NCBI GenBank assembly: GCA_009760855.2
Contig: WPIO01000005.1
Span: forward strand, 800,501-864,500
Direction: 5' to 3'
DNA from: Cristatella mucedo
Lineage: Eukaryota > Bryozoa > Phylactolaemata > Cristatellidae
Length of the DNA stretch: 64,000 nucleotides
Shown piece by piece: positions 1-64,000 of this stretch (positions are counted from its first letter, which is position 1; every line of letters starts with the position of its first letter). The notes beneath the pieces were generated by a model. It saw only the letters and a program-made list of their open reading frames with translations, searched no databases and was not told where the DNA came from. Position numbers and translations under genes: made by a program.

Positions 1-272
1 CGTCGTCGCGGCTACCTCTGTCGTCATTTTGGCCGCGTCCGTCATTGTTCTGGCCGGATCCGTCACTCCCGTCGTCTAGGTTCTCATCTGTGCAGTCATC
101 GATCTCAATTACACAATCATCTTCGTCCTCCACTGTGAGGGCTTTCCGAGTCCGTGGAATGTCGAATTTGCGTTGACTAACAACCCCGCCGAACACATTT
201 TGGCGACCAGCTAATCTTTTTTGGGTGGCATTCAAAGCAGGTACAATTTTTAGCGCAATATTCCAGCAAAAA
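1..272 (-). CDS. partial unrecognised acidic protein, runs off left edge
   Basis: On the minus strand one frame stays open from about position 298 to the window edge. It has the look of real coding sequence: a basic stretch containing QKRLAGRQNVFGG and FDIPRTRK is followed by a strongly acidic segment with EDEDDCVIEIDD and then a Gly/Asn/Asp-rich stretch. I see no in-frame ATG, so this is probably an internal exon; a possible acceptor AG lies at 273-274, which would start the exon at 272. I do not recognise the family. The composition would suit a nuclear protein or a transposon-encoded protein, but that is only inference. A SINE begins directly upstream on this strand (from 303). Confidence 0.45.
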
Positions 273-302
273 CTAACCTCCCTTATATTAGCCACCTCTA
301 AA

Positions 303-455
303 ATAAAAATAATTATAATTCATTTTATATAGCGCCCCAAGAGAACTTAATCTCTATTCAGGCGCTTCACATATGCCTCGGGGCTCGAGCCCACGACCTC
401 AGTCAGACCTTGGTCGGGGCGAGCACCTTAACCGCTAGACCAAACACCTCTAGAT
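303..455 (-). mobile_element. tRNA-derived SINE, family 1
   Basis: Read on the minus strand, a tRNA-like head with a B-box-like GGGCTCGAGCCC is followed by a hairpin tail (GAAGCGCC paired with GGCGCT) and an AT-rich end. Near-identical copies lie at 18130-18275 (minus) and 55655-55785 (plus). The tail matches the 3' end of the main LINE family in the window. Confidence 0.8.
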
Positions 456-640
456 TATCTTACCCCAAATGTTGGAGGAAAAACGGGGGCTTATACACGG
501 TAAAATACGGTCTGTAGCAGCACGCAAACTAAGACTGCAAGCTATCCAGCTTTATTGCATGGGCGCGGGTTATGCCATAAATTAGCCGAGAAAATCGCCT
601 ATTCTAAGCCGTACGCCTCTTAAGCAGTAATGAAAATAAT

Positions 641-905
641 AATAACAATACATTTGCTATAGCACCCCCAGAGAACTCAGTCTCTTAGTAGGCACTTAAA
701 GTTTTCTGCAAAGGAAGCATGATCGAATGCTTAGTGGTAGCATGCTCAATGACAACAAACATGACACGCTTAGAGGCGACGTGCACAGAGTCAGTACGCA
801 AACACGACAACGGTAGCATGTACAGTTTCTGCACGCATAGGCATACGAAAGATGAATCACATGCACCCAGTATAAATGTTTATAGTCTAACTTTAAGTAT
901 GTTTG
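641..905 (-). mobile_element. 3' end of CR1/L2-like LINE (untranslated part only)
   Basis: The AT-rich tail (AATAATAACAATA) is on the left. It is followed by the hairpin region and the characteristic 3' UTR with repeated GCATG-containing words, matching 32735-32990 and, in the opposite orientation, 43100-43388. No coding part remains. Confidence 0.7.
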
Positions 906-1264
906 AATGAAATTAAACAGTTTTTGAATGCTAAACTCGTCGACCCCTAGTTATCCCATTTTAGTCGCTCTACGAGCCTCCCACAAACGAGTCCTCAGTA
1001 CGTAACAGCGATCCCTTACTTCTGTTGTAGATGGCGCTCGTAGACGACCTTGACTGTAGATGTAAACACCGGCGCCAGCACGAAAGGAGCATGTCATTGC
1101 GAGACTGACGCGGTCAACGCCATCACCATCTTGTATTTTTGATTTAAATATCTTTGAGATAAAAGTGAACATATCAAAGAGCTTGAGAGCGACTCGCACG
1201 CGGCCAGAGACCGGCCCGCTGCCTCCCTCCCCTACCAACGGACCTACGTGAATTCTGCCAGCCG
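906..1264. other. intergenic, upstream flank of the TYSND1-like gene
   Basis: No gene or repeat was recognised here. It should contain the promoter and 5' UTR of the gene starting at 1265, but I see no clear TATA box or other datable motif. Confidence 0.3.
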
Positions 1265-3214
1265 ATGTCCCCATCCACGCCCACGGATTTCGTGCCTGCG
1301 CTCGACCGCTCTTGTATCGTTATTCGCACGCACTCCGATGGCAAGGAGATTGCGAGCTGCAGCGGTATATTTCTTGAGAACGCGTACGGGCTAATCATCG
1401 CCCACGGAAATCTCCTGCACGAGGCTCTAGCAGAGCTAGGCGGCCCAGACTCCTCCAGTACCACCAGCCTGACCGCTCTCAGGATTATCGCCGAAGATTT
1501 TCATTTCAGCGTCATTCTCGAAAGCAGACGGCGCGCATCTGAGAATGGGAGTAGAAATTTTGTTCGAGTCTTAGCTCGTTGCCTGTTCGTCTGGCAATCT
1601 CCTTCCGCGGCCAAATGTATGGCTGACCTCTTCCCAGCCGAAGTCTGGAAGCTAGGCGACCGAGAGAACTCGGCCGCTGCTGCACTGCTGCCGACATTCG
1701 TGCTGCTTCAGCTGACTAAGAAGAGAAAGCGCCTTAACATACCAAGCAACTCCCTCCTCTCCGCGTATAATGGCCCGATTCGAAGGAGCCTACTTCGTCT
1801 TCGCTCGGGGGACACCGTTTTCACGGTGAGCACCCCGTTTGGCTCCCTACATCCGGAAGTGTTTTTCAGCTCACTAAGTAAAGGCATCGTATCAAATGTC
1901 GCAGGCTGTCAAGGAGATGTCATCCTATCAGATGCCAGGTGAGTCAGCTCGAAGTCAAGTCGGTGCCCAAACTGTTGCCGGGGGGGGGGGAGGAGTTGAG
2001 CCGAAGAAAAGGGTGGCATTTTGGCGCTTCACCTTGCCACCGGCAGACAGCCAATGCACGGACCGGCATGCCCCTGCGCGGGGGGGGGGGGCAGGGCCGT
2101 GTCCCCCTCGCGACGTCCGGCTCGGTGTGGCCGAGCGGTCCACCCGATTCAGTCGTCTGTTTCTCGCTTCGTTGACAGGTGCCTGCCAGGCTCTGAAGGC
2201 GGCGGCCTATACTCGCACGACCCTGCCGCCGAGTGCGGCGGCGTCGGCCCGCGGACAGTGTCGCTGGCTGCGGTGATCGTGTGCTCTGCAGTGTGGAAGG
2301 ACGACGAATACTTGGGAATTACCGTCGCTTGCTCGATCGACAGTGTGCTGCTGTCGCTGCGCGAGCAGCTGGAGCAGCTGGGGAGAGCTGAGAGGCTGCC
2401 AGCTGCCCTGCGAGCTGCTCTGCGGCAGCTGGCCGCGTGGGCGTGCGCCTGGTGCCACGCAGAGCCGCCCCGGGGAGCCCCGAGCTCGGCACTGACCGCG
2501 AGTGCTCCTGCCTTGAACGCCGGCCGCGGCATCGTACAAGTGAAGGTGGGCGTCACGTGGGGCTCGGGAATCGTAGTCGACGCAATCAAGGGTGTCGTAG
2601 TCACAGCCGCACACGTCGTGCTCTGCCAGGGCGGAGGTCCGAGCGGGGCTGCCGAAGTGGTGTCCCTCCGCCTGCCCACCGGTGAAAGCGGGCCTGCCAG
2701 GTGTGTGTTCTGCAGCCCGCCTGGTCGGGCGTTCGACGTTGCGGTGCTGAGAGCCGAGTTCGACGTGTCGCACTGCGGCGACTGCCACTTTAGGAATGTC
2801 TTGCCAGTCGTCGGAGAGAGCGTCCTTGCCGTCGGTCACGCTCTGTTCCCTCCGGCTGCCAGGCTGGCGCCGAGCGTCACGAGCGGCGTCGTTGCGTCGG
2901 TGGTCACCGTCGCTGGCGTACCTGCCGTGCTGCAGACGACGTGCGCGGTAAACCGCGGCGCCAGCGGTGGCGCCCTGGTGGCCCTCAGTGACTCGGCCGT
3001 CATTGGCATCCTGTCGTGCAACGTCAAAGACGCTGCTGCCAGCCGCAGCTACCCCCACGTGAGCCTCTGCGTCCCCACGTGCGCTGCTCTCTCTGCTGTT
3101 CGGTGCTATTTGGAGACAGGAGACAGCGACTGTTTATCAGCACTTACTCCCGAACACGGTGGCTTTAGCCGTTGCTGGACGCTGAGCACTGTACAGGCGC
3201 GTGGCAGACTGTAG
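1265..3214 (+). CDS. TYSND1: peroxisomal leader-peptide-processing protease (TYSND1 orthologue)
   Basis: Trypsin-like serine protease that in animals removes N-terminal PTS2 leaders and processes PTS1 enzymes of fatty-acid oxidation in the peroxisome. Two exons, 1265-1938 and 2179-3214, flank a 240-bp GT-AG intron (CAG/GTGAGT donor, GTTGACAG acceptor). The join preserves the family motif SDARCLPGTEGGG-like as SDARCLPGSEGGG. The product is 569 residues; the human protein is about 566. The catalytic triad is visible: His370 in TAAHVV, Asp411 in FDVAVL and Ser487 in GASGGAL, close to human numbering. VWGSG-like TWGSG, SVTSGV and LQTTCAV also match the family. The first ATG is in frame and gives the expected length. 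Oddity: the C-terminus is GRL, not the usual SKL-type peroxisome signal. The intron contains a G-run of about ten bases at 1980, and a second lies near 2081. Confidence 0.95.
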
Positions 3215-3435
3215 CTCTTCTTCTTCGAGGTGTCTCGTCGTCTCGCCGGAGTTATATGTCGTTAAGCGGTTATCAGGCAGCGTGCTCTCAGCTGTGCCCT
3301 GTTTGTGTGGTGGCACATTCGGCACATGCTCGTGGGCCATGTCTTGCACTTGCCTGAGGCAATGTTGACTGCCTGTTGGCTTGTTGAAAATTATAAACGT
3401 GAGAAAACCGATGGCTTAGTTTGTTCGGGCCATGC

Positions 3436-3468
3436 GGTACCATAGTGTGGTACCATAGTGTGGTACCA
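3436..3468. repeat. 13-bp tandem repeat
   Basis: GGTACCATAGTGT occurs twice in full and once in part, just beyond the probable 3' UTR of the TYSND1-like gene. The rest of 3215-3575 shows no gene. Confidence 0.8.
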
Positions 3469-3578
3469 GAGCTTGCAATTTTCTAGCTCGTCAAACATTT
3501 GGTCGTGTCATTTATTCGTCACGTCATAGCCTCCCAAGAATTTGCCTGCTAAACTCATATCACGGTGTCTGTGTGCTA

Positions 3579-3752
3579 TGCTGTGCCTTGCTATGGCAAT
3601 GCCTTTATCATGCCAGTATCAGGCACGGAGTGAGGTAACCAAGCTGGTGAATCCGCTGAGTCGGGCAGTGAGGAGATTACTATTGCCAGCAAAGTCTCCG
3701 GAAGGCAAGAAAAATGAATTTGCTAGCACAGCAGCAATGCAGCAAGTAAGTT
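3579..3752 (+). other. possible orphan coding exon
   Basis: An open frame runs through residues such as LSRAVRRLLLPAKSPEGKK and ends at CAGCAA/GTAAGTT, a strong donor. A possible acceptor (ATCAG) precedes GCACGG at about 3627, and an in-frame ATG is at 3579. The Arg-rich, Asp-free start would suit a mitochondrial leader. A LINE fragment begins 13 bp after the donor, so the next exon would lie beyond it; the exon-like ORF at 5564 starts in a compatible phase. The link is inference and the family is not recognised. Confidence 0.3.
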
Positions 3753-3764
3753 CTCTGATACTTT

Positions 3765-4810
3765 GTGACTGCCAGGCTCAATCTAGGCTTTCACTTGTAT
3801 GCAGATGACACTAAGTTGTACCTTTGCTTTGATCCTTCTCAGCCCTCCAGCACATCGAATTATCTCCGCTTCCTTACTACATGTATTGATGACACCCACA
3901 CGTGGATGGCAGCAAACTTTCTTAAATCGAATGATGATAAAATCAACTTACTAATTATAGGCAGACCAAGTGTGATTCAGAAATGGGAATACCTAAGGCT
4001 CCAAATCGGATCTGCCAGCACATGTCCTGTAGAATCTGCACGCAATCTGTGGTTTTTCCTTTCGAAATGACCTTTGATTAGACGATCACATCAGCTCCGC
4101 AGTCAAGTCTGCACACTTTCAACTGCATGGCATTGCTTAAGTTCGGGCTTGTTTAGGCAGGGATACCACATCTAAACTGGTCTATGAATTTGTGGAAAAA
4201 ACAATCTCGAGTTCTGTAACTCACTGCTGGCAGGTTTACCGGACTGTGATATCGGGCGCATATAGCTGATGCAAAACTCTGCTGCTAGGCTTGTCTGTCG
4301 TGAGCATCGCAGTTGCCACATCATGCCACTTCTAGCCGACCTGCACGGCTAAGCTTATGTTGTGAGCATCTAAGTATTCACATTACACTGTTTTTCACTG
4401 ACGTCCAATGGTTCCCCAACAAGCAGCACTTCGACTTTAAGGTTTTTTCACTCACTTTCAGGTCCCATCATTCTGCTCCTCCAGCCTATCCATCAGAACT
4501 ACTTCCTAATCAGGCTAGGTATCTTACCACCAGCTCAGCGGAATCAAAACGTTTAGCTACACCTGGTACGAAACTCCAAGGCTTTGAAGACCGTGCCGTT
4601 AGCTCACAAGCTCCCAAAGCCTGGAACTCACTCTGGACTGACAACATCTCCTGACTTGACCATATTTAAACAGCAGCTTTAACACTCCTGTTCCTCACAG
4701 CCTATTTCTAGGTTCCTGTGACTAGTCCTTTGCATGCTCACACATGCTGAGACTGTGCATGTTATCACAAACAATAGATGTGTGCTTCCTCCTAGCAATA
4801 AAATGAATTA
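3765..4810 (+). mobile_element. degenerate CR1/L2-like LINE, 3' half of reverse transcriptase to tail
   Basis: The reverse transcriptase catalytic motif is recognisable as YADDTKLYLCF near 3790. It is followed by CIDDTHTWMAANFLK and the C-terminal region (LPNQARYL, KAWNSLW near 4620). The 3' UTR ends in an AATAAAATGAATTATTA-type tail. Several frameshifts and stops make it non-functional. The 5' part of the element is missing. Confidence 0.85.
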
Positions 4811-5353
4811 TTACACTTATTACCAATACTATTCTGAATACAGCTTCAAGCTCTGTTTGCAAATGAGGCTAGCAGTCTGGTGCACATTCTGCTAGATCTC
4901 TCAACTTTTGAGTCTATCGGTGGTGGAGCTAAAGCCTTTTGAGACCTCTCTCATTACTGATACATGTCTGATGTTCCTGAGTTCAATTTTTTAAACGCAA
5001 ATAATCGGAAAATTGTTCAAAACTTTTACCGAAATCGAGTTTTTGGTAAGGCTACAATTTAAATTCAAATGTGACAGAAATGTGATTCAAAGTTTTGATC
5101 ATTACTGCAACAAAGAAAAGCATTTAATGCGATGATAATGTAGACCATATTTAACCCGGAAACTGAACCAGGTGCAAACATCTCTTAAAATAAACAAATT
5201 TGATTATCTTTGCATCATATACAAAAATTGTGTCCTAACTTATTGAACCTTGGCCCTTATTGATCCAAGGCTTAGTTTAGTGCCTTGTAAATTCCATAAA
5301 TCAGCCTATACTCCACAAACCTACGTGAAATCTTAAATGTATGCTCAGCTATG
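4811..5353. other. no gene recognised
   Basis: AT-rich sequence between a LINE tail and an LTR. I see no supported exon, RNA gene or repeat. Confidence 0.3.
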
Positions 5354-5552
5354 TGTGGCTATTTTGAGATTATGACACTGTAGTTGATTTATGGGCTGAT
5401 TTATGGCAGTGATATGTAAGTAACATCGAGGACGCTAGGTGGGGCAGTGGCATACTGGCCTGCTGCTGCGTCCACATGAATAAACGTCTTTGAGCCTGCT
5501 TCGGTGTCCTGCATGGTATCACGCACCTGCCACTTAGAGAATGTCAACTACA
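5354..5552 (+). repeat. left LTR
   Basis: 199 bp, TGTGGC...ACTACA, containing AATAAA near 5477 and the shared stretch GCTTCGGTGTCCTGC. It is also flanked directly by AGCTAT on both sides (5347-5352 and 5553-5558), an alternative target duplication. Confidence 0.8.
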
Positions 5553-5563
5553 AGCTATTTTGG

Positions 5564-5767
5564 CAGAAGCAGCACAGTGGCCAGTGCCAGAAGATGATGC
5601 TGGAATACTACTATGTTGGAGACGACTTCGTAGGTTGGCTGCTCGACTCGGAGCGGTGGCTTAATGACTGGGGTGTCGATCCAGCTTTGTGGTACACCTA
5701 CATATTTGTGTTCCTGGCAGGAGGTGCATCAATGTTCTCTGTGACCATTCCTGACTCGATGCAATAG
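5564..5767 (+). other. exon-like ORF inside the LTR pair
   Basis: An acceptor-like TATTTTGGCAG ends at 5563. The frame after it reads into VGDDFVGWLLDSERWLNDW, then a hydrophobic segment ALWYTYIFVFLAGGASMF and IPDSMQ, followed by TAG. Beyond the stop the same frame continues to CCTGAAG/GTAAGG near 5820, a good donor. A single membrane span followed by PD-x-M is reminiscent of small complex I subunits such as NDUFB11, but I cannot confirm this. It does not look like gag or pol. The first 30 bases read more convincingly in another frame (QWPVPEDDA), so a frameshift is likely. Confidence 0.35.
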
Positions 5768-6180
5768 TGCTACGCCCAGCTATGTGCAACATATGTGAAG
5801 GTGCTTGCAAGCCCTGAAGGTAAGGAGAGGCTTCGGTGCTTTGCAGAGTGCCAAGGAAAGCAGAGGCGATTTCGTAGAAGCGGCTGGAGGTGGAGGCCAG
5901 TAAAGCCCGGCTACTGTGCTCGGATTTGGTAAACACTGAACGGACTGAGGAAGTCAACAAGAGCGACCGGAAGCGGCAGCAGTAACCACCAACGGTGTGC
6001 CGGGCTACGAAGGCAGAGCCAGCAGAGACGGCAGTGGAGCCCGCAGAGGCAGCGTTCACGAGGAAGACGGAGGTATCCGGCAGAGAGTCGGTAGCGTCCG
6101 GAAGTGAGAGCGTCCAGGAAAGCCATGGCAACGTCCGGCAGAGCAGCAGCAGGGTCTGGCAGAGACGGCTGCGTTCGGTA

Positions 6181-6243
6181 GAGAGACAGCTGTGTCTGCC
6201 AGAGGAACGGTTGTGTCTGCCAGAGATGAGGCTCTGTCTGCCA
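6181..6243 (+). repeat. 21-bp tandem repeat (7-residue unit)
   Basis: Three imperfect units, each beginning AGAG and ending GTGTCTGCC or CTGTCTGCC, lie within the Ala/Glu-rich interior of the LTR element. In one frame they read RQLCLPE-like units, in another VSAR-like units. Repeats of this type suggest a low-complexity or coiled-coil-like coding history. Confidence 0.7.
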
Positions 6244-7013
6244 GAGAGGTGGCTGCGGCTGGGGAAGCACTGGTAGAGAGCAAGACTGCGCAGATGGCCA
6301 GCGACTCGGCGCTAATGGTCTTGGTGGTGACGGTGGCATGGAGCAAAGGATTAGCATCGGCGGAAGTGGGTGAAGTACCCACTAAGGAGACCGGCGAGAC
6401 GACAGCCGAGAAGGCAAGCGAGATGCTTGCCGAGCGATCGGAGGCAAAGACCGAGGAGTGGCAGCAACAGATAGTGACTGGCATTGTGGTAGCCTCGATT
6501 TCCTAGCTGCTGGTTCGGAGATGTGCCAGGGGCCAACAGAAGACGTTTGCCAGACGCCCGTCGATGAGGTACGACAGGTAAACGCCGAGCGACCGAAGGC
6601 AATGTCGCAGGAATGGCTAGTGGAGCCCTAAAGGCAGTCGTAAAGGACAGGAGCCGAGTACAGGAGTCGAGGCTCGAGTCATAAGCCTCACGGGCGACGC
6701 CCGTTGCAGTCCAGAAGACAGTGGCAGGAGTTAGGTCGAATGCCCAGAAGCCCCATGCTGTGGCAGAGACTGTTACAGGATTGGAGACTGGTGGCGAGCA
6801 TGGAAAGCAGTATGGCTCGGCGATACGGCAAAGCTTGAGCCATACATGGCCGGCAGGTTAGCAAGGGCCGTGCTTTCACTTGCCTCCTCCGAGCGGCCGT
6901 TACCTAGCCTCGTGCTAAATGAGAAGGCAGTTAAAGACGGCATGTAATATTATTTTGCTGTTGTAGTGTCATACTTTGTTGTTGCCCCATTTGATCTAGT
7001 GATCAAGGGGGAG

Positions 7014-7212
7014 TGTAACTATTTTGAAATTATGACACTGTAGTCGGTTTTATTGGCTGATTTATGGCAGTGATATGCAAGTTACGTCGAGGACGCCGGG
7101 TGTGACAGTGGTGTACTGGCCCTGTTGCGTCCGTATGAATTAACATCTTTGAGCCTGCTTCGGTGTTCTGCGTGGTATCGCACACCTGCCACTTCGAGAA
7201 TGTCAAACTACA
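7014..7212 (+). repeat. right LTR
   Basis: 199 bp, TGTAAC...ACTACA, directly after the purine tract at 7003-7013. It aligns with the left LTR along its whole length. Confidence 0.85.
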
Positions 7213-7217
7213 CTATG

Positions 7218-9469
7218 CTTGTGCAGCACTAGAGCAGTTCATTTCTGATGTTGGTTGGATAAATAGTGTGCTCCTGTTCACGTACACGCATTTTACATTC
7301 TGTAAATCGTGCTTTTTTTATTATTCGTCATAATTCTATTTCTCATAGGTTGGTCAAAGTGTATATAAAGTGTGCTCCATCGTTTGAGGGGCGTAGTACT
7401 TTTTTATTGTTGATTTCTTTATATGTTAAGTTAGACGTACAGTCACATACTGACATTCACTGTCTAAGGACGTCAGAAGGTCGACATCACAACCACTGTT
7501 GTATTAAAAGATATTCAATATTGACACAATGGTGCTACGAACGTTGCATGTGCTTGTATTAGGTGATTATCAAATCTGGTGACAAATCCCGGGTTTTGAG
7601 ATAATTCTCCAAGCCATTCCATTACCTTCTATGCACTGTGGTAAGCATCAGGTAACGTCTACTTTTGATGCTAGTGCACCAGTGCTGCAGGGCTCAACAT
7701 ATCATGTGGAAACATTCATTATTCACTTATTATTTCCATTACTTTAAAGAATGAAGGCAGACGAAGCGTTTTCCGATCAAATTTCCACTTGGGGCTTTGT
7801 CGAATGCTGCAAAATGTTGGCAATCCATGTCCTACAATTGAGCATATTTCAAGCATTTTAACTTTCGTGGACTGTACGTACTGAAGATCGACAACTCGGA
7901 GAAATAGCTGCATAATGTACATGCTCACTCATCACAAAGTCGTTAGTAGTGGGCAAGTAGGGCGCATGACAATGTATGACTAGACCACGAAAAACATATC
8001 TTCACAGCTCCTTGAGCACCGATCACCAATGTCTCTTCCATATAGTCCACAATAATACAGGACCGGTGAGAGTGGTGCACGAAAACACCGATTATATGCT
8101 TCTGCTATCAATGCAAATTGCACAGTCAAAAGCTACCACAATGCTGTCCAAAAAGTGCTTTGTCATTTTCCGAAAGTTTCTAATCACAGCATCAGCAGTA
8201 GAAATTTTCAGAAGCAACTTTTAACCCAACATAAGTCAGCTAAGCTTCAGTAACACAGCACACATCCAAGATGCCTAGATGATGTCCATGTCAAAAAATA
8301 CTAGCTAATGACTGACGAATACAGATATGATATGTAGACGATGCAGCCAGGACATCTCTGGCATTTCAGTGGCCGAGACATCCCAGATCATGTCAGCCAG
8401 GTGAGCCACTCATCTAGAAGACCCTGATCTACTCGATAATGACTAATTCTGGGTCGTCGGCAGTTCTGACTGAAAGCAGCCTTGCTGTTAATTTTTTCTT
8501 AATGATGTCACATATTGCAAGCTCACTTTGGTTTAGCATCAGAATTACTTATCGGTCATTATTTTCGCAGCAAGAGGTGTTAGTTTTAACTTAACTTAAC
8601 AGAAATCAGTAGGAAACTTGGATTCAGGTGATGGGGCAACGAATATTGGAGCAAGTGTACACTTACATGGATACCTAACCCTATATGCAGTGACAGGATT
8701 TTCATCTAGGGCGCAAGACCGAGCCCATAATTTTAATGAGATTAAGAGGTCAAGACCCGAAAAGACTAAATGCAAGAAGGCTAGGCCCGCAATGAAAAAA
8801 TATAGAGCAAACTCAGTGTTTATTTGACAAAAGCTCAACGGTTGCTCATCAACTGGAATTACGAAATAATTTTGTCGTTGGTAACAGCCGGTGGGCATAG
8901 GAATGGGTGTCGGCCCAGTACTGCCACTGTGGAGGTGGGGGAGAGACGGCATCTGCCTACTCTCTGTGGCTCAGCCACGGCCTATAGGCTCGTTGCACGG
9001 TCGAAGAGGTAGCACTTGTTGAAGCCTAATGCTAAATAGCCAACATTCCGGCACTCCCCTAGGGAACGTGGAAGCCCACTCACTATTTTAACAGCAAGTC
9101 TAGAAACATTGACTATTCCGATGCGAAAGAAAAGTTCACAAACTGCTATCGTCTTGCGACAAGTGGACTCAGTGAATTGATCGAATGAAGATAGAGCAGA
9201 TACATATGGACATCAGCAAGCATCCTGCTCATCATATCATGATGACTGCACTACAACATGTGCCCGGGTGCACAGTGACAAAATTGTGATATCGAAGTCG
9301 ATAGAGTAGCAGCCGGATACGACGAGTTTCGGATGCGAGAGCTCAATACTATCGGGCTACATATAGGAACGCTAAAAAGCAGCAACTCCGTGTCCAGGAC
9401 GCAGTCCCACGTATGACTCGGCCGGCGGGCCTTCGAGGCAGATGGTGCTACGAAACAGCGAGACTCGGG
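7218..9469. other. no gene recognised
   Basis: About 2.2 kb of ordinary unique-looking sequence. Short open frames exist, but none shows a family motif or a coherent splice structure. Confidence 0.3.
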
Positions 9470-10420
9470 TCACCTAGCTTCCTCCTGAAACAACGCGTGA
9501 CGATTGACCACTTCTTCCACAATGAGCTCCTCCAGGTCGTGGTGGGCAGCAGCAGCAGCGTCGGGAGCAAGTTTGACGTGCGTCACGGTGCTGTCCGTGA
9601 CGAGGAACACTTCGGTTCTCCGCGTGCTCAGCAGGTTGCCCACGACTAGCTGGTGATGATAGGTGGCCAGTGCAGACCGGGCCTTCGGCAGCAGCAGCAT
9701 CGGATCGGTCTCCAGCTTGAACGAGATGACGAACGCCTGAGGGACCCACTGACTGACTAGCGGCTTGAGCATCTTCGGGACCAATCGCAGCACGAGCTGA
9801 AGCGGCCCGGCGGCCGACTGGATCTTGTGCTCGGGTAGCTGATCGCGCGGAATGTAAAAGTCGGACACGGCGGCCGCCAGGTAGAGCACTGCCCTCTTAC
9901 CGAGAGGGGCCAGCGCCTTGCAGCACTGCTCGAGCAAGCCCAGGTATTCGGTCACGGACACGAACTCGACAAACTCCAGCCTGTTGCCCGCCGCCGCCGC
10001 GCACGCAGCGTCTCTTTCGCGCAACGCTTGCTCGCATGTGGCGCTGTAGTGTGGCTTCACGACCACGCCGCCCTCAGCCGTTCGCTGCAGCAAATCCAGT
10101 GCGCCTACGCCGGCCAGGCGTCGCTCGAACGGTCGCAGCGACCTCACTCGATGCAGAAACAAAACGGCATATCCTTTGCGCAGGAAGTACTCGGCAGAGG
10201 CTGCGCCGCGATTTCCGGAGCTGAAGTTGTCTATGTACCGGACGGTCTGAGCCTCGAGCGGTACAGTGGTGCCGCCCGAGCTGATGAGAACGACGCTGCG
10301 GCCTGCGGCAGCGCAGGCCGCGACGAACGCTCGAGCTCGATCCAAAGAGGAACTGTCCAGTGGCTGCTGCTCCGAGGTCAGCAGATCATCCAAATCTCCT
10401 ACCGTGTCTGCTGACGCCAT
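9470..10420 (-). CDS. PPCS: phosphopantothenate-cysteine ligase (phosphopantothenoylcysteine synthetase)
   Basis: Second-to-third step of coenzyme A synthesis in the cytosol: ATP-dependent joining of cysteine to 4'-phosphopantothenate. The gene is a single exon of 316 residues (human about 311). Recognisable blocks in order: SSGGTTVPLEAQTVRYIDNFSSG (residues 47-69, nucleotide-binding loop), RGAASAEYFL, GYAVLFLHR, the LAAAVSDFY and PEHKIQS blocks around residues 175-200, then FVISFKLETDP and LVVGNLL. I chose the ATG at 10418-10420 because it gives the family length, has purines at -3 and +4 (GCAATGG), and is the first ATG in the frame. The frame stays open another 129 bases upstream without an ATG. 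GC content is higher than in the surroundings. The ZNF706-like gene starts divergently close by. Confidence 0.95.
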   Translation of the reverse strand: MASADTVGDLDDLLTSEQQPLDSSSLDRARAFVAACAAAGRSVVLISSGGTTVPLEAQTVRYIDNFSSGNRGAASAEYFLRKGYAVLFLHRVRSLRPFERRLAGVGALDLLQRTAEGGVVVKPHYSATCEQALRERDAACAAAAGNRLEFVEFVSVTEYLGLLEQCCKALAPLGKRAVLYLAAAVSDFYIPRDQLPEHKIQSAAGPLQLVLRLVPKMLKPLVSQWVPQAFVISFKLETDPMLLLPKARSALATYHHQLVVGNLLSTRRTEVFLVTDSTVTHVKLAPDAAAAAHHDLEELIVEEVVNRHALFQEEAR

Positions 10421-10656
10421 TGCGTGTGCTGCGGCCTTACAGGCAAGGTCGATAATAACCCTTTCAGCGACCGGCTGCACGGTCGCCCATGCAGTCAGTG
10501 CTGGCGGGAAATCCCTTCCGGTTGAGCTTATTCTGCTATGACGTACCAAACCTTGGCAAAAATTATAAAATAAATCTCTAATTTCACTATGTTCGTAAAA
10601 TAATTAGGTATACGACTAAGTTTATGCATGTATCCTGTAGTGTGCTCAACTTCCAA
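10421..10656. promoter_or_regulatory. candidate bidirectional promoter, PPCS / ZNF706-like
   Basis: Only about 240 bp separate the PPCS start codon from the first candidate exon of the ZNF706-like gene on the other strand. Such head-to-head spacing usually means a shared promoter. A CRE-like half-site TGACGTAC lies at about 10539. No TATA box was seen. The call rests on arrangement, not on a proven motif. Confidence 0.4.
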
Positions 10657-10713
10657 TCAGTGTTCGTGCCGTGCCATTCTTGGCCGCCTGCGATTTCGGT
10701 AGCGCTCGTCGCC
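10657..10713 (+). promoter_or_regulatory. candidate non-coding first exon A of the ZNF706-like gene
   Basis: Begins with TCAGTG, an initiator-like word, continues TTCGTGCCGTGCC and ends GCTCGTCGCC directly before GTAAGAT, a good splice donor. A near copy lies at 11049. The coding exon at 11471 is preceded by a strong acceptor, so an upstream spliced 5' UTR exon is expected. Confidence 0.45.
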
Positions 10714-11048
10714 GTAAGATATACTTTCTTTCTCTGCACGTCGTTGCATATAGCCTATTTTAGTAATCTCAGTGTAGGTCCTTGGTTTCTTAGTGCTGTA
10801 TGCTTGCTAGCTTAGCGAAAGTGACGAGGTTCAGCGCCGCCAAGACGGCTAAACTTCGCCTACTCTCCGTTTTGTGTGCCTGTTGTTAAAATCATTACTG
10901 TCGCGCGCAGGGATTCTCAAAGTCATGGCATACGGCTTGTGCATTTATGAACTGCGATGCGTTTTCATTACCGCATAGTTGACACGGTATCATGTTTGAG
11001 TCTGCTTACTCTTTCGTTCAGTAGTTCCTGCCCAGAAGGCTGTTATTC

Positions 11049-11095
11049 TCAGTGTTCGTGCTGTGCCGCTCGCGATTTCAGTGGTGCTCGTCGCC
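11049..11095 (+). promoter_or_regulatory. candidate non-coding first exon B, duplicate of exon A
   Basis: TCAGTGTTCGTGCTGTGCC, then GCGATTTC and GCTCGTCGCC/GTAAGAT. It matches exon A apart from an 8-base gap and a few substitutions. The homology starts at the initiator-like TCAGT and includes the donor, so both transcription start and splice site appear duplicated. Confidence 0.45.
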
Positions 11096-11470
11096 GTAAG
11101 ATCTGCGCTCGTGTACTTAATGAGCGCAACGTCAAACGATTGCAAATATTGACCGGAAGATAAAATCACTAATCGTGCAAAGCTGAACTTTTCTAATTTG
11201 CAGGAAAGTCTAGTCGTAGCCAGCCAGTCGATTCATTAATTGGTCATAGCTCCGGATGAGGTCTCGACCAGCAAACGTAGTAGACTGTGCATATGATTGT
11301 GACCCCTCGCCGCTCCGTTTGGCAGCTGCGATTGTCAGTTGCTAGCTAGTGCATACACGTAGCTGCTATCCATTTGCTGTTTCTTAGTTTCTTTGCTATC
11401 CATTTGCAGTTTCTTAATTTAAATTTATTAACGTACTTTTTCTTATTTTCTTTAGGGTCTTGGACGCACG

Positions 11471-11817
11471 ATGGCTAGAGGAAAGCAAAAACTTCAAGCT
11501 CAGGCTAAGAACAACGAAAAAAAGGCTGCACAAAAGACGTCGACGTCGATAAAGGAAGTCAAGAAGGCTGCACAGGCTGCACTTTTATATAGCTGTACCG
11601 TTTGCAAGGTTGGTGTGTGTGTGTGCATTCTTGTAAACCTCGTTGTGTAGCTGCAGTGATGTTACCTTTTTGCTGAACGGGATGGTAATGTAAGGTTCTC
11701 GGTGCTTACTGCTTGTGTAGGTTCCATACCCTAGCTTCATTCCCAATGCATTAATGATGGTAAACATTACAGCTATTGTCTTCCAATCTGGCAGTGATGT
11801 GGGTCCGTGTTTATGTT

Positions 11818-11897
<80 letters not shown>

Positions 11898-14800
11898 CAC
11901 AAGCTTGTGTGCTTGCCTGGTTTGCTGCTTATAGCTAGGATAACAACTGTTGCCATGCGCTGCTTGTGAGGTATTTTATAATTAGGTTTAGCATGCTGCT
12001 GTGTCCCACTTATCATAATGGTACCACACCATAATTGTATATGCTGCAAAACATGTGCCTTTGTCTGCTTGACTGGATGGGCACTTTTGAGTCCTGGTGC
12101 TGTTCAGGCTGCCTGGAACAGATCAATCAGGTCTCAGTATTATGCTCATCTTACTGCTGGCTAGGTTCGTTCAGCTTGTGTTGCATTAGATGTTAGTTAG
12201 CCTTTCACCCATCCTAGTTCATCGGCTGTGTGGGCGTTCCTCACGTTTGCCATAGCTTCTGTCTATACTCAGCAAGCTTGTTTGGCTCAATGACCTGCAA
12301 GGATTAGATACCGTGAGTGGAAGTTTCTATCACACTAATGCAGTGGTTTGTATGCATTATGAGGTTGCCTTGTTCATGTGTTGATTATTATTTTTGTCTT
12401 TTTCCCAAATCACTACCTAGAACAGGTGGTGCAGGGTTAACTAAAGATTATTTCACCCCTGAGAGGGTTCATTCTCAAAGCCTGCAGGATGCTACTAGAA
12501 AGCTAGTAGGTATGAATACGATTAGGCATAAACTAGATTAACAAGGTATGTTAGCTCAGAGCCAAAATTAAAGTCACGCCTGTTAGTTCTTTGTAAAGTG
12601 GCTCATTGGGAATGGGCTAGAGTGCGAGCAAACTGGCTCCATGAATAATGAAATTGAATGGGGCAATGAAAGCAAATTTGTCATTTTCAGTAGCTGGTAG
12701 AGTATGTTCTACATCCATCGTTACTCTAATAAAGGTTTAAATGATAACTACCTTCCGAAGGCAGGGATTTCGACATTTGGATGCTATGGACCCATGTTCT
12801 GTGGTTGCTTCTAGAGCAGATACCTAGCATCAAAACACGGGATCTTTATTGAGAACTAGTTTTACAGAGCGTTTCAGTACCTATTATCTTAGTGGAGATA
12901 ATTTTTTTTCTTACATGCCAGTTAGCCTAAGCTCATCGCTAAGGGTGTTCAATATTTTCTCTGCTTAGCTGTTGAATTTAGTTTTAGGCCATTGCATTAA
13001 CCGAGTGGCCCTAGTCAGTCTCCTGGTTTGAATCCTGTTGAGTGTGTTTAAGTGGATAGAAAGCTCCGTGCCCAGGTAGGTCATATCAATCATCTAAAGA
13101 ATTGCTTACTAAAGTTTGGGAAACTTGTGGAGTTCAATAAGGCTGAATGGTTTCAAATGCTTTGTTCGCCCTATGCCAGAGAGGCTCCTGACAGGTGATT
13201 GTTTATCCCGTTATTTATTGTACGTTTATTTAGCACTACAAGTGAATATACTCGTACTGAAACATTGCTTGCATGTTAATGCCTAAGCTTACTTTAGATA
13301 CTGTGCATCATTGCAGAAAATGTTTACGTTTTTTATATCAGAATTGGGGCTGTTTAGGGTACCGTGGCCATTGTAGACGGCCTGGATGTTTTTGTGCTCT
13401 AGGGTATGTGCATTCACTTGGTGTTAGTGCAACTATTGAGTATATTTGCATGCTGACCCTGTGCATGTCACCCCTAACCATGTTATTCATTTTGTTTGTT
13501 TATCAAGCAGGATATTAGTCACCATTCAAATGCATTTCCCTTTGCAGCAAATGTAAAGCGCCTAGAGAGAGATTGAGTTCTTTGGGGGCGCTTTATCAAG
13601 TGCATTATTATTATATTTGCTCATGTGGATATAGTTGGCATGTAGAATTTTTCTGTAGTAATCTCTTGCTTGGTCTGTGTGTCTGCTAATGGTCTATGCG
13701 CATGTGCTTGCACTCGCTTTGTAGATCATATACTCTATTGCTTTGATCTGCCATGAGAGTCAAATATTGCACTAAGCTTACTCTTTGTATGCCTTATTAG
13801 TATGACTTTTCGAATCTGGCTGCAGCTGTTGCAGATCCTGGAGCCAAGCCAGGGGTTCATTTTCGTTTATCGGTTTGCACACTCATGTTGTCAAACTGTC
13901 TAATAGTTAAAGGATTGCCATATCTTTACTGGCTTCCCGAGCCTTGGTAATTTGGGTTTAGTTACTATTGCTGCTCACTAGTATTTGACTCCATATCTTA
14001 TTCTGTAAGCACCTCTAAAATACTTAGCTTGTTGTCATTGAGCACCAGCAGGAAATTGACTGGACTAATTTGACCACATGTTGCCCTTGCTGTTTTGCTA
14101 TGAGTTTAACAGCTACTGTCAGCCAAAACAATAATCTGATGGGTTATTTCATAGACTTGTTAGTTGGGGTATACCTTGCCTTTAACCGAAATGTACACAT
14201 CAGCTAGCTAGTTATAATTCTTGATTTCGAGAGTTTAGGCATGCACCATTTTTTGTTAAGCTTGGGTGCTTAGGATTGGCCTCTACCTCTGGAAGCTAAC
14301 TAGGTAGAATTAATACTGAAATTTGTATGAAGCCCTAAGAGAACAATCTTGTTCTAGCCACTTTATGTGTGCTAGAAAAGAAGCATATCAATTGGCAAAT
14401 AATATCATATCATTTTCTTTCTCATTTTGCGACTTCGCTGTTTGCTATTCGAACGTTTAAGCTATGTGTTCGTACACTTGTGTGCATGTTATGCTGTGCG
14501 GTGCTTTCTTATTGGAGCATTTTGTACTTGAAGCTCGGCTCGATTATGATCAATCCAGTCACTTTCTTCCTCATACCATAGCTGGTATTTGCTGCGATCT
14601 TTTGCATCTGTTCATGGGCAGCTGCTTGCTTTGACATTTATATCGCTCAAGTCAAGCTGTTTTATACCAGCAGCTGTATTTAAAAAAAGGATCTCTGTCA
14701 GTATTAATCGCAATGCCTTGATTGAACCTCATGTTAATTAATGTTAAGAGGTTGCACTTGCGTGTGGTATATAGAACCTACTAGTTGACAACTATCTTTC

Positions 14801-14903
14801 TACATTATAGTCTCAAATGCCTGATCCAAAGACCTATCGTCAGCATTTTGAAAATAAGCACCCTAAAACACCACTGCCAGCTGAACTGGAAGGTGTCAGG
14901 TAG
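11471..14903 (+). CDS. ZNF706: ZNF706-like small C2H2 zinc-finger protein
   Basis: Two coding exons: 11471-11608 (46 codons) and 14811-14903 (30 codons plus stop). Together they give 76 residues, the same length as the human protein. The N-terminus MARGKQKLQAQAKN is the 4F5/SERF-like basic segment of the family. The finger is C42-x2-C45 with H58-x4-H63, and MPDPKTYRQHFENKHPKTPLP is almost the vertebrate sequence. The intron splits the finger after the second cysteine. The donor is AAG/GTTGGT and the acceptor TACATTATAG. A strong acceptor TTTTCTTTAG ending at 11453 precedes the ATG, so the 5' UTR is spliced. Human ZNF706 is a small nuclear protein reported to repress self-renewal genes; the function here is inferred by homology. 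The last codons GTCAG/GTAGGC could also serve as a donor. Confidence 0.93.
11822..11896. repeat. (TG)n microsatellite
   Basis: About 37 uninterrupted TG units inside the ZNF706-like intron, some 210 bp after the donor. Confidence 0.97.
13436..13612 (+). mobile_element. LINE 3' UTR fragment with intact hairpin
   Basis: GCATGCTGACCCTGTGCATG and ACCATGTTATTC words are followed by the terminal hairpin AAAGCGCC (13555-13562) paired with GGCGCTTT (13587-13594), then an ATTATTATTAT tail. It lies in the ZNF706-like intron in sense orientation. The rest of the intron (11900-13435 and 13613-14810) shows nothing recognisable. Confidence 0.85.
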
Positions 14904-15584
14904 GCCATCAGTGCAGCTGTTTGTTACTGTGACATAATTCGATATAACGTGCTAACCATTCTATATAATGTATTTACTAGATAGTTATACTTATTTGTTG
15001 GACTGTACTCTTCACGGCCATCCTGCAGATGTAAAATTCTATGCTCTGGCAGACTGTTTGTCAGGGTGCAAGGCTGATGCTATTTTCCGAAAATGCTGCT
15101 ATGGCAGCATACCTCGTTCATTGATGAACGACTATGTAAGAATCGCTTGCTTGGCAGCCGTAGCTCAGTTTGTTCTAAGGGCAACAGTTTGTATTGGGCA
15201 GCCTTGCTTTGAAACTACACGGATAAAAAATTGAGCATGGCAGATCCCTCCTTATCTCTAGTTCTAGAAGGGAGGTCTGGCATGTAAGATGTGACAGTGA
15301 GTCCTGTAGCTTTCCATTGAGCATCTGTCATTGTAATTATTGCCAACATGTGTTTAGTGCTGTAGACACGTCCTTTCTTCCCCTCTCCAGATAGGAGGAC
15401 TGGGACCACAACACTTTCAAATATAGTCATCAAAATCTTATAAATGGTTACCAGATGGCAATGTAGATGCCATCTCAACCAAGACATGTTCTAAAAGAAA
15501 ACCGTTAGCTGCTGTAAGGTCCTTGATGTTGTTATATGTTAAGAAAAATATATAATTAGTTTGTTTAGTGTCCTAAGAGAACTT
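14904..15584. other. 3' flank of the ZNF706-like gene
   Basis: Probable 3' UTR and intergenic sequence. No polyadenylation signal of canonical form was identified with confidence, and no gene was seen. Confidence 0.3.
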
Positions 15585-15765
15585 GATAATAATAATATCA
15601 TACGTTTGATATTTATATAGCACCCTCAGAAAAATCAATCTATTTCTAGGCACTTAGCATTTAATTTAATCTCTATCCTGGTGCTTTGCATGTTTTTCAT
15701 AGCTCGAACCTTCGGCCTTGGATGTTTAAGGCAAACACCTTATCCCTCAGCCAAGATATGGTAAA
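15585..15765 (-). mobile_element. LINE tail joined to a tRNA-derived SINE (family 3)
   Basis: The left part (AATAATAATA, TATAGCACC, ATCAATCT) is a decayed LINE/SINE tail. The right part read on the minus strand has an A-box-like TTGGCTGAGGGATAAGG and a B-box-like GGTTCGAGC, with GCCTTAAAC between them, resembling a Leu/Ser-type tRNA. The head matches 60620-60690. Confidence 0.6.
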
Positions 15766-15789
15766 TATGTGCAAGAATCGACGTCAACT

Positions 15790-17140
15790 CCTACGTTTAG
15801 ATATGGCTGAAATGAGATGCTTGTTTTGCCTAATCTTTCGGCAACTTTTGGTACTATCGATAACCAAGTCCTTCTTGAGCACCTTTTATCTCTCCTAGGC
15901 ATCACTAGCACTGCATTGCAACGGCTCAGTTCCTATCTCAGTCGGAGACTCCAGAGTATTGATTTGAATGGGAAAAGACCATCCGAGGACCCACTGAAGT
16001 ATGGGGTACCTCAAGGCTCCGTGCTGGGTCCCATTTTTTCTGGGTTAATTTTCTTTCTCTCCCTCTTGTCGGTGTGATTGACAGCTACAACCTAGGCTTT
16101 CACAACTATGCAGATGACACTCGGGTATAGCTTTGCTTTAATCTATCCCGGCCCTCCGGCACGTCCTAGTCTCTCAATTTCCTTTCTGCGTATATTGCTG
16201 ACATCCTCACATCGTTGTCAGCAAACTATCTTAAATTCAAGGATAAAACCAACTCTCCAGTTATGGGCGAACCAAGTGTGATTCGAAAATTGGAAAGGTC
16301 AATGCTTGCAATCGGTTCTGCCAGCGTATGTCCTGTTGAATCTGCACGAAATCTATGTGTCCTGTCCTATTCCAAAATGATTTTTCATTAGATGACCACA
16401 TCAGCTCTACGGTGAAGTCTGCGTACTTTCAGTTATATAACATCGCTAAAATTCCTGCTAGCTTAGGCTGGGATACTAAATCTAAATTGGTCCATGCAGT
16501 TGCCACATCCGGTCTCGACTTATGTAACTCACTACTTGCTGGCCTACCGACCTGTTCTATCATGCACTTACTGCTGGTGCAAAACTCGCCAGCTAGGCTT
16601 GTCTGTCGTGAGCATCAGAGTTGCCACATCACACCATTTCATTTCTACCTGCACCGGCTCCCAGTCAAGCATCGACTTCCAGGTTCTGTCACTCGCTTGT
16701 AGGTCTCTTCAATATTTGGCTACACCCTACCAATCGGATCTACTCCATCAACAGGCTGACCGTCGTGCCACTTGCTTTTCTGAATCTGATTATCTATCGA
16801 TACTTCATACGAACCTCAAATCCTTTGGAGGCTGTGCTTTAGTTCATATTCTTCCATAGTCGGGAACTCACTTCGATTGGCAAGACGACTCACTCTGAAT
16901 TGACATTTAAAAAGAAGCTAAAACCCATATTTATCATAGCATTTATTAGGTCTGAGATTTGTCCTTTGTGTGTTTTTGCTTGTGGAGACTGCATACTGCC
17001 ACAAACCATATTTGCATGCCGGCCCTGTGCATGTAACCCCTAAACATGTTAATCGTACTATCTTTGCACCAAATGTTAAGAGCCTAGAAAGAGATCGAGG
17101 TCTCTGATGGCTCTATATCAAATGTATTATTGTTATTATT
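15790..17140 (+). mobile_element. degenerate CR1/L2-like LINE, reverse transcriptase to tail
   Basis: Reverse transcriptase blocks in order: DNQVLLEHLLSLLGI, LSSYLSRRLQSIDLNG, YGVPQGSVLGP and YADDTRV, then the C-terminal domain with LVCREH. The 3' tail hairpin is AGAGCC (17079-17084) paired with GGCTCT (17109-17114), followed by ATTATTGTTATTATTAT. Stops and frameshifts occur throughout. Confidence 0.88.
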
Positions 17141-18129
17141 ATCCTTTGCCATGATTGATGTGTGGCCTAGAACCCAGACCTTGCTTTGGGGCATCATCTG
17201 CTTGATGCTCTGGAAGATGATGCCTTTGACACATTGTAGCTGTTGATGGCCGTATTCAGTCGGCGAATGAAGAGAAGCTGCCATCGGAGCAGCCGTTGGA
17301 TCCTGCTACCAACTGCCGTGTGAATACAGGCCTTGCTGAAGCTTTGCTTTTGTATTATGTATTTCATCGAGAGGTACCAAGGATTGTGGGATACTTTTTT
17401 ATTGCAAATACTTACATTTGCTTGTAAAGCTGCAATGCAAAAGCATATTAATCATTTGCATGGATGCAGCAATAAAAAAAAAGTGCTGAGTATCTAAACC
17501 AACTTATCTATTCACATGCTTTTGTCTCTGATATTCGAAACGTTGCAATGCACCATCAGCAGATTTACATACATTAACTGGTGGTATTCTGGTGGTTTTG
17601 TTGCTACAGACGACATGTCAAGATCATCATGGTATTTTATAATGCCTAATATATTAAAGAAACGACAAATTTAGTAGCACTATCTGGCCCCTTGGTGAAG
17701 AGTCGAAACTAAGAACTGGCAGTATCCTTAAGTAGTTTAATTGTAGATTGCTGGTAGTTGGTCCAGTCGCAGTGAGTGCTGTCAATATACTAGATCTTAA
17801 ATTTATTAAATGATACTTTTGTGCTTATGATATAATCAAGCGTTAAATTGTGTCTAAAGAGGATTTGATTCTTATCGAGGCACTTTATCCATACCAAGAA
17901 GTTGGTATCATATTAACTGATTGTCGAACATTAAGTGCACAGCTGTACAATACATTGCACAGAAAGACAATTCACATCGATGAAGCATTCAATGAGGAAT
18001 GTTTAGGTTATTTGTTTTGTTTTGAAGGCGAAGACAAAAGATACTATATCAGCAAACCAACTGGCTAGAGGTGCATATAATCTGTTATGTTAGTTATGCA
18101 GAAGAGCCAAGTTATAACAAAATAATGTG
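17141..18129. other. no gene recognised; one weak open frame
   Basis: An open stretch at 17853-18068 on the plus strand reads like plausible protein (SKEDLILIEALYPYQEVG, then DEAFNEECLGYLF) but has no ATG and no known motif. It may be an exon of an unknown gene or a relic. The acceptor and donor are not convincing. Confidence 0.2.
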
Positions 18130-18275
18130 ATTAAATATAATTCATTTATATAGCGCCCCAAGAGAACTTAATCTCTATTCAGGTGCTTCACATATGCCTC
18201 GGGGCTTGAGCCCACGACCTCAGTCAGACCTTGGTCTGGGCGAGCACCTTTACCGCTAGTTCAAACCAGCTCGAC
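18130..18275 (-). mobile_element. tRNA-derived SINE, family 1
   Basis: Almost identical to the copy at 303-455: the AATTCATTTATATAGCGCC tail is on the left, with the tRNA-like head and GGGCTTGAGCCC on the right. Confidence 0.8.
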
Positions 18276-18989
18276 AAAAGTCTCAGTGATTTAATTAAAA
18301 CAAATGCCAGCATGGAATATCACCACAAAAATTCTCAGCCAAACTACCATTAGCATCCCTCCACTGAAAGGTATGAATCTTGGCATTAAAGGCTGACCGA
18401 GTTTCTGTTTAGGCTTCTGTAGCAGTGTTTAGACACTTAGCACATAAGTTTATTGACGAGTATTGGCCGATTCCAACAAAACTCTTGCTGCAGTTCACCA
18501 AGAATGCTGTTGGTTGCTGTCTGGAGGCTCACTGGTGGCTACTTTGCACCTGTGTGTAGGGAAAGTGCCACTTACTGGGGCATACCGATAATAACTTGCT
18601 CCATTATCAGTCAGCTTAGAGGCATTGGTATCCGAACAAAGATCACTGAACGTAAAACATAATGCACCACTAGTCTTGACCAAAAAAGGCTACAGCAAAC
18701 CTACCTTTAAGTTGATAACTAATAGTGGTCGACTGCCGAACTTGGCTAAATGCTCAGTTATGAACTGAGCAGTGCAGCCTGGTCAACCAGATAAGTCCTA
18801 GTAGAGCTCGACTATCCTATACTGACTGGCAAGTAAATTGCCCAGCCCACTCGTGACACTGTAATCCTATTAATCAAACGTTGATAGAGCCCTAAGAACT
18901 AAATCTCTTGCTATGCACCTTACGTACGGAAAACAAGAATGCGGGATCAATAATCGGAATACATATTAAATAACCATATTTTATAAAAA

Positions 18990-19115
18990 AAAATTGATGC
19001 AATTCATTTGCATAGTGTCCAAAAGGAGCCTAATCTCTACTCATGTGCTTCACATATGCAGAAGGGTTCGAGTCCATGCCACGGTCGTCAAATGTGAGCG
19101 CCTTACCCCAGCCGA
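18990..19115 (-). mobile_element. degenerate tRNA-derived SINE, family 1
   Basis: AATTCATTTGCATAGTGTCC, CTAATCTCTACTC and GGGTTCGAGTCC can be aligned to the family, with many substitutions. Another short tail-like piece lies near 18885-18935. Confidence 0.5.
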
Positions 19116-19254
19116 GCCAGGCTGGCATAAAAATTCTTTTCAATAGCGCCATGAGACCCAAATCTATATCTAACTGGTGCTTTACAGCTGGCTGTGCTTA
19201 AAGAGATAACCGGGAGTCAATGAGAAGCCAGTTGCCATGCCTAAACAAGCATGC

Positions 19255-19400
19255 GAAAAATCGTAAGCTGATTTAGCAGCCTCGTCTGTATAGTGACTGA
19301 ACAGACTTCACGGCTATCAGCACAGCTTTGAGTGGAAAATAAAGGATCGACCACTGCAGGACCCGACCCCACAACCTGAGTCGTGAAGATTGAGTGCATT
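19255..19400 (-). mobile_element. tRNA-derived SINE, family 2 (decayed)
   Basis: Aligns with 28450-28615 and, reversed, with 61272-61440 through AATAAAGGATCGACCAC, CCTGAGTCGTG and the TATAGTGAC tail region. Confidence 0.5.
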
Positions 19401-20689
19401 ATTCGGTGGGCAAAGACCCAGTATCAAACGCACATAAGAAGGCATTTACAGGTGCTGAATAGTAGGGCCTTAAGTTTACGACAGCACTTGTAACCAAGTT
19501 CTAGGGGCAGAGGCTATTTCTCGCCCAGCCGAGCCATGCTCTGGCCACGCCGCCGTTCGCCAATCACGCCGCTGAGCTAGGGCATGAAGAGCGGCCGTTT
19601 GATCAAACCTCCTTATAAGAATATTGAATGCGTTAGCAGCACCAGGGAACTAAACACAACTACTGTAGTCCTGGGTACATTAGGTTACGTGTGGGGACAC
19701 AACAAACACGATGCCATCCTTCCAGACGTGGGAGGACATTCTCGAACCTGAGCAATCTTGAAGACGGCAGCAATCCACAAAAGTATCAGCTAAGACTACA
19801 TTGGTACGATATTGGTTACAGAAACGAGGATTTACTAGCACGGTAAATCTCAGCTCGTCGATGGTTCCAGCTCACGGAAGAGTAGGACTACGAACAATAC
19901 GCTAAAGGGAACTCTGGATATACTAGTGAGCTTGTCTTCGTTATCTTTAGCCCAGCTCGGGCATTGGGCCCTCGATGCATTGCCTGGGCGACCACGTCAT
20001 CGGCGAACGCCCGACACCCTCAGAGTGTATAGCAGGGTGAGACCAAGAGCCTCCCACACCCACGATTTCTCCGGCCAACGTTAGGTCTGCAAAGCCAGAT
20101 TACGTTGCGTCATCGACTATCCGGAGTAGCCTACAGGTCTGGCCCCGGCCTAGCGGGTGACCTAAACCACATTACAGCCGTCCCAGCCAACCGAACCTCA
20201 CCCGGGTGCAATTCTTTGGTTGCGTAGTCAGGATTCTTTCGGACGTCATGATCCCATAAATAGTGTATTTTGGTGAGAGAGATTAATGAGTAGCCATGTT
20301 TGATTGACATGGTATCAAGAGGTTTGAGCAAAGCAGATGCATTTGGCCATTGATTCGTGTAGTCAACTCATCAAGACAAGAGCGAAAAAGTACTCCGTGA
20401 AAGCCTCTGTCAAGATGTGCTAGCCTCACTAAGCATACTTTGTCTTGCATGATCTTTAATGTATACAATTCTGATATGCTTGCAGGGTGATACAGGGGGG
20501 AAAAGATCCTTGAAGCTCGCCTTCGTAAGAATTTGGCGAGAGCCAACTGACAACTCAAGCAGCGGAAACTTCTCAACGGTGGAGCCTTCCAAACGTCGAA
20601 CTGTAAGAGCGAGCATGATGCATCCATATATTTCCTAATCCACCACCCCTGTTTCAGAATGCACTAAGCCTCGGTTCCCAATCTTACTG
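19401..20689. other. no gene recognised
   Basis: Unique-looking sequence. Open frames on the minus strand at 20283-20627 have no recognisable motif. Part of this region may be the unreadable upstream end of the decayed ORF that follows. Confidence 0.25.
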
Positions 20690-21905
20690 ATAGGGATCAG
20701 CCATCTTCATTAGAGAGCAACAAGATAAACGGCATAGAAAATATTGTAGATACAGATGCCAAATGCACGGATGCGGCTGAGGTTTGAAGGCCGTACTTCT
20801 CTAACCTGATAGACGCAAGTTATCTTATCAGAGATCTTAGTACTACCTAGTCTTATGCTGAGCTTCTGAAATAAAGGCTCGATGAGTGAAACTTTTGGAT
20901 GAAAGTTTGAAAGGAACAGATCATAAAAGCGTCTCCAAAAGTGTTTCAACTTCTTCAGACGGCTAGATGGGCTGTGCCTCTGCAACAATGTGGTCGGTCT
21001 ATTCGAGGCTGCTGGAATTCTCCTGTACTAATCTGCGTAAATGTAACCTATTCGTAGAATGTCCATTCAGGATCCTCGGAGCCTTGCTGCTTCATAACGA
21101 GAAAAAGTACCTGTCTCTTCTTATTGCTAATGCAGCTCAGATGCGCCTAGATGCACCTTGAACTAATGCACCTCAAAGCGGACTATACCAGTGCTTATAT
21201 ATTGCTGAATGGCTTGAAGTATGGTGACTATGGGTGAGAGGTCTTTGGAGACTTCAAAATGATGTCATTCCTGATGTGCCTCTGTGGTAGTTTTGTGAAG
21301 ATCTGTGTCCTCTATGCCTATAGAGCAGGCGGCGTATTAAGGCGCACTATCATTAAAAAGAATGGCCACGCCTGACTGAGTTCTATGTAGTGGAGAACTA
21401 CATCAAGTTGGAGCTGCTGGTAGACCATAGGAATGTGCTGATACCACCGCCGCGCCTCACGTTAGGCTCAAGTTAGGCCGCATCAAGCACTTCGCCACGG
21501 CTCTAGACAGTTAGCCCATAGCTTTTAAATGCCTCAAAAAGACGGTTTTTCTCCGCTGTCGGAGGCAAAGGTCAGACCTTGTATCTCTGTCGGAAAAAAA
21601 GAAAAGAAGATCATTGAGTGTGACGAATTCGCCAAAAAAGCTAAACAGTAAGAAGAAGGTTGTCTGGAAATATTTCATTCTAACGGTTCATCCCTTTCTG
21701 GGCAATTGCAAGACAAAGACTATGAGCAGCTGGTTCATACTCTAGTTAAGAATTATAGCAAAAACATTTACACTGCAAAAATGCCGCAATATGATACGGA
21801 ATTCTCTCCAAGTCCACATCCTTCAAGTTCATTTTCTCAAATTTGCGAAAAACGTAGTTTGCTCAGTGGAGCAAGGCGAGAGCTGTCGCCAGGTTATGCT
21901 GGAAT
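20690..21905 (+). pseudogene. decayed copy of a widespread uncharacterised invertebrate ORF family
   Basis: Read across several frames on the plus strand, fragments line up in the order known from a common unnamed protein family of cnidarians, insects and other invertebrates: SYLIRDLS and AELLK near 20815, NNVVGLFEAAGI near 20980, ALLLHNEKKYLS near 21090, a GDFKMMSFLMCL block near 21250, LLVDHRNVL near 21420, LSEAKVRP near 21560, and KVVWKYFILTVHPFLGN with DKDYEQLVHTLVKNYSKN near 21660-21770. Frameshifts and stops between the blocks make it non-coding today. The family is repeat-like and probably transposon-derived; its biochemical role is not known to me. The match is from memory of conserved words. 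Confidence 0.6.
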
Positions 21906-24190
21906 TCACGGCATCCCTTAAGACTGTGCTAACTGCATTACGTACCTTTTTTTGTCGCCTGAAGTGATGGCCGGCAGTTCCGCACTTTCCTGCTTTCGCC
22001 TGGACCAGCTGAGCTAAGGTTCTGGAAAGCTGAGAGGTGTGCGTGATCGGCCGGAAGGTGTGCTGCGTCTGCCTTTGTTATGCATGGACATGCAAAAATA
22101 GAATCTACCCGCGATTCCTGAATTATATTATATTATGCTACCCTGAATAGGTGCATAAAATATATTTCATATAGTTGTAAAGGTGGTCAGCATTTCTTTA
22201 CGTTACTCTCACAAATCTCAATGCTGACTCACTACCAGCACTGACTAATAAATTTCATACAGTTTGATTTATGATAATTCTATAAGAAAATTATTAAATG
22301 TAGTTTTGCACAAGAATTATTATAGATCCCATTCAGGTTTTTATTCATTTAATATGAACTCTAAGCTTGGCAGTCCGTGTGGCGGGCTCATTGGCTAGGT
22401 CAGTGGGTGCTCAGGATAGCCTTCAAAAGAAAAGGTTTCCGTGGTTTTTCACGGCTGCGGGCTAATTTCTATGCTAAATCTCTGATTTGTCCTGCCATTA
22501 TGGACTGGTGAAGGTTTTCAGCAATGAATTTGTAACAAAAAGGAGCAAAGTGAGCAGAACATAAGCAGAACATAAGCAGAACATAACCTATCGCAGACAA
22601 CAAAGAGAAAAGCAAACCACGACGGAAGCCACTGAGTGACACACTGCCGGAACTCAACGGAAACCTCGCAGAAAGCAAACTCTACAACAGGAAGAGACTG
22701 AAGAAGAAGCCCATGAGAATCATTCTGACAAAGCTCAGTGAACGCCTCAGTTATGAAAAGGTCAAAAGCAGAAAAAGACAGAAGGTAAGTTACGAGCACT
22801 TTACGACGCAGGTCACGTGATATGGAGACCTTTGCCCGACGGTAGGCCGGGCTCACCTGATGGTCTGGGCATACCAATAGGTCAGCGGAAACTGCGGACC
22901 GCATTGCAATGGAAAGCTAAAAATTCCCGCAAATTCACTAGCTATAAGCTAGTTAGAAAATAACAGTTACTTCCTAGAGGTCAAAATTGAGTTGCATAGT
23001 TTGCTATGCGTTGATAGCATACAGTCGTGAGAGAATGTTCGATTGATTTTGCCATCAATTGATTGGCAGTAATTGGCCATTTTCAAGAGCCACGAATGAA
23101 AATTAATCAATAGTGTACGAAATTTAGCATGTAAGGGGTCAGTTAGTTATCGATAAGAAATTTCCGAAAAAATAAGAAAAGTCAACCAATATGATCAAGT
23201 AACGATTCCTGTAACACCGAATCGAAATGAGATCAGACAAATCTTATGAAAAGATGATTCGGTGCGGGAGAGAGTGATAAATTACAGCCATTTATGGGAA
23301 CTTTCTATTTTTAGACTCGAAACAAAATATTCTAAAGACTGCTTCGAGAGAATTCCAAACGGTTTGAAATTTAGGGAGGAATGAGCAACAATGGCTAATC
23401 CTCTACCAGTTTAGACTGATCTCGAGGCGCGAAAGAAAACAAACCTGCCGGCGTGACGTCGCTTAGGGTTAGACAGTTTGTCAATTTCAGGATGGTCTCG
23501 GTCAAAGCAAACAGGTCACGATTGACATCAAAAATCAAATCACGCGTTGACACGGGTGATTAGTGCGCATTGGGCGCGAATTCCGTCGGCGCAGTTCAAG
23601 ATTGGCAGCAAGCTAGCTGGTCAGGTAGCCAATGAAGCGTAGCTACGGTCTCTAAAACTGAGGCGCCGGTCTCGTTTCGATCGGCGTCTAAAAGTGGTTT
23701 TTCTGGTGGCATTCATTCAGTACGAATGCTTAGGCTTTCTAAAAGTTTCGAATGACTTTATTTCAGAAGGGCTGAAGAGTCCACTGCAGTGGCTCACTTT
23801 CTGGCGAGCTGGCGTTACAAACGCAGCGTAGCTGCTTCTGCTTTGAGCCGGAACTAGGCTACGATCGCAGCGCTCGTAACGACACCACTCCAAGCCGACG
23901 GGCGACAAACGCCTGGAAGCTCGGAGCATGGGAATAATGGCTGGCGACTTACAGGTGCAGCTACGTGAGTGCTCGCAGGCCGGCCGTAGTGGCCCGTATT
24001 GGCAACAGTGAAGAGGGGCCCCCTACCTTAAGATACTACGTCATACTTATTCATGACGTAGATAAGTCTATTCAACACTGGCGTCCAGTATCGACAACTC
24101 GTCTATGCACCCAGAGTAGCACCGGAATGCCGACCGCCACAAAGCCTCGGGCCAATCTTCCAACTGGTTCAACGTCTGGAGCTCACCCCT
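21906..24190. other. no gene recognised
   Basis: Apart from the short tandem repeat at 22553-22586 I see no repeat, RNA gene or exon that I can support. Confidence 0.3.
22553..22586. repeat. 11-bp tandem repeat
   Basis: AGCAGAACATA is repeated three times in a row. Confidence 0.9.
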
Positions 24191-24191
24191 G

Positions 24192-24275
24192 TCTGGCTCG
24201 AAGCCTGGGGCAAAGGTCGTGTCTGGCTCGAAGCCTGGAGCAAAGATCGTGCTGGCTCGAAGTCTGGAGCACAAC
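24192..24275. repeat. 30-bp tandem repeat, nearly three units
   Basis: Each unit starts TCTGGCTCGAAGCCTGG and ends with GTCGTG or ATCGTG. The third unit is shortened and altered. Reading frames through it give ARSLGQRSCL-like repeats but no known protein. Confidence 0.9.
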
Positions 24276-24544
24276 TGACTACCTCTACATGACTACGGCT
24301 TAGGTGCCACCTAGCCAATGGTTATGATATTACCAGGAGCGAGCCATTATAACTACGAATTATATTCAGCTTTCTTAAAATGGCTAGTCTAGCATGCCAC
24401 CGTTAAAATGCTGTCAGCTTTCAGAAATGGCTTCCATTTCTTGTCGAAAAAGCTAAATGACTTTTTTCGGAACGACTAACGAGGCCAGCCTGACGGCGGT
24501 GCACCACACAAACGCCGGTCGCTGTACAAAGTTAGAATCTATGC

Positions 24545-24690
24545 GACTCGGCAGACTTATTTATTTAAATAGCGACAGGAGAGCCTAAGCGGCCAGCAGA
24601 CTGCATGCAGTGATAAAAAAGAATCCCTGGCGTCCGAGGTCGCGAACCCAAGATCCAAAACGAGCGAGTGCCTCACTCCTTGGCAAGTGA
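24545..24690 (-). mobile_element. tRNA-derived SINE, family 2 (decayed)
   Basis: TAAATAGCGACAGGAGAGCC (tail) and CGAGGTCGCGAACCC (B-box side) align with the copy at 28450-28615. Confidence 0.55.
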
Positions 24691-26355
24691 AGTTTCATTA
24701 TTTGTCGCGATCCCAGTGGGCCGCCCGGCTTAAAAGAACGTCGCTAAGGCAGTGCACGCGGCACTCCATCAGAGCTCTAGTCACAATCAGTCTCTGAGGG
24801 GGCGGGACGCGGGTCAAAGACGTTGAGGACTCTCTGATTAGGAAATTGCAAGAAAATGAACTTTTGAGGTAGGCTCTGCTATGCTAAGCATCGATGACCT
24901 GCGTGCACTAACCATAAAAGTCGTCAACGGATGCTAACCTTCAACCCTGCCGTCCCTAGTAGCTGAGAAAGCAGAGAGGCTACTGAGCCTGTATTCCCGC
25001 CCCCTCGAAAATCTAGCAGCCTCTCCCGAGCGGTCTCAATTATCCCAGGTAGTGTTCTATCGGGCTTGAGTGATCATACTAGTCCATGGCAAGTTTACTC
25101 CTAGCCGTGCTGGAAGCGACCCTCGACTTTTTTAGCGTGCTCGCTTTGGCGGCGTTTCTCCATTGGTGCCAGCACTTTTAATATGAGGATACGGCGAAGA
25201 CAGCTAGAATGGTGAACCCACTGTGCTCGCTCGTATTCAGTGCTGGATTCCAAAGGGGCCGTCAAATTTTCCAAGGAAAATCGTATTTTACAAGTTTCTA
25301 AGGTGATTATTTGTGGAAATATTTAAAGAAGACTCCCTGGGAATGTCCAAAGGGAGTACAAATGTCTTTTTGGCATGTATAAAGAGGCGGAGACTTGGTG
25401 TGCGACAGCCGCCAAACCCTAGCTTCCCGTCAGCCCCGAGCTTCCCTGCAATGCTTGAGGGCTACGCTGACAGCTAAAATAAACAGCTAAATAAATAAGA
25501 AGAGTAAAGGTACAGATTCGTTTAAAGTGACTCGCGAACGTTTCCGAGCAAAATTTGAAGGACAGTCTTTGACCTTGTGCAGCGCCCCTCAAAGGTCGAG
25601 ATTTAGCACCGGAATTAAAATCCCGGCGACGCCCTCAACGTCAAGTCCGTGAATGACGGGCCAGTGGCCTCAGCCCGAAACGATCGAGCGAGCGGCGCAC
25701 AGGGCCGCCTTTCGCTGTTCCCATTTCACCGTTCCCCTGCTTTTTCGGTAGCCGCAGACGAGCTACCAGCGTGCTCTCGAACGACCCGGATGCGGTGCGG
25801 CTACAGAAAGAGGACGGTCCACGCTGCGACAGGGTCTGAAAAAGGTCAGAGCCACTCGGCACGCCTTCGAGCTTTGTCGGCTTTTCGGCCTTTGGACGGG
25901 GGGGGGGGGCGCATGAAGCAGCACCCTCCTCTTCCTCATGCCATATGCTCTCTGCCTGCACGTGCCTGCCAGAGAGCTGATCTTTTAAGCACAGCTCTAC
26001 ATGCGGCCATATTAACTCGATGTACGAGTAGTAACCTTCATGAGTGACCTGAAGAGCGTTTCACTGAGAAATCTTACGCTGCAGCGCCCTCTGCATTTCG
26101 CGAAAGCAGTGCACAACACTTATGAGCCGACTTAGCTTTACTGGTAGCCTGCCGCATCGCGAGACCGTGTCTTGGAATGCAGCGTGCACCGATCAATCGA
26201 TCGGGGAAGGTGTTGAAAAAATTGGCCACTTTGCTGGCTTGATTTTTTCATGAGTGAATCTATTGAGTGCTTGCAGATAAGCAGTTTTTACACGTAACAT
26301 ATGGAACCACTCGGTTTGGCCCATAGGATTGGCCTGTTTGCCTTTAATGACTGAG
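24691..26355. other. no gene recognised
   Basis: Includes a run of about eleven G at 25899 and GC-rich open frames around 25640-26040 on both strands that lack motifs. No exon is supported. Confidence 0.3.
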
Positions 26356-26359
26356 GTCA

Positions 26360-26470
26360 GGGGAATGCTTTTAATGACCGAGGTCATAGGCTCAAGCGCT
26401 GCGGCATATATGAAGCCCGTGAATAGAGATTACGTTCTCTTACGAAGCTATACAAATGAATTATATTATG
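26360..26470 (+). mobile_element. degenerate tRNA-derived SINE, family 1
   Basis: GACCGAGGTCATAGGCTCAA, CCGTGAATAGAGATTACG and CTATACAAATGAATTATATT align with the family head, hairpin and tail. Confidence 0.55.
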
Positions 26471-26630
26471 TATGCATCATATTATGAATTACATTAGAAA
26501 TTATTTAGCCATAACTGTCTAATAAGCTTAGCCTTAGAAGTGGTTATCATCTTAATCGTTTAATTTATGTTTAGTGTCTAGAGGTCACTATACTAATAGC
26601 AATAATAGCAATAATGTATTTACATAGTGT

Positions 26631-26910
26631 TGTATAACAGTGGCTCTGGGGGCGGCAGCTCTTGTGGGAGTCTCACGTAGACACAGCGGGCTAACGTGAG
26701 CAGGTAAACGAGACTCTCCTTTATTACTCTCAACGCGTACATATTTGAGAGCTCAATCAATCGCAGGAGAGGACACGAAATATAGCATGCATTCTTGGCC
26801 TGACGCTTTGCTGCATCAGGGGCCTAGCTATTAGTCACAAGTGAGGCATGTACATTAGTGTAAGAGCTCTTCGCTAATTACAACACCAGAAGCCGCAGGC
26901 TCACACAACA
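26631..26910 (-). mobile_element. solo LTR inserted in the LINE tail
   Basis: A 280-bp unit, TGTATAACAG to CACACAACA, is flanked on both sides by ATAGTGT (26624-26630 and 26911-26917). Removing it rejoins the LINE tail exactly (TACATAGTGTCCTCGGAG, as in other copies). On the minus strand it starts TGTTGTG, contains AGTAATAAAGG as a polyadenylation signal and ends TTATACA. No internal region is present, so it is a solo LTR. Confidence 0.85.
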
Positions 26911-28449
26911 ATAGTGTCCTCGGAGAACTTAATCTCTTTATGGGTACTTGATATATATAGGAATCCTAACCGTCCGGTTAGTAGTAACATGCACGGTATT
27001 AACATGCATAAGATGGTTAGTGGTAACATGCAAAGTATTAGCTCGAAGAGAGAGGCACACAAAGGATATCGCAAAAGGACCCAGTAAATTCTATGATAAC
27101 ACGGTGCGTCTTTAGTTTCTTTGTAAATGTTGTCAAGCCTCGGGATGTCGTATCGTCAGCCGGGATTAAGTGACAGGCTTTAGGAGAGCACCAACTAAAG
27201 GTGCAGCCTTCAAATGATTTAAGCCTATTTGGAGGTATGGCTGAATGATTGGATTCAAAAGAGCGGGCGGTACGATGCCTGGCCTGGTTGGGAAGTTGCT
27301 TGCATGATAAGGCTAGAGTAAGAGAATAAAGAGATCTTAAGTGAGTGATTAAAAATGTAAGTCAATATGCTGCTTGATTGGGAGCCAGTGCAGGTCAGTA
27401 AGAAGTCATTTGACGTGGCAACTGCCACGATCGCTTCAGACAAACCAAGCTGCCGAGTCTGGCACCAACTGTAAGCGCTCGATTACATGGACTGGTAGAG
27501 CTGCAAGCACTGACTTACAAGTCGAGAAGGGAAGTCACAAGTGCTGAAGCAACTTGCATCTGGTATTTGTTTCTATGCATGTCGATTTTTTTAAATGTTA
27601 CGTAACTGAAAGTAATCATACTAGAATGTGAAGTTCATACGATCTACTAATGAAAGATTTATTTGAATAGAACACCTAGATTTTGTGCCGATTCTACAGG
27701 AGATATGCTGGCAGAGCCAATTTTGAGCGCTAAGCTTTCCAGTTTCCACGTCGTAACAAATTTGCCGAAACTAGTGTGTTGGATTTTTAATCGTTCAAAT
27801 TGAGAAGGTTTGCTGCCATCCAAATGAGGATGGCAGCAATAGATGCAGCAACTTAGTTAGGAAAGTTTGAAGCTCTGGAGGGCTGGGAGAGATAAAAGCG
27901 TAAGCACTACTGTCGGTCATCGGTGTAGACTTTAAAGCCTGCATTTTGCTTAGTGATTACTTACATCGGCTAGAGTGAGAATAAAAATTGTAAAAGAAGC
28001 AGGCCATTCATATTGCCCTAAGGAGGTACCCGTATGTATTTTAGTGATTTCTAGCGTGACCTTTGTCCATGTACATCAATATTCTTGAGTCTCTCACTGA
28101 GATAGGAACTAAGTCGTTGCTGCAAAATTCTAGTTAGCTCGGGTTGGATGAGAAACACTCGAGAAGGACTTGGTGAACTGCAGTATTAAACCCAGCCGAA
28201 CGATAAATCAAAACAAGCAGAGACTTACTCAAGCTGCATTGCTGCGAAGGTCGTTCGCTATACTCCCAAAGCAGTGCTACTTCTGTGGAGTGATTACCTC
28301 TAAATAAAACTTGACTGAAACTTGTTTGTTAGGTTTGAAGTTTTATTTTAAGAGCTCCGTTAGTCCGCCGCAACTCATTCCAGTGTCTTTTATAAGTACG
28401 GCAGTTGGGAGACTGGCGGAAGTTGCCTAAACTTTAAATGAATAAATCA

Positions 28450-28615
28450 TAGCTGATTAAACAGCCTCTTTTTGTATAGCGACAGAAGAGCCTTTATGGC
28501 TATCACCACAGCTTGCATTGGCGATAAAGAATCGCCCACTGCAGGAATCGAACTCATGACCTCGGGACCGAGGTCGTGTAAGCTTTTTTGGTCTACTGCT
28601 GCTCTCTTAGATATC
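28450..28615 (-). mobile_element. tRNA-derived SINE, family 2
   Basis: Minus strand: head with ACGACCTCGGTCCCGAGGTC and a B-box-like GTTCGATTCC, then GCGATTCTTTATCGCC, then the AGGCTCTTCTGTCGCTATAC tail. It interrupts the LINE between parts that are contiguous in the copy at 60700-61000. Confidence 0.75.
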
Positions 28616-29300
28616 GGCCTAAATACAGCATTTTTGAAAATAGCAAGGACGAGAACTGAGGCTAGCAACACATTTATAGTGCTTGTTATGCACAACAGCA
28701 GAAGATCTGTGCATTGCAGAAGTAGGACAGTGGGAATAGGCTCTAGAGGGCTAGCAGTCTTCTTTGACGAGAGATAAATTTCAGAAGAGGTTACTCCTTG
28801 TAGGCCTGAATGCAGACATTCAGGTGCTGCAAGAATTTGATGGAGAGGAGCCCTGTGGGGGATATTAAAGAGGGAAATGGTTCAAATTGAGGTGCTGTTA
28901 CCTTAGGGATGAACTCTCTGATCTTTCCAGTCTTGCTGACAGAAAAGCTACAGAAATGATATGCTATATATCCACCAGGAAGATCAGGTAAATTTGACAT
29001 GGTTTTTATTGATGCTAAACTTGGCTTTTGCTTGCTAGATTGGTATAATGTACCATTGTCCTTGTATGCTTTCTTAAGCTTGTGCTTGATAGACGTAGCT
29101 AGTTTAGTGTCTGAGATGAACCGTAAGCTACCTGGCTGATGGCCCTGTGTGCGCTTAGTCAGATTGGAAAAATCTTCAATAGCATCGGCTAATGTCATGT
29201 TGTCACATTCTGCCAGTGAGGACTGATAGGAAGGGGAATTGAGCAGCAGGAAGTGAGAAAATATTTTCGTACGAACAGAATTGACGTCAGATTTATTAAG

Positions 29301-32202
29301 GTTTCGCTAGTCATCGTCTCTTAAGTGTTGGATTTTCGAGAGCTCTGTCGTGAATCGTATGACTTGAATATGTGTTGGTTTTTCTGTTTACCGTAACTTC
29401 TGATAACAGCAGAAATCATATCAAACAGGCTGTAGCTCAACAACTTCTGTCACACAAATTTATTGTACGACTGACACTTTATTGATTTTATTATCGTTAT
29501 TCTCACTACACACAAGGTTACTTAGTGCTTCCAGCAGCATTAATTGAAAGAATAAAGGATAGGTCTACGCAGTTTAAAAATAGAGCTCTGAGAAAAGCGA
29601 TTGCTTATGTGCTGCCGACGCGGTACAGAAGACGATAGGAAAGTGATCAGGTGGAATTCTGCCAGAAGGAAACTAAACTGTTTAATCTCCCTGAACAATG
29701 AAGTGCTCACTCTAGTATGCTCTGTCATACCTACATTTAGCTAACATTCTGTGTCACGCGAGAGGCACCTCCAAGATTGGCCCGGTATGCAAAGGTCTCG
29801 AAATGAACAGAAATGAGACAAAAGCCTATTTAATTCGCAGCGCCATTCACAGGCATGCATCTTTCTAAAATATAGTTTAGTTTTCACGTAGTTGAGTCCT
29901 GCGTAAAGCGTTGAAAGTTGTCGCAGCCGCACAAACTGCAAGCCTCGGTTTGCTTGAAGAAACTCCAGCTGACTTCGATTGGACGAATGAAAGGGCTTGC
30001 ACTTGAATTCAAACGAAAGCAATATGGCCAAATTGTACGCACGCACTGCCAAGTCTGTGCGCCTGCTCTCAGCTATATTTCCACATCAGCTCATATCGCG
30101 CTCAATAATATAACATAATATAATTTAAATATAGGGTAAACAGTTTCAGTCTAGAAAAGTAGCTGTAATCGGGATGTCCTCAATCAACTTCGCTTTTGTT
30201 CTTCTTTGATGACTCCGTCGTTGCACTGCCTAAGCTTGGCCCGTCATTGCACGGATACCTTGAAACTGACGTACGCAGGACAATGACCTCACTGTAACGT
30301 CTTTAACGAAGAGCGCTGTTCTCATGCATGTCATCTTCATGAATTGGAGGATGTCTCCTCGAAATATAGGCTCGTGGCCAACGGGGTCCAAAAGAAGTCC
30401 CTTCTCGTCTTGAAGGCGTAGACACCACTGCAAAAAAACGGTAGTGGCCAACATGATACGCGCCTCTTAGATCCGTATCGCTGGGATTCAATGAGACATC
30501 TGCACGGAAAATGAGCTTCTTCTGATGATAATTAAGTAGCTCAGAAATATTCGTTGCACCATCAACGAACCATCACAGTCATGCATAGCTGCAATTGCTT
30601 AGCCTTAAGTTCTAAAAGTCATCTCCGTCGTCACAGCACAAAGTACTAGGGCAGTGTAGCCCGCCGGAGCAGTATGGCAGCAGCAGCCGCCGCCGCCGCT
30701 AGGACTCTCACAGGCGGCCTCGCGCCTACCTCGCTGTGGTTGAATGTCGTTTCCTGACGAACTGGTCGATCTAGATGAAAAGGACGACGGAAACCGCAAC
30801 CGGTAGGTTCTTGGCATCGATAATGCGTTCGTTCTGATGGTTGAAAGAGACTCAGATCTGGCTCGATGAAGTAGCCTGCAGTAGAAATACGAAAGGTCTA
30901 TCGAATTATTTCAGTGCCATGAACAAGTCTTCAACGTGCCATAATCATTTTAACTCGTACGCTGAATTTGCCTGCACGGTTTCCGGGTTGAAAGGAAGGA
31001 AATATTTAGCGTCAAATTCCCAGCCTCGGATTTCTGTGACTGTGCAGACCGCTGCGCTTACAATTTCTTGCTTATTATTTGCATTGAATTCACAAAGACA
31101 AAGCAACATGCTTGGAATGTTCGGTGTTCTCATATTAAGAACTCCCTGCGCCATTCCAGATAGAGCAAGGGATATTGAAATCATTAACGCTTTTAAAAAA
31201 AACCTTCATTATTTGCTCTGTAACAGAATGATGCTATTGTTGCTCGTAGTTTCACAGAACACCACAAAGGTTTCATTAAGCGCGGCTTAGTTGACAACGG
31301 AGTCATAATTAAGTTTGCAGTTCTACAATTAGGTGTTCTTTTTCGATACTATCTCTCTACATAGGTTTTACCTTCTTGCATGCATTCGTCTGTAGTTTGC
31401 GTTAATGCTTGATCACAAGTAAGTCTCTCGCATTGTCGAAGCCTCAGCAGGCTAATACATTAGTCATAAATCGTGCTAGCTTGTATGGGAATCTGGTGCC
31501 GATCATGCAGAGTGATGGGCATGTGATTAAAGCTAGTAAATTTCAGAACCGTATGAACATATTTCTTCTCACCTTGCAAAGTGACTACCTCTCACTCGTG
31601 CCGCCTACTCCTTAGATGAGTACACAGGTGCTCAATTTGGCTTTCATGCTAGTTTCCTGCAGAAAAATGAGATACCCAGTCTTTCCCCGATTATAGAAAT
31701 ACTTAATCTTTTTCGGGACTATTCTTGGAAAAATATTGTTCACCGGCCACCAGTCATAATAATTACGTTAAAATCTGAGTCACCAAATGATGAAAACTAA
31801 TACTCAATGCTAAAGTGCAAATGTGTATAATGAAATATACATTCACTATTTCCATGGGCAATAAGAATAAGTGGCGATAAATTCACTCGGATTGTTTACA
31901 CCCAACTTCTAAAAATGCTATTGTTTCAAAATTTTAAGGCATGGCCTTGTAAGGGCTATTTTTTACGTGCAGTGTTTCTCTTCTATTTAGAGATTCATTT
32001 GCCGTCTTTTTGCAAATGCACTTAAAATAAAAACAAATGTCATATAAAGTCCGTTTGGGCGGGACTTACTTGCGGCAACAAATCCGAGCAATAAGAAACC
32101 AAGATAGCTTCAAATAATATCTTACTGATTCTTCTTTTTAAGGATTTCCTCGGAGGCAAAAACTATCAACTGACACAGCCATTATTAATCCTAGATTATA
32201 AA
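29301..32202. other. no identified gene; candidate minus-strand exons
   Basis: Two minus-strand stretches look exon-like. One at 30429 down to about 30269 follows a strong acceptor (TTTTTTTGCAG) and is open to a possible donor AAG/GTATCC. One near 31150-30950 is open through RTPNIPSMLLCLCEFN. A GC-rich open frame lies at 30605-30817. I recognise no family, and the pieces may be unrelated or spurious. Confidence 0.2.
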
Positions 32203-32208
32203 TTTATT
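32203..32208 (-). terminator. polyadenylation signal of the mucin-like gene
   Basis: AATAAA on the minus strand about 170 bases after the stop codon at 32375-32377. Confidence 0.5.
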
Positions 32209-32374
32209 TTTTCTCTTAATAGAGACTCGTGAGAATGATAAAAATTGGTACAGTAAACAGCATTTGCTAACTAATTACGAGATACCAGAGGGAAACGGGA
32301 TTTTCTCTGGCACCTTCAGTGGTACTAAATACAGTCGGAATTTTTTTGCTCACGGAAGACGCTTTCTCCCATAC

Positions 32375-33573
32375 TCACGCTGTGCCGCTTCTTCTCCGTA
32401 CGACGATGACGATACAGCACGACAATCCGGCAATAGCTGCAATAGCAGCCAGAACTCCGACAGTGATCCAGACGGGTAGCAGGTCTGCCACACTGACTTC
32501 GTCACTTTTCCCTGGCTTCCCGTCGCTTGAGCTCGTTTCTATTGCAGCAGCAGGCTTGCATATCGGGACTCCCAAGATATCAAAGCACTGATTTGTTTGG
32601 CAGGCATTCTGGGTGCGACAGGTGACTGTAAAACAGTAGGATAGGTCATTTGATAAATCACTTTAGAGAAGTCTTCATAATTTTGTGATTATCAAAGTAT
32701 ACATGTGACACAGGCATGTGTTTATTTTATAATAATAATAATACATTCTCAGTGAACCCACTCTCTTTCTACGAGCTTTATATTTCCTGTAAAGGAAGCA
32801 CTATCGAATGGTCAGTGGGAGCATGCTCTATAAACAACAAGACTCACATGGTTAGGGATGACATGCACAGGGTCAGCATGCAAGTATGGTTAGTGGCAGC
32901 ATGAACAGTGTCAGCACGCAAAAGCACATAAAGAACGAATCACAGGGACCCACTAAATGCTGTGATAAATTGGTCAAGTGCACGAACCTCAGATAAAGTT
33001 TCACTTAATGCTTGCTAGCATTCAGTTATTGCGGCGTAGCTCTTTTTATGAGATCTTTGGATTCTAGCTGAAATTGATATACTTTAAAAAAAAATTACAA
33101 AATTTTTAAAGACTGGCTAAGATTAACATGCCTGGGGTAAATTATTAGCCGGCCAAGAATTTTCCGTCTGAGTTTGCTTCGACATACGGCGAACATGGGA
33201 CACGGTGACACGGCGAATTATGCCTCTATTGGACAAGCAATGTCAAGTGGAATAAAGGCAAACATGACGAAAAAGACGAAGAATCATTTGACCGTCGGTC
33301 AACATTCGTGCTTACCTGGAATTTTAGTTAGGTTCGGCCAAGTGTATGTTGGCCACGAAATGTTGAAGACCATTTGGTTCTGAAGCACGCTGGGATGAAC
33401 TGTATTTGCTGTTATAAGAATGCTCCGCTGATGTAGTATCTTCGCTATATCCAAAGGCTGCTCGGCGTTATCACATGAGAGTCTGTAGGTCGCTTCGAGT
33501 ACGGGAGACGAGGCCACTAACGGCGCATTTGTGCTAGGTTTTAGCGCTAGTATCTTTATATCAATCACACCAG
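32375..33573 (-). CDS. juxtamembrane and transmembrane exons of the mucin-like gene
   Basis: Exon 33573-33316 encodes about 86 residues of an unrecognised extracellular segment with N-glycosylation sites NIS and NLT. The last exon 32625-32375 has a short Cys-rich piece (CRTQNACQTNQC), a Ser/Lys linker, one hydrophobic span (VWITVGVLAAIAAIAGL and CCIVIVV), the stop-transfer RRR and a tail of only about five further residues. This gives a type I membrane protein, provided a signal peptide lies upstream. Confidence 0.88.
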
Positions 33574-36500
33574 CTATCGAAGTCCACGAGAAAATAAGCT
33601 ACGATACAAAAAAAAGACTGGTTAATTAATTGCAGCATCGGTGAAAGGGTCCATAAAGCTTGAAATAAAAGGATCACTCGCGGATCAATCATTTACGGCT
33701 ACGGGCCTGGAAAATGGAAACCAACTCAAACTAAACATGTTGATGAAAACTGCAAATAGTATCAATGAAACTGCTGTAAGGACGAAAATTCAAGATCGAG
33801 GAAATGCACAATAGCAACGATTCAGGTAAAGCGTCTCTTAGTCTAACCATCTTAGCAGCAAGTATTTAGAAAATACATTAACATAATTGCTCTTCCTGAT
33901 GAGCATGGCCGGTGCTCTCCCCTAATGCGCCAGCTTGGGCTAGGGACAGTAAACCTATGCGACGGTAATTGTTACGGCAGCCTGTAGAACAAATTGCGAA
34001 GCTCTTGCATGGAAAAACTGCTAAGACTAATGATAAATGTAGTAAAAAAATAAACACTTAGCACAATAATATAGCGTGATGAACCTTCAACCGTCGCTTG
34101 CAGGATTTCAAGTATTGTGAACAATACAATCCTAAACCGGCTTACGGCTGTAAACACTGCATTGATGCATGCGCAGGCGGCTGATGGGTGCTGGCAAAGC
34201 TCGGGCATTTGTAGCGGTAGGTTACCGTCTGACGCAGTTACACCCTTGCCATAGTTGTCCTTATGGAACGGCCGTGTACGATCAGCACAAATCCACCCCG
34301 TAATGTCCCAAAACCACAATTCGTTGGACTAATCGATCAAAAACCACTAACAGGTGGCCGAAGAGAGACGATATTTTCCTGCAGAGCAGAAAATGCCTTA
34401 TTACATCACGTCTTTCTGTTTGAAAACCCAGCCTGGACGACGTGTGCAGGACAGACTTTGCACTTCACGTCTCCGGTGCTCTGATGGGGCTAGTAAGAGC
34501 ACAACCGAGACGGAAGAGTAATTGCATTTATTTTCTCTTCGATTTCGGCTTTTTTTAAATCGATTGCCCCAGACAAATTTAGTTAGGAATCATTTTTGCG
34601 AATGATAATGGATATGCAGGCTAGCTGATTCTATGCTTATGACAAGAAGATGTTGGTGAATTTCAGGCAAGCCTCTTGTACTTCTCTGTGCATCTAGTCT
34701 TCACAATAAATTATAACTGCAGTTGCCGGTGCATTTTGGTACACCAGGCGACTAGGCCAAGCTATACTTGAACTCCAATTAGAACCAAATACTCACAGCA
34801 TTTGTGATCGCTTTGTGAACATCGCCGCCGGCAGTGACGTCAGTATCCCGAAGTAGCTGCGGCCACTGGAAACTTATGGTTTCAAAGACAGTCACGTAGA
34901 GAACTAAAAACGACGGCCTCGTCTCACCGCAATATGCAATAGCCACCAGTTACTTACAATGCTTATACAGCCGTTAGACCTTGGCAGGCATTCAGAAAGA
35001 CAACCCATGATGAACTGAAATCTCTACGACCAATTATTTTTTCGTCCAGATAGCAAAACAGGTTTGCCATTGCCCAAATAGGTATATTTTTATGAAGCCC
35101 CATTTCTCAGCTTCTCTGCAAAAACTTCTGCTCCCTATCTTTTAAGTCGCCTTGTATTCACATCCCTAATATGTGTATAGAGCAGACGAAAACTTTTGAA
35201 TTTCTCGCTAATTCTTCTGTCTCCTTCGCACGTCTTAGCTAGCACTAGAAGAGCATACATTTCAATATAGTTTAGATGAAAATGTATTGTATTCTCTTGG
35301 TAAACCCGGGATTTTTGGTATAGAGATTTTCTATCATTCACCGAATCCTTCCTAGCTTGACGAACCTTTGGTTTCATCTCTGAATTCGTGCGAGGAGAAT
35401 CACGGTTCAATCAAGATCTGATCGTAATGAGAACATAGCACTAACTAGATCTATTTTGTTCACACACGAGTGCTAACAGATAATCCCAATGAGTTTGTTT
35501 TTTAAACTTTGAAGTATTGGGGAACCGGTGTAGCAAAACATTCAGTGGTCTGAATTGACAAAATATGACATCTAAGAGGTTCAAAATCAACTTCTCCAAC
35601 CTTCTCGCAAGACAGTCTGTAATAATGCCTTGTACTTTACTTTCGGTCGGATTAAGCACAAGTTCTTGCAGTGGTGAGTGGCGGTTGGATGCCTGAAGAG
35701 TACTGTGATTTTTACGAAGCATAGCCTCAATGTGATATGGAAAATGGGTGTCTAGTGGTTCATTCATGATATCTCATACTAAATAAGGCATATCCGCCTA
35801 GGTTTCAATATAGTGCTACGATTCAACCGGCCAAGAGGCATTCTAAGAATGAAAATGTAGGATATAAGCAGATAAAAAGTGTTTTAATCTCCTGAAAAAG
35901 GAAAATAGAAAAATATGAGAAAAATAGAAAGAGAAGGGAAAAGAGAAAAAGAAAAATAGTATGACTAGTTACCTAAATTGCCTTGAACTTGTATGAGTGC
36001 AATGCAGATGCCACTGGAAGTGTATGAAGCTCGTGGGGACGATGTATACCATAGGCTAGAAGATATGGTCATTTAAAGTGTAGCTCAGAGTCTTTTGGAT
36101 CACTGAGTATCGCAGACGCAGCAGACTGGAGCACTGGAGGTGAAAACAGCACGTGGTAGGTGACTAGACCTTTAAAACCATGTTTTCCCATCGTTATGTC
36201 TCTCACCATGCGTCCGCTTAGGGAGCCGTCGGCTCTTTCTGACAGATAATTATCAGTGAATAGACTTTAGCAATTGTACTAGACATCAATATTGTATACC
36301 ACGCCCAAACTGAATTTCATCAGTGATTTGATCTATTACTGGCTATTTAGTATTTGGAAATAAATAGCAGCGAGTGATTTCAAACTTCCAAAACAGGCTT
36401 ACCTTCGCAAATACTGCTGTTGTGGATGACCTCGAATCCGTTCTTGCAGCTGCAGAAGTAGCCACCGTATGTGTTAACGCAGGTGCCGGGGATGCAGGCC

Positions 36501-39500
36501 AATTCCTTGTTAATGCACTCGTCGTTATCTGAAATGCAGCAAACTATCATTGCTAGCACCAGCAAAAGTGCAGAGTTAACTCACATGGTGGCAAGCACCA
36601 AGCTTCACTAGTCCTACGTCAAAACACCAAGCTCTAAGCCAAACTCTGTGAGGCCAGCATAAGCAGTTTTGTGTTCAGCCCAAAACCACAGAATACATAC
36701 AGTTCAAACCTACCGAAGCACTCGGCAGATATCTCGGTCTTGATGTTTTCTGCCAAGTTGACCGTTGTGTTCGGACAGGCAGCACAGCTGTATGACCGCC
36801 ATTGGTCATCGCTTGCCAGGCACTTCGTATATGGGCAGGGCGTACTTGAGCAGACATCCTCTCGCACTGCGCAGCTGTCCCCTAGAGAGATATTGAAATA
36901 ACTTGCAGACAACGGAACAATCGTAACAAGCAGTATTTCTTCCCGTCATTAAGCGCTACTAGCATTTCTTGTCCGCCACAGAATTCCCTTAAGAGAATCA
37001 AAGTTCTTGCGTAAATTGAATACTGAGACCGATACAGGAACGACCTGTTTAACACGTATTTGTTTATCGTTTGTCAGTAGAGCCTAAGAAATTACGTGCC
37101 TAAGGACATTTAAATGCCTGTCTCTTGAATCGCATATCCCGTCGCCGTGCGCCAGCGCTCCCGGCAAACCATCGGCGTGCGCTTCCACACCAAAGCAGTC
37201 TGTGGCTTCAGCTTCGCCGACTTTCAGCGACCTACCTAGTAGGTACAATCGTGCGAGCCTATTACCATCTCGCTATCGGAGTTAAAACGCGCTTCTGGCT
37301 GCGTTTGCTACTGCCAGGATTTGTGAATGGGGTATTTCGCATAGGAAATCTACCCTTGGCCAGTGCTCGGCGCCAGAGACTGAGCTTGCTCGGTACTCAA
37401 ATGTAAAGTGCCTAGAAAGAGATTGAGTTCTCTGAGGGCACTTTATCAAGTGCACTATTATTATTATTATTATTACTCCTATCGTTGTCTTGAGCCGCTC
37501 TGTACGATCTCACTCAAGCTGTGAATCCCTCTAACTTTGTGATCATCAGGTCTGCCATAATCCTAGCAGTCCACCTCGAGTTTTGCCTTTGGAACCCTCT
37601 TTAAATTAGAAATAAACACCTAATAATACATAAGATGATTATTGACAACTATCTTGACCGGTTTGCTTTCACCGAAACCTGGTTGAATTCAACTAGCAGC
37701 CCGACCATATAACCTAAGCCATCCCGACGGGCTTTATTATCTTTCGTATGCCGTAGATCTATTAAAACGGGTGGGATTCGCCATCGTACGCTCCTCCTTC
37801 GATTTCAAACCTCTTGCTGTCCCCTCACAGCTTTCTTTCGAATCCCTTGTTTTGACTGTTAAAAAAAGAACTTGCCCACGGTAGCAGTATTCTGTCGTCC
37901 CCCAGGTGGCACCAAGTCTTGCTTTTATCTAATCTGTCGGATCTTAACCGGGTCTGAGCTCAAGAAATCCTCTCTTCTTCGCTGTGGGTGAATTGACCAT
38001 TCATTTTGACTACTCCACTGACATCCTAATTGCCGAATTTCACAAACTGACGGACGCATTGTCTCTTTTGGCTTCTGTATTCATGACCCAACTTACAACA
38101 AGGGTTACACGATTGACTTAATATTCTCCCACAACTGCCTGCTCTCGTCCCCTATGATAACCAAATATTTTGCTCATCTGACCACATTCGGATCTCATTT
38201 AGTCTTCAGTTTGTGTCTTCCTCCACATTCAGATACATCTGTAAATCACGAAACCTTCAGACACTTGAAATTTTATGCTACTCCCAAGAATATATCTTCT
38301 TCGCCCCTGATGCTTAATCTACCGACCAATAGGTCGAAAATGGTAGAAAGCTACAACAAGACATTATCTGAAATTCTTAGCGGGTCTGCACTTCTGACTA
38401 AGCGAACTGTGAGACCTCATCCAGACGGTCGATTTTTCATCATAGGCATTAAACTATCTCGATCTACTAAGGTTAAGATTGAGAAAGCATACAACGATCA
38501 GGACTGACTGTTCGTTGACAGGCATACGAGGACTTCTGCAGATCATACCAATATATCCTAGCAAAGACCAAGTCTAGCTTCTATTAAAAATATTTATTTC
38601 TGAATCACATATGCACGATCCAAAAAATCTTAAGTCTAATATCGAACATCTCCTTGACCGCGGCAAGGTTAGCGCCTTCCTTAGTAATCATTGTGGGGAT
38701 TTAGCCGAGTGCTTCAATATCGGCAAGATAGACAAGGTAAAAAAATATTGATTATTCCTAAGGTAACAGCATCCCCGCTGGACTAAGGTCTCTCAGTCAT
38801 AGCCTCACACGACTCCTCTCCCATAGCTCCATCCAGCACCGAAACGTCTGCATTCAACGTGGCACCTTAAAATATGTATTCAAGGCAGCCGTGTATGACC
38901 TCATCCTGAAATTAATCTACAGGTCAAAGAAGTCTACTAGCTCTCAAGACCATATGAATACTGTCCTACTTTTAGGATGCATAGATCTGTTGCTGCCATG
39001 CGCTGCTAACATAAAATAATGTCCTTGGCCGCGAGTTTTGTTCCTGAACCTTTCCAAAAGGCTGTTGTTAGGCCATTAATTGTGGAAGCAACACTAGACC
39101 AAGAGAACTTGAGCAACTTTTAATATGCCCTCGGACGAACTTAGTCACGATGAGACTGCAAATAAGCTGTCCTGGAAAGTGCTTCGCAATATGGATGAGC
39201 CCGACACAGTCGTTACGGTGGAAAACATGCAGAAAGATATATAACTTTAATAACCAATGTAGGTTTATTGGCTATGCATGCATACCCCTTGTACTGCCGT
39301 TGGTGTGCTCTATGTACCCCCTCTCTGAAATATTTGTGGGCAGATGGTTGAGAGCATAGGAAAGCACCTCATAGTGTCATCAGCTGTTTGCTACTTCATA
39401 AAAATCCCCATGCTTATAATCTTTATTGGCCATATTAACAATGTCGATCGTCAATTTCTATCTAGTGGTTGTAGCAACTTTTATGGAACGATAGTTTTTT

Positions 39501-41663
39501 TTAAGAAGAAGTCACCAGATTGTTGAGCTTGGCGTGTTACGTATGCAGGCTATTATTTAGCTAGCGTAGTTAGTACGAGCTAGTGGATTTTTAGACACTA
39601 TTTAGCTATTGAAACTTAAAGACAGAATTAATCTATTCTCCTGCTGCTGACTGTGGCGCATCCTTTCCAGCAGTGCTGAGATGCTACTTTGCTACTCGCC
39701 TCCTCGACTGCTGTCCCTCACTCAGCTATGATTCTGACTCTCTTTATTGCAGGAGATGAAGTTTGTTGGCTGCCGCTGGCATACCGAAAGCCGCATAGGC
39801 TTTGAGTGCGCTTTAGAAACATTCCCAGCACCGCACGCGCTGAGTCTTAGCAGCTTCGTTTAGCTGCAATCTGAGATACAGTAGCTTATAGTATGCCGAC
39901 GGGCCATCCAGACCAATAGCAATTCTTTTTACCTTTGAAGGCCAGTTAATTAATTTGCTAATAGCCGTACCAAAGTCTATTGAAATAGCATCGCACCACC
40001 AAACATAGAGTTATTACTTGGTTTTTGACAGAGAATAGTGTGTCACAAGTTTGGTTCTTGCACCGCAAACAAGCGTTTTACATCGCATTCGAATAGCTCT
40101 AACAACTAAGAAATCTGGTTTAACAGTCTATGCAATCCTCACTAGATTTATAGCACATAATGAACATAATCACTTAGCATATCGCTAGTGACACGAGTCC
40201 TTTCAGAAAGAAACTCTGAGCAATCTCAAAACTACTCGTTTGCTAACACTTATTGATACATTTGATACCTTTAAAACTTATGAAATACGTCACTAAATTT
40301 TGACCAGCAAGTTTATATGAAGGTGTTATTGTAATTCTGAACGTGCTTCATCCAAGAAAAGCCGGCCTGCAATTGAATTCATACGCAGCCTTATGGACTC
40401 AACTACTCGTGAGCGGGCACACCGTTGAATGCTTCTGAAAACATCTTACCACTATGAAGCATTGAAATAATTTTGCTTGGCAAATGTTCGACGGCCTAAT
40501 ACAGAAAATCTACTTCGGGATGGAGGGCTTTCGAGAGTAGGAAACTTGAAAAGAAACTTTAGCGAACTCACCCATCCAGCCAGCAGGACATTCACATGCC
40601 ACCAAAACACCATAGTCCTTGAACGCGTCATTGGGGTCGTTTACAATTTCGGTATCGAAATCGCACACGCCCCCGTTGTGGCAGCCATTGCAGAACCTGA
40701 CCTTTGTCACTAGCAGTGGCGAGCGCTTTCTTTGACCGAATGTTTCTACTGCCTGTAACCTGAGAGAGAACGGCCAAGACACTGTCGGCCAGAAGCTAAT
40801 TACAAAAAGCACGGGCAGTGTCGCTGAACTTTAATAAATGCCCATGCTGACCACTTTGAGAAAACTAGGGTGGCGAAAAATTTTAACTGTGTCAGCTGCA
40901 AGGAATAGCCGGCTGCTCTCACCTTATAGAATGGTTAATTGCATCCAGTGAAGGTCGTAACCAAGTATACACGTATTTACCTTGCCCGTCCGTGGTCCGG
41001 TAAATGCCTGGAGGCATATCTAGCTCTTCGAGCAAGATGTCATCACCCTCGGGGTCAAACACCTCAACTGACCATGACACTGGATTGCCTGCCGTCACGT
41101 TAATTGATGTTCTGCCACCTTTAATAACCGGAGACCTGTTGCCTAGAGTAAGAACAAGAGGTTCTATACAGCTACATCTTGCTACACGGATTTGGAAGAC
41201 GCATAAACCAGAACACGTTTTCTTTGAGTTGCTGTTGCTCATCTTAAATGTGCGGTCGATTGATAATTAAATTATAATCATATTTTAAAACTGAAGATAA
41301 GATGTGAGTCACCGATGATAAATGGGATCTCTTTACTGGTACCCATGTTTTCTATGCATGGGTGTATTGCAACTTAAAGCGCGTGACAACTTCCTACTCT
41401 AAAATTGACAATGCTTACCTCAATCTTTCACTGATCCATAAAATTTCAACTACGAATAGTTCACCACAAAAGAATTATTTGGTAGTTTCTCTGCAATCTT
41501 CTGTTGAAAGCAAGTAGAGTAGCTCGGCAGAGGGTAAGAATATTGAAACTTGAGCACACATTTAAAATGATCATCTCTACGTTGCGTTGAAGCTTTAAGT
41601 TGTGACATCAGAGTTTCTTTTAGCAAACTGAATTATGATGTTTCCCTTGAAAACTGCCTACAC

Positions 41664-41694
<31 letters not shown>

Positions 41695-44600
41695 TTTGTC
41701 ATGAACCCTCTAAGAAATTAATCTGTTTCTATGCACTTTACATATCCTGCAAACGAAGCATAATCAAATGGTTAGTGTTGGCATGCAAAATGTCAACAAG
41801 ATTAGAGGTGACAGGTACAGAGTCAGCATGTCAAATACTGTTAGTAGAAGCATGCACTGTGTCAGCAAGCACAACACACAAAATATGAATCATTATTACC
41901 CACTAAATGATGTGATGATGTGATAAATTATGTAAGCAGCTGCGTTCGAGGTTATTTTTAAACGTCTTCGGGTATGGGTATCGTGACATCAGTCGAGAGT
42001 GAGTTCTAGGCTTTGGGAGCATATGAACTACGGGCACGGTCTTCAAAGGAATTTGTGATGCGTAGGAGATATATCTAAAATATTTGAGACAGAAAAGCGG
42101 GTGGTACGAAGCTTAATGAGCGAATAGATCTGATAGGTAGGCTGGAACCAGAGAATAAAGGGATCTAAAAGTGAGTGATTAAACCCTGAAGTCTACTTGA
42201 TTGAGAGTCGATGCAGGTCTTCGAGAAATGGTGTGATATGGCAACTGCAACGCTCAAGACATAAAAGCGTAGCTGCATATTTTTGCACCAACAGTAACTG
42301 ATTGCAATGGCCGGTGGACCAGCAAGCAGTTAGTTACAGAAGGAGAGACAAGGCGTCACAAATGCACGGACCAACTTCGATGCAGCCTCCCTGCCTGAGC
42401 AAGTCCGAATTTAAGCAATGGGACGCAGCTACAAATAGGCAGACATGACTTCGGAGCTACTGTGGGCGTCTAGTGCTAGGTTTCTTGGAAACAGGATACC
42501 TAGATTTCGTGCAGATGCAACTAAAGATATATTGGCAGAGCCGATTTTTGAGTGTTAGCCTTTCCAATTTCTGAATCACACTTGACTTGCCCACAACTAG
42601 TACGATAGTTTTATCTTCATTCAATTTGTGAAAGTTTGGTGCCATCCATGGGCATATATCAGCATTACATGCAGCAAGGGAATCGAGAGAACTCAACGTG
42701 CCTCAGTGAATCGAGGCATAAAAGAAGAGGTACAACTGAGGGTCAATTGCATAGAATTTAAATCCTAGATTGCGCTTGCCGATCACGTCGATAAGAGAAC
42801 TAATATAAACTGTGAAATATAGCGGACCAAGCACAGACGCCTGAGGCACCCCGTACTTCAGTTGTTCCTCGGATGATCTTTGCCCGTTCAAATCTATACT
42901 TTAGAGTCTCCCACTGAGATAGGACCAGTACATTGAAACACAATGCCATCGAGCCCAGGTAAAATGAGAGGGGCTCGAGAAGGCTGATCAATCGTATCAA
43001 CGCTGCTAATAGATCAAGAAAATCAAGTAGGCAAGCTTTGCCTAGGTCTGTATTATAAACTTACTCCCGACTTTCGTCACGACATCCCCAGACTTAAACA
43101 CATTTAAAAAGAAATTGAAAACGCACCTATTTATGACAACATTTAGTGGATCCCTGTGATTCGTCCTGTGTGTGCTTATGCATGCTGACACTGTTGCATG
43201 CTGCCAGTACCACACTTGCATGCTGACCCTGTGCATGTCACCACTAACCATGTTATTCATGTTGTTTATCAAGAACGATACCACTCACAATTCAATCGTG
43301 TTTCTTCTGCACCAAGTGTAAAGCACCTCGAAAGAGATTGAGTTCTCTGTGGTGCTTTATCAAGTGTATTATTATTATTATTATTTATGAGCAGGGTGTT
43401 ATAAATCCGAAGCAATGCTGAATCCGTGGAGTGATTAGCTTTTGAAACAGATTGAAACTTCCTTGTTTGGTGTGAAATTTAAATTTAAAATTCAACTGGT
43501 TGGCCGAAGCTGGTTCTAGTGTCTTTTATACTAACGTTATAAGTGAGACTGGGCGATGGTTTCTCAAGTTCTCTGGGTCAGGTATTGCTTTCTTAATTAG
43601 GGGCCTACTGCAGGCTCATTGAAAGGTGCTGGGAAATTTCCAGATGCTAATGACATATTTGTAATGTTAGTTATGCATGGTGGCAGCAGATCTATGCACT
43701 GTACAAGTAGACAGTGGGAAGAGGGTCTAGACGGCCTGTAATCTTATTTGACAGGAGATGAATTTCAGGATTGAGGTTTAGCTGTTAGCTTAAGCGGTCT
43801 TTGCGTCTCAATAGAAACGTTAATCTGTACTCAAAAACAACGGGGCGCTCGAGACTATTTCTGATATGGCCTAAAAACGATTTCCATACGCACTTACCAA
43901 GAATGGCTAGAGAATCGCGTCGCTTCTTCGCCGCTCGGTATGTCGCATCTGCAATGGCCACACTTCCGGTTACTAGCTGGTCGTAGATGCAGGCTCGTTC
44001 ACCGGCACAGAAACTGGCCTCCATTGTTTTCTTCTCTGCTACGTCGCCGAGAAACGCAGGCACGAACGAACGATCTGTGTAGTCTCGATCACTTCTTCCT
44101 CCTCGGTACCACATAATGGATTCGCCGTCTTTCATTCGCCCTAAAGCGGAGTTACGAAGTCAATCTGGTACTGCTACCACAGTTGAGCTTCGTCGGTTTT
44201 CCCGAAGTGATTGATTGCAGTGAAAGTTCGACATCATTCTAGGGCCTTCGTCCGTGCACAACTTCTTGTATTTGACACTTTCGACGGAATAATACATGTA
44301 ATGCATTTTTGCTAGAGTGCTGCTCTATCTCCTCTTCCTTTCGGATTCAGATTAGACGCAACATATCGTTCGACTTCATGGAGTGATTGATTCTATTGGC
44401 ACAATTCGTGCCGCTTTAGTCGTAGGCATTAGTCCAAAGGAGACCTCGCTTTATTGTAATATCTTGTTCGATGCAGCCATCCGGATTCAAAATGTGGCCT
44501 TTCGTCTCTGATCGTATATTTATATAATCTGCTTTAAATCCAAATTACCGCCGGCGTCTTGAAGACGCAAGATACTATTTTCAAGTCATGCTGGAAAGTC

Positions 44601-47600
44601 TCATCACCCTTACCTATGAGAGATACACCCGAGCTCAATAGAAATGTATGATAACGCACCTTTTTTGACATGTAGTTAGAACATGTTCTTTTTTTATGAA
44701 AAGAGCCTTCCGGAACATTTGATAACTGGGAGGTTATTTCGCTTCATAATATCTAGATATACACGCTTGGATCAATGACATATGCATCATATCCTTCTAA
44801 GATATCTTAAAAGATTAAGACTTACAGTTTTCGCCGAATTTATAATGCACGCACTCATCAAAGTTTTTTTCCAAGAAGCAGTTGACAGTCGTTCCATTAC
44901 GCAGGGTGAAGTCATTTGTCGGGTTACCATCATTTACACCAAGCAGTCCTTTTGTTGAGCCCCTGGCTGTAGCATGTGAATATATTGCGACATTAAGAAA
45001 GGCTCCGGCTGAAAACACCTGAGCAGAGTAACCTGTAATGAGATGGATGTGAAAGCTCTAATGAAAGTCGGAAATTTGAGCACATCAATACTGGTTGCAT
45101 GAGTTAACTTTTCTCCGTAACAAGGCATGATTTTCAAATGTTTGTCCCGATGACAGCTAACTACAAGAAGAAGACAGTTTTAATAGGACATGACTGATTT
45201 AGTTTTCATTAGATTTAAGTGATTTTGGCCGTCGTTAGAATTTAATTATAAAAATGGTGTTTATCTGTCTGCTACTTTATGATGCTTCTCAAGGCGAAAC
45301 TGAGGAGATTAGAGAAAATATTTCCCAAAAGAACATCATTCTGTTCATGAGCAAAGCTCCTCTGCATCAAAAGTAACCCTTTTCACTCAGCGTGAGTAGA
45401 GGAGTTCGTAGTGAACGTCTGACTCGGTATCTTGCGAGCGTTTGGCGCGGCCATACTAGCGTACTGCAAAGAGCTCGGCAGCGGAAAGGCATTCTGCTTT
45501 ATCTAGAAGGTGTTCACTGTTTTACCAATACACAGTTTTACTACTCGGTAGACGCGACACATTGAACAGCCAAAGTCCGAGAGAGGTTGCTGAATGAAGA
45601 TTAGGAGCAAGATTTCGTTAAAGAGAAGAGCAATTTTTTTTAGCGAAATGGGTGGTTTTAATTAGTGCTGCTAGTCCTACTCGATAGCTAATAAGCGCTG
45701 AAGTAATATACTTTGGTTAGCTTTCGGTAGAAGCCTACCGAGAAGCATCTTCTCTGTAACTAGGTGCAAAACAACGAGTCTCGTTGCACGAGCAGGCTGG
45801 TGACTTTTTCGATGCAAGATTTCCACATCAAAATTCTCAATTAATTGAAAATAAAATTAAATCATTTTTATTCATTTCAATGTTTGAACTAAATTTATGC
45901 ATACAATTGTTTGGCAACTTAATTTATTTTCACTTAATGGAACATATAAGAACCAGATTTGGAAAGTCATGAGCGTGTTATATTCGAATTGCTATTTTTG
46001 GTCCGTATGAACAGCAGGCAACTTTTAAAAAAGTTCATATATCTTTTGGGCATGGTTTAAATTTCTAAAATGAGGTCTTGCTAAGTTCCGTCTACGACAT
46101 ATTTAGTGTCGTAATTTATTATGAGAGAAAAAGAGCATCTAAAGCGTTAACGTGAGAAAAGCGCTAACTTGAACTAGATAATGAAGGAATTACAGAAGTC
46201 AGAACAATGCATACCGCAATGCAAAAATCCAAAAAATGTTATCTTCTTATAAAATTCAATAAATTATGATAATTTGTGCATTAGATTTTTCGTAGGTTTA
46301 TACAACCACAAAGCTTCGGTGATAATGGTATTAATTATGAGAACAAATACGAGCTATAGGTGGCTGAATAAACCTACGGCCGTTTACACTAGAAGAACTG
46401 GGCCTTGTCTGCGCTTTTGAGAACCCTCAAACGTAATGTACGGCTCTTAATTCAGCGAGAATATTCTTGTATGTATTTGAAAGCTCGAGCTGAAAATATT
46501 GTGGCAAAGTCCAAAAATCTATCTTGCGGAATGCGACATGAAACATGAAACTATATCAATTACGAACTTTATTGTAGCTTGAAAGACCCATGATGCGATA
46601 ATGTGACTTAAAAACTACAGTGCAGCTGATTTAAAAGTCTCCATTTAACAGTGGCAGAAGAGCCGTAGCCTATTTAAAGCGCCTGCGTCGGGCAATAAAT
46701 AATTGCCTGGTATATAAATTGAGCCCACTACGTCGTGTATCACGAGGACTTTACGTGAGAGCTAACCAGCACCTAGAGAGAGCTTCGAGAGCCCGTGTGC
46801 AGGAACAATGACCTCTTTTTTGCGTTGTTGAAATAGAAACGCATTCTTAATTTTCGAATTTGTTCAGTCTTACCATTCTCAAAGGTGATCACAGTTGCCA
46901 ATCCTGCCGTTAAAACAGCGACTCCGTCGTACTGCAAAAGTTCAACAGGGCTGTCGCTCGATAATCTTCTAATGTCTGTGCCGCCATCTTCTAGATTTGA
47001 TACGTACAAAATGACATCTGCAAAAAAATTGAAAAACCGTCGAATCAACAGCTTTTCTATGGGCTTTTAAAGCTTTCTAAAAACACTCGGGCTGCGCCGT
47101 TCAAATAACGTCTCATCTTAAGCAAGCACTGCGGTCAGCATTACGACAACGTCGCATCAGCTGAAGAACTACAGCAATGACAATGAAGTATTTCCCTATG
47201 ACCTATATTGAGCTTACAAAATCTCTGACTCTTAACTGATAATTTGAGACAGAATAAATTATTATAATTAAACTGGGCCCCTAAACGGCTTTACCCTATT
47301 TCAAGGAACTCTTTATTAATAAATGCAAATACCTAACTTATCACTAATTTACGGGCGTCTTGCGTAAAAGGCCTTTTTAGCTAGCGGGTTGTCTAGAATT
47401 TAAACTTTTCACAGCCCAAATAAAAACGCTTTAAAACTTCATTGAATCGCCAATATTTACCCTTTAGTGGTTAATGGCCACCTCGTACGTTGCGAGCGAC
47501 AAGAGAGACCTAATCTTTACGAGCAAAACTAGCTGAACTCAAAAACTAAAAAGCCTCATCTTAAAAATTATCTGTACTAGTATCTCAGCTGCTGCATCCG

Positions 47601-50600
47601 CACAAAATTAGTATGTCAAAACGGCCTTTGCTTAATGACCGTGTTACTCCACAGCCATTTCTACCTACCATTAGTTATGTAACATTGTACAAATTAATTC
47701 GTGAAGGCGTAGGTCAGGATACCGCAACAAAGCTAGTCTGTGAATTTGTGATATTCAGCCTAGACTTGTGTAGCTCTCGCATCGCAGATCTTTCCACCTG
47801 TGGAATAAAATACGCATAGTTGGTGACAAACTTGGCTTCTAAGACTTTCTGTCATCAACGTGGTAACTACCACATTACTTCGCTTCCTTCTCTCAGACCT
47901 GAACAGGCTCATAAAAAAGGCAATGTATCGACTTCAAGATCATTCCACCGACTTTCAAATTATCTCAACTCATGCTCCGGCTCACCTAGTTGATATATTT
48001 ACTCCTCCAGTGTCCCTGCTTACCACCTGCTTGTCCGACTCTCTCTCTCTCTTTCATGTATTTACACCTCTAACCAACGTCAAATCCTTTGAAGGCCGCT
48101 GCACGAACCTAAAGATTGGAATGAGCTGAAATTTCGAAACCGTAAGTTACCCTGGTTGACTGACTGGCATTTTAACCGATATTTGAGGCTAAGTTCTCAT
48201 AGCAAATGCGTCATTGCTGTGAACTGTCCTACATTTGGTTTCATGCCACATATTTTCATATTTATATCACTCTTTCCTCACCGAATCGCGTTTCCTTGAT
48301 TCCTTTACTCTGAAAAATTCGTATCAAGCAGCCTCCGTTAGCCACCAACAGCACTTCCCGCTGCTTGTCAGAATTCATTTATCTTTAACCCATTGCTCAA
48401 TTAGCCTACTCACCTTTTACCCAAGAGTGCTGTAATCTAAGTAAGTCTAGATGCTTCACCCCAGGTGGCCTTAATAAGCTACTGGAAATTACAACTATTT
48501 CGGAGGCTGGTGGATTCATGTAACTCTTTAATTTCGCGTCACCGATTCCAAGTCTGGAAAAATTCGTCCAACTTCATGTATGCTGACACTCGAGTCTTGC
48601 TGTCTGTTCATGTGGCTGATATGTAATATTGTGCTTGCCTAGTACTGTGTGCATCTTCCTCATTATAGGTTGATATGTTGTTGTTTAAGCCTGTGCGAAG
48701 TGCATAGCTAAAGATTCCTTGATGCTATAAAAACGTGTTATTAATAATATCATAGTTGTAGAGAGGATTAGCGACAAATATTCAAATCGGACGACGGTGT
48801 TAGACTGAATCTCGTGAGCAAACGTGTCAACGCCACGGTGTCACAAAAGCTCAACCGGATGCCGATATGCATCTACTACAGATTCGGCGAAAACTATTCT
48901 GATGAAGACCTTGATTTTATGTTCGCTGGGGATTAAATTTGCGAAGTTTTATATTAAAGCGGAGAAAATAGAAAGTCACGTATTTCCATCTCCACCCGAC
49001 CCATACATCGAGACCCCAAGAGCTGCCCAGGCTTTGCCCGCTAGCTGAAGACAGGTTGCATTACTGAGCACCACTTGCCGTTCCCATCAGCCTCGGCATG
49101 CACGCTCGAGCTGAGCCCTGCCTGGACGGCAAGCGCCTGCACGAAAGAGCCGTTGATGGAGTTGTTTGCTTGAGATACTTCCGGTCTGCCCAGTCGCACT
49201 TGCGCTTTGAAGCTGTCCGCTGTTACAAGAATGAACTCTCCGACAGGATTGTACGTGTATCCCACATTGTCGAACGTGAAGAAGTGAGGGTCGCCGAAAA
49301 TATCCGCTAAAAGAGCACATATGCATTCGCATAATGTCGACTTTTTGTTGTTGCGGGAGAGTTTCCACAACGTAATTGCATGTCACCTGAGCAGGACAAA
49401 CAATTTTGACGTGCACAATACGTTAGCGCTAATACTCATCATATGCTGCAGCTGGTCTCATCGAGATCCCAAACCAGTTTGCCACATTGCAAGAAGTCGT
49501 ATCATGCAGTAGCTAGACTTTTAACTAGTTTCCATTTCATGCCTCAAAAAATGCTTCAATGATATCGAAAGTTCATAAAATATAGGCAGAGCAAAGCAAG
49601 ACAACTTTTATTTCTGTTCACCATGAATTATTGTTGTCCCAATATCAAGTTTTATATTTATAGTGTTCATGCCGCCTAAAATAACCATCAAGGGAACTTT
49701 TAGTTGCTTGTTTAGACCAACAGCCATCCATGTTTCACGTATTTCGAGTTCAAATGCACAAGTTTAGTAATAGACAATACGCGTACGTCACCCTAGCAGA
49801 ATAACCGTTTTTTTTTACACTAGCCTTGGTGCAAATTGGCCGCAAGACCATTGCTCCCATTGCCTGCTTTCTAAAGACCCTCATGTTAGAGATGGTCGCC
49901 ATTCAGCACTTACCTCGTTTGGGAGCCACGTAGCCGTCGCATTTATCAGGAGGCCTGATCGTTCTATATAAATGGCAGTATGATGACTTGCTGCAACAGT
50001 CTTGAAAAGGTTCATTATCATAGAGTTGGTATTCAGCTAGATGCAGATATGGATTGTATCTGATCGGCCTTCCAGCTGTTTGGTCATCAATCAACAGCGT
50101 TCCTGAAGTAGGCCCGGCCTGCTGATCATAGCAGCACATCTACATTAAACGTATGCTCATGACGTGAACATGGCGCCAACTCAAAACAGAAAGTGAATAA
50201 AATAGCCGCATTTTCTCTGAAACTCAAGATTTCTTTATAAGCCAAAAATTAGCGGCGGAAAATAGGCTGGAAAGTACTGCCGAACGACTCCGGAAGTCCT
50301 AGGGTCTTCTTCCCGACACGACTAGCTAGCCCTGTGAGCCTCTGAGGGGGATGGGATATTGTCGCTTCTGGAGGCTAGAAGAAGGGATGGCTGAAGACGG
50401 CTGGCGAAATTCTCCACTGAAGCGACTGAAGCGACTGACCTACTTCGGATATTCCCTAGAGATGTACGACCTACCGCAACACCTCGGTAAGCCTTTCCCC
50501 AGGTGAGTGGCGACTCGCCAAGTTTACCTAGCGAGTCCATTTTACTCAACGCCTCGAAGCCTGCTAGCTGCTGAAGTTTTAAACGGTACGTAAGATTCCG

Positions 50601-53600
50601 ATCGTTCGGAGCCGATTGTCATGATCTTCCAATAATATAATAATATAATAATAATATTGATAGTGAGTCGCCTCTGAGTGCTCTAGGAGAAGAGGATCTC
50701 CGTTCAGGTGCTATACAGCTCCCTGCTGGACAAGCAGTAAAAAAGTTTAATGATATGCATGGTATAATGCTTAGTCAAGCTTACAAAACCACTCAAGCAC
50801 CGTGTTTAGACAAGCCTTCGGAAGCACGTAAGAAAACACTCGGGACCAACGGAGCCCCTGGCTAATAATATTCCTTGAAACCTCCGTATTGGTAAAATGC
50901 AGTGGTGAACAAGCAAGGCACAGAGAAAAATAGTCAAGTCCACTGGTAGTATCTGGGAAAGTGAAGCGAAACAGCCGCATTGTTTAGCAGAGACTTACAT
51001 AAGTCCATGCAGGTAGTGACAGTAGCAAATAGCGAGTTCAAGACATTCATCGCATAAGAAGTAAGCCAGATCAGAAATTCACTTTCAATTCAGTTCGATG
51101 AACGGAAAGCCGGGAGAGTGGGTGACATTCGAGAAAGCGAGCACTGGAGGAGCAATTAGGCTCGATAGGTAGGTTGGTACAAGTGAGTGAAGCCACTTGA
51201 AAGATTGAGTGCGGATCTTGAAGTAGGTTCAATTCTAGATCGCGGGCCGTTGAAGCTTGGAGTGAAATGATTTTATGTGGCAGCTAAGCCGTTGACAGCA
51301 GACCAGACGACGTGCTACTTTTTGGAACAGTTGCTGACGACCAAGGGCACGTACTTAGGTGCTAACTAAACACTGGGCATTGCTGTAATCAGACGCGACA
51401 CCACAAAAGCTTGGACTAGTCCGTGGACTATTATGGCTCTCGTACCCTGGCCAAACTGAGGAAAAACTGGCACCAGATTTGGACTATGTTAATCGGCTGA
51501 AATGAAATCACGTGCCACAAAGATACCAACAACAAGCTCGGGCGTGCTCGAGCGAATAATCTAAAAGCCAAGCGACACGCGGGGAGCTGAAGGAAGCTAA
51601 GTCAGCGCACCTGCCGAACGGCCACCGTGTGGCCGCTTCATTCCCTATGTTCGACGAGGATTGAAAAATTGGGAAGACCGTAATGATTCGCCTAGAAAAA
51701 TGGTTGCGTAGCGTAATGCCGTACAAGTAATGCAGCTAGTTTTGCGTGCGTCCAAACAGTCTCACCTGATAAAAGCCATACTGAGCGTGCGCTCTAAGCG
51801 AAATGGCACACGGCCAAGTTCCGTTAAAGATGAAAGTTGGATCGTTCATAGCAGCTGCTAAATCGCAAGGACAGTGCCAAGAATGCTGAGTAAGCGGAAT
51901 CAATATCGCGTCTTTTTCCCATTTGTACCATTCGAGGCACCTGCTGGCTGCTGCATCGTCTGCTCGCATGTCGATGATTCCGCTTGGCCCAGCAACCTTG
52001 AATGCCCACCATCCGCGTTGACCTAGTTTTCAGCAAAACGGAGTGCTCTAAACACATTCCGCCAGCTAATGCACACCAAAAACAGTACCAATTCAATCAG
52101 TAACATTTTCCCAATTTACTTGTGTTAAACGTCGTAAACTGCGTGAGTTAGTTTTCGGCATAAAGTGTCTCGCTTGCCAATCAATTAGTAAAGACCATAA
52201 ATCGTGGAATTTGTACATAATCAAATATCTTAATGGTAGCATAGATTCCTTTCGCTCTGGAATTCTTACTTCCTAATTACCCACCAATAGGTGTGCCTGT
52301 TTCATGCAACATTAAACAGACACTATGCATATGCAATGGTACAGCATGCAGTGCAGCAGTGTACGCTATACGTTAGTTTGATTCAAACTTTGAAGTTAGA
52401 GCAGGTCGTCTGCATTCTGCAAACTTAATTTGTTTTCAATTTTCAGAAACCACCCACCTGTGTTATTTTGCTCATCAAGCGACGTTATGTCGAAATCTCT
52501 AGACGATTGATAGTCAAATATCGTTTCATTGTCTCCTGCGTTAAATCCCATGAATATTTTCCGGAACAGGTTATTTTGGTTTTTTGATATGCGAAGCTTT
52601 CCTTTGGGATAGTGGAACATTACGTAGGTACTGATGCCATCCGAAGCGAGAAGCAGCTTGTACGTGACACTCTACGACAAAATCACGAGCAAACGCTGCT
52701 AGCAGCAATAGAACCATTTAAATCCGGTCTGAACGACGCTGCAATTATCAGCCGAAAGCTGGCTCACTCCAGACCTCCTCAGTTCCTGTGCCTGGATTCC
52801 AGTACCACGATTTCGGATAAGGAATCGTGTTCATCCAGTTGACCTCCAATGCCCATATTGCACGAAAGCTTGCCGGTGCTGCCCCGACAGCGTGAAGAAG
52901 ACCACTGAACAATTGCAGTTGGACGTCGCCGTCGCTTGAGCTCGCTGTCCCGGGCCTCTCTGCACTCGCAAAGTCGTCGCCATGCTGCGTCGCCGTGCAC
53001 GAACTTCGGTTGCTGCACAGCAGACAAAATCGCGCGGCAGAGTGAATCAAAGAGCTCCTGCTGAAGCTACTCTGACGGAAGGCTGCAGCAGCTGTCAACT
53101 CCTAGTAGATCATTTATGTTGTGAGACAGATATGAGAGCAGCACGGCATCGAAGGGACTTTGGATCGAGATAAAAAGCTATTTTGCAGCTAATGCTCTTC
53201 GTTCGAACTCATCACAGTTGGGAGAAACACTTGAGAATTGTATAATCACGACACTGAGTTCGTCCAACGCACAACAACCTTATCGAAACAAGATTCGGAC
53301 GTTAGGCTCAGTAGGCGTAGCACTTTGACAACTAAATGAGCGGCTAAGAAGCCTACACTATCATAGTAAAAACTGGCTATTGAAATAATTACTTTTGAAA
53401 ACATTTATTTTAATAAATATTATTTTTTTTATCTTGGGCGTCTAGTGTAGAGGTCATGGTAGGCGTTTCATCCACTTCTAAAACTGAATTTCTACTATCG
53501 AACCATCAAAGATCGTTACCTTTTAATGTGTTTCCTTACTGAGTCTTAGTCTAGGGGTAATACGCTCGCTCTACAAGAGCAATTTCGTGAGTTCGAGATT

Positions 53601-56600
53601 CAATCCCGAGTGGAATAAGCGTGTATAAAAGTAACCTATAATAATTTTGTAAGCAAAACAGTTTTCTAGGGGACGGAATCCAAACAACGTGCATAGAATT
53701 ATTAAGACTCTATTCAAAGATCAAACCAAATTCGGCGGTGAATTCTTTTACTAATATTATTACGATGTAAACAGTCCCCTATTACCTGCATGTAATGCAG
53801 TTTGAGACCTCTAATCATGTATGTGTATCGTGGTGGCCAAGCGGCACGGCCCGTTCCTCTGCCGAAACTAGAGTAGGCGGGCCTGTAGAGTAGTCCCCTG
53901 GTGGCGCATCACTTCACCCACAGCGATTTACTGCCTGAGGAGAGGTCAACATTAACATTAATAATAATTTATATGCAGAGCGCCCTTAGAGAATTAAATA
54001 CATTTTAGGCACTTTACGCTCGCTTGCTGGATAGAAAGCATGTCCACTAGTTAGTGCTAGCAGCACGTAGGGAAGGCCAGTGAGATTGTTCTTCCATTCG
54101 TCTACAGATGAATTCTGAAAACTGCCAGTGTTAAATCAATATTGGAGTCTGTTAAAGCATAGTAAATATCACCGTGTCTTGAAAATTTACATTAGAAGCT
54201 AAATTAAATGCATCGCCTATAACCGGCGAACGACATCAGCCTTAAAACCCAGTCAGCATTCAGGACTATATGCTCCCGTACCCCACACATTATTGTACAT
54301 ACTTATAGCAAAATCACTTAAGAATAATAATAATAACACACTTAATAATGCGCCCTCTGAGAACTCAATCTCTTTCTAGGCGCTTTACATATGCTGCGAA
54401 GGAAGTATGATTGAGTGGCTAGCTGTAGCATGCTCAATAAAAATCAAGAATAACGTGGTTAGGAGTGACGTGCACAGAGTCAGCATGCAGGTGTGGTTAG
54501 TGGCAGCATACACAGTGTCAGCACGCATAAGCACATGAAGGACGAATCACAAGGACCCACTAAATGCTGCCATAAATAGGTGCGCTTTTAATTTCTTTTA
54601 AATGTTGTCAAGTCAGGGGGATGTCGTTGACGAAAGTTGTGGAGTGAGCTCCGACCTTAGGGAGCATACGAAAACAACAGAAAGGCACCGTCTCCAAAGG
54701 ATTTGCAGTTTGTATAAGGTGTAGGTAAACAGTTAGATTTCGAAAAGCGAGTGTTACGATGGGTAGCCTGGTAGGGCAGTTACTCGCTTCCACAATTCTT
54801 ATGCGACGACAACTACTCTCCTGCTGCTGACTATGGCTCATCCATTTCAGCGGTCCTGAGCTGCTACTTCCATGCTACTCACTACCTCAACTGTTCTCCT
54901 GACTCGGCTGTGCTTCCCATTTTCTCTTTGTTTCGTCAGGTGAAGTCTGTTGGCTACCGAATGCGTACCGAAAGTCGCTTAGTCTATGAGTGGGCTGCAC
55001 AAAACTCTCCTGTGTTGCACTCAAATAGTGTGTATGGCTTTGTGGAGTTCCCGACGGAGATACATTAAATGACATTACGTCTGATAGGTAGTAGGCTGGA
55101 GACAAAGAATGAAGGGACCTGAAAGTGAGAGACAGAACCTTGTAGTCGATGCCTTGCTTGACTGAGAGCCAGTACAGGTCAGCGAGAAGTGGTGCGATAT
55201 AGCAAATGCGATGCTCACGACAAACACGCCTAGCTGCAAAGTTTTGCACCAGCTGTAAGTGCCTGACTGAACAGGTCGGTGGACCAGCAAGCAGTGAGTT
55301 ACAGAAGTCGAGATGGGATGGCACAAATTTAAGGACCAACGTAAATGTGGTATCCCTGTCTAAACAATCCCGAATTTTAGCAATGTTATGTAACTGAAAG
55401 AAGGCAGACTTAATTGTGTAGCACTTATTGAGAAAATCGATTTCTCTCGACGATTTTAGAAAACAAGTCATACTTGTTTAAGCAAAGCAGTCATATGTTT
55501 CCAGTTTTCCTCGTATTGAGGTTAAAAATATCTGATTTTTCACTCTGACGTTAGTAGGTCGATGCTAGTTATCCGTGTCTACCCGGACACTTGATGGGCC
55601 TTAATACCGAAGTATTACAAAATCTGACGGAAATCTTCGATTAAAATAATTGATCCAGCGGTTACGGTGCTTGCCCCGAATGGTCTGGCTGAGGTCGTGG
55701 GCTCGAGCCCCGAGGCATATGTAAAGCGCCTGAATGGAGATTGAGTTCTCTTGCGGCGCTGTACAAATGGATTATATTTTTAAGGTTTGCCATCAATTTT
55801 AATTGCGAGCAAGCAAGTTCAGCACGCATATAGATAGTTCAACGGCATCGAGACAAAACCATATCATGTTTGCTCGAGATTTAGAGCAAAAATAATCTTA
55901 ATTCATAACTTTCATACACATTAATATTCACCAAAGCTTCAATAAATAATTGATACTTGAAGAAATATGTGGTAATCAGAATTCCTCAGTGGCTGGGCGT
56001 TCTCTGCCCTTTTTTTGATTTACTTTTGCTCTTTTACCGCACAACTGCATGAAAGCTTACACGATGCAATCAGTCAAGAGCAACAGGTCTCGCTATTTCT
56101 AAAGAAAAACTACCCGCCAGACCATTTTTCTAGGATATCGTATCAAAATGAGGCTAAGCTGGCAAGGCATTTGACTCTATTTTTGAGACCGTTAGTTTCA
56201 CTCCAGAGGCTATAAGACATGCCCTCCTCTATTTTCAGGTCTGCCATATTTATTCAGTTGACATGCTTATTGGCTTAATCCTCTTTAGTGTGTACAAATA
56301 ATCTCAATTAACTTCACCACTGTCATTACCGTAACATGCCTGACAATTGTTCAGCCTAAAGCTAAAAATTCTAGGTAGAGTTCACTCTCGAGCAAGACGA
56401 AGAGCAATTTTTAATTTTTAATACTAAATAGTTTCGCCCTCTAGATGTAGAGAAGCGTGCACGGAAATAAGTAATCATCAGTTGTCAAAGATGCCAAAAA
56501 CTGACTTTTTTTGGTTTGAAAATGAATATATAACCTATTGTATCTAAAATGAGTTCGACAGTAAAGTCTGCCATTAATAAGCCGTTTGATTTAAAGCTTT

Positions 56601-57571
56601 GGTGGTGGTAACATTTAGCAAGGCCACTGTTCAGAAATTTTCTGTGCACTCACATCACACAGTTCTTCGTAAAGATTAGCAGATGGCAGAAATGAAATTT
56701 GAACATGATCTAGAAGGAAAGATTATTCTGATCTGCTCCATAATGGCTCCGCGGATAATCAGCCTTCAATCTAGGCAGCTTCCATCTCCAGCTCCACTTA
56801 ATGTCTTGCAAAAATTTGTGTCTGCTGATGCCTTAAGTCAAGATTATACCTTTTGGCTTTACAGTTTGTGAATTTAGTGCCTGTGGCTAGCAATTTCCAA
56901 ATGTCTAGAAAGAGATTTAGATCTGCTTTGACGCCGTGAAGAATCTGTAGTATTACTATTGTCATCTTTAATCTTTGGTGTAAGGAACAGGGCCACGGGG
57001 AGATTAGGGCCGGAGAGAAACGGCCAGAAGAGGCTACACTGAGCGGGCTGAAGCTTTAAGAAGGAGCAGTTCTCGCAAGCAGCAACGTTCCGGGCAATAG
57101 CAGGGGAAGAAGGGGGCACCACATGGAATTTCCAGTGATTTCTCGCGGGCGTTAGCTATCTGGAAAAGGACACTTGAACATCGAATGCACACTGGCTGTC
57201 TGCAGGATCTCGGTGTCTCTGTAGGGCTTGACCGTAGTCTTATCGTATCAACGTATTTTCAGGAGCCTTAGAATTTCTGCATTACAGAACTTTTAAGCAG
57301 TTATTTTGGCTGATTTATTAGCATATAAAACATTTCGATGTAGGGTAAGTCGCACAGTCCAAGGTCTGGGCGTTCGTTCTTGAATCACGGTGGAGATTAA
57401 CAACTCATAGCAATGGCATAACACTGTTCCTGCTGCCTCTGCTGACCTTAGCAAGTCCTGTCTGACCCAGAAAGCTGCTATCTTCGGATGCGCAAACGTG
57501 TATCGCACTAGGCTTTCAGGAACGTTGCCGGCATAGCTAGCACCGAAAGTTACGATTCCGTTGGTGCTTAC
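32375..57571 (-). CDS. mucin-like transmembrane protein, NIDO-AMOP-VWD-EGF-TM (MUC4/SUSD2-type)
   Basis: Large minus-strand gene, 15 recognised exons: 57571-57405 (end uncertain), 52904-52775, 52671-52458, 52022-51766, 50139-49914, 49306-49079, 47017-46874, 45032-44826, 44140-43898, 41142-40923, 40795-40572, 36881-36714, 36528-36403, 33573-33316 and 32625-32375. From 52671 onward every join keeps the frame; most introns are phase 1. The visible product is about 1020 residues. The domain order is that of MUC4 and of coral mucin-like skeletal matrix proteins: cell-surface or secreted adhesive glycoproteins. No signal peptide exon was found, so the 5' end is missing. One intron uses a GC donor. 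Introns of up to about 4.6 kb are filled with LINEs. The function (adhesion, epithelial or matrix coat) is inferred from the family. Confidence 0.9.
32735..32990 (-). mobile_element. LINE 3' UTR fragment
   Basis: Starts AATAATAATAATACATT on the left and continues with the GCATG-rich 3' UTR, very close to 641-905 and to the reverse of 43100-43388. It lies in an intron of the mucin-like gene, in sense with it. The rest of that intron and 33574-35890 shows no recognised element. Confidence 0.75.
35893..35960. repeat. purine-only tract (AGAAAA-type)
   Basis: About 65 bases of almost pure A and G on the plus strand, within an intron of the mucin-like gene (pyrimidine-rich on the coding strand). 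Confidence 0.85.
36403..41142 (-). CDS. post-VWD and EGF exons of the mucin-like gene
   Basis: Exon 41142-40923 reads SINVTAGNPVSWSVEVFDPEG and YVYTWLRP, a cadherin/Ig-like spacer. Exon 40795-40572 holds an EGF module (FCNGCHNGGVC, ACECPAGWMG). Exon 36881-36714 has a Cys-rich half-module (CAVREDVC, PCPYTKC). Exon 36528-36403 is a calcium-binding EGF (DNDECINKELAC, CVNTYGGYFCSCKNGF) with the DxDEC and aromatic positions kept. Joins are phase 2 before the first EGF exon and phase 1 elsewhere. Confidence 0.9.
37405..37475 (+). mobile_element. LINE/SINE tail with intact hairpin
   Basis: AAAGTGCC (37405-37412) pairs with GGCACTTT (37437-37444), with the inner AGAGA/TCTCT stem, then ATTATTATTATTATTATT. 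The 250 bp to its left (from about 37110) may be an unrecognised SINE head, because it shows no LINE UTR words. Confidence 0.75.
37480..39330 (+). mobile_element. degenerate LINE, endonuclease and start of reverse transcriptase
   Basis: The APE-type endonuclease is recognisable (FAFTETWLNS near 37660, VAVFCRPPGGT near 37880, DFTIHFDYSTD near 38000). It is followed by the linker (YNKTLSEIL, LLTKRTVRPHPDG near 38360-38430) and the first reverse transcriptase block (FVPEPFQKAVVRPL near 39050). Broken by many stops. It is antisense to the mucin-like gene. Confidence 0.8.
39640..39850 (+). mobile_element. fragment of second LINE family (TACATTA-tailed)
   Basis: TCTCCTGCTGCTGACT and GATGAAGTTTGTTGGCTGCC match the copies at 54790-55075, 59337-60035 (reverse) and 61448-61600. 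Confidence 0.65.
41668..43790 (-). mobile_element. CR1/L2-like LINE copy carrying a nested LINE
   Basis: A run of AAT repeats (41668-41694) marks the tail. The minus strand then reads the 3' UTR, the reverse transcriptase C-terminus and the core (YGVPQASVLGPLYFTVYISS near 42840; the catalytic YADD is mutated to YAID). It resumes after the insertion at about 43388 and ends near 43790. It is in sense with the mucin-like gene, within its 43898/41142 intron. Confidence 0.85.
43050..43388 (+). mobile_element. LINE 3' end nested in an older LINE
   Basis: 3' UTR with GCATGCTGACCCTGTGCATG and the hairpin AAAGCACC (43320-43327) paired with GGTGCTTT (43351-43358), then ATTATTATTATTATTT. The orientation is opposite to the host LINE, which continues on both sides. 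Confidence 0.88.
43898..49306 (-). CDS. von Willebrand D domain exons with GDPH site
   Basis: Four exons, 49306-49079, 47017-46874, 45032-44826 and 44140-43898. The first starts IFGDPHFFTFDN: GDPH is the autocatalytic cleavage site known from MUC4 and related mucins. Later blocks are GEFILVTADSFKAQVRLG, VILYVSNLEDGG, GLLGVNDGNPTNDF, FGENW (rebuilt across the join), then SFVPAFLGD, CAGERACIYD and SVAIADATY, which match the segment after VWD in MUC4 and SUSD2. The first intron starts with GC (G/GCAAGT) instead of GT; every join is phase 1. Confidence 0.92.
46625..46755 (-). mobile_element. decayed tRNA-derived SINE (family 2-like)
   Basis: GGCAGAAGAGCCGTAGCC, CGGGCAATAAATAATTGCC and ACGTCGTGTATCACGAGG resemble family 2. 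Divergence is high. Confidence 0.4.
47590..48200 (+). mobile_element. old LINE fragment, reverse transcriptase C-terminal region
   Basis: LVCEFVIFSLDLCSSRIADL near 47750, KSFEGRCTNL near 48090 and the ordering of blocks match the C-terminal part of the LINEs at 4300-4620 and 16450-16860. Heavily mutated. Confidence 0.65.
49914..52022 (-). CDS. AMOP domain exons of the mucin-like gene
   Basis: Exon 52022-51766 finishes NIDO and carries RCLEWYKWEKD and HCPCDLAAAMNDP. It ends at TATCAG/GTGAGA. Exon 50139-49914 begins MCCYDQQAG and continues DCCSKSSYCHLYRTIRPPDKC. The cysteine pattern, CPC, CCYD and CC...CxxYxxxRPxxxC, is that of the AMOP (adhesion-associated) domain. The domain is cut by the only phase-0 intron among the confident joins, just before CCYD. 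Confidence 0.92.
50640..51480 (-). mobile_element. old LINE remnant (weak)
   Basis: An AATAAT-rich tail at 50635-50660 is followed by CTCTGAGTGCTC, and further right by segments such as GCTCGATAGGTAGGTTGG that resemble the 3' half of the minus-strand LINE copies. Too decayed for a firm call. Confidence 0.35.
52458..57571 (-). CDS. NIDO domain exons of the mucin-like gene
   Basis: Exon 57571-57405 carries the core VSTNGIVTFGASYAGN and IAAFWVRQD. Exon 52904-52775 has FRAIWALEVNWMNTIPYP. Exon 52671-52458 has LLLASDGISTYVMFHYPKG and the end DEQNNTG, which joins by phase 1 to QRGWWAFKV in the next exon. Together they span a NIDO domain, as in nidogen and MUC4. The splices between the first three exons are not settled: the expected donors are weak (GAG/GTCTGG) or out of phase (A/GTGAGC), so an error, an extra exon or damage is possible. 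Confidence 0.8.
53540..53625 (+). repeat. tRNA-like sequence, SINE head or tRNA pseudogene
   Basis: An A-box-like TAGTCTAGGGGTAA (from 53547) and a B-box-like GATTCAATCC about 50 bases later are spaced as in a tRNA gene. The acceptor stem does not close well, so I do not call a functional tRNA. Confidence 0.4.
53955..54080 (-). mobile_element. LINE/SINE tail remnant
   Basis: AATAATAATTTATATGCAG, GCGCCCTTAGAGAATTAA and AGGCACTTTACGCTCGC correspond to the tail hairpin region, reversed. Confidence 0.5.
54322..55470 (-). mobile_element. CR1/L2-like LINE 3' part, interrupted by the second LINE family
   Basis: Tail AATAATAATAATAAC, the hairpin region and 3' UTR at 54322-54600, then C-terminal reverse transcriptase sequence on the minus strand (FVPSHLDFCNSLLAGPPTC, RRVCREHRICYIAPL near 55200-55330). 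A family-2 LINE piece sits at 54790-55075. It lies in a mucin-gene intron. Confidence 0.82.
54790..55075 (+). mobile_element. second LINE family, 3' end, inserted in a LINE
   Basis: TCCTGCTGCTGACTATGG to TACATTAAATGACATTAC. The flanking LINE is continuous across the site when compared with 42090-42140. Confidence 0.75.
55655..55785 (+). mobile_element. tRNA-derived SINE, family 1
   Basis: Head GCGGTTACGGTGCTTGCCCC, GGTCGTGGGCTCGAGCCC (B-box-like), then AAAGCGCC and GGCGCTGT arms with GAGATTGAGTTCTC between, then CAAATGGATTATATT. This is the best-preserved plus-strand copy. Confidence 0.85.
55786..57404. other. mucin-gene intron, no recognised element
   Basis: Only a short tail-like piece at 56895-56960 (TCTAGAAAGAGATTTAG) resembles the LINE/SINE hairpin. 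No exon is supported. Confidence 0.3.
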
Positions 57572-57894
57572 CTGAAAAACGTGCATTTGCGGATTGGTGT
57601 TTCTGTTAATACCCAGAATAGACTGAAAGCAGTCATGGGTCATTCGCCGGAGCCACATCGCACTGTTTTCAATTGCTATTTCTAGATTTGGAACCACGGT
57701 GTAGCCACTGGCTTACGTTTTTGCAGCATCATTTTCTGGGCAAATGGCAAGCAGCAAAAAAGAAAATCTCTTGAAGTATGACAACGAGGCTCTGATTCTC
57801 TTATGGCCGTCTAAGCGCAATTAACATATCTTTACAGGCATTGGCTGTGGTCCCTATTCCAAGATTGATAGCAACAATTAATATGTTGATATGT

Positions 57895-58972
57895 ATATAT
57901 GGCAATAAGAGAACACATCTCTGTCTACGCACTTTGAATTAGCCGCTAAGGACGGTGTCCTTTGGTTAGCGATATCTCGCACAGTATCAGCATGAATCAA
58001 CACACAAAGTACAAAGCACAACGACGCAGCAAATGCTGTGAGAAACAGGTGTGTCTTACCTTCTGTTTAAATTTTGTAATATCAAAGTGTGTGGAGACGT
58101 CAGTCGGGAGTGAGCTCCAGGCTTTGGGAGAATGCAGACTTACGTTACGGTCTCCAAAGGATTTGAGGTTGGTTAAGTGCACTGCTAAGCGACTTGAGTA
58201 GGAAGAGCGGGTACGATGCACTGGGAAGTGGTTTGGATAGCTAGGCCAGAGCCAGATAATGAAGGGACCTAAAAGTGAGTGACAGAACCTTGAAGTCGAT
58301 GCTGCTTGATAGGAACCCATTGAAGGTTGTTGAGACGCGGCGTAATGTGGAAATTGCACGAAGTTCAATACAGGCATGCCTGGCTAGGGAGTTGTGCACA
58401 AACTCTAACCCCCTTATGGCAAATGCAGAAAGACGTGCTTGTAGTGACTTACAAAAGTCAAGAAAGGATATCCAAAATGCCTTTAACATTTTGTATTTGG
58501 CATCCCTGTCTAAGCTGGCCCGGACTTACGTAATCTAACGCAGCTGAAAGTAGGCAGATTTGGCTATGGTGGTGGTTTGTTCGTGTAGTGAAAGGTCATT
58601 TTGGAACAAGACAAGCAGGTTGAGTGCAGATGCTAGAAGAGGCCGTGCCCACTTTGAGGGTTAAGTTTCCAATTTTTGAGTAACCCTATCTGTGCCGATA
58701 ACGAATAAATTAGTTTTATCATCATTCATTTTGAGAAAGTACAGAGCTATTTAATTTGAAATCTCGAAAGTACACACTTCAATGCGGATTATAAAGTTTG
58801 ATCTGCTGGAGGGCAAGAAGGGATAGAATAAAAAGTAAAAAGCTGTGTGTCGGCTGCATAAAAATGAGAGCCTGTGTGGTGTTTGGATAGATACTACATT
58901 GGCAAGAGAGGTGGTATAAATTCAATAAAACTAGACCAAGCACAGATCCAAGAGGCACATCGTATGCTGAAA
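57895..58972 (-). mobile_element. CR1/L2-like LINE 3' part
   Basis: Begins with a tail remnant (CAATAAGAGAACACATCTC) and runs through the 3' UTR and reverse transcriptase C-terminus (KFGDRNVSLHSPKAWSSL near 58100; LSLTFRSLHYLAL near 58270) into the core at 58980. It abuts a second LINE copy at 58975. Confidence 0.8.
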
Positions 58973-59336
58973 TCAACAGGACGAATCGCATTTACCCATT
59001 AAATGCTGTGATAACTAGATGCGTTGCAGCTTCTTTTCAAATTTCGGCAAGTCAGGCGAGGACCTAACTCCTGTCGGGAGTGTGGTCCGGGCTTTAGAAG
59101 CATTCGAACTAAAGACGCAATCTCTATCGAATTTGAGACTCTTACGAGATGCAGATAAACGGTTCGATTCAGAAAAGCGAGTGGTACCATGCTTAGCCCG
59201 GTGGGGGACTAGATGTGATAGCTATGTATATGAAAGTAGGCAGACTTGACTGTGGAGCTGATGTGGTCCTCTAATGAAAGGTCACTTTGGAACAGGACAC
59301 CTAGATTTCATGCAGATTCAACAGGAGATATTTAAT

Positions 59337-60035
59337 GTATCTCCGTCTGTAACTCCACAAAGCCATAAAGACCATGTGGGTGTTACGCAGGAGAGTTTTG
59401 TATAGCAAATTCATAGCCTAAGCGGCTTTCGGTACGCACTCGGTAGCCAACAGACTTCATCTCAAACAACAAAGAGAAAGTGAGAAGCATAGCAGAGTCA
59501 GGAGAGCAGTTGACGTACTGAGTAGCATGGAAGTAGCAGCTCAGGACCGCTGAAAAGGATAAGCCATAGTCGGCAGCAGGAGATCAAATGTCGTTGCGTA
59601 AGAATTGTGGAAGCGAGTTCCACAGTCTCGGACCTGCAGAGCTAAAGCTTCTGTCGCCAACGGTCTTTAAGCAGAAGAATGGAACAGCTAATTTATTGTC
59701 CATACAAGAACTGAGGTGGCTAAAACTGGTGCAGCCGTTCAGCTAGGTACAAAGGAGCCAAGCCGTGGTGGGCCGTGTGGGTCAGCGTAAGAACTTTGCT
59801 CTGTATCCGTTGCTCAACCGGCATCCATCCTAGCTCTTTTAGCAAAGGAGGCACGTGCTCAAACCTCTGGGATTTGAAGACTAGCCTCGCTCCCCGCGCT
59901 AGAGAGCGGCCTCGGGCGACTGCTAGCGTGGTGTGGACCTTTGCCTGATTTCTCCGCGATATCCGCGATTCTGGTATTCCGCTGCTCTCTTCACTGCGAC
60001 TATCTATGAGCGGATATCCTCGGATATGCTATACA
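59337..60035 (-). mobile_element. second LINE family, C-terminal region and tail
   Basis: Minus strand: ELGWMPVEQRIQSKVLTLTH and GLAPLYLAERLHQ are typical of the region after the reverse transcriptase. They are followed by CTGCTGCCGACTATGG and a 3' end TACATTAA at 59337. The flanks CAGGAGATAT and CAGATATGCTGGC belong to one continuous LINE. Confidence 0.78.
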
Positions 60036-60619
60036 AACAGCAGATATGCTGGCAGAGCCGATTGTAAGCGTTAACCTTTCCAATTTCTGAATCACACATG
60101 GTTTGCCCGTAACTATTATGTTGGTTTTATCCTCACTAAATTAGACAGTTTGCTGCCATCCATGTGCGAATGTCATCAATACATGCACTATAAGAGCTGA
60201 GAGAACTTGATGCGTGGGAAGGATCAGAGGGATCAAAGCAAAGATACAACTGAGTGTCGTCTGCATAGAAGTTAGAGCGAATGCTGCACCTGGCAATCAC
60301 ATCGGCAAGATGAAGAGTACAAAACGTGAAAAGAACCAGACCAAGCACAGAGCTTCGAGGTGCTCTATACTTCATCTGTTCCTCGGATGATCTTTGTCCG
60401 TTCGCGTCAATACTCAGAAAAAAACCTCCTATTGAGATAGGACATAGACCACGGCAGTACCGTGTCAGTGATACCCAGGTAAGTTGACAGGCAGTCAAGA
60501 AGGATTTTGCGGTCAATCATATCAAGCGCTACAGAAATATCCAGCTAAGCAAGCATCTCACTTCAGCCTTATCTAAACACCTAAGTAGACATCGATTCTT
60601 GCATGCATTTGTCCTAGCT

Positions 60620-60690
60620 TGGCCGAGTCAATAAGGTGCTTGCCTTAAACGACCAAGTTCGATTGTTCGAACCTTGCAGCCTAAGTAAAG
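60620..60690 (+). mobile_element. tRNA-derived SINE head, family 3
   Basis: A-box-like TTGGCCGAGTCAATAAGG, GCTTGCCTTAAACGACCAAG and B-box-like TGTTCGAACC resemble a Leu/Ser tRNA. It interrupts the LINE at 58975-61230. Confidence 0.6.
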
Positions 60691-61271
60691 TCCGAATGCC
60701 CAAAAATTTAATTGTACACTCTCAACGTTGCCGAATCCCTGGAGTTATTTGCTCTGGAATCTGACTTGAACCTTGTTGCTATCTTTGAAGTTTTTTTATA
60801 AGGGTTTAGCTGGTCTGCCTTATCTTATTCCAGGGTCGCGGTAAGAAGACATGGCGAAAGTTGCTTAAGTTCTCCTGGTCAAGCATTGCCGACTGTTTTA
60901 GTGACCTAATAACAGACATTTTTAAGAATGCAGGGAGAACACCTGAAGCTTTGGACATTTTTGTTTTTCATTTATCCATAGCATTAGCACATCTATGAAT
61001 CTCAGGAAGAGACAAGTGGGTATATGGTCCAGAGGGCTCTAATCTTCTTAGATTGGAAAAGTAACTTTGAGATAAGTTCATTAGCTGCCGGCTTGAAGGT
61101 GCACCGTGAGGTACAGCAACAAGCTGAGGGAGATTATCCAGTGGAGATGTTACTTCGGGAATGCACTCGCTGATCTTATTTATCTTGCCTAGAAAAAGCC
61201 AGAGAACAGTACGCTAGGTGCGAGATGAAGATGATTTTAGATGAAGTTTCATATCATCTTCATCTCACATA

Positions 61272-61440
61272 TTAGTGAGCCGTGATGGCACACTTGGTAA
61301 GGTGGTTTCTTTTCACGACCTCGATCCCGAGGTCGTGGGTTTGAATCCTACGGTGGGCAATCCTTTATTGCTGCTGCAAGCGGTGGTGGTAGCCGTAAAG
61401 GCCCCTCTGTCGCTATACAAAATAGGCTGTTAAATCAGCT
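61272..61440 (+). mobile_element. tRNA-derived SINE, family 2 (best copy)
   Basis: A-box TGGCACACTTGGTAAGG, anticodon-arm-like ACCTCGATCCCGAGGT, a perfect B-box GGTTTGAATCC near 61338, then GGGCAATCCTTTATTGC and the tail AAAGGCCCCTCTGTCGCTAT. The acceptor-like ends GCCGTGA and TACGGTG partly pair. Confidence 0.8.
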
Positions 61441-61447
61441 AGTTGAT

Positions 61448-61600
61448 TAATTTAAAAAGTCTGTTGGCTACTCATATGCGTACCAAAAGCCTCTTCGGCT
61501 TTGAGTGGGCTATGCAAAACTCTCCTCCTGCATAACAACCACGTGGTCTTTGTCTTTGTGGAGTTACAGACGCTGATACATTACATTGCATTACATTATA
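61448..61600 (+). mobile_element. second LINE family, 3' end
   Basis: AGTCTGTTGGCTACTCATAT to GATACATTACATTGCATTAC. Shows the repeated TACATTA-type tail most clearly. Confidence 0.75.
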
Positions 61601-61849
61601 TCACCCGCAAGGATCATTAAGTTAGATGCTGACCTGGGAGCGGTTAAGGAAATGATTGATGATTGGCATCGGGATTCTTGGAATGTGCATTGGGGACTCC
61701 GCTTCGTTTTTATTTGAAGCTAGACATGGATTCAGCCATGCTGGATTGGTTTGATCAACAATAGTTCTAGCATGCTAGTACATGGACAGTCAGTCCTGAT
61801 TTTTCGTATAATTTCTCAAGCTTGAGCTAAGCAGTCCTAGCTAGTACTA

Positions 61850-62215
61850 ATTTGGCCTCCAACCCACCCTAAATCCTGTGGAGACCGTGCCTTCAGTTCA
61901 TATGCTCCCAAAAAACTCACTCCCGACTAACGTGACGACATCCCCGACTTGACGACTATAAAAATAAAATAAAAACGCACTTTTTTCTCACAGTATTTGG
62001 TGGTCCTTGTGCTTTTTTTGTGTGCTTATTCGTACTGACACAATGCATGCTACCAATAACCATATTTACATGTTTATAATGGGCAAGTTACCTCTTACCA
62101 CATTATGCTTGTTGAAATTTGCATGTACTCGATCATGCTTCTTTTACAGCATATGTAAAGTGCCTAGAAAGACATTAAGTTCTCTGGGGATGCTATACAA
62201 ATGTAGTATTAATAT
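61850..62215 (+). mobile_element. CR1/L2-like LINE 3' end
   Basis: The last coding words and 3' UTR as at 43050-43388, then AAAGTGCCTAGAAAGAC with a partly broken partner GGATGCTAT, and an AT-rich tail. Confidence 0.8.
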
Positions 62216-62609
62216 AACTTATATGGTAAACAATTTGCCATCTTCGCGAGAGCGAACAGCGCACCAAGTCAGAGGAATTAAGTTGTCCAAAAAATCGGCT
62301 TCTAACGTGTTATGACGATGAACCACCGGTGAGTGCGTGTCAAAGGTTATTAACGTTTAGAGAACGGCAGATGAATTTCGATACAGAAGGGTACACAAAC
62401 TGCAGACTGGATGAGATCCCTTTGTGATCAGCCATGGAAGCAGTTTTTTGTTTATAAAAATAAGCACGAGTATACAATTGTGATAGAATATTTGATCGAG
62501 TGGCCTTTTTGCAAGTGAGGTAATGCGCAGGAGCTAATACGCATGATGGTCAAGTAGATTCATTGATATTTAGTAGATATTTAGTAGTCTGCTCTTGGTT
62601 TGTCCATTG

Positions 62610-62705
62610 GGGGGGGGTTGAGGGTGCTCGCCTTTGACGACCAGGATCATGCACTCGAGCCCTGCAGCATTTCAAGCGCCTAGATGGAGGTCATCACAAA
62701 ACGTG
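62610..62705 (+). mobile_element. partial tRNA-derived SINE
   Basis: GGTGCTCGCCTTTGACGACC, CACTCGAGCCC and AAGCGCCTAGATGGAGGTC fit the family-1 head and the start of its hairpin; the tail is lost. Preceded by a run of about nine G. Confidence 0.5.
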
Positions 62706-62765
62706 GTCGCTTCGTCCTGACTTGAATGTAGTTTGAAACGCATCAGCGGCGGGGGCGGCTCAAGT

Positions 62766-63122
62766 TGTAGTGTAGGGATGCGGGAATGTAGAATATGATA
62801 GAATATTTGCGGTGCTATAAGCATGTAGGTCGGCGGAGTTTATGGTCACATTATTCACTGTGGTCAGCTTATGACCAAGCCATGCTTATGGCCTAGCGGA
62901 TTTATGGAGCTGCCGCTGGATTATGTGCCACGCCGGTTTATGGGGAAGGGTATGTATGGGTGAGTGGCGTCCTACAGGGGGGAGGGCAGTCGGGACGCTG
63001 GCGGAGGGCCGGACGGCTGCGTTTCGGGAGCACTGTAGGAGCCAGCGAGAATATACGTCTTGGTGAATCCGCTTCGGCATTTTGTGTTTTATCGCGTACG
63101 GTCTGACGAGAACTTTAAACTG
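62766..63122 (+). mobile_element. possible solo LTR related to the 5354-7212 element
   Basis: The right end aligns with the 199-bp LTRs: ATACGTCTTGGTGAATCCGC, TTATCGCGTACGGTC, CGAGAACTTTAAACTGCA against their ACGTCTT, TATCACGCACC, GAGAATGTCAACTACA. The left end at TGTAGTG is a guess, and no clear target duplication was found. Confidence 0.4.
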
Positions 63123-64000
63123 CAAAGAATACGTTTGTTCATTGCAGTGTCATAAGTGAGGGGGCCCAGCGTGCAGCGATGTATACTCCCAGAATGCTTC
63201 GGCTCGAAGTAGACTCCCGCCATCACTGGCCAGGTAAACGTCTGCTAGTGGGCAAGTGACGAATGACTTGAATGCAAGTTTGGCCGTCAGTGTGTACGCC
63301 TCACAGCGGTACATGGAAGTGGCATGGATGAGTAATTCTCAGCCCTGAGTGTTACGGGAACTTTTTCGGCGAGGCTTTAACCCGTGCCCCATCTGTGCAT
63401 CTCTAAGACGCAGTCTCTTACGTATACTCGGCGATGTCGCTTTCTTCCAAATGGCAGTCCGGTTGGAAACAACGTAGGTGGTACTCTGACCTGTTGAACA
63501 CATCCCGACTCATTACAGCCGGACATTGGCAATGGCGCTACGCTCTCTTCGTCTGCGGAAAATATGGCGTCCAGGGCTGCAATAAAAAGTATAATAATTA
63601 CAAAGTGACAAATACATAGTTTTGCAAAAATACAAAGCGTCCGTTATTGGGAGCCTGCTGCCTACCGTGCTAAAGGAAAGGACGTGTGAACCATAGTCGC
63701 TGCCTACAGAACTTTAAACTAAGCGGCGAAGTGAGATTGGCTTACAGCCTAGGAAGATAGCGGAACACTCCCTAAAGCCGTCACGGCTGGCGGCGCCTAA
63801 CTTTTAAGTGACGCTCGACTTCAACAGGACACTAGTTTCCTAATCAGCGCTGGTTCTTCGCTACTGTGAGCAAGCCTCATCCCACGATAGTGCCTCACAT
63901 TGATTTAGAGCTAGGCAAGAAGAGACCGGAAAGATGCATTTCGAAAATTCACCGGAAACAATTACTGGTGTCTTAAAGTCGTAGCGATGGTAAGCATCAT
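63123..64000. other. no gene recognised
   Basis: Ordinary sequence to the window edge. Missing 5' exons of the mucin-like gene could lie here or beyond, but I cannot point to one. Confidence 0.3.

Follow-up and report, generated by a model that had tools for sequence, protein, structure and literature searches.

A LINE and a SINE share a 3' hairpin whose stem variation is probably mostly post-insertion decay

In the window, i.e., the whole 64-kb stretch of DNA that was analysed, LINE copies, old and broken, have a tail of approximately 65 bases in common with the likewise old and broken copies of a short SINE, the head of which is tRNA-like. The tail folds into an outer stem plus an inner stem-loop and ends T/A-rich, with ATT repeats in the LINE. 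These observations support a LINE–SINE pair with a common 3' hairpin, adding one such pair to those known. We consider it probable that the common tail was a docking site for reverse transcriptase and that its stem variation arose mostly by decay after insertion. That is, in the active period of the source elements, this tail would most likely have docked the LINE reverse transcriptase, and the SINE would have borrowed it; upon insertion, dead copies would decay, most rapidly at the pair of CpGs that face each other in the GCGC stem. The copies are as follows.

13555..13594, forward strand: LINE 3' hairpin; stem AAAGCGCC/GGCGCTTT with CpGs intact; z -4.31
37405..37444, forward strand: tail-only copy; stem AAAGTGCC/GGCACTTT with the two CpGs altered and the arms matched; z -4.91; a LINE UTR was looked for upstream and none was seen
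43320..43358, forward strand: LINE 3' hairpin; stem AAAGCACC/GGTGCTTT with the two CpGs altered and the arms matched; z -4.80
17079..17114, forward strand: LINE 3' hairpin; AGAGCC/GGCTCT, C-G replaced by A-T through a transversion in each arm; z -3.28
54347..54386, reverse strand: LINE 3' hairpin; GCGCC/GGCGC intact, mismatched once in the outer and once in the inner stem; z -3.54
659..698, reverse strand: LINE 3' hairpin; GTGCC/GGTGC, two G-U wobbles; z -1.08
62157..62196, forward strand: LINE 3' hairpin; GTGCC/GATGC, two wobbles and one broken pair; z -1.99
310..445, reverse strand: SINE; A box TGGTCTAGCGG, B-box-like GGGCTCGAGCC, then the common tail with GCGCC/GGCGC; hairpin z -4.25
18132..18266, reverse strand: SINE copy; stem GCACC/GGCGC, changed on one side; hairpin z -2.97
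55650..55782, forward strand: SINE copy; stem GCGCC/GGCGC; hairpin z -3.94
26405..26469, forward strand: degraded SINE tail, from nhmmer and model search
18993..19058, reverse strand: degraded SINE tail; both arms CA, broken
15586..15663, reverse strand: tail-only copy inside the hairpin of another SINE copy
41682..41746, reverse strand: degraded LINE tail; hairpin fold absent, z +1.00
32729..32786, reverse strand: LINE tail; right arm broken
26905..26958, reverse strand: degraded LINE tail, from nhmmer and model search
57868..57942, reverse strand: degraded LINE tail, from nhmmer and model search
3749..4820, forward strand: LINE copy without the hairpin at its 3' end; end 4820 placed by eye
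15704..17142, forward strand: broken LINE that retains UTR and tail; motifs YGVPQGSVLGP and YADD
57965..60670, reverse strand: broken LINE with YADDTQLYL

The aligned set comprised 21 tails from 26 nhmmer rows of the window; reverse-strand self-matches at 13595 and 37445 were excluded, as were the rows at 56898, 17850 and 56785. A model search returned 24 matches, from which the weakest three (19127, 48690 and 56898) were excluded. Tail T18928 was realigned manually and tail S15700 was added manually, giving n = 22 in the tree, random-placement, central-pair, wobble, simulation and arm-shuffle tests; the double-change shuffle test used n = 21, and 16 of the 21 aligned tails were folded. Exact-pattern scans of viral contig and genome contig collections gave zero matches to the tail patterns; therefore, every test was confined to the 64-kb window. 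A literature text search for the tail letters found no transposon paper, as judged on titles and the beginnings of abstracts.

Folding yielded z < -2 in 8 of the 16 tails. The first-pass annotation had described four copies (13555, 37405, 43320 and 17079) with an AGAGA-type inner stem and ATT repeats; all eight of their stem arms were found where it had placed them, and the inner stem, the repeats and a two-stem hairpin (z -3.28 to -4.91) were present in each. It had extended this structure to most LINE copies and to the end of the SINE. The SINE does end in the hairpin, but its 3' ends are just loosely ATT-like. As for the LINE, "most" can be judged only roughly: ten copies carry a 3' UTR and the tail, but the search for LINE copies went by the tail, which biases the LINE conservation figures upward; moreover, the LINE at 3749-4820 has UTR sequence without the hairpin, and in several of the ten, decay has gone too far for the hairpin to fold (e.g., 41746, z +1.00). 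Across the ten copies, divergence of the inner hairpin was 18/159, compared with 37/169 in the spacers (P 0.012) and 293/1634 in the non-CpG UTR (P 0.037). Divergence of the non-CpG outer stem was UTR-like (22/120 vs. 293/1634, P 0.90).

Putative reverse transcriptase motifs, YGVPQGSVLGP and YADD, were read by eye in the LINE at 15704..17142. The domain itself is weakly supported: read across a frame change, this piece gave RVT_1 with E 0.0031 and 17.7 bits, below the Pfam cut-off of 29.6, and its first part gave E 0.098. The other LINE pieces searched gave no RVT_1 match, ORF 60136-60516 matched nothing in Pfam, and two LINE pieces had no match in PDB. By resemblance we presume that the copies, which are broken, belong to an L2/CR1-like clade; the well-preserved ones have a 3' stem-loop with short tandem repeats behind it.

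In the SINE, the common tail runs from GCATATG on. The SINE consensus core was identical to LINE tail 62150 at 40 of 49 positions, with 39 and 38 for the next two LINE tails, and a LINE-tail query in nhmmer matched the SINE copies at 375 (E 9.5e-7) and 55716 (E 2.5e-5). Matches to the 70-base SINE head in the window were the three SINE copies only. The A box TGGTCTAGCGG fits the A-box consensus. The B-box-like GGGCTCGAGCC deviates from GWTCRANNC; the SINE heads contain no exact copy of that consensus on the SINE strand, and in the window it occurs at chance level (29 vs. 28.5 expected). ARAGORN gave no tRNA match, and Rfam gave none in the two SINE stretches searched.

A hairpin common to LINE and SINE is expected if the SINE borrows the LINE copying enzyme. 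According to PMC4176376, a broken stem abolishes retrotransposition of the zebrafish L2 LINEs ZfL2-1 and ZfL2-2, the stems are exchangeable and the loop must be cognate. The same paper reports that UnaL2 activity is lowered by changes in stem sequence; therefore, the fold alone may not suffice. The LINE in the window resembles all three, as described there, in its 3'-terminal stem-loop followed by short repeats; however, it has no intact protein and was likened to them by description. Similarly, the combination of a tRNA-type head with a LINE tail resembles, by description in PMC3747384, UnaSINE1/UnaL2, HAmo SINE/HAmoL2 and SINE2-8_SP/L2-1_SP. It may fairly be inferred that the LINE reverse transcriptase recognised the tail; the docking role is drawn from experiments on L2 elements, and tail sharing and folding are observed here.

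DNA palindromes are prone to deletion, and one LINE copy is without the hairpin region, as might be seen if the hairpin were a persisting DNA palindrome or chance, with no RNA signal. We regard this as highly improbable: the same tail stands on two element types whose upstream parts are unrelated, divergence is lowest in the inner stem-loop, and an RNA role is known in L2 LINEs (PMC4176376).

Change in the outer stem was most frequent at CpG sites. Changed cells amounted to 36/88 at outer-stem CpGs and 35/220 elsewhere in the outer stem, the A.A pair excluded (Fisher 9e-6), and the contrast held in 10 LINE copies alone (18/40 vs. 17/100, P 0.001). The CpG observed/expected ratio was 0.49–0.76 over seven stretches of LINE; two gene ORFs had 1.01 and 1.09, and the window as a whole had 0.84. 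Outside LINEs the ratio was also variable (0.42–1.05 over 4-kb bins). CpG transitions in the UTR (12/61 vs. 80/670) were in excess but not significantly so (P 0.10) under a plain-majority rule rather than a CpG-favouring one. With equal probabilities of C-to-T and G-to-A decay, a transition on each arm would by chance leave the stem fully matched half of the time. In a GCGC stem with facing CpGs, ordinary two-arm decay is therefore expected to mimic compensation in approximately half of such cases. Eight tails had a transition on each arm, two of them fully matched.

The outer stem had been claimed to covary between copies. Over all tails, paired changes occurred at chance frequency, and the four examples cited were favourable ones. 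Doubly changed paired cells numbered 6 in 21 tails, compared with 4.6±1.9 in shuffles, 158 of 500 of which reached the observed value. The covariation check proposed with the claim was made on a tree from 49 alignment columns, using our own imitation of R-scape with 200 null alignments; it gave no significant pair (best E 0.55, 13 pairs, 22 tails), and the summed covariation score on the tree had P 0.145 (22 tails). At the central CpG pairs, fully matched double variants occurred in 3/22 tails, compared with a mean of 3.36 expected (P 0.71), and in 0/6 SINE copies. In literature on R-scape covariation of LINE/SINE stem-loops, the only match concerned human pre-mRNA pairings, as judged on the beginning of its abstract.

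Paired changes had further been taken to indicate selection on the fold, unless the variants arose by CpG decay only. Two of the three variants are what decay of the facing CpGs of GCGC/GCGC would yield, and covariation on the tree was not significant; however, the third, GAGCC/GGCTC (17079/17109), is a transversion pair. Compensation in LINE source lineages is possible. That these lineages switched stem by compensatory changes under fold selection, which later decay masks, seems to us unlikely as an account of the whole, although several results point towards it in addition to the double transversion. The four named copies held 3 matched doubles, compared with 0.33–1.18 simulated, and exceeded random placement with P 0.003 unweighted, 0.031 at a CpG weight of 3 and 0.098 at a weight of 5. 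Arm-shuffle matching in the best-preserved LINE copies had nominal P 0.013–0.10, uncorrected for the use of seven sets, with four groups of pairs and two rules of pairing, whereas the 12 lower-ranked tails and the six SINE copies showed none. In 11 LINE copies, P was 0.033 and 0.070 for the central pairs and 0.013 and 0.050 for all 13 pairs; in the top five LINE copies by nhmmer it was 0.017. "Young" LINE sets picked by tail similarity partly depend on the stem, the sole exception being the five youngest by UTR divergence, which gave, for the central pairs, P 0.033 when only Watson-Crick pairs count and 0.10 when G-U is admitted too, and 0.017 for the outer stem. The lesser divergence of the inner hairpin relative to spacers and non-CpG UTR in the 10 LINE copies also fits compensation, as do 217 surviving pairs, compared with 196–200 under random placement of each copy's changes (P 0.0025 or less), and a share of paired cells of 0.759, near that simulated with compensatory internal branches (0.787; no pairing, 0.62). 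LINE–SINE spacer differences partly explain this pair-survival excess and paired share. A precedent exists in plant L1-clade LINE and SINE tails, for which PMC3747384 reports compensatory stem changes; the claim is of the same type in another clade, whereas compensation here was not significant over the full set.

Against compensation, the full-set and tree-aware tests were negative, and its simulation predicted 34–71 doubly changed cells (5–95%) compared with the 6 observed, although the simulation rates are too high, as the unpaired version predicted 10.5. Furthermore, in none of the seven sets did the two arms of the inner stem match beyond shuffles (P at least 0.18), and the non-CpG outer stem diverged like the UTR. 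It is doubtful that successive lineages changed the outer stem pairwise (GCGCC/GGCGC, GTGCC/GGCAC, GCACC/GGTGC and GAGCC/GGCTC), with the facing CpGs giving the first mutation and fold selection fixing the second; if true, CpG decay would be the driver of stem turnover, not its mimic. For tails with GCGC stems, covariation tests ought to mask the CpG sites.

One-sided stem transitions kept a wobble in 20 cases and broke the pair in 19, a ratio slightly but not significantly raised over the non-stem background of 27:42 (P 0.23). In ten well-preserved tails, the ratio of wobble-keeping to breaking changes was 9:2 (P 0.033; the copies are not independent), which counts against the decay reading. 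CA on both arms, with two broken pairs each, was found in tails 50721, 19058 and 15700, and TG on both arms, with two G-U wobbles each, in tails 705, 62150 and 15663.

The window contains broken LINE copies and two long ORFs (Trypsin_2 and DFP matches), a content from which we judge it to be eukaryotic. The LINE proteins are interrupted and give an RVT_1 match only below the cut-off; we take the element to be of the L2/CR1 type, in part from resemblance. Tails were collected by nhmmer with a LINE-tail query, which returned 26 rows (E up to 10). The alignment comprised 21 tails, and a covariance model recovered these together with three weak ones. With one interrupted SINE tail included manually, the set came to 22 tails, comprising 11 labelled LINE, 6 SINE and 5 of uncertain origin. 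Both the 3' UTR and the tail were present in ten LINE copies; the eleventh, 37398 (copies are named by window position), lacks a UTR and was classed as LINE by its tail. This tail-only copy (37398-37477, +) begins at the hairpin, carries ATT repeats without the upstream LINE UTR, and is possibly an extreme 5' truncation. In a further LINE at 3749-4820 (+), UTR sequence and a tail end are present and the hairpin is missing, the 3' end passing from the UTR into AATAAAATGAATTATTA; by eye, the final bases of this copy are closer to the SINE tail than to young LINE tails.

The SINE copies share a head (A box and B-box-like motif), followed by the tail from GCATATG on:
310-445, SINE copy
18132-18266, SINE copy
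55650-55782, SINE copy

Copies 26405 and 19058 are degraded, and a third further copy, at 15530-15780 (-), is split by a tail-only insertion that lies within its hairpin. ARAGORN found no tRNA, nor did an Rfam search of two SINE stretches; therefore, a tRNA origin of the SINE rests on the boxes.

The hairpin is a real, ordinary LINE-SINE tail hairpin. Folding was computed for sixteen of the 21 tails and gave z < -2 in eight, including 37398 (-4.91), 43313 (-4.80), 13548 (-4.31) and 17070 (-3.28); z in the remaining folded tails ranged from -1.99 to +1.00. Across ten LINE copies, the inner hairpin was the least diverged part (18/159 cells changed, compared with 37/169 in the spacers and 293/1634 in the non-CpG UTR) and the non-CpG outer stem diverged like the UTR (22/120, P 0.90), figures that are biased as the copies were collected through their tails. 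The right arm ends in CTTTAT in three young LINE tails (37398, 13548 and 43313) and mostly in CTATA in older ones (17070, 705 and 62150) and in SINE copies; a single change between these ends replaces an A.A mismatch by an A-U pair.

The first-pass annotation had proposed, from four copies, that the outer stem covaries between copies. The arms it named were found in place, and the covariation was not supported over all tails. Paired cells amounted to 77.3% in 21 tails versus 76.2±0.9 after shuffling (reached by 69/500 shuffles), and six cells were doubly changed and still paired versus 4.6±1.9 (158/500); sliding the partner gave 5 to 11 such cells. Under a tree-based null (200 alignments, 22 tails), none of the 13 pairs was significant (best E 0.55), and P for the summed covariation score was 0.145. 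Random placement of each copy's changes produced at least as many doubly changed paired cells as the six observed, with means of 7.8, 13.8 and 19.1 at CpG weights of 1, 3 and 5, while surviving pairs (217) exceeded the 196-200 expected (P 0.0025 or less). One-sided stem transitions kept a wobble 20 times and broke the pair 19 times, against 27 to 42 in the non-stem background (P 0.23) and 90 to 92 in the UTR.

The GCGCC/GGCGC stem carries one CpG per arm, the two facing each other. CpG positions of the stem were changed in 36/88 cells, 27 of these by transition, and other outer-stem positions in 35/220. Transitions on both arms were matched in 37398 (TG/CA) and 43313 (CA/TG) and incompletely matched in 705, 62150 and 15663 (TG/TG) and in 50721, 19058 and 15700 (CA/CA); that is, two of eight tails matched fully where half were expected (one-sided P 0.14). 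Seven LINE stretches are CpG-poor, and the two gene ORFs are not:
2000-3214 (+), long uninterrupted ORF with a Trypsin_2 match, presumably TYSND1-like; CpG o/e about 1
9470-10603 (-), long uninterrupted ORF with a DFP match, presumably phosphopantothenoylcysteine-synthetase-like; CpG o/e about 1

We consider it probable that the stem variation of the shared tail is mostly decay of dead copies, a confidence set slightly lower because the CpG excess in the UTR was not significant (transitions in 12/61 cells versus 80/670 at other C/G, P 0.10).

Alternatively, the source elements may have held their stems paired, with dead copies decaying afterwards; the nominal signal described next fits this history and does not establish it. 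What remains of the proposed covariation is a nominal signal in well-preserved LINE copies, in small sets and with uncorrected arm-shuffle P values. When LINE copies were ranked by UTR divergence, the five youngest had 9/10 central (CpG-bearing) pairs in Watson-Crick form versus 5.6 with arms shuffled (P 0.033; 0.10 with G-U counted as paired; outer stem 0.017). The top five by similarity gave 10/10 (P 0.017, the lowest of any five-copy set), and in the 11 LINE copies P was 0.033 and 0.070 at the central pairs and, with all 13 pairs taken together, 0.013 and 0.050. No excess of central-pair matching was seen in the 6 SINE copies (0.67), in the 12 tails ranked lower (0.69) or in the full set of 22 (0.27), nor any excess of inner-stem matching in any set (P 0.18 or more). 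The first-pass copies themselves, among which GAGCC/GGCTC (17079/17109) is a transversion on both arms, held three doubly changed paired cells versus 0.33, 0.69 and 1.18 under random placement (P 0.003, 0.031 and 0.098 at CpG weights of 1, 3 and 5). Simulation agreed with stem-pairing source elements only in part: the paired-cell share (0.759) lay near the compensatory value (0.787; unpaired 0.62), whereas the six doubly changed cells fell far below the compensatory 34-71. The unpaired simulation averaged 10.5, above the observed six; therefore, its rates were too high.

According to a study of zebrafish L2 LINEs (PMC4176376), the tail stem-loop is the binding site of the ORF2 protein, stem breakage abolishes retrotransposition, stems are exchangeable, and a cognate loop is required; changes of stem sequence also lower the activity of UnaL2. 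By analogy, the present hairpin was probably a docking site for an ORF2 protein. For LINE/SINE tails of the plant L1 clade, a review (PMC3747384) describes compensatory changes in the stem, and the general claim of compensatory tail stems is thus already known.

Elsewhere in the window, a 200-base unit occurs twice, at 5353-5552 and 7013-7212 (+), 1,660 bases apart and with 86% identity.
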